Source: Ianthella basta (Eukaryota; Porifera; Demospongiae; Verongiida; Ianthellidae). From it: 64,000 nt of DNA. The stretch spans positions 861,206 through 925,205 of the forward strand of contig OZ025883.1 of the NCBI GenBank assembly GCA_964019415.1, given 5' to 3'. The notes below the pieces were generated by a model. The model was given only the letters and a program-made list of their open reading frames with translations, did not search any database and was not told the DNA's origin. Positions 1-64,000 of the stretch are shown here, piece by piece. Position 1 is the first letter of the stretch. Every line of letters begins with the position of its first letter. The position numbers and the translations under genes were made by a program.

Positions 1-2699
1 CTGTACGAAGCGTTTCACTTGGGCCAGAACTGGGTGACGGTCTGTCATTTGCCGGATTTGTGCTACGGAGACTGGCCCCATGGAAAGATGTTCCATGAGC
101 TGGATGGTCTCTGGTGGAGTAGGAACTTGGGATGGTGTCGTTGGCAAGGGCAACCGACTGAGGGCATCTGCGTTGCAGTGCTTCTCCCCTGCCTTGTACG
201 TTATTTTGTAGTCGTACGCCCCAAGCAACAGTGCCCAACGCTGCAACCTGGCTGAAGCCATTGCAGGAGTGGCTTTGGATGGGCTCAAGAGATGCATCAA
301 TGGTCGATGATCTGACACAATGGTGAAGGAACGTCCATAGATGTACTGATGGAAGTGTTTAACACCAAAAATGATGGCCAGCGCCTCCTTGTCCAATTGT
401 GAGTACTGTTTCTCCGCAGAAGCGAGTGTTCTAGAGGCGAACGCGATGGGCCTCTCAGATCCGTCATCCATTAGATGAGAAAGAACAGCTCCAACCCCGT
501 ATGGTGAAGCATCACATGCCAACAACAGTGGCTTGTTCCCGTCAAAGTGGACGAGGAGGTTGGGAGAATCTATGAGTTCCTTTACCTGGTCTAAGGCTGC
601 CTGCTGCTCATGTCCCCACTTCCATGGCATTCCCTGTTGCAAGAGTTGATGAAGAGGGGTGAGGATGGTAGCCACATCAGGCAGGAACTTCCTGTAGTAG
701 TTGACCAGACCAAGAGACCAAGCAGGGATCTTAACTCGGTCAGGTTCTGGGGAGCAGGAGCATTGACAATGGCAGCCACCTTGCTGGCTGATGGCTCCAA
801 GCCATCCGAGCTGATTCCGTGTCCCAGATACTCGACCCTTGGTAGCAGAAAGGCGCACTTCTCCTTCTTCAGCTTCATCCCGGAGGTCTCCAGTCGTTGC
901 AAGACTGCACTGAGGTTGCGCAAATGTTCCTCATCAGATGTACCAGTGACCAGGATGTCGTCCAGGTAGGTACACACACCAGGCAAACCTTGCAGCAACG
1001 TCTCCATTAGCCGCTGGAAGATAGCAGGGGCGGAGGCAACCCCAAAGGGCAAACGCTGGTAACGGAACAGGCCTCTGTGTGTGTTCACTGTGACGTACTG
1101 CTGAGATGTTTCCTCCAGGCGCACCTGAAGGTACGCATGAGATAAATCCAGCTTAGTGAAGGATTTCCCTCCGGCCAGAGATGCAAGGAGGTCTTCGATG
1201 CGTGGTAATGGATACACCTCCAGTTTCGCTGCTTTGTTCACTGTCAGCTTGTAGTCGCCGCAAATTCTGACTGTTCCGTCCCTCTTGACTACTGACACAA
1301 TTGGTGCAGCCCAATCAGAGAACTGGACTGGTGTGATGACTCCCTGCTTCTCCAACCTGTCTAGCTCTGCTTCAACCTTCTGCCGCAATGCGAAAGGTAC
1401 AGAACGAGCTTTGTAAAAGGCTGGCTGGGCTTGTGCATCGACAAAGAGCTTGGCTTCTACTCCCTTGAGCATCCCAAGGCCTGGCTCGAACACCTTCTCA
1501 TGCTGCCGCAAAATGGATTCCAACGTATGCTGCACAGTAATGGAAAGGATCTCCTTCCAGTCAAGGCGCAATTTTGTGAGCCAGTCACGACCCAGGAGAC
1601 TTGGACCACTCCCTGCAACCACAAGAAGTGGCAGGCGAGCTTCTTGATCATTGGTTCCAGCAGTGACCAATATGGATCCAAGCACTGCGATCTCTTCTCC
1701 GGTGTAGGTACGAAGCTTGACTGCACTCTCTTGGAGGGCGGGGGCAGCACTGGCATTCCACAGAGACTTGAACGTGGCTTCACTGATCAAGGAGAGAGAC
1801 GCACCTGTGTCGACTTCCATGTCTAACACCTTCCCATCTAGGGTCACAGCAGTCTTCAGTGGCGTGGATGGAGCATCCTGGTCCACCACTGGGTACAGGG
1901 TGTACTCCTCAGGTGGAGAAGCTTCCTCCACTTTATGGGTCGGCAGACCCCGGCTCTTCCCTGGTGGGTTATCCTGCTTGGGCTTGCTCCGGCACATCCT
2001 CACGATATGCCCAACCTTGTTGCAACCCCTGCACCGCTCGGTCTTGAAACGGCAGTTTGCAGCAGTGTGCTTTCCACCACAGCGGTAGCAAGGTGGATGG
2101 GGTTTGGAAGGAGTGGGGGCGAAGTTGGCTCGGTGTCCTTGCAGCTTATGAACTGAGGTGGAGCTGGCTGTATCAGGCTGCAGATCCTTCAGATCTCTGG
2201 TAGCCAACTCCATAGCTTGGGCGATCTCCAAGGCCTTCGCAAAGGTCAAGGAACTTTCAGCAAGCAAACGGTGCTGAACACGCGAATCCGCGATTCCCCA
2301 CACTAAACGATCCCTTAACATCTCATCTAGAGCACCCCCAAACTCACAAAACTCTGACAACTTCTTTAACTCCGCTACGTAGGCAGCCACCGTTTCTCCC
2401 GACTGCCGCGTCCGCGAGTTGAACTTGAAGCGCTGGACCACCGCTGATGGTCGTGGGTTGTGGTACTTGTTGACTTTCTCCACGAGGTCTTCGAACGAAA
2501 ATTCGGTGGGCTTCTGCGGTGCCACCAAACTGCGGATGAGTACGTAAGTGGACGGACCACACACGCTCAGAAGAATCGCTCTCTTCTTGTCTCCAGCAGC
2601 CACGTCGTTGGCCGCGAAATAGTACTCTAACCGCTCGGCATATGCGGACCACTCTTCCACTTCCTGCCGAAATTCCCCGATGCTACCGTGCTTTGCCAT
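1..2699 (-). pseudogene. gag-pol of the Ty3/gypsy element, frameshifted
   Basis: The start is the ATG at 2697-2699. The first open segment runs down to about 591 and holds a capsid-type gag, two CCHC zinc knuckles (CYRCGGKHTAANC, CRGCNKVGHIVRMC), an aspartic protease with DTGAS, and a reverse transcriptase with a YLDD active site. An 8-bp tandem duplication at 707-722 (agaccaag twice) shifts the frame just after RT. Beyond it the neighbouring frame stays open to base 1 and shows RNase H signatures (ACDASPYG, SDHRPL). The encoded enzymes would copy and integrate the element. A single recent lesion in otherwise good coding sequence suggests a young, newly dead copy. The 3' part lies outside the window. 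Confidence 0.85.
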
Positions 2700-2728
2700 C
2701 GCTACTGGATCCCAGCTTCGTCGCCAAA

Positions 2729-2907
2729 TGTGATAACTGACCAGTTCATGCACATACAAACACGATGCGACACGATTCAAGGACGCTCACCGCGTGGCTG
2801 GAGAACTCAATGAACAACAAGTTACACACAGGATCATGAGGCATGCACACGTGCACCCTACATCACATGATGCATTAAATAATAACACATACAAGCAAGT
2901 CACTACA
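2729..2907 (-). repeat. Probable 5' LTR of the gypsy element
   Basis: The segment is bounded by TG...CA on either strand (minus strand: TGTAGTGACT ... AGTTATCACA) and lies immediately outside the putative primer-binding site, where the 5' LTR must be. It is short (179 bp). Its partner LTR is outside the window, so the outer boundary is inferred only from the TG/CA termini. Confidence 0.5.
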
Positions 2908-3874
2908 GGTTGTTTGTTGCTAGGGTGAACACAGAGAGGGAAGGGGTGGAGAGGAGATTAGTGAACAAATTGAGGAGAGGAGATGGGGAAAGGGAAGGGA
3001 GAGTAGGCAACTGATATTGCAAGCACAATGGCACAAGGATGAATGTGAACAGTAGCTACTCATTGGCAAATCATAGTCATATTAATTGAATAACTCATTG
3101 GCAAATTAATGAGTGCAGTGAACCCCATGCAAATCAGATCAGTTAGGTTTGGCTTCTCTATCTATGATCATTATGCATCACTCTTATGTATAACACAACA
3201 TAATAGCTGTATATTGATGTACCTTGAAAATGTCTTAGAGAAGAATTCAACACAGCAAATAGCTATGGAAGTATCGGAACTCCTCCACAATAGAATACAT
3301 GTATGTAGCTAGCTAAATTTGTTCATATAATTATATGATTCATTTAATTCCAGTCTCATATTTGTATGGTGGCTAGCTAGCTACTAGCTACACCTACATT
3401 AACACTCAACACGCCCACACTGGCATTGCTCACCTGCAGTCTGCTTCTAGCTCTGTGGAGGCGGAGGTCTGCAGGAGCCCTGCCTCTCCTCCGTCCTCAT
3501 TACACTACAGAAGCAGTTTGCAGTGCACATCCGGTTTCAGTAATCAGCATAGCTACCTAGCTATAGCTAGGGTATCCCAAACATGCTAGACAACACGGAC
3601 TGTATGTTAGTTGGGCCGATTGTACTCACGCTGATAGTGGTGCGCGCCTTTCGACAGCATTCGTGCCGTAGTGGTGCATAGCAGTCACTTACGCGAGACT
3701 GTTCTTACATGGGAAGATTAGCGCGTCGGCCATTTAATTGGCTGCGTTTACAGGCTGGGCTGGCGCATAAATTAGAGTGCCGTAGCACTCTCTATGTAAG
3801 GATGTATGGTATCAAGTCGCATAATTATAATAATGAAACTAGCTGTCATGTATATACTAATACTCTCTCTTGAT
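2908..3874. other. 3' flank of KM-1, no gene seen
   Basis: This is AT-rich non-coding DNA with many ctagctag runs. It is recognisably homologous to the 3' flanks of KM-2 (about 20150-20764 plus 22204-22487), KM-3 (about 32590-33506) and KM-5 (about 62930-63922). The array's duplication unit therefore includes roughly 1 kb beyond the stop codon. No further coding or RNA gene was recognised. Confidence 0.6.
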
Positions 3875-6800
3875 TTAATGAAGGTACACAGTGTAGAAGT
3901 GATCCAGGCTAGGCTTCATCTCTTTCTGCAGCTGGTCCCTAGGATGACAGAGGTTAAAAAAGAATATAGCAGGTAGATTATTAAATCTTGTTAATTATGT
4001 ACAGGATAGTATTCAGATCAATTAAAGACAATTAATTACTAATCACTAATCTAAATTATTATATATCTAGCTAATTCATCGTGTACTGTGAGTTCACCAT
4101 GCAATAGCTAGCTAGCTAGCATAGATGTCTTGAACACTATTGAGTGGACAACCTGCAGGAGCACCTAGCTAGCTAAATACAAACAAATAATTATGGTATA
4201 AGATATGGAGGATGACCATTAAACAAGTAAGTTTCTAAATTCATGCATTGCACACAGTTCCTTAAATGGCAGGTACCACCGTAGAGGCAACTACTCTGCC
4301 AGGCAAAACCAACCACTACTATCACTGTGTGGGGGCTTGTAAATGGACTAATATTTCAAGTTGCAATGGATACATAGCATGTGCTCGAGGTAACATCACT
4401 AGCTCTATGAACTAGACAATTAGCAGCAAGACTTACTGAAAAGCAGTGGCTTGGTTTATCCATGCAATTCTCTGTTGCAGATCTTGGATATTTTCTTTAA
4501 GACCCTTCCGCTTGTCAGCCAAGGCTGCCCTGAAGTTCTCAACCTGAGACTCCAACAAGCTTTTAAAGTTGTCCATGCACTGTCTCTTCACTTCTGGCTT
4601 ACCAGCATTGAGTTGCTTTTTCAATTGGTTAATGATCTGAAAGGGAAGACAGTGCAAGGAATGCTGAAAAGGTCAACTGTGACAGAATGCAATGCCAGAA
4701 TACTTTGATTGCCAGGCAATTACAAGTATATTTAATAATTAACATCTCAGATGGCTATTACACTGTATAACATTCAATGAATACTATCAATGGTTGAAAT
4801 GAATTCTTTATTATATCAGCCAAGCACAATTAACACTCAGGTAGCTACTATATTAGCATGCAGGATGTTTGTGCATGGACCCAAGACATTTTCATCAAAT
4901 GTCTAAGAGCAAGGCCTCATATAGAGACCCCGTGTGGAGACTGTGTAGAGCTAGCTATTATTATGTGTGTCAAAATGTTCTGAGTGGATGCCCATAAGTG
5001 CTTTATGTGTATATTTTCATGACACCTAAGGTTCACAGGGTTCATTGGGGTTAGGTTGGATATGAGAACTTAGCCCGGCTCTTACCCAGGTCCCAATTTC
5101 CGAATCGCTCATCCCTAACATCAGGGATTCCAGTTTATGCTGTTTTGGCCTTCCTGCAGGCATCAGGATCCAGTCTCTTATTCATAACACCAGGGGATTC
5201 CATTTTACCCTTTTGCTTTCCAGCAGGCATCAGCTTGCAGTCTCCCTTGCTGACGCACCTGTTCTTCATGTAAGCAAGTTTCAGCCTTTTCAAGCACCTT
5301 CCTTGAATTCAAATGAGTTCTGTCAGTGAGCTTTTCATACTAGACAGTACAGGAAAAGCATGTTCGTCCGACGTCCGTCCACCATCCGCACACTCTTTCA
5401 CATGGACTGTTCGCAATCTGCACACTCTTTCCATATACAAACGTGGACTGTCCACAAAAATTTAATACTAGAAAGTGCCGTTTTAATATAGCTTCAGTGT
5501 GGTTGCTGCAGTCATTGAGCATCTACAGCCTGATTTTTGTGCAAAACCTATCTTTCAGGAGCTACACAAGCCCTTGAAAGTGCCTTAATCATGCAAATGA
5601 CCCAAAACGTGGCGGACAGATCGACGAACTGAGCCACAAACCAAACACATAACCCCTGTTGCACAATTGCGCACAGGGTAATAAGGTATGAGGTAAGAAA
5701 TGTGAGAATGAGAATGCATATCATACATTCCACACCTTGTGTCATTCCTACATACCACACCCATGTTAATCCTACCACACCTCCATTATTCCTACCACAA
5801 CTCATGCCAGTCTCCTACCCTCATGTCACTCCTACCACACGTCATGTCGCTCCTACCACACCTCATGTCACTCCTACCACACCTCGTGTCACTCCTACCA
5901 CACCTCCTGTCATTCCTACCACACCTCATGTGTCACTCTTACCGCACCTTATGTCACTCCTATCACATCTGGGTGCATACAGTGAAACAAACATGCACAA
6001 AACATATATACATAGATATGTGGCAACGCCTCCATTCCTAACACACCGGAGGTCTGCACAGTGTAGGCATGAAGTGGTGGCTAACATTGAGGTGCACATA
6101 CTTTTCTGTCTTCTGCTTCTCTGCCTGCATGATCTGCACACCACCAGCCTCCCACTGCCACCTTCACCACTTTGTCGTCCTTGCGAAGACCGAGTGCAGA
6201 CATCGGGACTGCCTGCAGCCATGCCCCTAACTCCTTTCTCCTAGTTGCCAGGAGGTGAGCTCTTGTTGTCTGATCTGGGGCTGCCTCTAGTAAGGCTGCA
6301 GCTGCTGCTGTTACCCTGGGGGAGTCCCAGGCTCTCTGCTGGCCGGATGTTGGGGCAGTGGGTGGGGGTTCACTGTGCCCCTGACTCCACAATTTCAGTG
6401 CTGCGAGCTTGCATCTGCAGGGCCGTAGCACAAGGATGGAAACCGGTCCGGCCATGACATAGCATGCCTGACGTTCTAGGGGGGGTTGGGGGCATGCCCC
6501 CCCCCCAGGAAATGTTTGAAATCTGGATGCTTTAAGATCAATTCTGGGGCATTTCTGGGACTATCGGTATCCAACTCCCATGTGTTCAACAAGCTGAGTC
6601 TTAAAGCCTTTTGTTGCAGCAAACATGTCAATGGCCTTCTTGCGTGTGACGAATGATATTGAATCGGTCTTGATTTAGCTGTCTCAACAACAAGATCTTG
6701 CAATAGTCATGCTCACACTATGTACATAGCAACAGCTGTTGCATGTGACAGCTTGACTGTGTAGTACAACACTTCACAATAGAGTATCACAATAGATTAG

Positions 6801-9800
6801 CAGGTACTTAAGCATAGATGTAGGATCCCCATGCTTACATTATAGTAAGGTGTCTTATAACATCTACAGGATGATGTAACATTCATATTTTATGCAAACT
6901 TCATTGTAAGATGGCCACGCCGTGCAGTGCAGAAAATGATTGTTCATTTAAGTGCTATTTTACTTAGTACCTAGGCAAAATTCAGCCACCCGCTCCCGGT
7001 ATGGAGACCAATCAGAAAGTAGAGCATTGCAAACTTTTGGTTAGTGCCCCTCCCCAAATCTGAAAGTCTCTGAAAATGCTTATAGCTTTGATTTTTAGAA
7101 ATCCTGTCTTTGAGGATAAAACCAGTCCGGCCATGGCTGGACTGGCCAGACTGGGTGCTATGGCCCTGATCTGGGCACAACACATCCTGTAGCCTGGGTG
7201 GAACAATCTGCCTGACAAGGTCTAAGGATGGTGAGGCAGAACAGCAGGGACCCAAGGGATCTCCCTGCTGCACTCTCTCAGATGACTGGCTGACACTGCC
7301 CCCCCCCATAAAAAAGGGAGGACGGCGAGCCAAGTGCCGAAGGTACCAGAGGAAGTAGCTCTGGCACCAGCTCCTCTACTGCCACAATCATCTTATCTTG
7401 ATGAAGGCAATTGAATGCATTATTGAAATCAAGCTTGGTCTGGCTCCAGATTGTGCAGGAAAAGACGTGCTGCATGGACGGCTGCTTCTGCACCCAGAGG
7501 AACCCGTAACCCAACTGATGAGTTGCATGCAAGGTCCCCATTGCCTTCATGACGTGGTTTCCTGCATGCTTGGCTGCCAATCGTGGAAGAGTGCAACCCA
7601 TGGCGATTGGTTGCACTCCACCATCCCTCTTGTTCAACACGATAAGGGTTGCAGAAGAAACGGTGACACACAGAGTGGGATGCCTCACCTGCTAGGATGA
7701 AATTTATGAAGTTGGTTAGGGACTGAAGCAACATTTGACATCCTTCCACAGCCGAACTTCCCATCATGTCCTTTAAGTGCTAAGGGGTGCAGTCCAACTG
7801 GGCCACATAAAAAAACACAGGGGAAGAAACAGATGGCTTTAACCACCTCCTCAGTTGACACCTGAATGGGGGAAATGTGAGCCCCAGCTGAAACTGGAAG
7901 AGCAGTGGATTCACTGTGTGGCAAGGAGTGTTTCTACTATAAAGCAGAAAGGCTGTTCCTGTTAGCTTCAGCAATGGTGTCCTCAAAGGAGGCTAAACAA
8001 ATAGCTCCTCTGAAGCCCTCCTCCAGCGTAGCTGATACTCTAGCTGCTAGGTTCTCCAGAGAGTCCTGGGGGACTCTGCTTGTCATTATACCTGGGGCAC
8101 TTTGGGGCAGGTCTGAGTCAGCTTCCTCCCTTGTCATTGAGTTGACACAGGATGCCAAACTCCTACAATGGCCACCTCTCCTAGGCACTCTAGGGCAACG
8201 GGGAGCAAAGCAAAACAGATGTTCCCAAGACGATTCATTGATATTTGATGTAACCTGGTCGAGGATTGCAGCTAGCTTTCTAGAAGATGGATGGCAGGAA
8301 GCACGTGGAAGTCTCTTCAGGATCTTCACTGTGGAGCACAGAGGGTCAAACAAAGGGCACGGAAAGGGATCAGCTGTCTGGTCCTGACAATTCTCATCTA
8401 GGTGAGGGGAGACTGGCCGATTATGTGAGCCTGGGCATCGACTGCCAACTGGTCCATGAACGCATGCCAATCCAGTTTTAGTTACTGGCATGACACAATG
8501 ACAAACAGCACATTGGGTGCGGGAGGGATCGATATTGGTCAAATGATTGGGACTCTCTTCCAGCATCATATTCTCGTTAGGTTGTGACATTTCAACTGCT
8601 TGTGGTTGCTGTGGTCTCTGGATGCTAGATCGATCTTGCTGCTATCTCTTCCACGATGGTGGCGGCCATCTTGACATCTCTTTGCTCTCTCTCTATATAT
8701 ACTTCTCTCTATAATACATAGTTGTTATAATTCTATCATGCTATTAGCTAGGTGTCCACTACGTAACTGATTCAGAATAATGAATTACTGTATGGACCTT
8801 AAATTTTCCGGTACTATAAACTTTTGAAGTTTGCATGAGGAATTTCACATTTGTTGTGTTTTTATTTTTGCTGCATGCTGCTCATAAGAACCTGAACAAA
8901 GTGTTATTAAATCATGCAGTAGCACTGTCAAGGAAGATGGAAGAGATGTTGTCACAATTTATCTGAGAGAACCAGCATGCTCCCCTCAGGTGCATTCTCA
9001 TGCTCCTTCTGTTTTAACTGGACTATTAGAATATGATATAGGTGAATAATCATGTATCCCTTCTTATATTTATGACCTGTAAACAAAAGTGTATGTGGAA
9101 CCACATGCATCTACAGCTGTGAAGATGCTGTAAGCTATAGCTAAGCTCACTTTTCCTTTCACCTGTTCCAATTGATCTTCAGGACTAAATGCCCAAGCAA
9201 TGCCTTCTAGACCAAGAAACAGTACAAACCATGGGGGAATTACTGCATTGGCTGCATATATAAAACCCTGAGAAGAAAATACAATGAACAGAAAATGGAA
9301 GTCTCAATCACCAAAATTACACACACATCGCAACTTATTTTAATAAACGTAACGCACATTTTCGTTGTCCAGGATACATATTCCTTCATTTCTGGACGGA
9401 ATGTCACTAAATGCGGTAGGATTATGGAGAGGCATAGGCAGAGTAACTTGGCTGAGCTGAAATTTGGGTTAAAGTTGTTCTGTCCGAGTTTCTGCCACTT
9501 TTACAGTCGCCGCCATATCAAAGAGATAGGGGAAAGATCTGTTTCGTTGTCCAGAAACTCCTCCAATTTCGACCAATCGTCGCCAAACTTGGAAGAGTAT
9601 ATCAAAGCAGTACGGGGGGTGACTAAGGTGGTTAGTGCCTTTGCCACAGGACTCCTTTAGACGAAATGGATTGACGTAAGTAAATTCTGTATGTACGGAG
9701 TTTTACAGAACGAGTCTACAGAATGCTCCCAATTAAATAGATAGTTTTGATTGATTAAATGCTTAAATTACGAACCGTAGACTGGGAACCCACCCGAAGG

Positions 9801-12800
9801 GCGGGCATTCAGCTAGTAAAATATTAAGATACATACATGCATGCAGTGGGTATAATGGTACATATAATCGTAAGATTATACTGGTACTTGTACACTATAC
9901 CATGCAGTTATATACAGTCCCATGCACTGTTACTTGTACTACAAGCACTGAAATCTTGAACCGTTCATCTTATCCATGAACGTTACTCACCGCACCAACA
10001 TAACTGTCTGTGCTATGTTGATACCTCTTTTGCACACGATATTCTTTACCCTCCACTGTGATGAGTTCAGTAGGTGGCCCAATGTTTTTAAGATCCCATT
10101 TGAAGGGCTGAAGCTCTAACTGCCAGAAGAAAAATATGGCATTGCACAGATACTGCAATACTGAGTTTAATTCTGAATTTAATAACTAATTTACTTGTAG
10201 TCATGTGTACATGCACATTATATGTGCATAGAAGATTGAAGCATCCTTTCGGAATAATGCTGGACTCTTGCAGTAGGCCATTGTATCACACAAAGGCCAG
10301 CAGCTTGATGGAAACTAGCCTGCTACACCAGCATTACTGTCTCAGCGTAGGGGGGGGAGCTACTTAAAGTGACAATTAGTAATCTAATCACTTCTGCTAA
10401 TCATTCTCTATACAAAGACGGAAGAGTTACTTGGAGCTATTTCCCTATAGCTATAGTTGTAGCTCAGCCTTCAGTCTTGTGGAGTAGCACTGATCATGAG
10501 GGATCAATATATAGGGAAGGCTGGCTAGCTGCTTTGGTGTCCACCACCAGTAAAACACTTGTGGTTTCAACAAAAGCAGATAACACAAAACATTAATTAT
10601 GCATGCACTTATGTAAATTACTGTAACAATCAGATCTCATAAAATTTCACACTTTGATTGCATGGGCTCATTGAAGCATGGCATTCATGCAATATAGGAC
10701 CTTAAATGCATGACTTTGATGTCCATCCTGTAATCCTATATATAATGGAGCTAAGCCTGAGTATCCGTGTTCTGCATTCTTTGGAGCGTTTAGCGTTTTG
10801 CGACTCAAAAACGACGAGCTTCCTTATACAGCACTTCGGCCTACCTCCATTCGACTCGTCTGCGACACGAAAACAGCCACACGCTGTGCCAGTGCAGAGA
10901 AAATTGGGGAAGAGCAGCTGCCGTGGCCATGTTTTTCGACACCATCTTTGCCAAAGTTGCCAATTAGCATGAGGTGGCAGAGCAGGCAATGGTCTAGGAG
11001 AAGCACAATGCGGGGGCACCACCAACTGGGGCATAGAAGCTAACCATACCCAAGAGACAGGGACCGCGCTGCCCACAGGCAAATCCTGTGAAATGCTAGC
11101 TTATGGATGACTTTGCACTCTTCCACTAGCTATGGGCCGGTCTCCAGGTGTGACTACAGTTGATGAGCTTGACCTTACAGAGGATTGTCTAGAGCACTGT
11201 CAGTAGCAATAACAACAGGATCAAGACTGCTTGCGGTTAACATCAACTATGAGCCACTTTCTATTTCAATGAAGCTGAAACAGTTGCCTGTGCATGCAGC
11301 ATTTAGAGTTAGCTACCTGCAATACAAGTCAAGGCCAGACTTTCCACACCATTGCTATATTTACTTGCACAGGCCTCTGTTTTGTCATGACCAACTGTAT
11401 ATATGTTGTGCTTAGTCGCATAGGGGTACCACAACATCTTAAAGTTCTACTTAAACAACAAACCAATGACCATGACACACATTGCACTGACAGTGTTGCC
11501 TTTAAATATCCCGAAATTTATGACAATAATTTAATACAGTGTATCTGTTTTTTCTTCCGTTCTTGACTTACAGTATTATGTTCATTTGCCATGTTTGATA
11601 TTCTAATCATTGTCAGTCTGTCTGATGCACTGGCGTACAATGTGCTGGCTTTTGACATGCAAAAGGTGTCAGACAGGTCATAGATGACATACTGGGACCC
11701 AGCCCCCGGGCCGGCCCCCAAGTAGCTATTGTCAATATGCCAGCACCAGGTAGGTAGCCTTCGTTGGCGTCCATAGCAGGAAAGCCCGCCGAAGGTGGGC
11801 TTTCCTGCTAGTGTAATATAATCAGAACTTAAGCATGGGAGGGCTTGAGTATCCTCCACATGCACTGCATGCGCATGCAGTTATAAATCAACTGTAGCAT
11901 AACATCGTGCATGTTTCATGAAGAATATATCTATGGTAATTGACTTACCATTTGATCCAGCAGCCATCGTCCAAACTGTGGTCTAGCACGATATCCTTGT
12001 GCCATTTCAGTGCAACTGGCCATCTCCAAATCCAAACTGCATTAAAATAGACCTGATTAATTGTGCTTATAGAATATTGTCACAATCACATGTCACTATG
12101 CCCAGCATCATGCAACAATCACAATACAATATATGTACGATCATACCTATCTTGTTCAACCTCTGCCTGTGGTTCAACAGTGCTGATACTCAATTCTGCA
12201 ATCATTGCATCTGCAAGTTAACAGAAGTGCATGTGTCATGCAGACTTGCATACAAAAGTACATTTTACCACAAGCACCTTGAAAACATTTGGTCTTGTCA
12301 GTGGCAAACGTCTTCATTTCCTGTTCGTATGCCAGCATCAATGTCTTCATGGCCTCATCCAAGTACTCTGTTAGCTCCTTTTGGTAGTCTTCCCATTTCT
12401 CCTTATCTAACCTTTTACGATACACCTCCACTTTCCCTCGCACGTCCTCCTTGATTCCATTGTGAAGCTCATCAAACTGCATAACAATGTAAGCAGTGCA
12501 TACAGTGCAGTGTTCAGGTCTTTTGAGGGCTAGGATAATACCTGCTGCTAGGGTTATCTGTATACATAACATGCATGCATGTAGATTCTGCTGTGGATTA
12601 TTTAACAGTGAGAAACATGTACAAAAATGGCGTATGTATACTGAGATTATAACCCAATGTCAGCACATTAACATGCTGCGAAAATTAACTACCAAAGGAA
12701 ACGTCATGCCAGCCTGCTCATGCACCCATGGCTTGGTTATAATACCTACAGTTTGTCTATGCTATTATATACGTACTGCATGGGCCACATCTGAAATCAC

Positions 12801-14544
12801 CAACTAATTCCCATTTTTATACTCTGACATTCATAGACAATGAGGGTGAGGTAGAACCATGTAAATGTCAATCACGGTAGTTACTAAGCATTAGCAGGGG
12901 CTTGTTCTGCCTAGGGTTAAGTGAACAAGCATGCTGCAGTGTTTAGGCCAAACTATCAGTGAAAATGTATATTGGCAGCAGGTAAGTGTAGTCATGCTTT
13001 TTGTAATTCAGGGATACCCCTGTAAATGTACGTGACAATGGAAATGTTATACTGTATAGCACAAGAATTAGTACCCTCAACACATACCGCTTTACTAAAT
13101 TCTTCCATTGCACTGTCTACTTTCTTTCCAGACAGTTGCTGCAGTGTCTGTTCTGCAGCATCAGCTTGTGTACGCAAAGACTCCATAGACTTCACATCTC
13201 TGTCCAGTTCCTCCCTGCATTAAAAGAACTTCTTGGCATCATGCATGCAAAAGTAACCATTGTACGGGAGAGCTAGACTAGGATGAGTATGGCATGAAGC
13301 TTGCAGTATATCCAAACAAATAGATGACTACTGCTATAAAAACATCATCTGCATGCTACATAGCTACGTAATATGATATTTATATAATATATTCAGTACG
13401 TTCGTTTGCTTGTCTGTTCGTTCGATTCAAGCAAAAAACTACTACACAGGACGTGACCAAACTCTTAGGGATTATAAAGTGGGGCTCCAGATGTGTTCAC
13501 CACAGGTCTAGCTCAATAGACTACATTCGCGACTGACGGCCATTTTATTAATTATCACTTCTTGACTTCCGGCTATCGTGCGATGTGATTCACTGTCATC
13601 CAATGATCGACTTTTAAACTTGGTCGTTATAACAGCTACCCTCCGTTGCTAACAGCACAGATTCTTCATATCAGCCTGGGTCCAACTCGCTGTTGTGCGA
13701 CTCGCCGTCGCCGTGGCAGAATCCTGCCAAAGGCGGGCGCCCTACTAGTAATGATATATAGCAGCTGTCTAATCATTGAGTTGTGCACCCCGTGCAGTGT
13801 AAGATGACAAAGTATGTTATATGTGTGGGGGACAGTGGCCAGACTATTGGTCATTTACTCTGTTTCTTGCACAACCTCATTGCACAAACCATAGCTACTT
13901 GGATGCTGTTGCACTGTACCGTAAAAATTGCAAAATGTGAATGACCAAAGTTTGAACAATTGTGCTCGTTGTTGAATAAGGTTTAAACATGGTACAGCAG
14001 ATAATTCTACAAAATTACACAAATTCATCAAGTGCATACTTGGCTGCTGCCAAGCAGTATAAGAGTACTTTATTCTAGTGCATTCTAATTTCACAAGAAA
14101 ATCTGTTTATTAAAATATTAGTGCCCAAGCCATCTGGGCCAATATATACTTACACTCCTTCTCCACACCACTGCTTGAATTGCTCCATCATTTCAACCAA
14201 CTTTTGCATGAAGTTTGTGCACGACTCCCAGTGCCTTCCACACTTGGTCTGGATAGCACTGCCAGATAGATACTCCTACAATAATACCAAGCAGAATGTG
14301 TACACGTGCATTCTATCCCTGCATGGCCAGATTCAATGCTGTCTGTTGGCCTATACATATGCATGTGCTTATCAAACTGACATTGTGGAGCAAAGGCCGC
14401 AGATACACAGACCCTACATGCAGTGCATTGTGACTTACCCAATTTATAAAGCATTATTAACACATACGCTTACATGAAGCAGTGACTCAAATCTTTTGAA
14501 CTCTGTCCATCTCTCTTTCCAATTCCTCTTCAATGCTCCACGGC
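3875..14544 (-). CDS. KM-1 exons 6-15: helical, membrane and HR2-like region
   Basis: Ten small exons encode the C-terminal half. Exons 6-11 are charged and helical (for example KWEDYQKELTEYLDEAMKTL in exon 9). Exon 13 holds the only strongly hydrophobic stretch (VIPPWFVLFLGLEGIAWAF). Exon 14 is a long amphipathic helix (KRQCMDNFKSLLESQVENF) and exon 15 ends the protein with FYTVYLH before TAA at 3875-3877. The placement parallels HR1-TM-HR2 of mitofusins, although only one membrane-length segment is evident here where mitofusins have two. Sequence similarity beyond the GTPase is weak by eye, so the HR1/HR2 labels are positional. Confidence 0.75.
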
Positions 14545-17500
14545 CTACATTAACATAATAGAATTGCAACAGTGAAAGATATGTTTATACACATGCATGC
14601 ACCAATCATCCATGTATTAAAATGTTCACACTAATCTCTGCATAAGATGCAAATAACATTGCAGCTGCCAGGTCTTCAAAGGCCAGGCAATCAATCACTG
14701 CAACATAATATGCAAACAATTTTTTGTGACATTTACATTTCGCAGATGCTCCTGGCCTGAGTGTGCTCATGATTTTACTTTACATGCGGCCCTTGTATCC
14801 CCTAATGCCCAACAATTCACCTTTTTCCATGTGCACGAGCGTCTGCTGTACAATTCATGGATTCTTGATAATAAAAATGCCCCATGAAATTGTATAAATG
14901 TACTCAGTATGTAGACGATGGATGCATGGTTTGTATTTTCCTAGAAAGGCCCAGGTCATTTTCTGACAATGTGAAGAATGCATGCATATAGATTGGCAAC
15001 ACATGCTTCAAAGGAGTTCTTGCAAAAGTACTTCAAGTGGCTGTATGCAGCTTTTCTTGCTGGCATGATGAAGGCACGTGTATAGCTTGTTATCCTGTAT
15101 AGCACATATACGTGCACAGACAATATATAACAGATTACGTTTGTGGAGTGGTGCACACTACAGGCCTACTGTATAATTATTATGACTATACCTGATTCAG
15201 AACAAGGTTTGCCTTTCTTCTCATTTTCCTGCACCTTGCAAGCCTCCTTGCCAGATACAAAGAAGGTCCAATCCAAAACTGCATTGGCTTGCAAGCCTTG
15301 GACTAGAAACTCTTCCACCTTCTGATGATGTTGTCTTTTCACTTTTGCAACTTTAGCATCTCGTCTACTTGTATCCTCATCATCATCACTATCATCACCT
15401 CCATCCACCACCAGGTCCCAGTGGTTGAACAGGATGAACAGGTTCTTGCTGACATTTGGCAACTGGCAATTAACACTCTCCAGAAACCTCTTGACCTGTG
15501 GCACAAAGAGCATACAAAAAAGTGAACAGGGCCGTAGCACCCAGTCCGGCTGGTCCGGCCATGGCCGGACCGGTTTTGCTGCTGGAACAAAAACTCTAAA
15601 TATTGAAGATATGCATTCTAAACACACTTTTAAATTGGGGGGGGGGGGGGGGGGGATACTGGCCTAAGGTTAAACAACGATCTAGAAGTAGAGTGGTCTT
15701 GTTACAGTGCTGCAGGACTTAGTTTGAACAAGGAATAGCCAGACACTTAGTCCTCTAACCAACCTTAACGACAGCAGCCATTTTACGGATGTTGTATGAT
15801 GTTTTTGACGTTTTCTGATGTGTAAAATTGTGTTAATCGATCGTCATGCAAAATCAGACAGCACGGTAGCGCTTCAGCCATGTACAGCGGATTTATGCAA
15901 CCTTGCAACAGTTCCCACACCATGGACAGTTGTTACCTAGAATACGGACTGGTACTGTAGTCACCTATTATATATCACCCTGTTCGTATCCTAGGTAACG
16001 ACTAGCCAGGTATGGGAACTGTTGCAAGGTTGCATAAATCCGCTGTACATGGATGTATGCATGCAGCATGGTAGTATATATTTGTACATGGGAACATGTA
16101 CGTAGCTTGAATGGGCATATGCATGCAATAGGATAGTCTCCTGTGGCAACCCTTGTTATTGCACACTCACATGTACACTAGCACTATAATACGCAGACGG
16201 AGAAACAGGAGATGGTAGCAAGACCACAAGTGCGGCAAAATGTGGGCAGATGTAGGGATGGTGAAAACGTATTCAAAGTCAGCGCATGTTAATGACCTGG
16301 GCTTTGCATGGACCAGCCCTCCTTGTTGCATGGACCGGCTGGCCCCCTTCTTTGCATGGACCGGCCCTCCTCCTGTTTTCGGAGGAAACATTTTTACACA
16401 CCCTTAATTTCCATTGATGGTGTCTTCTAGTCAAGGGAAGGAGAGATTTGTGCTGCCTAGCATCAGATAGACAACCAAAAAACCACTAGATTTCGATTTT
16501 TAATGCACTATCTTCTTATTTCAAAGCACTGTATTACCTGTTACATGGCACTTGATTGCCTTTCCTGCTGTAAGTGCCTGTTGGTCTATGTTACATTTGA
16601 TCATACTCATTGGAGTGTTGATGGGCCTAGAATTGCTCCAAAAGTACTCACAGAATATCTAAATTTCAAAAATTTTCCTGGGGCATGCCCGCAGCCCCCC
16701 TAGTTTGCATCACGTCATCTAAGGCCTGACCGGTTTTGATCTTGGTGCTACGGCCCTGGTGAACATTGAGAATATAGGGATTATCGACCCCAGATACATA
16801 GCTGAAATTCCATTGAAACAGCAAGCTGAAATGTATAATGTGATTGTTGTATATGCTTCACTCAACTCAAGTACTGTACAAGACGGTACTAACAGTAAAT
16901 GTGAAAGAGCTACTTGTATCTCTGAGACCTGCATGCACAATTACCAGTACTTCCAATGTGCTTTTCCCATTACACACATACACAAAGACATCTGCATCAC
17001 CACAGGTCTTCTTTACCAGATCATCAACTTCAGCATCAGTGCTGAGGCCAGGGCTATATAACAAAAGAGTGGTTATGCAATACTTCTCATCTCAGACAGT
17101 TAGCTGCTTCAATGGTATGACAGAAATGAAGGGTAATGTGTAGCACACTGCTACTCAGACTCATTCGTGAATGACTCAACAAAACAACAAGGAACAACCA
17201 AATGTGTGTATATATATAGTGCATTGCTGCACAGATGTACTTATGCATGACTCAACAAACGACTACAACCCAACGAAGTCAGAACAACTCATAATGATGT
17301 GAACACCGATGTTGCTGTGAACACACGCAAAGTGGTCACATCTCATGCCATAGAGGAATGCTGACATGGGCACTAACTGGTTTTGTTTCCTAGAAGTTTA
17401 CTGTGAGATCATGTAATCATGAAATCAAAAGACACTGACAGGCACACATGCTTATACACTAGTGGATTAACTACACATCATGAATATGGATATTTGGATA

Positions 17501-19789
17501 ATGCTTTTGAAAAGCCTATAATATGCATGTGATTGAATCATTTTGCAAGTACGTAGCATACGGCATAGCGATATATACTCGCGCTGCCATGTATGTTGGC
17601 ATAACTACACACGTATATATAGCTCCAGTGCATGAAGAGCACATACCTGTCAATTAGGACAACATCTTGGTTCAACCACATGCAGCTGTCTTGGGCAGGC
17701 AAAAATATTTCAAGGACCTCCCCAGCTTTGAGGCTTCCTTGCTCCATGTGGTTGGCCAATTCTTCCAATGTCTACATAAAACAGGATTCAATAATGCTAG
17801 CATGCAGAAACCAGCTTGAGCAGGATTATGCGATAGCAGCCAACCAGTATTATATATGTTCTTATGTTCTCACATGGACATACACACACAATGTACACAA
17901 TGTACCTACACAGTATATGGATGCATACCTACCAGCAGCTGCAGATGCAAGCCTCCAGTCTTCACATACCCATCTGCACTGCCATCTTGGCTTGGTGGTA
18001 CACCAGTTATGGTGCAAAAGCATCTAGTGGTCGAGCCATCCCCAACAGGAAGCACTTTCTTCTTGATGAGGGCATTGATAATGGTGCTCTTGCCATTACT
18101 TGTATTCCCCAGGAAAGCTACCTTCATCTGTTCTTGCTTAGTTGCCTCTACCATTGTTTGCAGGCTGTTCCGAATCTTGGAGCATGTATCTAATGCACTT
18201 GTAGGACAGTCCTGTACCTGCTCAAGAAAGGCCTGGACGATGTTCAGGTGCTTCAAGAATGCTCTTACACAGGCAGCCAAAACATGTTTTGCATGCTGAA
18301 AATCCAGCTATGTAGAATTAAGCATGCAAGCTGGGTAAATGCATACTGAGTGTGTAATTATGTTACAGTGTGTGTCAATTGACATGTCTTGTGGAACAGC
18401 CACAGTATGCATTCTTGTACATTGCATGGACATCTTACATTGCATGTATATGTTACGCGCAAATCTGCGCAAAGCTGCAACCTTGGGCATGTGACTGGGA
18501 GTGAACTGCAGCAGTTATGGGTTTTGTCAAGCATAGTCCCACCATATGTAGATTCTCCACGTCTCTACAGCCTGGCATATCCAGGCAGCCTCATATGCGT
18601 GTACACTGTGTACAGTATCTTACAATAATGTTTATGTGCACACAGTATGCATGCCGAGTAGGCATTGTATCTGTGTGCCATTAGAGTATAGCCTCTGGCC
18701 ATACCCAAGTCAAATGAGATCCTGATCCCGATGATACGTATGCAGTTAACTGCATTCACCCTGTTTGAAGTGCATGCAGCATACCATATACCTACCATAT
18801 GACCTGCTGTCAACCAAACAATTCTACACACCAAATATTTAGAAGACTTACTGGATTGTATGGGATGCAGCATACTACCTCTCCTATAGCCTGCTGTCAA
18901 CCTTATACAATGCAATATAGCTATAGTTACACATCATGCACACGAAAGGGCTTACCGGATTCACTTTCCCCAACTCTTCAAGCACGGTTGCTGCATCAGG
19001 CCTTTGGTCAGGTTCATCATTCAAGCAGCTCAGAATCAGTGGTCTCAGAGAGTAGTTTGCGGGCAAACGAGCCAGGTCATCACGGCGCCTGTCCTTTTCG
19101 GGAATTCCACCGATGTTCTGCAGCCCAGGATTCGGTTCCTGCTGCGTCGCGATTTCCAGCATCAGCACACCGTAAGAGAAGATGTCAATCTTCTCATTAT
19201 AGCAAGGGTTCGCAGCCAGGGCTTCCGGAGGCATGTAGGGTACGGCTCCAGGTTGTTTCGTCTGGAAGTAAGCTGCAGTCTTCAGCTTTGATTGCCCGAG
19301 GTCGCCAAGCTTGGGTCGTCCTGTGTTATCGAGTAGGACATTCTTGGCCGAGAGGTCGCGGTGTACCAGAGGAGGATTCTGTGCGTGAAGGAAATGGATT
19401 CCCTTCGCTACGTCTAGACAGAGTTGAAACTGCCTTCGGTAACTTAGTCTTCCTTTCTCCGCACGCAGCAGCTGTCTGAGGTCTTGGTTCATCCTCTCCA
19501 TCACCAGGATGGGCTCTTCGCTATCTTGGTCGTAGAAGGCTCCCTTGAAACCTACGATCAATGGATGGGTGATGCTTTCCAAGCGCGTGCACTCACTCTG
19601 GAAGGCTTTCAGCGCTTCGTCGCCCTGGCCGTCCCGTACCGCATCTAACAGAACGCCGTGAATCCTCTTTACTGCCACGGGAAGCCCATTCAGTTCTCCT
19701 TCATAAACTGTTCCATTCCCTCCACGGTTGATCTCCTTGCCAACAGTCAAAGAGGAAGGCCTAAGAGCTAGATGTTTGGAAAGCGACAT
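3875..19789 (-). CDS. KM-1: kinase-mitofusin-like GTPase fusion protein (15 exons, 971 aa)
   Basis: Exons in coding order: 18956-19789, 17933-18295, 17647-17771, 16945-17053, 15192-15495, 14474-14544, 14154-14275, 13088-13214, 12278-12476, 12147-12210, 11949-12036, 9991-10119, 9151-9267, 4437-4636, 3875-3938. Every junction is GT-AG, all phases agree and the exons sum to 2916 bp. Residues 1-278 are a protein kinase. Residues about 330-580 are a dynamin-family GTPase of mitofusin/Fzo type: GNTSNGKS P-loop, STT switch I, DSPG, and NHWD in the G4 position (mitofusins have NRWD). Residues about 580-845 are helical, about 850-872 hydrophobic (membrane), and 885-971 coiled coil like mitofusin HR2. 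The likely role is membrane tethering or remodelling by GTP hydrolysis, controlled by an attached kinase; this is inferred. No lesion was seen. Introns 4, 7, 11, 12 and 13 are swollen by transposons. Confidence 0.85.
4909..5675. mobile_element. Unclassified insertion in KM-1 intron 13
   Basis: KM-2 reads directly from the conserved sequence ending caaatgcctaaag into the following aaggtgagatatg block (about 23255-23290). KM-1 has about 770 extra bases between the same two blocks. The insert has no recognised coding sequence, and I could not define its termini or a target duplication. Confidence 0.4.
5740..5968. repeat. 21-bp minisatellite in KM-1 intron 13
   Basis: Imperfect tandem copies of a roughly 21-bp unit, about cactcctaccacacctcatgt. 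The open frames across it on both strands are artefacts of the repeat. The same repeat occurs at the same intron in KM-2 and KM-3. Confidence 0.85.
6045..8690 (-). mobile_element. Degenerate non-LTR retrotransposon (RT ORF) in KM-1 intron 13
   Basis: On the minus strand an open segment from about 8590 to 7937 begins the ORF and includes a cysteine/histidine-rich stretch (CAVCHCVMP). It is followed in shifting frames by a reverse-transcriptase region: a KRDGGVQPIA block near 7630, NNAFNCLHQDKM near 7400, and a QQGDPLGP block near 7260. The C-terminal part resumes at about 6410-6081 (LLATRRKELGAWLQAVP). At least two frameshifts and a nested transposon at 6418-7168 break it, so it is dead. The family resembles non-LTR RTs common in sponges and cnidarians; I cannot name the clade. 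KM-2, KM-3 and KM-4 lack it. Confidence 0.75.
6418..7168. mobile_element. TIR transposon nested in the non-LTR element, 5-bp TSD
   Basis: The termini are inverted: cagggccgtagcac at the left and, read inverted, cagggccatagcac at the right. The element is flanked by the 5-bp direct repeat atctg (6413-6417 and 7169-7173). It splits the retrotransposon ORF, whose coding continues on both sides, so it is the younger insertion. It shares termini and internal ggtccggccatgg segments with the element at 15527-16758. It carries no transposase and is non-autonomous. CAG-type ends with 5-bp duplications resemble the hAT5 group. Confidence 0.85.
9328..9816 (+). mobile_element. Helitron-like non-autonomous element H1 (KM-1 intron 12)
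   Basis: The element starts TC after an A (9327) and ends CTAG before a T (9817). A GC-rich stem-loop (cccacccgaagggcggg) lies about 10 bp inside the 3' end. These are the standard Helitron termini, with no target duplication. A second copy of the same family, inverted, is H6 at 53202-53688 (487 versus 489 bp). A short open frame shared by both is not recognised. Confidence 0.75.
10734..11811 (+). mobile_element. Helitron-like non-autonomous element H2 (KM-1 intron 11)
   Basis: The 5' end is A|TCCTATATATAATGGAGC and the 3' end is a stem-loop (aagcccgccgaaggtgggctt) followed by CTAG|T. KM-2 and KM-3 run straight from the gtccatc block to the ataatcagaacttaag block, giving the empty site. Open frames inside (for example 10702-11082 minus) match nothing I recognise. 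The 5' end resembles that of H5. Confidence 0.75.
13379..13748 (+). mobile_element. Helitron-like element H3 (KM-1 intron 7)
   Basis: It begins tttatataatata with TT instead of TC, probably a mutated terminus, followed by a gttcgtttgcttgtctg region like that of H4. It ends in a stem-loop (cctgccaaaggcggg) and CTAG before T. It has no coding content. Confidence 0.6.
15192..18295 (-). CDS. KM-1 exons 2-5: mitofusin/Fzo-type GTPase domain
   Basis: Exon 2 carries the P-loop (residues 341-348, GNTSNGKS) and switch I threonines (about 367-368). The exon 3/4 junction splits the serine of DSPG (440-443). Exon 5 carries the G4 motif NHWD (501-504) and the FFVSGKEAC stretch that matches the G5-proximal FFVSAKE of mitofusins. 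Between G4 and G5 is an acidic insert (GGDDSDDDEDTS) not known from mitofusins and variable among the array genes. Intron 4 (15496-16944) contains a 1232-bp TIR transposon. Family assignment rests on the NxWD G4 and on the helical C-terminal architecture. Confidence 0.85.
15527..16758. mobile_element. 1.23-kb TIR transposon in KM-1 intron 4, 5-bp TSD
   Basis: Perfect 15-bp terminal inverted repeats (CAGGGCCGTAGCACC) are flanked by the direct repeat gtgaa (15522-15526, 16759-16763). The empty site is visible in KM-2 and KM-3, which read aagcgaacattgag across this point. No transposase is seen. The interior includes a 19-bp G tract (15637-15655) and a nested hairpin element (15879-16051). It is the same family as 6418-7168. 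Confidence 0.9.
15879..16051. repeat. 173-bp hairpin element nested in the TIR transposon
   Basis: The left arm starts catgtacagcggatttatgc and returns as its inverse ending at 16051. The outer 43 bp match with one difference. An inner imperfect repeat (gttacctag / ctaggtaac) extends the fold. It looks like a small MITE or foldback element. Confidence 0.7.
18956..19789 (-). CDS. KM-1 exon 1: protein kinase domain (TKL-like)
   Basis: One 278-codon exon encodes a full kinase fold. It has a glycine-rich loop RGGNGTVYEG (22-31), VAVK lysine K41, helix-C glutamate E66, catalytic loop HRDLSAKN (143-150), DLG (163-165) replacing the usual DFG, PPE (187-189), DIFSYG (202-207) and the late arginine in DQRPDA. 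All residues needed for phosphotransfer are present, so it should be active. The HRDLSAKN loop and overall pattern suggest a tyrosine-kinase-like (TKL) group serine/threonine kinase. The start is the ATG opening MSLSKHL, shared by all four copies. The exon ends phase 0 at a GTAAGC donor right after the domain, which is what makes the fusion. The antisense open frame in this exon is a shadow. Confidence 0.9.
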
Positions 19790-19900
19790 ATTTACATAAA
19801 GTGGAGAAGCGATTGAAGGAGACCAACATCTATTTGGAATGTGCCAGATAAAAATGGCGTCTCCTATTTAATTATAAAGAGGACAGGAAACTCCTTTACA
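19790..19900 (-). promoter_or_regulatory. Probable promoter region of KM-1 (type A)
   Basis: Upstream of the ATG on the minus strand are a CGCCATTTTT block (aaaatggcg on plus, 19851-19859), which resembles a YY1 site, and an AT-rich TATA-like block (tatttaattataaag, 19865-19879) about 80 bp from the start codon. The same arrangement precedes KM-4 at about 62285-62312, and a truncated copy lies at the scar near 32490-32580. KM-2 and KM-3 have a different upstream sequence. Confidence 0.45.
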
Positions 19901-20763
19901 TCTACTGTGACTACCTCATCACCTTTGCATAGAATGGTTCCACACTATTCTGATGCACTCTATGTACTAGCTAAGTCTCTATACCAGTGTTATCACTAGC
20001 CCATGACTATGTACCTGCCATGCTGGCCATCACAGCACAGTGCATGCTTGACATCGACTCGTGTGCATATGCTTCGTGCCTTGTATCTCCCTCTGAGGAG
20101 TATAGTGCAAAGAGCTAGGCTGGTATCCATATTTCTAGGGTGCACACAGAGAACTTGAGGGGAGGGGAGTAGGGAGATGAGTAAAGGAAATGAGGCAAGT
20201 GGAGTGAGAAAGGGAAAGGAGAATAGGCATATCATATTGCAAGTGCAATGTAGCAAGGATGAATGTTAACAATTACTCATTGGCAAATTAATGTGTTGGT
20301 GCAGTGAACCCCATGCAAGCCAGAGTAGCTAAGTTTGGGTTCTCTATCTATGATCATGAATGCTCTCACATGTAGCTAACTACATTTGTTCATAGAGTGA
20401 TATGAGTTGTTTGATTCTAGTCTCTGCTTCACATGGTAGCCTGCTAATTGCATTTCATATACGTAGCTACTAGCTACTTTAGCACTCAACACGCTACCAA
20501 CACTCTAGCAATGCCCACCTCCACAATCTGCATGCTTCACTGCAGAAGCAGAGGTCTCCAGGAGCTCCACCACTCCACAGACTGTCCTAGCTCATTACAC
20601 AACAGAAGCAGTTTGTGAGCACATGCTGTTTCAGTAGTCTGGATGGATGGCTAGCTATAGATAGCTAGGGTACCAAATTAAACATGCTGCATGGATTGCA
20701 TGTTGGCTGAATTGATTGTACTTATATAAACAAACATATGTTACGCGCATACCTCCTATATAT
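19901..20763. other. Spacer between KM-1 and KM-2, proximal part
   Basis: Non-coding. The first half matches the region upstream of KM-4 (62700-62940) and the second half is the array's conserved 3'-flank block. It contains ctagctag runs. No gene was seen. Confidence 0.55.
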
Positions 20764-22203
20764 CACTGTTAGAAATTTGGTGTGATGATCACACAGTTAA
20801 TTGGTGTGAATTGCCTGCTACAGGGGCACACCAATTATCAGTGTGAACTTCACACTAATATATTCTGGTGTGAGCATCACACCCATGTACAGGAAGAGTG
20901 AGCTTCACTAGCTTCAGTCAATCAAACAACATTTGCACTATGTAAATAGACACACATACACTCTCATATACACAGACACTACACAGATGCACTTGATAGC
21001 AGATACTGCCCATTTCACCATGCACAGCCAGCCAGTGTATGTGGATGGGGCCACATGGCTCCCTTGGTGTCTACCACACTGCTGACTGAACTTGGTAAGA
21101 ATGGGACAAATTTCATACTGTACATTGACTGCACAGCGTGCGTACGCACGCACGCACACACACACACGCGCACACACACACGCGCACACACACACACTTG
21201 ACCTACCACTGCCAAGACTTGGCTATGTGGACCCTATGAACGGGGCGAACCATCAGGTAGCAAAACACACACAAACCTTCCTTTCATTGCTTTTATTCCA
21301 ACAAGGAACAATGCAGGCCAGTGTCACTGCTGTTGTTTAGGAGTTTGAGTCACAAGTCAGTTTTTCCCATGTGCCATGGCATCGACAACCATGCAGACAA
21401 TGTCACATGTCTGACTATTGATTCCTTTGGTTCTTGTACTCTTGTGGAGTATATGTAGTAAGATCAACGTGTCCAAAAAGTGTGTGTGTGTGGGTGGGTG
21501 GGTGTGCATGTTTGTTGTGTGTACTACTGTACAAACCATGAATACCCTCGCTGAATCTCCTGAACACAGTCACTCTCCAGCAGGATGTGTGGGGAGGTGT
21601 TATTGGTGTCTGTCTTTGCACATTATACACTCAAATGTTGACAGGCAACAACACCTGACAATCCAAACTTGGTAAAGCTTTTACAACTGTCTGACTGGAG
21701 ATCGAGAGGTGCTGTTTACTTTACCTCCAACATAAGTGGCATGTGCTACTCTCATGTAAACTCACCTCTCCACAAATCCATGTTTGGGCCCAAAATTACA
21801 TTTGCAGTTATGAGCTAATCCAAACTTCCTCCTCACTCTAGCAGAAGCATCTATCTGATAGACCCGAATTGAAGTAGAACAGGAGAGTAGATAATTTCTA
21901 CAGTTAAACAGACATATCCCAAGGTGTACTGTAAGATAAATGTACTTTCGCGGTATTGGAACTGCACGCTACAACTCTCTGCTGCAGTGCCGTCCAAGAG
22001 CAAGTTCCTTGGCATGTTAATGCATTGCCAGAGATACCAATAGGCCTATATAATCTATATCTATGATATAGATTCTGCGCACGGTTGTGCAATGGTGACA
22101 TGGCGGCATTGGTGTCATCATCACACTAATATGACGGAGTGAACGATTATACCTGTGGTGTGAGCACTAATTGGTGTGACGCCCACACAGCATTTTTAAC
22201 AGT
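20764..22203. mobile_element. TIR element rich in GTGTGA/TCACAC palindromes
   Basis: The ends are inverted (ACTGTTAGAAAT at 20765; ATTTTTAACAGT ending at 22203). The interruption is absent from the matching flanks of KM-3 and KM-5. Subterminal DNA at both ends carries several short palindromes such as ggtgtgagcatcacacc. The interior has a CA/CG microsatellite at about 21146-21197. No transposase was recognised. The exact boundary and target duplication are ambiguous. Confidence 0.6.
21146..21197. repeat. (CA)n/(CG)-interrupted microsatellite
   Basis: Alternating purine-pyrimidine tract of cgcacgcacaca type. The cysteine/valine-rich open frames across it on the minus strand are low-complexity artefacts. 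Confidence 0.9.
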
Positions 22204-23335
22204 ATAATACGCTGATGATGGTGGAGCATGCATGCCTTTTGACAGCGTGCAGTTGTGCTGAAGTGCATGTGGCGCATAGCAGTCAGCTATGGGAGACCAT
22301 ACTCATGCTGCAAGATGCATGGTCAGCATATTAGGGAAAGCAACTAGGGCATCAGCCATTGAAGTTATAATACTGTCAGGCAGGGCCTGAGGCATTAGCA
22401 GGATATAATTATGGTATATTAGAGCTAGCTGCATATTATTGGTCAAGTTGCATACGAAACTGTCATGCACTAATACTCTCTCTTGATTCAATGAAGGTAC
22501 ACAATGTAGAAGTGATCCAGGCTAGGCTTCATCTCTTGCTGCAGCTGGTCCCTAGGATGAAACGAATAGCTATAGATATTATGTAGCTAGTTAGTACTAC
22601 AAATGAATAAGGCATAAGATATGGAAGGTGACCATTAAACAGTTCATTTTCTAAACAAAGGCAACCATTGCCATCACTGCGTGGGTTCTTGCAAATGGAC
22701 TACATACTTCAGGTTGCAATGGCTACATAGCATGATGTGACATCACTTGCTATATGAACTAGATAATTCGCAGCAAGACTCACTGAAAAGCAGTAGCTTG
22801 GTTTATCCATACAATTCTCTGCTGTAGATCTTGGATATTTTCTTTAAGACCCTTCCGCTTGTCAGCCAAGGCTGCCCTGAAGTTCTCAACCTGAGACTCC
22901 AAGAAACTTTTAAAGTTGACCATGCACTGTCTCTTTACTTCTGGCTTCCTAGCATCGAGTTGCTCTTTCAAGTGGTTAATGATCTGAAAGGGGAAGACAG
23001 TGCAAGGAATGCTGAAAATGGTAACTGTGACAGCATGCAATGCCAGAATACTTTGCTTGCCAGGCAATTACTAGTTTATTTATGAATTAACATCTCAGAT
23101 GGCTATTACACTGTATAGCTGCATTCAATGAATACTCTCAACGGTTGAAATGAACTCTTATATAAGCAAGCACAACTGACACTCAGGTAGCTGTATATAA
23201 GCACTGCATGCTCTTGCAGCTACCTGAGTGCCGACGTGTGACCCAAGATATTGTTATCAAATGCCTAAAGAATAAAGTACAAGGTGAGATATGTAAGAAT
23301 GAGAATGCATAATCATCTAATATTATGTTGCACAC

Positions 23336-23428
23336 CCTAGGTCATTCCAATATACCACACATCATGTCACTCCTACCACACCTCATGCGTCACTCCTACC
23401 ATACCTCATGTCAATCGTACCACACCTA
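23336..23428. repeat. 21-bp minisatellite in KM-2 intron 13 (short)
   Basis: About four imperfect units of the same cactcctaccacacctcatg repeat as in KM-1 and KM-3, at the equivalent intron position. Confidence 0.75.
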
Positions 23429-25499
23429 AAATCATGCATCCCTTCTTATATTTATGACCTGTATACAACAATGTATGTGGAATTAACCATATGCACCTAT
23501 AGCTGTGAAGATGCTGTAGACTATAAACTTACTTTTCCTTTGACTTGCTCCAATTGATCATCAGTTCTAACTGCCCAGATAATGCCATGTATAGCAAGCA
23601 CCAGTGCAAGCGATGGGGGAAATAGAGCACCGAATGCATATGCTCCACCCTGAGAAGAAAATATAATGAACAAAAAGTGGAAGTCTCAATCGCAAAATTA
23701 TATATATATGTTACGCATATATACACATCACATTAACATACATACAGGCATGCTGTGCACTAAAGGTACATACAATCATAAGATTAATGATCACTGGTAT
23801 TTGTACACTACCAGTTACAGTCAGCACTGGAGACTCTGCTCACTGTTACTTGTATGACAAACAGTGAAATCTTGAACTGTTCATTTTATCCTTGCATGTT
23901 ACTCACCACATATGATGCTGAAAAAACTTTACTTGCAGTGCTGTGTTGATACCTCTTTCGCACACGATGTTCTTTACCCTCCACTGTGATGAGTTCAGTA
24001 GGCGGCCCATTCATTTTAAGTTTATTCCCTCCCCTGAGGTTCTCATCCCAAAGTATCTGCATGATATTGTACAGATACTGCAATACTGAGTTTAGTTCTG
24101 AATTTAATAACAAATTTACTATATAGTAGTCATATGCATGGACATGCACATTATGTATAGAAAGAACATGGAAGTACCCCGTCAGAATAGTGCTGGCATT
24201 CCATGCAAGACTGAAGGGGTCCTACTCAGGTGTGAACACATGTACTAATATAGTGATGCACAAAACACACATGATGTTGACGAGTTTACAATCTTAAAAT
24301 GGAGTCTAAGATTTGTAACTATAAGATTGACATTGGAGTCTCAGCAGGGGAAGAGTTGAGCCAATTGATTAACAATCAGTAGCCATGCACTTCCACTATG
24401 ATCATTCTATATACAAAGATGGAAGAATCACAGAGAGCTGTTTCCCTATAGTTGTGGCTCAGTCTTCAGTATGCAGTGCATGCATGTGGGATAGTACTCA
24501 GTCTGAAGGATGTGCAGGGAAGGATGACTACCTGCTTTGGTGTCCACCACCAGTATAAAACACTTGTGGTTTCAATGAATGCAGATAACACAAAATATTT
24601 ATTATGCACTATGTAAATTACATTCTACGTAGATCTCAATTCACTTGATTAGGCTCACTGACTCATGGCATGCATGCAATATCATGCATGACCTTAATGC
24701 CTAACTTCGATGTCCATCTTCTAAAGTAATATAATCAGAACTTAAGCATGGGAGAGCCTGAGTATCCTCCACACTAGCTGCACGTGCATGCAGCTGAAGC
24801 ATCTATGGTAATTGACTTACCGACATACCATCCACCAGCCATCGTCCAAGCCATGGTCTAGCACAATATCCTTCGGTCATTTCAGTGCAACTGGCCATGG
24901 AGGCCAAATCCAAACTGCATTAAAACAGACATGATTAATTGCAGCATGCATATAGAATATTGCTACATGCAATCACATGTCACTGCCCAACATCATACAA
25001 CATCCACAACACATCATAAGTAAGTGCATACCTATCCTGTTCAACCTCTGCCTGTGGCTCAACAATACTCAATTCCGCAATCATTGCATCTGCAAGTTAA
25101 CAGAAGTGCATGTGTCATGCAGACTTGCTACAAAAGCATGCACATTAATTTTTACCGCATGTACCTTGAAAACATTTGGTCTTGTCAGTGGCAAATGTCC
25201 TCATTTCCTGGTTGTATGCCAGCATCAATGTCTTCATGGCCTCATCCAAGTACTCTGTTAGCCCATTTTGGTAGTCTTCCCATTTCTCCTTATCTAACCT
25301 TTTACGATACACCTCCACTTTCCCTCGCATATCTTCCTTGAGTCTGTCATGGAGCTCATCAACCTAGAAAAGCAGATCACAATATATATGTACATATGAG
25401 GCATCTTGGTTGTTTGAGAGGATAATTACTGAGCTGTTAAGCGAGGCAAGTAATCATGACACCCGGTTGTCTCACATACCGTATATAATATTTATTATA

Positions 25500-25698
25500 T
25501 CAGAAAGGGGGTTGGTTCTCTAATACCAGCTTCACAACAGGGTTGAAAGCCTTGCCGACGTTTCGACCAGATGCTCTGGTCTTCTTCAGGGCGAAGATCA
25601 TCTTCGCCCTGAAGAAGACCAGAGCATCTGGTCGAAACGTCGGCAAGGCTTTCAACCCTGTTGTGAAGCTGGTATTAGAGAACCAACCCCCTTTCTGA
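25500..25698. repeat. Perfect 199-bp palindrome (99-bp arms, 1-base centre) in KM-2 intron 8
   Basis: The bases from 25500 to 25598 are the exact reverse complement of 25600-25698, with a single c at 25599. The right arm contains CTGAAGA (25609-25615), a 7-bp stem with a 3-base loop (25617-25633), then GAAAC (25634-25638), which is the layout of a hammerhead-ribozyme core. No paralogue has it, so it is an insertion or an assembly fold-back. Confidence 0.9.
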
Positions 25699-25743
25699 TG
25701 CCTGAGCCAGCTGAGAAGCCCTCACTTTATTTATTATATGTAA

Positions 25744-25876
25744 TATATACCACACTTGAAGGGATATATCACCAATACATCCCCTGAAAGTGTGGTATAT
25801 ATACCGTTACCAAGGAAACCATGTCCAATTAGGAGTCATAGGCCTGCAAACACATGGTTCATTGGTAACGGTATAT
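25744..25876. repeat. Two adjacent imperfect palindromes in KM-2 intron 8
   Basis: The first hairpin (25744-25800) pairs ataccacacttgaaggg with its near-inverse. The second (25799-25876) pairs taccgttaccaaggaaacc with its near-inverse. They lie 45 bp beyond the perfect palindrome. Together they look like small foldback elements. Confidence 0.65.
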
Positions 25877-27175
25877 ATGTATATTCGTCATCGACAATTT
25901 GGGACACCTCAATTATAATTATGTAAGAGTCACACAGGCTCCTTGTGAACTGGGAGCAGTTTGCTGTCAGCAGATGAATTAGTACCTTCAACATACCTTT
26001 TTACTAAAGTCTTCCATTGCACTCTGTACTCTCTCTCCATAGGTTTGCTGAAGTGTCTGCTCTGCAGCAACAACTTGCAGAAGCAAAGACTCCATAGACT
26101 TCACCTCTCTGTCGAGTTCCTTCCTGTAGAGAAGCACATATCTTGCCATCATGTATGCACTCAAAGGGAAGGTTGTACAGCAGAACTAGACTAGTAAGTA
26201 TTGCATGCAACATGCATCATCCACAAACAATTGTGATAATATTATATAAAATATCATATGCTACCTATATTATAGTCCAGTGCATGCTTATTAAATCACA
26301 AGATATCCGTTTATCAAAATATTAGTGCTCAACCTGTCCGAGACCAGTGTATACTCACACTCCTAGGTTTTCTCCACACCACTGCTTGAATTGCTCCATC
26401 ATTTCAACCAGCTGTTGCATGAATTTTGTGCACGACTCCCAGTGCCTTCCACACTTGGTCTGGATAGCACTGCCAGATAGAAACTCCTACATGTAGTAAC
26501 ATACCAACAGACATTACACATTATATGCATTCCATCCCTGGCAGGATTCAACGCTGTCTGTTTGTTTACATGTGCCTATGAAACTGACAATAAGTTGTTG
26601 AACCAAAGGCCACAGATACTCCACCCTGCATGCAGTGTGACTTGAACCTTGTTTACATTAAAATGCTTTCATTCGTATACGAAGTGATTTCATTCCATAT
26701 TTGCAACGTTTTCACTAAAACAAATATGCTAGATTATAAGGGGGCGAGGCAGCGGAAAACACTAAAACACTGGAAATAAGGCCTAAGATCACAGAAATAG
26801 TCTTTCTTGTTTATATTAGCACCATTCTGGTAGACCACGATCGAAGGCAACTGAAGCAAAAGTAATTGGCTTTACCTGTCTACACCAGTATTATATGACA
26901 CTGTTTCTGAAAGCGACACTTACTTTTCTGTTTTTGAAGTATCCGTTTACCAGATCATTTTTGTCACTTGCATGTAAATGGGAGGCGCAAACACAGCAGA
27001 ATTGGATAAGGGTAAAAATGCTTTAATGTAAACAAGGCCTTACTCGAAGCATTGACTTATACGCTTACATGAAGCAATGACTCAAATCTTTTGAATTCTA
27101 TCCATCTCTCTTGCCAATCCCTCTTCAATGCTCCACAGCCTACATTAACGCAATAGAATTGCAACAGTGAACACA

Positions 27176-27176
<1 letters not shown>

Positions 27177-27206
<30 letters not shown>
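27177..27206. repeat. (CA)n microsatellite in KM-2 intron 5
   Basis: An uninterrupted CA dinucleotide run of about 30 bases, 37 bp from the exon 6 acceptor. Confidence 0.9.
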
Positions 27207-27207
<1 letters not shown>

Positions 27208-27209
27208 GC

Positions 27210-28500
27210 TCTGCACATAAACAGGTAAAAATACACACACTGTTGTAGTCACACATATAATATATTGTAGCCATTGTGCACATGTGCAGTAGTTACAACG
27301 TCCACAGTCGCACAGAAGCATGCATGCTTTTATATGAACACAAAGTCCTCTTAGCCATATTCCCTGTCCCATTATTGGGAATATAGGGACGGAACCCGGC
27401 CAATTAAAGCTGCAGGTCCATTAGTAATCCATTATAGTAATGGTGTCACCCACACACTGCGGCAGTGTACACAAACACCCGTGCACAGCAGCAGTCCACA
27501 CACAGCTGGTCAGTGGAGAGTACGTGACTACCATTTAGCTACAATCTACAGAGCATTCCTCAACTACAAGCTACATCTGTATGAGTATAAACAACCTTCC
27601 CAATGACAATGTAGTCGTGTTTACTGGTGCCTACACTCTGTAGTAGTAAGATAATGACTATGTCTTCCTAATTGCAGTCACGTAGCTAGATCTGGCTGTG
27701 TGACACTAATTCCTCACACACACAATGCAGACATGAATGTGTGGCAACACATAACTGTAGTCCAGGGCAACATGACACATTTAAAGAATAACCAAACATT
27801 CTTAAGCATACACACATGCACACATGTATACACCAACACACAAGGACACTACATGACTTGTACCAATACATGCACTGTTATGTGTGAACATGTATACACA
27901 CATGTGCATATTGTACCTACAGGTATACAGTAGGTACAATATGCACATGGACACATCTGTATCTGCATGTCCAAATAGAGACACAGGCCTCTATGTCTTT
28001 CCAGAGGTTTTGACCCAGCCTCTATTCAAGCCCAGTTTCTATTTGGGCCTGGCATCTATTAAATCTGATTGGAATCTGGTGAACAAATAGGACTGATACC
28101 TAGCCATGTTCTGGTCCAGCAAGGCCAATCTCCCTCGCATCAGCTTCTTTCGCAGCTCCTCTGTGCTTGCTCCATACCTTCAGCTGGAGGTAGTATGACG
28201 TGCATGTTCTCTAGAGGTCATCACTACTACAGCAGGACTCCAGTCAGTCACCACACATCGTGCTACATTCGATTGGTACCTAAAGCACACCCTTCATGCA
28301 GATGTCGAAAAGTTCTAGTGTGTGACTTCCAGACCCAGCATCAATTCGGACCCATGCAGCCTCTATTAGAACCCAGCCTCTACTATATAAAGAGTCACTG
28401 ATCTGACCCCCAACTTCTATTTGAGTCCTGGGCTCTGTTTGAGCCCAGCTTCTATATGAATAAGTATATGTTCAATTTACTATGGTGAAGCCCTTGTATC
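27210..28500. other. KM-2 intron 5 body, repeated segment shared with KM-3
   Basis: No gene. It contains a block homologous to KM-3 41260-42330, with ctctattcaagcccag-type short repeats (about 28015-28460). In KM-3 a roughly 100-bp piece (agtacgtgactaccatttag) is present twice (about 41080-41190 and 41410-41500). Its origin is unknown. Confidence 0.5.
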
Positions 28501-28864
28501 CCCTAATGTCCAACAATAGTTCACCCTTAATTTTTGTGAACGTCCACTATACAACTCATGAAATTCATGATAATAATGTCCCATGAAATTTTAGCATGTA
28601 TTCGAAATGTAAACGAAGGATGAATGGGCTGTATATTCCCAGAAAGGCTCAGGTCATTTTCTGACAAAGTAAAGAATGTAAAATGGCAACCGCATGCTTC
28701 AAAGGAGTTCTCAAATAAGTACTTTAAGTAGCTGCGTGCAGCTTTCCTTGCTGGCATGATGAAGGCATGATTAGTTGCATATATATCACATACACGCGCA
28801 CGGACTATAACAGATTAAGTTTGTGGAACAATGCACACTACAGGCCTACTGTGTATGAATATAC

Positions 28865-30656
28865 CTGATTCAGAACAAGGTTTGCCTTTCTTCTCATTCT
28901 CCTGCACCTTGCAAGCCTCCTTGCCAGATACAAAGAAGGTCCGATCCAAAACTGCATTGGCTTGCAAGCCTTGGACTAGAAACTCATGCACCTTCTGAAG
29001 ATGTTGCTTTTTTACTGTCTCAACTGTAGCATCCCGTCCGCTTGTGTCCTCATCGTCATCACTGTCATCATTGCTACTATCCTCACCTTCATCCACCACC
29101 AGGTCCCAGAGGTTGAACAAGATGAACAGGTTCTTGCTGACATTTGGCAACTGCTGATTAACATGCTCCAAAAACCTCTTGACCTGTGGCACAAAGAATA
29201 TACAAGGAAAGCGAACATTGAGAATAGGGATTCTCAACCCCAGATAGCTGCATACATGATTAACTTTGAATTCCATTGAACCAGCAAGCTAAAGTGTATA
29301 ATGTGATTGTTGTATAGTATACACATAACATATATAGTGGAACCTCAGAAATAAGATCACAATCCAGGCCATGAAAGTGGCATTTATTCTGAGAACCATA
29401 CATCATGTATACATAGATTTGGGACTAAACCAAAGCGGTCTTATTTTTAAGGTGGTTGTTTTATAGAGGTGGTCGTTTGGCAGGGTTCCACTGTATGCTT
29501 CACTCAACTCAAGTACTGTACAAGACGGTACTAACACTAAATGTGAAAGAGCTACTTGTATCTCTTAGACCTGCATGTGCAATTACCGGTTCTTCCAATG
29601 TGCTTGTCCCCTTGCACACATACACAAAGACATCTGCATCACCACAGGTCTTCTTCACCAGATCATCAACTTCAGCATCAGTGCTGAGGCCAGGGCTAAC
29701 AAAAGAGTAGTTATGCAATACGTCTCAACTCAGACTGTTAGCTGCTTCAATTATATGACAGAAGGGAAGGGGGATGTGTAGCACACTGCTACACAAGTGT
29801 ATTCATGAATGACTCAACAAACAACTTAAGGACCACAACCCAATGAACTCAGAACAACGCATTATGGTGAAATACGTGTCCAAACACACACAACAACTCG
29901 CCAACACATAGATAAGTATCAAATAATTATAACTCTTCTCTTTGTGTGCATGTGTGAATGACTTCTTCTGAATCACAGGATCATTATGTGCATGCATGAA
30001 GAGTACGTACATACCTGTCAATTAGGACGACATCTTGGTTCAACCACACGCAGCTGTCTTGGGCAGGCAAAAATATTTCAAGGATCTCCCCAGCTTTGAG
30101 GCTTCCCTGCTTCATGTGGTTGGCCAATGCTTTCACTGCCTGCAGTAAACAGGATTCAATAATGCTAGCATGCATGCAGGAAACCAGCTTGAGCAGGATA
30201 ATGTTGTATAGCCTGTGATGTTGACATCTCAGCATGTGACCTATAATGTACCTATAGTACACAGTATGTATGTATGCAATGCGCACCTACCAGCAGGTTC
30301 TTCTTCTGCAAGCCTCCAGTCTTCACATACCCATCTGCACTGCCATCCTGGCCTGGTGGTACACCGGTTATGGTGCAAAAGCAGCTAGTGGTAGAGCCTT
30401 TCCCAACAGGAAGCACTTTCTTCTTGATGAGGGCATTGACAATGGTGCTCTTGCCATTACTGGTGCTCCCCAGGAAGGCTACCTTCATCTGTTCTTGCTT
30501 AGTTGCCTCTACCATTGTTTGCAGGCTGTTCCGAATCTTGGAGCATGTATCTAATGCACTTGTAGGACAGTCCTGTACCCGCTCAAGAAAGGCCTGGATG
30601 GTGTTCAGGTGCTCCAAGAAGGCTCTTACACAGGCAGCCAAAACATGCTTTGCTTG
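28865..30656 (-). CDS. KM-2 exons 2-5: GTPase domain (intact coding)
   Basis: P-loop GSTSNGKS, DSPG and NLWD are all present. The acidic insert after G4 is five residues longer than in KM-1 (includes EGEDSSNDDSDDDEDTS). The exon 2 acceptor is mutated (see gene entry). A MITE lies in intron 4. Confidence 0.75.
29335..29493. mobile_element. pogo/Tigger-like MITE in KM-2 intron 4
   Basis: The termini agtggaacctc and gggttccact are inverted and flanked by TA. The same insertion is at 42909-43084 in KM-3 and is absent from KM-1 and KM-4, so it predates the KM-2/KM-3 split. Confidence 0.75.
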
Positions 30657-31073
30657 TTGAAAATCCAGCTAGTACGTAGAATTAAGCAGAGAAAATGTGT
30701 GATCCCATGTTACAGTATGCCTCAGACACTTCAAGTGCATGTCACGTCTAGCAGCCACAGTATGTATATTCTCATATACATTATGTAAATTGCATGACAT
30801 CGTACATTGTTTAATATATAGTACATAACATTATATCTTGCAATAATGTTAGTACGCAGCTAGTATGCTGCATAAATTATGTAGCCTCTGGCTATATATA
30901 GGCTGCACTGAATGACCTCCCTGCATGATCATGATCCTGATGATGAGTATGCATTAATTTAACTGCATTAACCATGTATGGGATGCAGCATACTACCTAC
31001 CCTATAACCTGCTGTCAATCTTATACAATGTAATATAGCTACAGTTACACACCATGCACACGAAAGGGCTTAC

Positions 31074-31907
31074 CGGATTCACTTTCCCCAACTCTTCAAG
31101 CATGGCTGCTGCATCAGGCCTTTGGTTGGGTTCATCATTCAAGCAGCTCAGAATCAGTGGTCTCAGAGGGTAGTTTGCGGGCAAACAAGCCAGGTCATCA
31201 CGGCGCCTGTCCTTTTCGGGAATTCCACCGATGTTCTGCAGCCCAGGATTCGGTTCCTGCTGCGTCGCGATTTCCAGCATCAGCACACCGTAAGAGAAGA
31301 TGTCAATCTTCTCAGTATAGCAAGGGTTCGCAGCCAGGGCTTCCGGAGGCATGTAGGGTACGGCTCCAGGTTGTTTCGTCTGGAAGTAAGCTGCAGTCTT
31401 CAGCTTTGATTGTCCAAGGTCGCCAAGCTTAGCTCGTCCAGTGTTATCGAGTAGGACATTCTTGGCGGATAGGTCGCGGTGTACCAGAGGAGGATCCTGT
31501 GTATGGAGGAAGTAAATCCCTTTCCCTATGTCTAGGCAGAGTTGAAACTGCCTTCGGTAACTTAGTCTTCCTTTCTCTGCACGCAGCAGCTGTCTGAGGT
31601 CTTGGTTCATCCTCTCCATCACCAGGATGGACTCTTCGCTATCTTGGTCGTAGAAGGCTCCCTTGAAACCCACTATCAATGGATGGGTGATGCTTTACAA
31701 ACGCGTGCACTCACTCTGGAAGGCTTTCAAAGCCCCTTCGCCCTGGCCGTCCCGTACCGCATCTAACAAAACGCCGTGAATCCTCTTTACTGCCACGGGA
31801 CGCCCATTCAGTTCTCCTCCATAAACTGTTCCATTCCCTCCACGGTTGATCTCTTTGTCAACAGTCAAAGAGGAAGGCCTGGGAGCTAGATGTTTGGAAA
31901 GCGACAT
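31074..31907 (-). pseudogene. KM-2 exon 1: kinase domain with nonsense codon 71
   Basis: It has the same 834-bp length as in KM-1, KM-3 and KM-4. The stop falls after helix C begins and before the catalytic loop, so any product from the normal start would be a 70-residue fragment. HRDLSAKN and DLG downstream are intact. At the position corresponding to KM-1 residues 177-179 it reads TKQ like KM-1, while its flanks resemble KM-3. Confidence 0.85.
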
Positions 31908-32435
31908 ATTTGCCCAAAGTGGAGAAGCGATTGAAAAGGGCCACAATTAAAGCCTTTATGGCCTGCTGTAATGATATTCATATGCGTATATATGTTACTA
32001 TATATGAGCGATCGCCACTGGGTGGAGGGAGAGGGGGGAAGTACATCTACATACTATGTATGGTCATGGATTAGCTAGACATTGTGGGGTTGAGACGACC
32101 ATGAGCGAGTATGAGTGATGTCACATACAGTCATCACTTTAGCACTTGCAAGTATTCTGTAAATTGCAAAGTGTCCCAATAACAACCATGCCAAACTGAA
32201 GCTATACATATGGATATTGTGCACATGTAGCCCACAGGTGGGCAGAAGCTCATCTTATTCTGACAAACAACTGTTTGACATAATTGTATTAATGTCATGA
32301 TTTCTGTCAACTGATATAAGGCATGCAATCATACAACGCTGTGTCTTTCATAGTTTGCTACAAAAGGTACACACACTACACAGCTACATCATTATAGTGA
32401 GCACGCAGTGTTAACATGCAGTATTAGTATAACTG
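31908..32435. other. Upstream region of KM-2 (type B)
   Basis: Non-coding, closely matching 45506-46036 upstream of KM-3. It ends in the sequence that in KM-3 contains the MfnL stop codon. An in-frame ATG at 31946 could extend the kinase N-terminus by 13 residues (MWPFSIASPLWAN), as in KM-3. Confidence 0.6.
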
Positions 32436-32580
32436 GTCCTAATTGTCCACAGCCAACGCCAAGGGAGTCCACAGCCAAGGCCTGGGAGCCAGATGTTTGG
32501 AAAGCGACATATTTGCATAAAGTGGAGAAGCGATTGAAGGAGACCAACGTCATTTTAGGAATGTGCCGATAATAATAAAA
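32430..32580 (-). pseudogene. Recombination scar: MfnL 3' tip joined to a KM 5' end
   Basis: The bases ggtcctaattgtccacag match the end of the MfnL gene around its stop (46034-46050). Within about 20 bp they pass into ggcctgggagccagatgttt and the start-codon region of a KM gene, followed by its type A upstream sequence (gtggagaagcgattgaagg). Everything between MfnL's last exon and that KM start is missing. Confidence 0.7.
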
Positions 32581-32589
32581 AAAGGAAAG

Positions 32590-33506
32590 GAAATGAGGCG
32601 AGTATATAGCTAGCTAGCTAGAGTGAGAAAGGGAAAATAGAATAGACATATCATATTGCAAGTGCAATGTAGCAAGGATGACTGTGAACATTTACTCATT
32701 GGCAAATTAATGTGTGTTGGTGTGGTGAACCCCATGCAAGCCAGATTAGGTTCAGCTTCTCTACTGACCATGAGCGCTCACACATGTAACACAATATGCT
32801 GTACCTTGAAATTGTCTTAGAGAAACATTCAACACACCAAATAGCTGTATATGTCTAAGCATTGGAACTCCTCCTCAGTAGAACACATGCATGTAGCTAG
32901 CTACAAGTCATTCAATCATAGAATGATATGAGTTGTTTAATTCCAGTCTCTACTTCACATGGTAGCCTGCTAATTGTGTTTCATATACGTAGCTACTAGC
33001 TACTTTAGCACTCAGCATGCCACCAGCATACTAGCAATGCTCACCTCCACAACCTGCTTCACTGCAGAAGCAGAAGTCTCTAGGAGCTCTGCCTCTCCTC
33101 CATCCTCATTACACAGTACAGAAGCAGTTTGTGTGCACATGCTGTTTCAGTAGTCTGGATGGCTAGCTATAGCTAGGGTATATACCAAATTAAACATGCT
33201 GCATGGACTGCAAGTTGGCTGAACTGATTGCACTTATATGGTGGTGCATGCCTTGTAACAGCATTTGTGCTATAGCGCATGTGATGCATGGCGGTCAGCC
33301 ACGCAAGACTATATACTCATGCTATGGTAATATGCACGGTCAGCATATTAGGGAAAGCAACTAGCGCATCAGCCATTGAAGTTATAATACTGTCAGGCAG
33401 AGCCTGATGAGACATTTGCATAATAAAAATTATGGTATTATAGGTAGCTGCATGTAATCGGTCAAGTTGCATATGAAACTGTCATGCACTAATACTCTCT
33501 CCTGAT
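32590..33506. other. 3' flank of KM-3, no gene seen
   Basis: AT-rich DNA homologous to the other KM 3' flanks. Nothing coding was recognised. Confidence 0.6.
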
Positions 33507-36500
33507 TCAATGAAGGTACACATTGTAGAAGTGATCCAGGATAGGCTTTATCTCTTGCTGCAGCTGGTCCCTAGGATGACAGAGGTAAATAAAATAGGTA
33601 GATATTACATAGTTAGCTAGCACAAGCTAGCAAGCTGTGTAGGCTTGAGTCTGACTACATTAATTCATTGTGTACTTAACAACTTCACCATGCAATAGCT
33701 AGCTATCATACATATCTCGAATACTACTGAGCTGACACAACCTGAAGGAGCCATACATTAGCTAAATTAGCCTGGCACATCCAGCTAGCTAGGTAACTAC
33801 AAACGAATACGGTATATAATATAGAGGGTGATCATTAAACAGTCCTTATTCTAAACAATGCATTGCATGTAGTTCCTTAAATGGCAAGTACCACGGTGAC
33901 TGTAAAGGCAACTATACTCTGCCAGGTAAAACCAACTATTGCCATCACTGTATGTGCGCTTGTAAATGGACAACATACTTCAGGTTGCAATAGATATAGC
34001 ATGACGTGACATCATGCATTAGCCATATCGACTACACTATAGGCAGCAAGACTCACTGAAAATTGGTGGCTTGGTTTATCCATGCAAGAGTCTTCCACTT
34101 GTCAGCCAAGGCTGCCCTGAAGTTCTCAACCTGAGACTCCAAGAGACTTTTAAAGTTGTCCATACACTGTCTCTTTACTTCTGGCTTCCTAGCATCGAGT
34201 TGCTTTTTCAAGTGGTTAATGATCTGAAAGGGGAAGACAGTGCAAGGAATGCTGAAAAGGTCAACTGTGACAGCATGCAATGCCAGAATACATTGATTGC
34301 CAGGCAATTACTAGTTTATCTGTTGCGTATCTATGGATTAATATCTCAGATGGCTATTACACTGTATAGCATTCATTGAATACTATCAATGGTTGAAGTG
34401 ACTTCTTTATTATATGTATAAGCAAGCACAGTTAATACTCAGCTGCTACAAAAACCTGCAGGATGCTTGATCCAAGATATTTTTAAAAAATGCTTAAAAA
34501 ATAAGGAATGAGGTGAGATATGTGAGAATGCAAATACACAATAATACGTTCCACACCTCGTGTGACATAGTCATTTCTATACTCCACACCCCATGATAAT
34601 CCTACGGTAACCACACCTCCTGTATGTTATTCCTATACCACAACTCCTGTCACTCCTACCAGCACTTTACTTGTTAATTATTCCACCACACCTTAAGTCA
34701 CTCCTAGCACACTTCATGTCAATCCTACCACACCTTGTGTCACTCCTACCACGCCTCATGTCAATCCTACCACACTTCATGTCACTCCTATCACATCTCA
34801 TGCCGCTCCTACCAAACCTCATATCAATCCTAACACACCTTGCATGTGCCATGCACTCCAAACACACCTCATGTCAGTCCTATGTCGCCTCATGTCAATC
34901 CTACCACACCTCATGTCGCTCCTACCAAACCTTATGTCAATCCTAACACATCTTGTGTCTCTCCAAACACACCTCATGTCAATCATAATTTATATATTTC
35001 GATGAATCTATACATAGATGTTATAATTATAAATAATGCTATTAGCTAGGCACTACATAACTGGAAGATAGAATTATTATGGGGACATTTTGTAGCAGTA
35101 TAAGGTATGTATACTTTGATTTGACAGACTGCGGTGAAACTTGCATGAATGACTGAAATGATTTATTAAAGAAGTGCAGTAAGCTAAGCCCCAAACTTTG
35201 TGGTACTGCAACTGAAGAAAGTTCTCCTGGGACTGAAACATTGTGCAGTATAGCCTGGCAAATGGTATCAGGTCAAGCGAGAACCCGCATGTTTCCCTCA
35301 AATGCATTCTCATGTTCTCCCTGTTTTAACTTGACTACCATCTAATATATAAAGCCGAAAGTGTCTGTCTGTGTGTGTGTCCGTGGTGCGCACACAGGTT
35401 TCTTGCTCCATCAGTGTCAAACTCGCTGTGGTTGCTGGGGGCACTGGGGTCAGGTTATAGTAGGGTTGACGTCACCCATCTTGCGGTTTGCAGAGATTTA
35501 TCCACCCATGTCTGCTTTTTCTTTCTTGGACGACTGCCATTTCAAATTATCGTTCCCATTGACTTCAGGTTTTTACCACACTTGATTCACTGTCGTTCCA
35601 CGTTCGAATTTAAACATAATCATCACACCAGCTAAAATTTTATTTTTAGGTGTAGCGTGCAGTAATATGGTTGCTGAGGGCATCAGGGGACAGGCATCAG
35701 GTGCTGTAGCCTGCCAAAGGCAGGCCTCTCTGCTAGTAATATAATAATGGTGAATAATCGTGCATCCCTTGATATATTTATGACCTGTAAATAAAAGTAT
35801 ATGTGGAACCACATGCACCTACAGCTGTGAAGATGCTGTAGGGTAGGTTAGAAGCTTACTTTTCCTTTGACCTGCTCCAAATGATCATCAGTTCTAACTG
35901 CCCAAACAATGCCTTGTATAGCAAGCACCAGTGCAAGTGATGGGGGACATAGAGCACCGAATGCATATGCTCCACCCTGAGAAGAAAATATGATGAACAA
36001 AAAGTGGAAGTCTCAACCACAAAATATACACATCACATTACCATACATGCATGCATGCTGTGCACTAGAGTTATGCGTAATCATAAGATTATAATTACTG
36101 GTATTTGTACACTACCAGTTACAGTCAGTACTGGTGAAGCTGCCCCACTGTTACTTGTATGACAAGCAGTGAAATGAACTGATCATTTTATATATCTGTG
36201 CATGTTACTCACCAAATACGATGCTGAAAAAACTTTACTTGCAGTGCTGTGTTGATACCTCTTTCGCACACGATATTCTTCACCCTCCACCGTGATGAGT
36301 TCAGTAGGTGGATTAAGGTTATTCGCCCCCTTGAGGCCCTCTTTCCAAAATATCTGCCAAAAGAAAATTAAACCTAACATTGTACACTTACTGTAGTACT
36401 GAGTTTAATTCTAAAATTTAGTAACTTATTTACTTGTAGTCACATGGATATGCACATTAAATGTACTAGCAGAGAAGGGTGCCTTCGGCACCCTCCTCTG

Positions 36501-39500
36501 CTCTGGCGCCCAAGGCAAGTGCTTCCAATGCCAGTGCTTCTGATGCAAAGCACTTCCAAACCTGGCTACTGAGTGATATATAGCTATACACGCTGCAGCT
36601 GCAGTTAGCTATAGAGTTGCACGCAGCTGACTCCTCGTCCACCATGAATCACCTTCTGCAAGGTCAAGCGTCTTGTATTGCCCTCCAAATTAAACAGAAC
36701 TGATTCATGATGGCCTTGAGCTGACTCTTGGTTGTTCTCTTGAGTTGACTCCTGGTTGGTCCTTTGAGTTGACTCCCCTAGAGCTGGCTCCTGCTTTTCC
36801 CCTGGTGCTGACTCCTGTGAGTGAAGGTTGAGTGATGTTCTTAGAGTTCTGACAGTTGTCGTCGATTCCTAAGAGCTCTCATCATCCCTGAATGTCTTGA
36901 CTCTTTGGTTAGTCCGGTGTTGCCCTTAATGTTCGGCATATGCGCACTGCAGCGGTTGCAAATTGCTTTGTTAGGAAGAAACGTATTACGATGACGTCAT
37001 GAGTCATCGCGCAAGCATAACTTGTGCCCATCCTTTTGCCATCGAGCAGCTTTCACTCGCGTAAGACGGCGCTTTCCGCTATATAGCTTATGTCACCCAC
37101 AGCCTTCTACATTGTGCTACAACGACAGCAAAGAAGCCGTCGCACCATCTCCCCAGGAGGAGTTTTGTAACAAAGAAATTAGCTGCGAAATCCGTAATCT
37201 ACTTCGCTTTCCTCCGTAAAACAAAAATGGCGTCCTGTAGTAACGTATGGCGAGTTGGCGCAAAACCTTCATTTCGCACGTTTTCGCAGGAAAATCCAGC
37301 CGAAGACACCCTCCGGATAGCGCTTTAACATTAGAACCGAATTTTCTGCGAACCCTCCGCACGGTTTCGGAGATTAGTGCGGACAAAAAAAATCGGCCTG
37401 GCTCCATTATAATAAGATAGAAAGAACAGGCCATTGGAATTATCCCTTCAGAATAATACTGGCTTTCTACTCAGGACTGAGAGTGTAAACACATGTACAA
37501 ATTCAATGACGGACAAAATGCAATGGAAGTTGATGAGTTTACAATTTTAAGGTGGAGTCTACAATTTCTAATCACACATAACACCATGCAGTCTTGAGAT
37601 AAGAGTACCAAAGGCATGTATGTAATTTGAGAAGACAGCTCTTGCAGCAGGCATGCACAAAGGCCTGCAGTTTGATAGAAACTAGCCTGCTATACACCAG
37701 CAATGGTGTCTCAGTGTGTGTGTGTGGGGGGGGGGGGGAGGGGAGCCTCCGAGAGGCAGAGCCAAATAAGCAATCAGTAACCACTTCTGCCAGTCATTCT
37801 ACATATCTATGAAGATGGAAGAGTCACATAGATCTGTTTCCCAGTAGCTGTGGCTCAGTCTTCAGTACATGTGGCATAGTACTGCATGAGGGTTGTGCAG
37901 GGGAGGATGACTAGCTACTTTGGTGCCCACCACCACCAAAACACAAATTGTTAATTATGCTGCACTTAGTATGTAAATTACATTCTCATTCATACTATTT
38001 CCCTCTTTGACTGGGCTCATTGACTCGAGCCATTCATGCAAAATCATGACCTTAATGCATGACCTTGATGTCCATCCTGAAATGAATTATAATCAGAACT
38101 TAAGCATGGGAGAGACTAAGTATCCTCTACATTGCACGTACATGCAGCTATAATCAACTGTAGGATAACATCATGCATGTTTCAAGAAGCATCTATGGTA
38201 ATTGACTTACCGACGTACTATCCACCACCCATCGTCCAAACCGTGGTCTAGCACGATATCCTTGGGTCATTTCAGTGCAACTGGCCATGGTCGTCTCCAA
38301 ATCCAAACTACATTAAAACAGACCTGATAAACTGCACATATAGCTTATAGAATAATGTTACAATCACATGTTACTATGCCCATGCATCATGCATATTTAC
38401 ACAACCACAACACATTATATGAATGAGCATACCTATCTTGTTCAACCTCTGCCTGTGGCTCGGCAATTCTGATACTCAATTCTGCAATCATTGCATCTGC
38501 AAGTTAACAGAAGTGCATTTGACATGCAGACTTGCATACAAAAGCATGCACACTTTACCACATGTACCTTGAAAACATTTGGTCTTGTCAGTGGCAAATG
38601 TCCTCATTTGCTGTTCGTATGCCAGCATCAGTGTCTTCATGGCCTCATCCAAGTACTCTGTCAGCCCCTTTTGGTAGTCTTCCCATTTCTCCTTATCTAA
38701 CCTTTTACGATACACCTCCACCTTCCCTCGCACATCCTCCTTGACTCTGTCATGGAGCTCATCAAACTGCATATTGTAAGCAGTGCATGCAATGCAGTGT
38801 CCAGGTCATTTGAGAACTAAGATAATACCTGATGCTAACAGGTTGTCCTTATACATTATATGGATGCTGTGGATTATATACAACAGTGGAAGCATAGGGA
38901 AATGGCCTGCATGCACGTCTACACATGTATACAGGAGACTATACGGGTTAGCCTCATTGTCAGCACATTTAAAACCGCTGCAAAAATCAATGTCTAAAGT
39001 AAATGTCATGCCAGCCTCCTCATGCACCCATGGCTTGGCTACAATATCTACAGTTTGGCTATGCTATTATATAATTACTGCTTGGACAACACTTGAAATC
39101 AACTAATTCCCATTTGTATACTCTGACATTCATAGTCAATGAGGGAAGTTTCCTAAGCATGAGCAGGGGCTTGTTCTGCCTAGGGTTAAGTGAACAAGCA
39201 TGCTGCAGTGTTTAGGCCAAACTGCCATTGAAATGTATAGTGACTGCAGGTAGGTGTAGTCACACCCGAGTCATGCCTATGTAATTCAGGGATGCACCTG
39301 TACGTATATGTGATAATGTTATACATGATAATGCCATATTCTGCTATACATAATGTATAGCAGAAGAAATAACACCCTCAACATACCTTTTTACTAAATT
39401 CTTCCATTGCACTCTCTACTCTCTCTCCAGATAGCTGCTGCAGTGTCTGTTCTGCAGCATTAACTTTCAGAAGCAAAGACTCAGTACATATCACATCTCT

Positions 39501-42500
39501 GTCCAGTTCCTCTCTGCATATATATAAGAACATCTTGTCATCATGTACACAAAGATACGGTAACCATTGTACGGGAGTGAACAATATACAGAATCTATTA
39601 TAATGCACCATATCTCGGTTTGTGTGTTTGTTTGTTCCCTCATAAAATCAGCACCTTGCAGGGAATCAGCTCAAGACGCTCTGTTCCAGTTGAGGGACTG
39701 GGTGGCATGTTCTTAGAGGGGTGCTGCTCACCTAGCTGCCTTGTGGCCGAATAGCGTGATTCCTTCGTCCATTCTCCGTGGACCAACATGCCATTTTTAT
39801 AATTATTGATCCTTCCACTACAGGTCATTGGCAGACTTGATACGTGCCGTGCCAGTTAAGAGAGTGGGGGGGGGGGGGGGGGGCATGAGCTTAGAGGGGT
39901 GCCATTCACCTAGCTGCCCTGCAGCCGAAGAGAGCACTTCCTTTGTTCCTCGGGCCAAGACACCATTTTTAATTGTCACTCTCTAGGACTTCCCATTATG
40001 GGAGATCTCATTCATTGTCAGCAAACATTTGAATTAAACTCTACCGTCATTATAGCAGCCAGCCTCCTTTGCTATCTGTGCAGATAGTTAAAAACTGGCA
40101 CCGACTCGCTGGCTTGCAATAGGCTGGAAACCTACCCAAAGGATGGGCATTCAGCTATAGTTACACATATTCACCGAGTGCATATTCGGCAGCTGCCAAA
40201 GCAGTATAAGAATACTTTATTCTAGTGAATTCAAATTTCACAAGAAAATTTGTTCATTAAAATATTAGTGCCCAAGCCATGCATCTGAGACCAACATATA
40301 TACTTACACTCCTTCTCCACACCACTGCTTGAATTGCTCCATCATTTCAACTAACTCTTGCATGAATTTTGTGCACGACTCCCAATGCCTTCCACACTTG
40401 GTCTGGATAGCACTGCCAGATAGACACTCCTACAATAAATGCCAAGCAGAATGTGGCTGTGCACATGCATTTCATCTCTCCATGGCCAGATTTGATCAAT
40501 GCTATCTTTTGGTTTGGAACAAAGGCCACAGATACTCACCCACTGCATGCAGTGCAGTGTGCCTTACCTAAAGCATTAACACATAAGCTTACATGAAGCA
40601 GTGACTCAAATCTTTTGAACTCTGTCCATCTCTCTTGCCAATCCCTCTTCAATGCTCCACAGCCTACATTAACATAATAGAACTACAACAGTGAAGATAA
40701 ATGTTTACACCACCGACCATCCAAGCAGTCAATTGTTCACACTAGTCTGCATGAAATGCACATAGCATTACATGCCAAGCCTTCTCAGGCCATGCAATCA
40801 ATCGCTACACCATATACGTACAAACTTTTGCTGGACTTTCATTTCTCATAATTATGCTCCAGGCCTAGACTATGTTCACAATATCATCTTTATGAAGCAC
40901 TTGTATCCCCTAATGTCCAACAACAGTAGGGGGTGTTCACTTTCTACTTTGGGATAAATTCCCAAACGCAATCTGCTATAAACCTTTATAATATTTTTAA
41001 ATGAAATGCCCCCAAATCCTTACTGATTTGACTCTTTTGTGCAAGAAGCTTGTGTGTTTATACAATGTTTAGCCGGTCAGTGCAGAGTACGTGACTCCTA
41101 TCATTCAGCTATATACAATCTACAGAGCATTCCTCAACTACAAGCTACGTCTGTGGGAATATAAACAACCTTCCCAATAACAATGTAGTCATGTTAACTG
41201 GTGTCTGCACCCTGTAGTAGTAAGATAATGATTATGTCTTCCTCATAAATGCATGCATGCTTATATATGAGCACAAAGTCCTCTTAGCCATATTCTCTGT
41301 CCCATTATTGGGAATATAGGGACAGAACTTGGCCAAAGCTGCAGGTCCATTAGTAATCCATTATAGTAATGGTGTCACACACACACTGCGGCAGTGTACA
41401 CAAACAGCTGGTCAGTGCAGAGTACGTGACTACCATTTAGCTACAATCTACAGAGCATTCCTCAACTACAAGCTACATACATTTGTGGGGAATATAAACA
41501 ACCTTCCCAATAACAATATAGTCATGTTTACTGGTGCCTACACCCTGTAGTAGTAAGATAATGATTATGTCTTCCTAATTGCAGTCACGTAGCTAGATCT
41601 GGCTGTGTGACACTAATCTCTCACACACTCGGTACATGTAGTGCAGAGAGCACCACTAATCACACAGTGCAGACATGAATGTGCGGCAACACATAACTGT
41701 AGTCCAGGGCAACACGACACATTTAAAGAATAACCAAACATTCATGAGCATACACAGATGCACACATTATGTATACACCAACACACAACAAGGACACCAC
41801 ATGAACTTGTACCAATACATGCAATGTTATGTGTGAACATGTATACACACATATTGTACCTACAGGTATACCGTAGGTACAATATGCAACTGGACACATC
41901 CGTATTTGTCCAATAGATGTACAGGCCTCTATTTCTTTCCAGAGATTTGACTCAACCTCTATTCGAGCCCAGTTTCTATTTGGGTCTGACTTCTATTAAA
42001 TCTGATTGGAATCTGATGAACAAATTGGACAGATACCTAGCCATGTTCTGGTCCAGCGACGCCCAACTCCCTTGCAGCAGCTTCTTTCGCAGCTCATCTG
42101 TGCTTGCTCCATACCTTCTGGAGGTAGTATGAAGTGCACTTTCTTTTGCTCCTCACTACTACAGCGGGACTCCAATCAGCCACCACACATTGCTCTGCAT
42201 TCAATTGTTACCCATAAAGCACACCCTCCAATGCCAAAGAGTTGTAGTTTGTGATTTTCAGACACAGCATCAATTCAGACCCGGCCTCTATTCAAACCCA
42301 GCCTCTACTATATAAAGAATCCTTGCTGGCATGATGAAGGCATGTATAGTTGCGTATCACATACACACACGTACAGACAATATACAACAGACTAAGCTTG
42401 TGGAATAGTGCACACTACAGGCCTACTGCAAGTATATGAAATACCTGAACAAGGTTTGCCTTTCTTCTCATTCTCCTGCACCTTGCAAGCCTCCTTGCCA

Positions 42501-45500
42501 GATACAAAGAAGGTCCGATCCAAAACTGCATTGGCTTGCAAGCCTTGGACTAGAAACTCTTGCACCTTCTGAAGATGTTGCTTTTTCACTGTTTCGACTG
42601 TAGCATCCCGTCTACTTGTATCCTCATCGTCATCACTGTCATCATTGCTACTATCCTCACCTTCATCCACCACCAGGTCCCAAAGGTTGAACAGGATGAA
42701 CAGGTTCTTGCTGACATTTGGCAACTGGTGATTAACATGCTCCAAAAACCTCTTGACCTGTGACACAAAGAATATACAAGGGAAGCGAACATTGAGAATA
42801 GGGATTCTCAACCCCAGATAGCTGCATACATGATTAACTTTGAATTCCATTGAAACAGCAAGCTAAAGTGTATAATGTGATTGTTGTATAGTATACGCGT
42901 AACATATACAGTGGAACCTCAGAAATATGATCGCAATCTAGGCCATGAAAGTGGTCTTATTTTCAAGGTGGTATTAATTCTGAGAACCATAAATCATGTA
43001 TACATGGATTTGGGACTAAACCAAAGTGGCCTTATTTTTAAGGTGGTCGTTTTATAGAGGTGATCGTTTAGCAGAGTTCCACTGTATGCTTCACTCAACT
43101 CAAGTACTGTACAAGACAGTACTAACAGTAAATGTGAAAGAGCTACTTGTATCTCTTAGACCTGCATGTGCAATTACCGGCTCTTCCAATGTGCTTGTCC
43201 CATTGCAAACATACACAAAGACATCTGCATCACCGCAGGTCTTCTTCACCAGATCATCAACTTCAGCATCAGTGCTGAGGCCCGGGCTAACAAAAGAGTA
43301 GTTATGCAATATTTCTCATCGGCTAGCTGCTTCAATAGTATGACAGAAGTGAAGGGGGATGTGTAGCACACTGCTACACAGGTGTATTCATGAATGACTC
43401 AACAAACAACTTAAGGACCACAACAAAATGAACTCAGAACAATGCATTATGGCGAAATACGTGTCCAACCACACACAACAACTCGCCAACACATATGCAG
43501 GTATCAAATATTATAACTCTTCTCTTTGTGTGCATGTGTGAATGACTTCTTCTGAATCACAGGATCATTATATGATGTGCATGCATGAAGAGTATGTACA
43601 TACCTGTCTATTAGGACAACATCTTGGTTCAACCACACGCAGCTGTCTTGGGCTGGCAAGAATATCTCAAGGATCTCCCCAGCTTTGAGGCTTCCCTGCT
43701 TCATGTGGTTGGCCAATGCTTTCACTGCCTGCAGTAAATAGGATTCAATAATGCTAGCATGCAGAAAACCAGCTTGAGCAGGATAATGCCATGATAATAT
43801 GCTGTATAGCCTGTAATGTTGACATCTCGGCATGTGACATATAATGTATACCTATAGTACACAGTATGTATGTATGCAATGCGCACCTACCAGCAGGTTC
43901 TTCTTCTGCAAGCCTCCAGTCTTCACATACCCATCTGCACTGCATTCCTGGCCTGGTGGTACACCGGTTATGGTGCAAAAGCAGCTAGTGGTAGAGCCTT
44001 TCCCAACAGGAAGCACTTTCTTCTTGATGAGGGCATTGACAATGGTGCTCTTGCCATTACTGGTGCTCCCCAGGAAGGCTACCTTCATCTGTTCTTGCTT
44101 AATTGCCTCTACCATTGTTTGCAGGCTGTTCTGAATCTTGGAGCATGTATCTAATGCACTTGTAGGACAGTCCTGTACCCGCTCAAGAAAGGCCTGGATG
44201 GTGTTCAGGTGCTCCAAGAAGGCTCTCACGCAGGCAGCCAAAATATGCTTTGCTTGCTGAAAATCCAGCTATGTAGAATTATTAAGAATAGAATATATAG
44301 AATTAGCAGAGAAAATGTGTGCCTCAGACACTTCAAGTGCATGTCACGTCTAGTGGAGCAGCCACAGTATGTATATTCTCATATACATTATGTAAAATGC
44401 ATGACATCATACATTGTATAATATATAGTACATAACATCATATCTTGCAATAATGTTAGTACACAGCTAGTACTCTGCATATGTAGCCTCTGGCTATATA
44501 TAGGCTCCCTGCACTAAATGACCTCCCTGCATGATCATGATGATTAGCATGCATTAATTTAACTGCATTAACCATGTATGAGATGCAGCATACTACCTAC
44601 CCTATAACCTGCTGTCAACCTTACAATGCAATATAGCTATAGTTACACACCATGCACACGAAAGGGCTTACCGGATTCACTTTCCCCAACTCTTCAAGCA
44701 CGGCTGCTGCATCAGGCCTTTGGTCAGGTTCATCATTCAAGCAGCTCAGAATCAGTGGTCTCAGAGGGTAGTTTGCGGGCAAACGAGCCAGGTCATCACG
44801 GCGCCTGTCCTTCTCGGGAATTCCACCGATGTTCTGCAGCCCAGGATTCGGTTCCTGCTGCGTCGCGATTTCCAGCATCAACACACCGTAAGAGAAGATG
44901 TCAATCTTCTCAGTATAGCAAGGCTTCGCAGCCAGGGCTTCCGGCGGCATGTAGGGTAATGCTCCAGGTTGCTGCGACTGGAAGTAAGCTGCAGTCTTCA
45001 GCTTTGATTGCCCGAGGTCGCCAAGCTTGGCTCGTCCTGTGTTATCGAGTAGGACATTCTTGGCGGAGAGGTCGCGGTGTACCAGAGGAGGATCCTGTGT
45101 ATGGAGGAAGTAAATTCCCTTCGCTATGTCTAGACAGAGTTGAAACTGCCTTCGGTAACTTAGTCTTCCTTTCTCCGCACGCAGCAGCTGTCTGAGGTCT
45201 TGATTCATCCTCTCCATCACCAGGATGGGCTCTTCGCTATCTTGGTCGTAGAAGGCTCCCTTGAAACCCACGATCAGTGGATGGGTGATGCTTTCCAAGC
45301 GTGTGCACTCACTCTGGAAGGCTTTCAGCGCTTCGTCGCCCTGGCCGTCCCGTACCGCATCTAACAGAACGCCGTGAATCCTCTTTACTGCCACGGGACG
45401 CCCATTCAGTTCTCCTTCATAAACTGTTCCATTCCCTCCACGGTTGATCTCCTTGTCAACAGTCAAAGAGGAAGGCCTGGGAGCTAGATGTTTGGAAAGC

Positions 45501-45505
45501 GACAT
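33507..45505 (-). CDS. KM-3: kinase-mitofusin-like GTPase fusion protein (15 exons, 971 aa)
   Basis: Exons: 44672-45505, 43891-44256, 43604-43728, 43178-43286, 42445-42757, 40593-40663, 40308-40429, 39387-39513, 38568-38766, 38433-38496, 38211-38307, 36213-36353, 35860-35976, 34057-34223, 33507-33570. All junctions are GT-AG with consistent phase, total 2916 bp, no lesion. The kinase keeps K41, HRDLSAKN and DLG; the GTPase keeps GSTSNGKS, DSPG and NLWD. The membrane exon reads PPSLALVLAIQGIVWAV. Exon 14 carries a 33-bp in-frame deletion (residues KENIQDLQQRI region) relative to paralogues, shortening the HR2-like helix by 11 residues. An in-frame upstream ATG at 45544 would add 13 residues; I prefer the start shared by all copies. 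The MfnL stop codon lies about 530 bp upstream. Confidence 0.85.
34553..34985. repeat. 21-bp minisatellite in KM-3 intron 13 (long)
   Basis: About 20 imperfect units related to cactcctaccacacctcatgt, with higher-order variants (aatcctaccacacc). It is the longest of the three orthologous arrays. The open frames across it are artefacts. Confidence 0.85.
35341..35736 (+). mobile_element. Helitron-like element H4 (KM-3 intron 13)
   Basis: A|TCTAATATATAAAGCC at the 5' end, then a tgtctgtctgtgtg tract. The 3' end is a perfect stem-loop (gcctgccaaaggcaggc) and CTAG|T. KM-1 supplies the empty site (about 9020-9045). Confidence 0.8.
36466..37417 (-). mobile_element. Helitron-like element H5 (KM-3 intron 11)
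   Basis: On the minus strand it starts A|TCTTATTATAATGGAGCC and ends with the stem-loop gggtgccgaaggcaccc followed by CTAG|T. KM-2 shows the empty site at about 24150-24165. No recognised coding. Confidence 0.75.
39600..40155. mobile_element. Composite insertion in KM-3 intron 7 with internal duplication
   Basis: It contains two imperfect direct copies of a roughly 110-bp segment (cttagaggggtgc...cacctagctgcc, near 39712 and 39890), an 18-bp G tract (39866-39883), and a 3' part ending in a Helitron-like stem-loop and cattcagctatag. Boundaries are uncertain; the KM-1 intron has H3 nearby instead. Confidence 0.45.
42445..44256 (-). CDS. KM-3 exons 2-5: mitofusin/Fzo-type GTPase domain
   Basis: P-loop GSTSNGKS, switch I STTSCF, DSPG across the exon 3/4 junction, NLWD in exon 5, FFVSGKEAC near G5. 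The acidic insert after G4 is the long form. Exon 5 is two codons shorter at its 3' end than in KM-2. Confidence 0.85.
42909..43084. mobile_element. pogo/Tigger-like MITE in KM-3 intron 4
   Basis: Terminal inverted repeats cagtggaacctc and gagttccactg flanked by TA (42907-42908, 43085-43086); 176 bp, no coding. It is the orthologous insertion of 29335-29493. Confidence 0.8.
44672..45505 (-). CDS. KM-3 exon 1: protein kinase domain
   Basis: A 278-codon kinase with all catalytic residues. It differs from KM-1 and KM-2 at the activation segment (SQQPGALPY versus TKQPGAVPY), where it matches KM-4. Elsewhere (CYTEK, HTQDPP) it matches KM-2, giving a mosaic pattern. Confidence 0.9.
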
Positions 45506-46036
45506 ATTTGCCCAAAGTGGAGAAGCGATTGAAAAGGGCCACAATTAAAGCCTTTATGGCCTGCTGTAATGATATTCATATGCGTATATATGAGTGCTCG
45601 CCACTGGGTGGAGGGAGGGGGGAAGTACATCTACATACTATGTATGGTCATGGATTAGCTAGACATTGTGGGGTTGAGACGACCATGAGTGAGTATGAGT
45701 GGCGTCGCATACAGTCATCACTTTAGCACTTGCAAGTATTCTAGATCTGTAAATTGCAAAGTGTCCCAATAACAACCATGCCAAACTGAAGCTACATATG
45801 GATATAAAATGTGCATGTGTGTAGCCCACAGGTGGGCAGAAGCTCATCTTATTCCGATAAACAACTGTTTGACATAATTGTATTAATGTCATGATTTCTG
45901 TCAACTGATATAAGGCATGCAGTCATACAACGCTGCATGTGTCTTTCATAGTTTGCTACAAAAGGTACACACACTACACAGCTACATCATTATAGTGAGC
46001 ATGCAGTGTTAACATGCAGTATTAGTATAACTGGTC

Positions 46037-48714
46037 CTAACTGTCCACAGTCAAACCCTCGCACTGTTCACCAAGGTATTCAGCATTGAACAACCTGAAA
46101 ACTTCAACCACACTGTCCAGTTCTTGCCTGTATTGGATGAGAGCATAAGGAGAGTCACGGCAAGAAATGCATACGTGGGAATATCAGATAGAATGTACAG
46201 CAAAACACAGTCACAACACACAGTCACAACACACAGTCACAACACACATGCACTTCTTTATAATACTAGTCTCAATGTAGCCGGTTCAACTCTCATGAAG
46301 ACTCACTGGAGGGCCTCTGCTCTCCTGTGGCAGTTTTGCAGTGTCTCCCCCATTTCATCAAGATCTGCCTTTCTCTTCTCATGGACAAGAATAACCTCTG
46401 CCAAACCTGCTAGCATTTCATCACGTTCAGATCTCAGGCTGTTCTCAATTGTCTTATGGCAGTTTTCTTTCACAGCATCCAATTCCTCCTGCAGCTTCCC
46501 CATCAGATGAGCAGCAACCTACCAAGACAGCATACAGAACACAAATGCGGGAGAGGACTATGTACACACAAACATGCTAGTTAATAACTGCAAGGAACGA
46601 ATGCGTAAAAGCAGGGACTTTAGTAGACCTATAGAATACCTTTAGAAGCAAACGTACCTGTTCCTTGACCTGCGTAATCTTCTCTGAGTTAGAATCCTTC
46701 CTCTGCCATTGTACACATTTATAGGCAACAGTGAGTGAGGCACAACTGGCAAGGGTCACTGTTCCTGTAGCAACACCGAAGAGCACGTGATTGATGGGAG
46801 AGACATCTGGCATCCACTCAGACATGAGCACTTGAGGGTCCACTACAACCTATATAGCGGTATGAACAGTGCATGGAGGAAAGGAGTCAATAGTGGCTGC
46901 AGCATTACATAACATCATACAGAAATGCACATCTGTATAACTCACTCCTGCTGCAATTCCTACAGCAGCTGTAACGGCACCAGCAGCTGCACTGGTACTT
47001 TCTAGTGTGAACAACAACATACATGGATCACCATACCATCCACACAGTCCCACTAAGTAAGGACTGAATATTATAAACTTACTATTATTACAACACACAC
47101 ACAACTGCATAATGTGTGTATTGTTCCTCACCGAGTAGAGTGACTTGAGGTAGTGTTTAAAGTTGAGCTGAGGTTTAAGTGCCCCTCCCAGTGAAGCAGC
47201 AGCAACAGAAGGAAGTGACACACTGCGAGTGGAGAGGCTGCAGGAGAAAGCGCGGCAGAAGTCGACGAAATTGGAGAAAGCGATCATGTATATGTATAGG
47301 GGATATCCAAACACATACACCATACATGTCACCATCCTAATGGTATATACTGTACTTACAGCTCTGTTTTGTCCTTATCACAAAGCTGCTTGTAATCGCC
47401 TACACAAAGATCAAGCACACACAGAGACAACACTGACAAGGAACACTGCAGTACTTGCTGTACCCACACACACGTACATCTGATACTCCTCAGTGCCTCC
47501 TCATGTCGTTGCTGTAGGTGTGCTCGCAGTTCCCTTGTGCCATCCTTCGTCACTTGATCCAAGTGGTCCAGTAGAGTCAATGTGTACTGCTCTACAGCAG
47601 ATGGGTTGAGCAAGGCATCAAACCCTTTGATTTCATCATCAATCTGTCTTCTGGCATGTTCAAATATGCAGTCGACCTATATAGGTGTATGGTAACATAT
47701 GAAGTTTGTGCCATTTGGCCAATAGTGTGTCACACCTATAACCCGTACATATTTAGTGCTCATACGTACTTTTTCTTCTGTGTCATTTACAGAAGTTTCC
47801 GTCAGTGCTGCCCACTTCATCTCATCTAAAAGGTCCATTTTTCCTTGCACAAGTTGAGTGATTCTCTCCTCTTCTGATGAGGACTCATCACCATTCCTTT
47901 GCGTTAATGTGTACAAAAGGGACATAACAGAATCACCCCAGTCATCAAACCACTCCTCCCCAGCCATTGGCAGGTGGACTCTGCAGGTGTATGTGCATCT
48001 TGGCATGATGCCCACACCAAAAGACACAGTACATGTTACCAATACACCAATCTGTATAAGAGGTCTATGTGATATGTGTGCTCAATTGGAAATAACATGT
48101 ACGCATATGCTTACATTTTAGCCGTGCACTCCTCCAGCAATAGCCCCAAGAAGTGCTTCATTTTGCAGGCCACCTTTACGCACTCATAGCTATGACTCTT
48201 GAACACTGCTCACCTCCACGGCCTGTTCCTTTGCGGACTCAGAGATCTCCAGGTGTCCCTGTATACCCATACCCAATGGGAGCATCCTATTCCGAAAAAG
48301 CGCGTTTATCACCGTGCTCTTCCCGTTGCTAGTTCGACCGAAGAAGACCACCTTCATCTGGTCCCTCGCCAACATGTCCTTAATGCCCTCCACCTTCAAC
48401 CCCAACTGGGCCACATTCTGCTGCTTGGCGCTCTTTATATCCTCAAGGAGGCCTTCACTCCCAGTCAGCTGCCCCGAAAGACGCCTGAAGGCTTTAGCTA
48501 TCTTCTCCTTGGCTAGCCCAAACTTCTTTAAGGGTGAGTTCCATCCCCCCTCGGCCCCTGAAAAGCGCCGGTCTCCCGGGGAATAGTATTGGCTACCTCC
48601 AGACGAGGGTATGCTGGACTGTTTGCTGAGAGCAGTTCGCCTTTTGGCGGCAGTCGTGGTACGCGAACGATCTCGGAAAGCAGACGTGGCGTCAGCCATT
48701 TTAGCCATATGCAT
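46037..48714 (-). CDS. MfnL: mitofusin-like protein lacking most of the GTPase domain (10 exons, 571 aa)
   Basis: Exons: 48214-48714, 48115-48173, 47770-47980, 47478-47676, 47360-47399, 47083-47237, 46946-47001, 46658-46849, 46307-46518, 46037-46127. Phases agree throughout (1716 bp) and intron 1 is only 40 bp. The N-terminus has a mitofusin-like SPLKKFGLAKEKI block (60-72) and a perfect P-loop GRTSNGKS (126-133). After LPLGMG (145-150) the sequence jumps directly to helical sequence; switch I, DSPG, NxWD and G5 are absent. Later come two hydrophobic segments (about 392-407 and 428-450) and an HR2-like coiled coil (472-571, ending in a short tail before TAG). It could bind membranes and pair through HR2 but should not hydrolyse GTP. 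Start alternatives are ATGs at 48714, 48708 and 48699 (the last has the best context). The exon 6 donor choice is the least certain junction. Its start lies 145 bp from the KM-4 stop. Confidence 0.75.
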
Positions 48715-49696
48715 GCGTTGAGTCCTGCAATTGCGCAATGCCGACAGCTATATAATAGGTAGGTGCATAAAAATGGCACAAAGCTAAAGCTAGCTATACA
48801 TATATATCATGGGTCAAGTCGAATTCGAAGCTGTTATGCACAAACACTCTCTCCCTGACTCAATGAAGGTACACAATGCAGAAGCGATCCAGGATAGGCT
48901 TCACCTCTTGCTGCAGCTGGACCCTGGAATGACAGAGGTAAAAAAGAATAGCTAGATAGCTGCTATAGCTAGCTAATTCATTGTGTACTTAACAACTTCA
49001 CCATGCAATAGCTCTAGCTAGCTAGTATAGATGTCTTGAACACTACCTAGTGGACGCAACCTGCAGGAGCTACTAGCTAGCTAAATACAAATGAATAAGG
49101 TATAAGATATGGAGGGTGACCGTTAAACAGTTAAGGTTCTAAACAATTAATGCATTACATATAGCTTCTTAAATGGCAGGTACCACCGTAGAGGCAACTA
49201 CTCTGCCAGGTAAAACCAACCACTGCAATCACTGTGTGGGGTCTTGCAAATGGACTACACACTTCAGGTTGCAATGGGTACATATATAGCATGACGTGAC
49301 ATCACTTGCTATATGAACTAGACAGTTAGCAGCGAGACTCACTGAAAATCAGTGGCTTGTTTTATCCATGCAATTCTCTGCTGCAGATCTTGGAGATTTT
49401 CTTTAAGACCCTTCCGCTTGTCAGCCAAGGCTGCCCTGAAGCTCTCAACCTGAGACTCCAAGAGGCTTTTAAAGTTGTCCATGCACTGTCTCTTTACTTC
49501 TGGCTTCCTAGCATCAAGTTGCTCTTTCAAGTGGTTAATGATCTGAAAGGGGAAGACAGTGACAAGGAATGCTGAAAAGGTCAACTGTGACAGAATGCAA
49601 TACCAAAATACTTTGATTGCCAGGCAATTACTAGTATATTTATGAATTAACATCTCAGATGGCTGATACTGTAGAGGCTCATAGTTGCATTGATGA

Positions 49697-49878
49697 TACA
49701 CTGATACAAAATTCATGAGCAAGACACAACTGGCATGATCAATCAAATGCAGGACATTTTGACCTGGAGGTCTTTGTCAACTACGTACAGGACGACAAAG
49801 ACCTCTGTGCTGAAACGTCCTGCATTTGGTTTATCATTACCAGTTGTGTCTTGCTCAAGAATTTTCATATCAGTGTAT
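49697..49878. repeat. 182-bp imperfect inverted repeat in KM-4 intron 13
   Basis: Arms of about 83 bp (starting tacactgata) match at roughly four bases in five around a 13-base centre. The arm includes ctgaaacgtcc, similar to the gaaacgtcgg of the perfect palindrome in KM-2, suggesting a related foldback family. Confidence 0.7.
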
Positions 49879-50392
49879 CTCAAATGGCTAGTACATGGTA
49901 TAGCACTCAATGAATACTCTCAATGGTTGAAATAAACTCTTATATAAGCAAGCACAATTGTGTCACTCCTATATACCACTTGCACCTCATTACATTTTAT
50001 GAATCTATCTATATCATGCATTTATTAGCTAGGTGTCCAGGAGATAAACTATTATGGTTGTGTAAATGGCAACACCTTGTAGTTACTGTAGCAGAAGGCA
50101 TGTATAAACTTTGTTTTGAGAGATTGCAATGGAACTTGAAGGATTGAAGTGATTCAGGGAAGAAGTGCAGTAAACTAGCTAAGCCCCAAACTTTACAGTA
50201 TTGCAATTGAAGAAAGTTCACCTGGTACTGAAACATTGCACAGAATAGCACAGCAAATGGTATCAGATCTACTTCAAGCAGAGAGAATCCGTATGCTCCT
50301 CTCAAGTGCATTCTCATAATAACTATTCCTCCAGTTATAACTTGACTACGCAATAATAATTTAGCAAATAATCATGCATTTGACTTTCTTTT

Positions 50393-50413
50393 GGGGGGGG
50401 GGGGGGGGGGGGG
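50393..50413. repeat. 21-bp poly-G tract
   Basis: Uninterrupted G run in KM-4 intron 13. Similar runs occur at 15637-15655, 37726-37738 and 39866-39883. Confidence 0.9.
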
Positions 50414-50987
50414 CTGAGTGCCTCCCCTTCTACTGAGTGCTAAATTATTGATTAACTGTTTGACTATATTAAAAACTTATAATGAATTTACTTAGTTTGC
50501 CATTCCCCACTGGCATAAAATCATGCATCCCTTCTTATATTCATGACCTGTAAATTAAGATAATGTATGTGGAACCACATGCACCTACATCTGTGAAGTT
50601 GTTGTAGGATGTAAACTTACTTTTCCTCTGACCTGCTCCAATTGATAATCAGTTTTAACTCTCCAAATAATGCCTTGTATAGCAAGCGTCAGTGCAAGTG
50701 ATGGGGGAAATAGAGCATTCAGTGCATATATACCACCCTGAGAAGAAATTACAATGAACAGAAAATGGAAGTCTCAATGACAGAAAGTATACAATACATC
50801 ACATTAACATACTGTATTTAGTAGATACATGTGGTGCACTAAAGGTACGTAAAATCATAATTTAATTACAAGTACTGGTATTTGTACATTATCAGTTACA
50901 GTCCCACTGCTACTTGTATAACAAGCAGTGAAATCTTGAACTGTTCTATTTATTCGTATATGTTACTCACCACAGATGATACAGAAA

Positions 50988-51842
50988 CAAGTATTTCGAG
51001 TTAAAAAACTCGTGGGGCGCCAGGGCGCCCCTGAACCTCGAACTACTTGCTAGCAATTTTCCCATGTACATTCAGTAAATCAGATAGTTGGGGGTACAGT
51101 ATTGTTGTTGGCCTGAAAGATACATCAAGACACACTAGACCGTTGGGTTTGCAAAAGTTTCAAGTCTCCAGAGCAGCCAGTCATATCCAGTGAAAGCATC
51201 CCTACCAAACTGTCAAATGTTTGCCTACTGCTTTTTGATCTATATGACATTCTAAATGAGCAATTGTTACTTTGTGCCTGGAGGAGTGTGCTGGCTAAAA
51301 GGCTACCCTATGATGACTATATGAGCGAATCATGGCTATAATTATGTGTCATGACTCGCTGGTCCTCCATTAGTGGCCTACGGTTCACTAGACTTCTGTT
51401 GTATTTAGGGCTGTACCTCGCAGAAAAACAGTTAAGTAAGCTTCCTACCACAATAATATTACTTAAACATCTTCTAGAAACACTTTGCGTTCTTTGGATA
51501 CACGGCGAAATCTAAAGAGAATGGTTTTGAGCCTAGCAAACAGAAAGCGTCGAGCGCGCGGCCATTTTACAATGTCAGTCAGTGATAATTGGAGCTGTAT
51601 CTCGCAGCAGAGACGTTCCTTAGGCTTTTTATTAGTATCACTCTATTAACACATGTTTATGACCACATTTCGTTCGATTCAAACACGGCGAAACGTCATT
51701 AGAGAGGGTTTAAAGCTTTGTAAAGAACGACGTGAGCGCCGCCATTTGCAAAATGACAGAAATATATATATATATATATACGAACATGAAGCCATACGAA
51801 GACCTAAATCTGAAAACAATATAGGGGCGCCTTCGGCGCCCC
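50988..51842. mobile_element. 855-bp insertion disrupting KM-4 exon 12
   Basis: KM-2 and KM-3 read continuously through this point (gatgctgaaaaaactttac). The right end is a perfect hairpin ggggcgccttcggcgcccc at 51824-51842. The left end carries nested palindromes (caagtatttcgag/ctcgaactacttg around ggggcgccagggcgcccc). About 2 bp (aa) appear duplicated. There is no coding match and the family is unknown. Confidence 0.75.
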
Positions 51843-52021
51843 AAAAACTTTACTTGCAGTGCTGTGTTGATACCTCTTTGGCACAAGATATTCTTTACCC
51901 TCCACCGTGATGAGTTCAGCAGGCAGGTCATTGTTTGCAAGACTCCCATTGTCAACCAGGCCTTCGTCCCAAAGTACCTGTCAGAAGAAAACTTTAAACA
52001 TGATATGGTACAGATTACTGC

Positions 52022-53024
52022 AGAGGGACTACCTTGGCAATAGAATGAAATTTTGGCAGAAGGTTTTAACAGAAGTAGGTTTTGGCAGAAAGTGAAAGGA
52101 GAGGGGAAAAGGGCATGTAAGACAAGTGGCAGTATTGAGGCGAAAGCTGGTGAATTGCTAACAGGAAAGGAAGAGGAGCAGAGAAGATGGAGAGGACACT
52201 CCAGTGAATTGCTCCTGAATGAAGGGCTGTGCAAGAGTGACACAGGGGGATGAAATGAGCAATGAGGTAGACAACAGGATCTTGATGGAAGAGACCAGGA
52301 GGGCTATTGGGAAGTTAAGAAGTGGCAGAGCTGGAGGAGTGTGTAATATCTGAGGTGAGATGTTGGAGTCAGGGGGAGGGTGACAGTACAGTGGTTAACA
52401 GCAATCTTTAATGTAGCATGGAAGACAGGGGTTACATCAAAAGATTGAAGTTATCATTTACCCAATCCACAAGAAAGGCATGCAGTAAGAGAATGCAAGA
52501 ACTACAGAGGGATTAGTCTGCTGAGTGTGCATGAAGAAATTCTGGGACAATCCTGAATGACAGAATGAGGGGAAAGGAAACGGAAAAGTCCAGGCTGCAG
52601 GCAGCAGAGATTGAGGGTGCTGAGGAAGATTGCAGGTGTGTCTAGGTTGGATCATGTCAGGAATGAGATGGTGAGGGAGAGGTTAAGACTAGAACCAGTA
52701 TTGATGAAGGTGGAAAGGAGGAGAGAATGCTGAAAGGAGAAGGTGTAGAGCAGGAGGGGAAGTGTGGTGGAGAAGGTGCTGACAGGGGAAGGAAATGGAA
52801 AGCGACCAAGAGGACGCCTCAGGAAGAGATGGAGAGCTCCCTTCTGAGACATTAGGGTGTAAATTATATGGACTCTGTGGCTGTGCAATGTCTAGTTATA
52901 TTAAATTTTACAAGTACATGATACTCTTTTCTTTGAACCTCTTATGTCTACTTGTAATGGACGACCCCTCTAGTGGGGATTTTGATGTTCACTGAGCATT
53001 GATTGATTGATTGATTGATTGGTA
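52022..53024 (+). mobile_element. 5'-truncated non-LTR retroposon remnant in KM-4 intron 11
   Basis: In broken plus-strand frames there are an EEEQRRWRGHSSELL block (near 52170) and a CKNYRGISLLS block (near 52495), both typical of endonuclease/RT polyproteins of non-LTR elements. The remnant ends in a (gatt)n tail at about 52999-53024. Many stops; dead. Confidence 0.65.
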
Positions 53025-53201
53025 CAGTTAAGTCTCGTGCGCCAGCTCCCATTTCCCCTATTTCTCCTATTGCACAATTGCAGAGAAATGTCTTTGTGGC
53101 TCACTCTTCAGCACATGTGGTGTGGTACTGAGAGATGTGCAGGGGAGAATGACTAGCTGCTTTGGTGTCCACCATCAGTAAACGATTGTGGTTTCAACAA
53201 A

Positions 53202-53688
53202 CTAGCTGAATGCCCACCCTTTGGGTGGGTTCCCAGTCTACGGTTCGTAATTTGAGCGTTGCCCCAATCAAAACTGTCCATTTAATTGGGAGCATTCCGT
53301 AGACTCGCTCCGTAAAACTCTGTGTGCACAGAATATACTTATGCTAATCCATTTTGTCTAAAGGAGTCCAGCAACGAAGGCGCTAACCACCTTAGGTCAC
53401 CATCTGCATGGCTGTGATTTACTCTTCCAGGTTTGGTGAAGGTTGGTAGAAAATTGAATGAGGAGTTTGGCGACAATGAAACACAACGTTTTCTCTATCT
53501 CTTTGATATGTTGGTGACTGTAAAAGTGGCAAGAACTTGGATGGAACGACTTTAAATCAAATCTTGGCTTGACCATGTTCCTCTCACTACGCCTCTTCAT
53601 AATCCTACCACATTTTGTGATCATTCATTCAAAACTGAAGGAGTAATTAGGTAACAAACAATTATGCATTATGTTTATTATAAAAAGA
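53202..53688 (-). mobile_element. Helitron-like element H6 (KM-4 intron 11)
   Basis: On the minus strand it starts A|TCTTTTTATAATAAAC and ends with stem-loop cccaccctttgggtggg in inverse plus CTAG|T. It is the second copy of the H1 family, in opposite orientation and noticeably diverged. Confidence 0.75.
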
Positions 53689-53840
53689 TACAGATAACAC
53701 AAAATTTTAATCATGTGCTTATGTAAATTACATTCTAGATGTCATAATATTTCACTCTCTGATTGGGCTCTTTGACTCATGGCATTCATGCAATACTATG
53801 ACCTTAATGCATGACCTTGATGTCCATCCTGTATATGTAC

Positions 53841-54648
53841 TAGTTATAACATGGCCGCGAGGGTGCTGGCTGCATGATTTATCACATGAGGGTATCAAGT
53901 GCCCAAGTGCAATAAATCAGCTAAGCGCCTGAGCAGCCATGCTATAACTGGCTTGTCGATCACAATCCAACAGCAGCGATTAGCTCTTGAATTGTTTGCT
54001 GTCGAATGAATTTGCTGAATGAACCTGACCATGCAAAGTTTCTATATAAGCCAGAGAACACACTCTTCTCAGAGCACAAGTACTGAATAAAGGGTTGGTG
54101 CTGCTTGAGTTGGCACTAGGGCAGATGATTTGAAGTCCTAAAAGCAGTGTGTGAAGTGAGAACTTCCCTTTCAGAGAGTGTACTAGGATATGAAGGTCTG
54201 GGGAACTTGGAAGTGGCGAGACCTATCTTCCTGTTGAATTCATGCCCATCAAGTGAACTCAGGGAATCTTGAGCTTCTCTATCACTAAAGACATTGCATG
54301 CACAATTACATGTCACTGCCATAAAAATTCATGTGCAGTACTTTGGCATGTGCTAGGCATAAATATATATGCTGATGACCATGTTTCCAAGTGGCAAGCA
54401 CTCATCATTCCAGAGCCAATGCACCACGTTTGCAGGTGTTGCACTGTTTAAATTTAGCGCTCTCAGATAAAGGGTGCGGTTGCATAATGCACTTGCCTCC
54501 GGCTTGTGCATTATGTAACCTTGACCTTTATTGACCATCCACAAGCACTAGGATTAAACAGCTTAACACTCTGCCAACTGTGGTCTAAATATTACTTAAC
54601 ATACTGCAGCTTGCCTTGATGTATGGCTTCCTTGTAACAAAATGTATT
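53841..54648. mobile_element. Unclassified insertion in KM-4 intron 11
   Basis: It interrupts the array sequence between the gtccatcctgta and ataatcagaactt blocks, the same spot as H2 in KM-1. It contains a palindrome (ttgcataatgcac...gtgcattatgtaa, about 54480-54520) and a possible inverted pair near its left end (agttataacatgg / ccatgctataact). No coding was recognised. Confidence 0.4.
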
Positions 54649-55900
54649 ATGTATAATCAGAACTTAAGCATGGGAGTATCCTCCACACTGCACACGCATA
54701 CAGCTATAAAGCAACTGTAGCATAACATTATGTATGTTTCATGAAGCATCAGTTTTTCTATGGTAATTGACTTACCGACAATTTATCCAGCAGTCGTCGT
54801 CCAAGCCATGGTCTAGCACGATATCCTTGGGTCATTTCAGTGCAACTGGCCATGGCAGTCTCCAAACCCATTAAACTGCATTATAACAGACCTGATAAAC
54901 TGTATATATAGCTTATAGAATAATGTTACAATCACATGTCACTATGCCCAGCATCATGTACACAACCACAATACCTTATAAGTATGAGCATACCTATCTT
55001 GTTCAACCTCTGCCTGTGGCTCAGCAATACTGATACTCAATTCTGCAATCATTGCATCTGCAAGTTAACAGAAGTGCATGTGTCATGCAGACTTGCATAC
55101 AAAGCATGCACATTTTACCACATGTACCTTGAGAGCATTTGGTCTTGTCAGTGGCAAATGTCCTCATTTCCCGTTCGTATGCCAGTGTCAATGTCTTCAT
55201 GGCCTCATCCAAGTACTCTGTTAGCCCCTTTTGGTAGTCTTCCCATTTCTCCTTATTTAACCTTTTACGATACACCTCCACTTTTCCTCGCACGTCCTCC
55301 TTGATTCCGTCATGCAGCTCATCAAACTGCATAACATAGTTAGCAGTGCATTCAATGTAGTGTCAAGGTCTTTTAAGGGCTAGGATAATACCTGATGCTG
55401 TAGGTTATCTGTATATACATAATATGTAGATTCTGCATGCTGGGGATTATATAACAGTGAGAAGCATGTGCGAAAATGGCCTGCATGCATGGCTGCGCAT
55501 GTATATATACAAGAGACTATGCAGGTTAGCCTCATTGTCAGCACATTTAAGTAAATCTGCTGCAAAAATCTACTTCCAAAGAAAACGTCATGCCAGCCTC
55601 TTCATGCACCATTGGTTATAATACCTACAGTTTGGGCTATGCCATTATATATTTACTGCACGCATGGCAACACCTGAAATCCCCAACTAATTCCCATTTG
55701 TATACTCTGACATTCATAGTCAATGAGGGTGAGGTAGAGCCATGTAAATGTCAGTTGGGGCAGTTCCTAAGCTCCTCCTAAGCCTCCTTGTTCTGCCTAC
55801 TTAAGTAGGTTTAAGTGCACATGCATGCTGCAGCATTTATAGGCCAAACTTCCAGCGAAAATGTACACTGACAGAAGGTAAGTGTAGTCACACTTTATAT

Positions 55901-56030
55901 ACCTGCAAGGCAAAACCACCTAGTGGAAAAACTGTAGGAACAAGGAGGAGGGCTGGCCCCACTCTTTGCATGGACCAGCCCTCCTACTTGTTCCTACGGT
56001 TTTTCTGCCAGGCGGTTTTAACTTGCAGGT
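55901..56030. repeat. 130-bp inverted repeat in KM-4 intron 8
   Basis: Arms of about 56 bp (acctgcaaggcaaaaccacc and inverse), with mismatches, around an 18-base loop. The adjacent gaaggaaacatttttacacac segment also occurs at about 16380-16402 inside the transposon of KM-1 intron 4, so the two regions share a repeat family. Confidence 0.7.
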
Positions 56031-56130
56031 ACACACTGCACCATCCCTACATTTGCCCTTGTTTTTGAAGGAAACATTTTTACACACCTTTGTTTCTATA
56101 CTTTTTATGAAATGCAAATTACTCATGGGC

Positions 56131-57050
56131 CAGTCAACTTTTAAGGCTTCCAAACAACAGTGGCAACAAAGGGTCATTCTCTGAATCATGGCAGGGTGTG
56201 TAGCATGATAGCACAATGTGGGTTGTGTTTGGGTGGGCAGCCTAGGGTAGGCTGTGGCAGGTGGCTGGGTCAAAGATATAATTACAATTAGCTACCTATG
56301 TTTGGATAGGCTGAGAGTTAGTTGTGATGCAGGCTAAGGCGACAGAACAGTGGGATGTAGCTATGGCCCCTACATACAAGAGAGTTGCACCATATATACC
56401 TACACCACTGATGTAGGGTGTGGAGTGGAACTGAAAGTGGCAGCTAGCTAAAGCGCTGGCCGGAAGCAGCCGCACAGAAAATGGCGGTCAAATGGCACGA
56501 CCACAGATGACTTTCGATAATGGTGCACAGACGAACGCTAGTCGAAGTTTGTCTTGTATTCACCTTGGAACAGTCATCTGACCACGCTGTGAAAGTATTG
56601 AATTGAAACTGAAGGAGGATTAGGCAATTAACGGTGGCCAAAATGTGTGGTGACGTCAACATAAAATGGCATCTTTCTCCCAGGAACGCCTCCCTAACTT
56701 CTGGAAACCTCCATTTGTGAATGTGCTCGCAGAGTTATCTAACTTACAAAAGGCACTTACCCGTTGAAAGTGCTGTAGAACTGTGGGTAAAAAATTCTCT
56801 TACTCCCTATCGTTCGTGCGCTACAGTTGACGGAGAAAAAGAAGAAATGAAACACGGAAAAAGGCATCGGCGCTTTCTTCGCAACGGCGCTTGCGCGTGG
56901 AAGTAAGGTTAGCTCTGTATACTGTACAGCCTCCCTTCCTTGTAAGTGGTTTCTTGTGTCGGTTCTTACTACTGTTCAGGAGCTATATAGTGCTACTTTC
57001 CGTTTGTATTACAGCATACAAACAACCACCACCATCCCTACATAGACAGC
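56131..57050. other. KM-4 intron 8 body, no gene seen
   Basis: Extra DNA relative to KM-1 to KM-3, probably inserted. A short G+C-richer stretch with aaaatggcg motifs lies at 56475-56700. The open frames are short and unrecognised. Confidence 0.4.
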
Positions 57051-58866
57051 ACTACCATGCTGTCTGATAATTCAGGGATATGCCCCTGTACATGTGATAT
57101 ATAATGAAAATGTTATACATAATGTATAGCAGAAGAATTAGTAACGTCAACATACCTTTGCACTAAATTCTTCCATTGCAATCACTACTCTCTCTCCATA
57201 GGTTTGTTGCAGTGTCTGTTCTGCAGCCTCCACTCGCGGAAGCAAAGACTCAATATATTTCACATCTTCGTCCAGTTCCTCCCTGCATAGAAGAGCATCT
57301 TGCCATCATGCACACAAAGGTACGGTAACCATTGTATGGGAGAGCTGGACTAGGGTGAATATCACGTGCGAGCTTGCAGTATGCAAACAAACAGATGACT
57401 CGCCGAATAGATTAGATAGATGCATGATGTTTAGCAGGTAGCTGTTCAATCTTTGGATTGTGAACCCCATGCAGTGTAAGATGACAGAGTACGTGTTATA
57501 TGCATGGGGGAAGGTGGTCAGACTATAATATTGGTCATTTGCTTTGTTTCTTGCACAACCTCAATGCACAAATCATACTTGGATGCTGTTGCACTGTACA
57601 GGAAAAATTGCAAAGTGCAAATGACCAAAGTTTGGACTACTACGTACGTTGTTGAATAAGATTTAAACGTGGTACAGCAGAGAATTACAGAATTACCCAA
57701 ATTCACCAAGTGCATATATTTGGCTGCTGTCAATGCAGTGTAAGAGTACTATATTCTAGTGCATTCTAATTTCACAAGAAAAGCTGTTCCTTAAAAATTA
57801 ATATTAGTGCCCAAGCCATCTGAGACCATCTATACTTACACTCCTCCACACCACTGCTTGAATTGCTCCATCATTTCAACCAACTCTTGCATGAATTTTG
57901 TGCACGACTCCCAATGTCTTCCACACTTGGTCCGGATAGCACTGCCAGATAGATACTCCTACAATAATACCAAGCAGAATGTGACTGTGCACATGCATTT
58001 CATCTCTCCATGGCCAGATTTGATCAATGCTATCTTTTGGTTTGGAACAAAGGCCACAGATACTCACCCACTGCATGCAGTACAGTGTGACTTATTACCT
58101 AAAGCATTAACACATAAGCTTACATGAAGCAGTGACTCAAATCTTTTGAACTCTGTCCATCTCTCTTGCCAATCCCTCTTCAATGTTCCGCAGCCTGCAT
58201 TAACACAATAGAATTGCATCAGTGAAAGATATGTTTATACACATGCAAGCACCAATCATCCATGTACTGAAATGTTCACACTAATCTCTGCATAAGATGC
58301 ATATAAACATTGCAGGCTGTCAAGTTCTCCAAGGGCAAGCAATCACTGCACTGTTTGCAAACAAATTTTGGTTAGAGTTTACATTTCTCAGATGCTCCTG
58401 GCCTGAGTGTGCTCATGATTTTACTTTATGTGAAGCCCTTGTATCTCCTAATGTCCAACAATTCACCTTTTTCCATGTGCACGAGTGTCTGAAATTTTAT
58501 ATATGTACTTGGTATATAGATGATGGATGCATGGGCTGTATTTTCACAGAAAGGCACAGGTCATTGTCTGACAATGTGAAGAATGCATACATAACCCCCT
58601 TCCGGTCACATGGGCAATAGTTGGAGGTTTGCGCAGGTTGGAGGTATGCGCGTAACACATATATAGATTGGCAACACATGCTTCAAAGGAGTTCTTGGAA
58701 AAGTACTTCAAGTAGCTGTATGCAGCTTTTCTTGCTGGCATGATGAAGGCATGTGTATAGCTTGTTATCCTGTATAGCACATATACGTGCACAGACAATA
58801 TATAACAGACTAAGTTTGTGGAGTGGTGCACACTACAGGCCTACTGTATAATTATTATGAATATAC

Positions 58867-60820
58867 CTGATTCAGAACAAGGTTTGCCTCTCTTCTCATT
58901 CTCCTGCACCTTGCAAGCCTCCTTGCCAGATACAAAGAAGGTCTGATCCAAAACTGCATTGGCTTGCAAGCCTTGGACTAGAAACTCTTGCACCTTCTGA
59001 AGATGTTGCTTTTTCACTGTCTCGACTGTAGCATCCCGTCCACTTGTGTCCTCTCCATCATCACTGTCATCATTGCTACTACCCTCATCTTGGTCCACCA
59101 CCAGGTCCCAGTAGTTGAACAGGATGAACAAGTTCTTGCTGACATTTGGCAACTGCCGATTAACATGCTTCAAAAACCTCTTGACCTGTGGCACAAAGAA
59201 CATACAAAGAAAGTGGACATTGAGGATATAGGGATTCTCGACCCCAGATACATATATAGCTGAAATTCCATTGAAACAGCAAGCTGAAGTGTATGTGAAG
59301 TTTTGCTGAAGTGCTGAAACATTTTGCCTTTTGGTAAAAAGTGCACCACGTGTTTAATACTCAACAAATACCCCTTTATCAAAGCTGAAGTGTATAATTT
59401 GATTGTTGTATATGCTTCACTCAACTCAAGTACTGTACAAGATGGTAAAAGAGCTATTTGTATCTCTGAGACCTGCATGCATGCACAGTTACCGGTACTT
59501 CCAATGTGCTTTTCCCATGGCACACATACACAAAGACATCGGCATCACCACAGGTCTTCTTCACCAGATCATCAACTTCAGCATCAGCGCTGAGGCCAGG
59601 GCTAACAAAAGAGTGGTTATGCAATACGTCTCAACTCAGACTGTTAGCTGCTTCAATGGTATGACAGAAATGAAGGGGGATGTGTAGTGCATTGTTACAC
59701 AGATGTATTTATGAATGACTCAACAAACGACTGCAACCCAGCGAAGTCAGAACAACTCATAATGATGGGAACACTGATGTCGCTGTGAACACACACAAAA
59801 TGGTCACATCTCATGCCATAGAGGAAGCACTGACATGGACACTAACTGCTTTTTGTTTCATAGAAATTTACTTTGAGTTCATATAATCATGAAATCAAAA
59901 GACACTGACAGGCACACATGCTTATACACTAGTGGATTAACTACACATCATGAATATGGAAATTTGGATAATGCTTTTGAAAAGCCTATAATATGCATAT
60001 GATTGAATCATTTCTCAAATACATAACATACAGCATAGTGATATATTATTCACGCTGCCATGTATGTTGGCATAACTACATATTTCCAGTGCATGAGGAG
60101 CACATACCTGTCAATTAGGACAACATCTTGGTTCAACCACATGCAGCTGTCTTGGGCTGGCAAAAATATTTCAAGGGTCTCTCCAGCTTTGAGGCTTCCT
60201 TGTTTCATGTGGTTGGCCAATGCTTTCACTGCCTGCAGAAAACAGGATTCAATAATGCTAGCATGCAGGAAACCAGCTTGAGCAGGATAATGCTATATAG
60301 CCTGTGATGTTGACATCACAGCATGTGACATATAACGTACTGTATAATAGAGAAACGCAGGGCAGCTATAGCCCTACTAAGCTGCATGACCAACCTGCAT
60401 ACTCCTGTATTCTCACATGGACATGTATGTACCTATAGTACACAGTATACCTACCAGCAGGTTCTTCTTCTGCAAGCCTCCAGTCTTCACATACCCATCT
60501 GCACTGCCTTCCTGGCCTGGTGGTACACCGGTTATGGTGCAAAAGCAGCTAGTGGTAGAGCCATCCCCAACTGGAAGCACTTTCTTCTTGATGAGGGCAT
60601 TGACAATGGTGCTCTTGCCATTACTGGTGCTCCCCAGGAAGGCTACCTTCATCTGTTCTTGCTTAGTTGCATCTACCATCATTTGCAGGCTGTTCTGAAT
60701 CTTGGAGCATGTATCTAATGCACTTGTAGGACAGTCCTGTACCCGCTCAAGAAAGGCCTGGATGGTGTTCAGGTGCTCCAAGAATGCTCTTACACAGGCG
60801 GCCAAAACATGCTTTGCTTG
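58867..60820 (-). CDS. KM-4 exons 2-5: mitofusin/Fzo-type GTPase domain
   Basis: P-loop GSTSNGKS, DSPG, NYWD, FFVSGKEAC. The acidic insert differs in sequence (DEGSSNDDSDDGEDTS). No lesion is seen in this block. Confidence 0.85.
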
Positions 60821-61389
60821 CTGAAAATCCAGCTATGTAGAATTAAGCATGCAAGCCGGGGAAATGCATACTGAGTGTGTGATTATGTTACAGTGTGTGT
60901 CAAGTGACATGTCTTGTGGAACAGCCACAGTATGCATTCTTGTACATTGCATGGACATCTTACATTGCATGTATATGTTATGCGCAAACCTCGAATCTGC
61001 GCAAAGCTGCAACCTCGGGCATGTGACTGGAAGTGAACTGCAGCAGTTACGGGTTTGCGCAAGCATAGTCCCACCATATATATACGTAGATTCTCCACGT
61101 CTCTACAGCCTGGCTTATCCAGGCAGCCTCGTATGCGCGTACACTGTGTACAGTATCTTGCAATAAATGTGCACACAGTATGCATGCTGAGTATAGACAT
61201 TGTTTCAGCGTGCCTTTAGAGTATAGCCTCTGGCTATATCCAAGTCAAATGAGATCCTGATCCCAATGATACGTATGCAGTTAACTGCATTCACCATGTT
61301 TGGGGTGCATGCAGTATACTATATACCTACCATACGACCTGCTGTCAACCATACAATTCTACACAACATACTATATATAGAAGACTTAC

Positions 61390-62223
61390 CGGATTCACTT
61401 TCCCCAACTCTTCAAGCACGGCTGCTGCATCAGGCCTTTGGTCGGGTTCATCATTCAAGCAGCTCAGAATCAGTGGTCTCAGAGGGTAGTTTGCGGGCAA
61501 AGAAGCCAGGTCATCACGGCGCCTGTCCTTCTCGGGAATTCCACCGATGTTCTGCAGCCCAGGATTCGGCTCCTGCTGCGTCGCGATTTCCAGCATCAGC
61601 ACACCGTAAGAGAAGATGTCAATCTTCTCATTATAGCAAGGGTTCGCAGCCAGGGCTTCCGGAGGCATGTAGGGTACGGCTCCAGGTTGCTGCGACTGGA
61701 AGTAAGCTGCAGTCTTCAGCTTTGATTGCCCGAGGTCGCCAAGCTTGGCTCGTCCAGTGTTATCGAGTAGGACATTCTTGGCGGAGAGGTCGCGGTGTAC
61801 CAGCGGAGGATCCTGTGCATGGAGGAAGTAGATTCCCTTCGCTATGTCTAGACAGAGTTGAAACTGCCTTCGGTAACTTAGTCTCCCTTTCTCCGCACGC
61901 AGCAGCTGCCTGAGGTCTTGATTCATCCTCTCCATCACCAGGATAGGCTCTTCGCTATCTTGGTCGTAGAAGGCTCCCTCGAAACCCACGATCAGTGGAT
62001 GGGTGATGCTTTCCAAGCGCGTGCACTCACTCTGGAAGGCTTTCAACACTTCGTCGCCCTGGCCGTCCCGTACCGCATCTAACAAAACGCCGTGAATCAT
62101 CTTGACTGCCACGGGACGCCCATTCAGTTCTCCTCCATAAACAGTTCCATTCCCTCCACGGTTGATCTCCCTGCCAACAGTCAAAGAGGAAGGCCTGGGA
62201 TCTAGATGTTTGGAAAGCGACAT
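61390..62223 (-). CDS. KM-4 exon 1: protein kinase domain
   Basis: 278 codons, intact. All catalytic motifs are present (VAVK, HRDLSAKN, DLG, PPE). The start is ATG at 62221-62223 and the donor is GTAAGT after VNP. The activation segment is like KM-3 (SQQPG), with CYNEK like KM-1. Confidence 0.9.
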
Positions 62224-62341
62224 ATTTACATAAAGTGGAGAAGCGATTAAAGGAGACCAACGTCTATTTGGAATGTGCCCGATAAAAATGGCGTCTCCTA
62301 TTTAATTATATAGGAAGGCCAAGAACAGGAAACTCCTTTAC
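62224..62341 (-). promoter_or_regulatory. Probable promoter region of KM-4 (type A)
   Basis: Same layout as KM-1: aaaatggcg (62285-62293) and tatttaattatata (62299-62312) shortly upstream of the start codon. Confidence 0.45.
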
Positions 62342-62693
62342 CAGTGGCGTAGGAAGCGGGGGGGCGCGGGGGGCTGGCGCCCCCTGAACGCCAGAAATGG
62401 GGGGCTGTGCCCCCCTAAAAATATGCCAAATTGTTTTATAACTTGCCCCATTTAGTCACTATTCTGTTGTACTGGACTGAATTCTGAACTTGTAGAACGC
62501 CCGGCAGTATAGTCTCGCTTATCTAGCCAGTCCAGCCCCTAGTGCACGTCCCGCACAACAATCCTACTCCATTTTGTATTGCGCAAGGGGCAGGTGTTGC
62601 GCAATAAGTGAAAAAATTTTCGCTCGCTCCGCTCGAGAAACTTTTTCCTAGCACTACAGCCCCCCTTTACTGAAACTACTTCCTACGCCCCTG
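62342..62693. mobile_element. 352-bp MITE upstream of KM-4, 5-bp TSD
   Basis: Termini cagtggcgtaggaag and inverse of caggggcgtaggaag. The duplication tttac flanks both sides (62337-62341, 62694-62698). KM-1 gives the exact empty site (aactcctttacatctactg near 19890-19908). It is non-coding, with GC-rich ends. Confidence 0.9.
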
Positions 62694-62698
62694 TTTAC

Positions 62699-63922
62699 AT
62701 CTACTGTGTCCACTGTACCTCATCACCTTTGCATAGAATGGCTCCACACTATTCTGATGCACTCTATGTACTAGCTAAGTCTCTATACCAGTGTTATCAC
62801 TAGCTCATGACTATGTACCTGCCATGCTGGCCATCACAGCACAGTGCATGCTTGTTGACTCGTGTGCATATGCCTTGTATCTCCCTCTGAGGAGTATAGT
62901 GCAAAGAGCTAGGCTGGTCTGGTGCACACAAAGAGGGGAGGGGAGATGAGTAGAGGAGATGAGTGAAGGAAATGAAGGGAGTATATAGCTAACTAGCTAG
63001 AGGGAGAAAGGAAAAGAAGAATGGACATATATCATATTGCAATTGAAATGTAGCAAGGATGACTGTGAACAATTACTCATTGGGAAATAAATATGTTGGT
63101 GTGGTGAACCCCATGGATGCAAGCCATGGTGAGTAGCTATAGGTAATTGGGTTCTCTATCTATGATCATGAGTGCTCTCACACGTAGCTAACACAGTCAG
63201 CATAATATGCCTGTGCACCTTGAAAATGACTTAGAGAAAAATTCAACACACCAAATAGCTGTATTTGTTTAAGCATTGGAACTCCTCCTCAACAGAACAC
63301 ATGTAGCTAACTACATTCGTTCATAGAATGATATGAGTTGTTCAATTCCAATCTCTACTTTGTATGTTAGCCTGCTAATTGCATTTCATATTCGTAGATA
63401 CTAGCTACTTTAGCACTCAACACGCCACCAGCACACTAGCAATGCCAACCTCTGCAGTCTGCATGCTTCACTGCGGAAGCAGAGGTCTCCAGGAGCTCCA
63501 CCACTCCACAGACTGTCCTCATTACACAGTACAGAAGCAGTTTGTGTGCACATGCTGTTGCAGTAGTCTGGATGGCTAGCTATAGCTAGGGTACCAAAAT
63601 TAATTAAACATGCTGCATGGACTGTGTGTTGGCTGAACTGATTGTACTTATGCTGACGGTGGTGCATGCCTTGTAACAGCATTTGTGCTGTAGTGCATGT
63701 GGCGCTTAGCAGTCAGCTATATATATGGGAGACCATACTCATGCTGCAATGCACGGTCAGCATATATAGGGAAAGCAACTAGGGCAACTGCCATTGAAGT
63801 TATAATACTGTCAGGCAGAGCCTGAGGCATTTGCAGGATATAATTATGGTATATTAGAGCTAGCTGCATATTATTGCTCAAGTTGCATATGAAACTGTCA
63901 TGCACTAATACTGTCTCCTGAT
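62699..63922. other. Spacer between KM-4 and KM-5, no gene seen
   Basis: Homologous to the KM-1/KM-2 spacer without the 1.4-kb element at 20764. AT-rich, with ctagctag runs. Confidence 0.6.
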
Positions 63923-63986
63923 TCAATGAAGGTACACAGTGTAGAAGTGATCCAGGCTAGGCTTTACCTCTTGCTGAAGCTGGTCC
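63923..63986 (-). CDS. KM-5: last exon of a further KM gene (rest outside window)
   Basis: 64 bp, identical in length and phase to exon 15 of the other KM genes. It follows a TAG acceptor and encodes a tail ending DHFYTVYLH before TGA at 63923-63925. It shows that the array continues to the right. Confidence 0.8.
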
Positions 63987-64000
63987 CTAGGATGACGAGA

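Follow-up and report, generated by a model that had tools for sequence, protein, structure and literature searches.

Protein kinases and mitofusins are, to our knowledge, linked only as separate proteins, as with LRRK2 and the mitofusins, or as a single chain that carries a different GTPase, as in the ROCO proteins. ROCO proteins contain a Roc-COR GTPase and an LRR, and their kinase lies C-terminal to the GTPase. Ordinary mitofusins are thought to be regulated by kinases acting in trans. A link in trans between kinase and GTPase activity has precedent, because LRRK2 binds mitofusins and raises MFN1 GTP binding (PMC3959816). Kinase shuffling also has precedent, since kinases have repeatedly been fused to 7TM domains, with GPCR-TKL/K and GPCR-TK proteins described from choanoflagellates and sponges (PMC12716839).

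The genes described here, named KM, resemble these systems in part. Like the GPCR-TKL/K and GPCR-TK fusions, they belong to a set in which a kinase has repeatedly been joined to different receptor-like parts in sponges and their relatives; in those fusions, however, the kinase is C-terminal to the 7TM domain and there is no GTPase (PMC12716839). A parallel in domain order is found in kinase-Kelch proteins. A Dysidea avara protein named by NCBI as ‘probable serine/threonine-protein kinase drkD isoform X2’ (P0071) consists of a kinase (residues 22-289) followed by a Kelch region (residues 549-765), and the unnamed proteins P0079, P0086, and P0088 have the same order. Like KM, these proteins begin with a kinase followed by another domain, and related kinase exons precede Kelch exons in the Ianthella basta genome. 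They differ from KM in having a Kelch propeller instead of a GTPase, and the Dysidea protein contains a long coiled-coil-like stretch in between.

In KM genes, a kinase and a mitofusin-type GTPase are very probably fused in one gene. If so, tethering and phosphorylation signalling would come under one switch within a single chain. The presence of a genuine mitofusin in the same cluster, and of the kinase exon at more than 100 loci, would make this a readable case of phase-0 exon shuffling that gave rise to a large receptor-like repertoire, probably in an early animal lineage. Neither a kinase-mitofusin fusion nor the KM kinase exon family is described in the titles and abstract openings of the literature searched.

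The KM cluster and its gene model

The window analysed is a stretch of 64,000 nucleotides of the Ianthella basta genome (C16:861206-925205); the genome-wide searches covered 209 Mb in 96 contigs. Four genes, KM-1 to KM-4, lie in tandem on the minus strand of the window, and an alignment of the four units gives each of them 15 exons in the same order, numbered 1-13, 15, and 16 (the model has no exon 14). Their positions in the window, with neighbouring features, are as follows.

18956..19789, minus strand: KM-1 exon 1, complete TKL-type kinase (likely), from ATG to the phase-0 donor CCG/GTAAGC; HRDLSAKN, DLG, and VAVK present
17933..18307, minus strand: KM-1 exon 2, a helix with the G1 motif (GNTSNGKST) and G2 region of the mitofusin-type GTPase; codon 52, immediately ahead of the P-loop, is the first ATG in frame
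17647..17771, minus strand: KM-1 exon 3, GTPase, up to LID of the G3 motif
16945..17053, minus strand: KM-1 exon 4, completes DSPG (G3 motif)
15192..15495, minus strand: KM-1 exon 5, FNHWD, G4-like, followed by an acidic insert
14474..14544, minus strand: KM-1 exon 6
14154..14275, minus strand: KM-1 exon 7
13088..13214, minus strand: KM-1 exon 8
12278..12476, minus strand: KM-1 exon 9, coiled-coil-like by eye
12147..12210, minus strand: KM-1 exon 10
11949..12036, minus strand: KM-1 exon 11
10000..10119, minus strand: KM-1 exon 12, weak donor
9151..9267, minus strand: KM-1 exon 13, strongest hydrophobic segment (mean hydropathy 1.75)
4437..4636, minus strand: KM-1 exon 15, HR2-like by position and look only
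3875..3938, minus strand: KM-1 exon 16, last exon with stop
19789 to 3875, minus strand: KM-1, whole gene
22488..31907, minus strand: KM-2, 15 exons, kinase 31907-31074, exon 2 30668-30291
33507..45505, minus strand: KM-3, 15 exons, kinase 45505-44672, exon 2 44268-43891, open frame of 968 aa
48860..62223, minus strand: KM-4, 15 exons, kinase 62223-61390, exon 2 60832-60455, last exon 48923-48860, open frame
63923..63986, minus strand: terminal exon of a fifth KM gene, with its kinase beyond the window at C16:934478-935299
48193..48747, minus strand: first exon of gene M, a kinase-free mitofusin-like duplicate

Exons were read as conserved blocks standing out from introns in the four-unit alignment. 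Introns are also conserved between KM copies, so a window-wide comparison of open reading frames between copies was uninformative for exons; the separation of exons from introns came from distant copies and from the genuine mitofusin gene. All 56 introns of KM-1 to KM-4 are GT-AG, and the running phases at the 14 junctions (0,0,2,0,1,0,2,0,1,2,0,0,0,2) are identical in the four genes. Exon lengths differ between copies by multiples of three only, whereas intron gaps have no such constraint, which together with the dN/dS values given below places the exon model beyond chance. The least certain boundary is the exon-12 donor, a poor GTTTTT (GTTGGT in KM-1). Between exons 13 and 15 lies a further short stretch of conservation, which was considered as an internal exon and left out because its frame does not fit.

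The initial annotation of this DNA had described four tandem copies joining a kinase exon to a mitofusin-type GTPase, and the exons, phases, GT-AG introns, and open frames bear this out. Its outer coordinates (3875 and 62223) and kinase-exon donors (18956 and 44672) are exact, and the 15 exons stay in frame throughout KM-1 and KM-3, as it had reported, and likewise throughout KM-4. What it had called the tip of a fifth copy does belong to a further copy and can now be assigned as that gene's last exon (63986-63923). The reading frame is open from end to end in KM-1, KM-3, and KM-4, with spliced lengths of 972, 968, and 984 residues, respectively. In KM-2, a TAA (31697-31695) interrupts the kinase at codon 71, and this copy is probably a pseudogene.

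The kinase exon family across the genome, its other partner domains, and a parent-like mitofusin gene in the cluster are not visible from the window alone. Thirteen kinase-GTPase pairs are found in the genome, 12 on C16 and one on C13. The GTPase set used for pairing comprised 14 of 35 Dynamin_N matches, leaving out two weak gene-M matches and 19 others. A kinase lies within 6 kb upstream of 13 of these 14 GTPase first exons, or of 13 of 16 if the gene-M matches are counted. The single exception among the 14 is the genuine mitofusin. HRD, DLG, the P-loop, and the beta-3 lysine (in VAVK, VAAK, or VAIK) are kept in all 13 pairs, and 12 of the 13 kinases are without stops in the matched stretch. 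A phase-0 donor is recognized by pattern in 12 pairs and by position only in the 780k pair, where kinase and GTPase are 5.5 kb apart. In the 975k pair, exon 2 is truncated and lies 3.1 kb from its kinase.

The genuine mitofusin gene belongs to the same cluster, with its first exon (L043) at about 746.7k on C16. No kinase exon was found ahead of it, either in the 1.8 kb upstream or, among the kinase matches listed, within 6 kb. It also contains the only genomic match to PF04799, at C16:740924. The first exon of gene M is 84% identical to that of the genuine mitofusin over 183 residues and is missing 14 residues after the P-loop. Two further mitofusin candidates were dropped, a GTPase at C13:32228 that is EHD-like by eye and a match on C12 that by eye is a dynamin.

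Predicted domains of the KM protein

The initial annotation had proposed a domain search for the kinase and Dynamin_N, and both were matched in one frame of KM-3: PK_Tyr_Ser-Thr (PF07714) at residues 14-273 (3.3e-40) and Dynamin_N at residues 341-504 (8.2e-21). Among the best 60 of 1216 PDB matches to the kinase, CTR1 ranks first (3e-31), followed by an EGFR chain, TNNI3K, WNK1, ROCO4, TYK2, and B-raf. The KM kinase is likely of the TKL type.

By its matches, the GTPase is of the mitofusin type. The closest PDB entries to the GTPase half are MFN1 (5e-48) and MFN2 (3e-47), with seven distinct MFN1/MFN2 chain sequences between 5e-48 and 2e-46, and these matches span residues 46-366 of the half. 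Matches to Fzo1 (0.001) and to a bacterial dynamin-like protein are weak (0.001-0.0025). Three motifs are directly visible, GxTSNGKST, DSPG, and N-x-W-D, which we take to be G1, G3, and a G4-like motif. KM shares these motifs with mitofusins (MFN1/MFN2, Fzo1), and a profile comparison with five mitofusin-like proteins is colinear over 597 columns. KM differs from mitofusins in that a kinase replaces the N-terminus, the G domain contains an acidic insert, and PF04799 is not matched.

The remainder of the protein is mitofusin-like by position only. PF04799 (Fzo_mitofusin, the HR2 region) was not matched in KM-1 or KM-3 at E 0.1, and the part after the GTPase is not significant by itself: tail-only hhalign comparisons with mitofusins gave probabilities of 11% (E 0.003) and 2% (E 0.02). 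One hydrophobic segment of moderate strength is found in exon 13, with a mean hydropathy of 1.5-1.9 compared with 1.88 in the mitofusin P0001. Of the mitofusin/Fzo-type GTPase with membrane and HR2-like regions first described, the GTPase type holds, the putative membrane region would correspond to this segment, and the HR2 assignment is not borne out statistically for the tail alone.

Like LRRK2 and other ROCO proteins, KM would combine a kinase and a GTPase in one chain. The resemblance does not extend to the GTPase, for neither Roc (PF08477) nor COR families were matched in KM-1 or KM-3 at E 0.1; the difference from the ROCO/LRRK GTPase that had been pointed out in the initial annotation is therefore upheld, the domain being of the Dynamin_N/mitofusin type instead. 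The kinase of KM is N-terminal to the GTPase, and no LRR was found.

Searches of the protein database returned no kinase-mitofusin fusion. One search recovered 13 proteins of mitofusin- or dynamin-like type, and the Pfam families listed for them include no kinase. None is named as a sponge protein, so the lack of a fused relative among them is no test. Further searches recovered nine kinases in one set and 67 kinases, Kelch, or kinase-Kelch proteins in another. Many close matches in the latter set are unnamed, have lengths of 336-402 residues, and probably represent single exons, and the absence of a fusion consequently says little.

Proposed mechanism and the wider kinase exon family

The explanation that we favour, at roughly 60%, combines a fused KM protein, its origin next to a mitofusin gene, and the pairing of its kinases by the GTPase; taken separately, the fusion is very probable and the pairing mechanism somewhat less likely than not. 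An intact KM gene would encode one protein of about 970-985 residues, in which an N-terminal TKL-type kinase with its catalytic residues kept is connected, through the phase-0 splice and a linker of about 10 residues, to a mitofusin-type GTPase and a tail with one hydrophobic segment. Such a gene may have arisen when a kinase exon with its donor landed ahead of a duplicated copy of the nearby mitofusin gene. The kinase would have replaced the mitofusin N-terminus, and the pair would then have multiplied by tandem duplication.

In mitofusin structures, the helix corresponding to the one that follows the KM kinase packs with the G domain. Since the kinase is placed directly before this helix, two kinases could come together on a membrane when GTP drives their G domains to pair. 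We tentatively propose, from the arrangement of the encoded domains, that the KM protein sits on a membrane, that GTP-dependent G-domain pairing there holds two kinases close to each other, and that the paired kinases phosphorylate each other. The state of a membrane or organelle would in this way be converted into a phosphorylation signal.

The main rival accepts the fusion and assigns the kinase a role in cis, in which it would phosphorylate its own GTPase or tail and thereby switch membrane tethering or fusion on and off. The attachment of the kinase immediately ahead of the segment leading into the G domain is compatible with this, as are the catalytic motifs kept in both halves and the binding of LRRK2 to mitofusins, with its effect on MFN1 GTP binding (PMC3959816). 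Yet the tail, which tethering requires, is the least mitofusin-like part of KM, and the same kinase exon family also precedes Kelch, NHL, and Ras-like partners, which points to a general output rather than to a regulator of mitofusins. Regulation in cis is a possible but rather unlikely account.

This family comprises at least 140 genome matches to the kinase exon at E <= 1e-20, the 13 KM kinases included; this is a lower bound, since scoring covered 140 of the 906 candidates. The domains found encoded downstream of family members are Kelch, NHL, Ras-like, and mitofusin-type GTPase domains. At least 58 of the 140 kinases have a partner among the matches listed (24 Kelch, 21 NHL, 13 GTPase), and 82 are without a listed partner. 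The Kelch set consisted of 50 of the 150 matches listed, picked by eye on contigs with family kinases, and the NHL set of 91 of the 150 listed, on C11 only; 25 of these 50 Kelch and 68 of these 91 NHL matches have no listed kinase within 6 kb. Within 1.5 kb, and again among the matches listed, the partner is downstream of 18 kinases and upstream of three.

The pattern of a single kinase exon, a phase-0 donor, and a phase-0 partner exon was found for the family, with the exceptions of L048 and L052. A phase-0 acceptor starts the partner exon in four of five loci inspected (Kelch at L045, L050, and L053; NHL at L046), L052 being the exception. At the nine partner loci (L045-L053), pattern matching identifies a phase-0 donor-like site for most of the kinases; L048 has no GT donor at the expected place, and the donor-like sites of L046, L050, and L053 are at differing distances after the kinase and could be due to chance. 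At L051, a single frame runs unspliced through both the kinase and a Ras-like domain.

Because the kinase exon precedes Kelch, NHL, and Ras-like domains alike, the kinase seems to serve as a shared output, with the C-terminal part as the variable input. A more speculative extension would regard the portable phase-0 exon as a plug-in signalling head on at least four body types (mitofusin-type GTPase, Kelch propeller, NHL propeller, Ras-like), expanded to more than 100 mostly tandem genes as an animal counterpart of plant receptor-kinase/NLR repertoires, with the KM branch as a kinase-coupled sensor of organelle or invader membranes. A role in defence, suggested by the tandem expansion and the broken copies, would be a guess.

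Selection and the kinase-GTPase junction

Comparisons between copies indicate that both halves of KM are under purifying selection and have evolved in a coupled manner. Six pairwise comparisons for each part, KM-2 included, give dN/dS values of 0.14-0.30 in the kinase and 0.36-0.58 in the remainder of the protein; exons 8, 12, and 13 show rapid divergence between copies. Pairwise kinase and GTPase distances correlate at r = 0.957, a value reached in none of 9999 permutations (13 pairs, with a GTPase piece of only 82-90 residues). The 13 KM kinases are split between two groups in a tree built from 42 kinases. A single KM clade is not rejected (p-AU 0.327), and one origin of the 13 pairs is therefore possible.

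A decaying or neutral tandem array, in which an exon-shuffled fusion would have left most copies without function, could account for the stop in KM-2, the truncated exon 2 of the 975k copy, the part of the GTPase missing from gene M, the C-terminal dN/dS of up to 0.58, and the fast divergence of exons 8, 12, and 13. It is nevertheless improbable, as three of the four copies in the window retain all splice sites and an uninterrupted frame of about 970 codons, the kinase dN/dS stays low, stops are absent from the matched stretch of all but one of the 13 kinases, and the motifs are kept in every pair. The fusion is probably functional, and its predicted architecture, a TKL-type kinase with a dynamin-superfamily GTPase, is probably new.

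The junction itself is the same in all four window genes. Each kinase exon is 834 nt long and ends in CCG followed by GTAAGC or GTAAGT in phase 0, in agreement with the splice site first noted directly after the kinase in all copies. For exon 2, the acceptor had been placed at a CAG (18295 in KM-1, 44256 in KM-3). The phase 0 of this assignment holds, and its position is more likely the TAG 12 nt further out (18307/44268), which is preferred because it is intact in all four copies and matches the acceptor position of distant copies; KM-2 has lost the inner AG, and both sites keep phase 0. Exon 2 of KM-1 to KM-4 starts at this acceptor and does not contain an in-frame ATG until codon 51 or 52, immediately ahead of the P-loop. 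In the genuine mitofusin, by comparison, the first exon reads through the corresponding point from its own N-terminus. If translation is continued past the kinase donor, an in-frame stop is reached after 23, 23, 16, and 14 residues in KM-1, KM-2, KM-3, and KM-4, respectively. A phase-0 donor-like site, judged by eye, marks the kinase end in all 30 loci inspected (10 KM and 20 others).

An arrangement of two neighbouring genes, with the kinase gene consisting of one exon, the GTPase gene standing on its own, and the pair duplicated in tandem, would be consistent with a kinase domain complete in one exon, with the in-frame stop 14-23 residues past the donor, and with in-frame ATGs in or upstream of the open stretch of the GTPase exon in five of 13 pairs (975k, 983k, 993k, 1001k, C13), but this is very improbable given that in KM-1 to KM-4 an acceptor opens exon 2 and the first 50 codons of that exon are free of ATGs, that the donor-like site recurs at all 30 loci inspected by eye, that the stop past it shifts position between copies, and that L051 and the Dysidea avara kinase-Kelch protein of the NCBI set each join a kinase to another domain. 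The fusion first proposed, one gene in which a TKL-like kinase exon is spliced in phase 0 to a mitofusin-type GTPase and repeated in tandem, thus very probably stands, except for the HR2 homology of its tail. A correlation between kinase and GTPase distances would also be expected if two neighbouring genes were copied as a unit.

The intron between exons 13 and 15

A short block between exons 13 and 15 of the tandem kinase-mitofusin-type GTPase genes (KM-1 to KM-4) is kept in all four copies, and three of these genes also carry repeats there.

9050-9076, 23432-23458, 35758-35784 and 50521-50547, minus strand: conserved short block
5753-5967, 23353-23427 and 34685-34988: 21-base minisatellites, TACCACACCTCATGTCACTCC and variants

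The block is preceded by an acceptor-like CAG, and an in-frame TGA lies eight residues into it in KM-1, KM-2 and KM-4, but not in KM-3. It could be an alternative last exon. The minisatellites are mutually related and all fall in this one corresponding intron of KM-1, KM-2 and KM-3.

Other partners of the kinase exon

Two loci on other contigs carry kinase exons of the same family.

C3:4523500-4530500 (L051): kinase and Ras-like domain in a single unspliced frame
C9:7882300-7889500 (L047): kinase exon, then a 418-codon frame

The Ras-like domain of L051 seems to lack the P-loop part, because the Ras match begins only at profile position 48. Open frames of 467-473 codons occur in three of four related loci (C3:4.50-4.56 Mb). 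In L047, the 418-codon frame contains coiled-coil-like repeats and is perhaps a further type of partner; one small piece tested downstream of the kinase exon gave no Pfam match.

Additional features of the window and contig

32442-32576, minus strand: second partial copy of the kinase exon start (90% identity across ~100 nt), adjoining KM-2 on its upstream side
48193-48747, minus strand: first exon of gene M, a kinase-free mitofusin duplicate
591-2786, minus strand: 731-residue frame

Sequence comparison of gene M with the genuine mitofusin gives 84% identity between first exons; gene M lacks 14 residues directly downstream of the P-loop. A second gene M locus at C16:938031, on the same contig, equals the first in Dynamin_N score and frame length. 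The 731-residue frame, with a reverse transcriptase match (RVT_1, 8e-29), weak aspartyl protease matches and, by eye, a zinc-knuckle-like motif, is recognizable by sequence as an LTR-type retroelement remnant.
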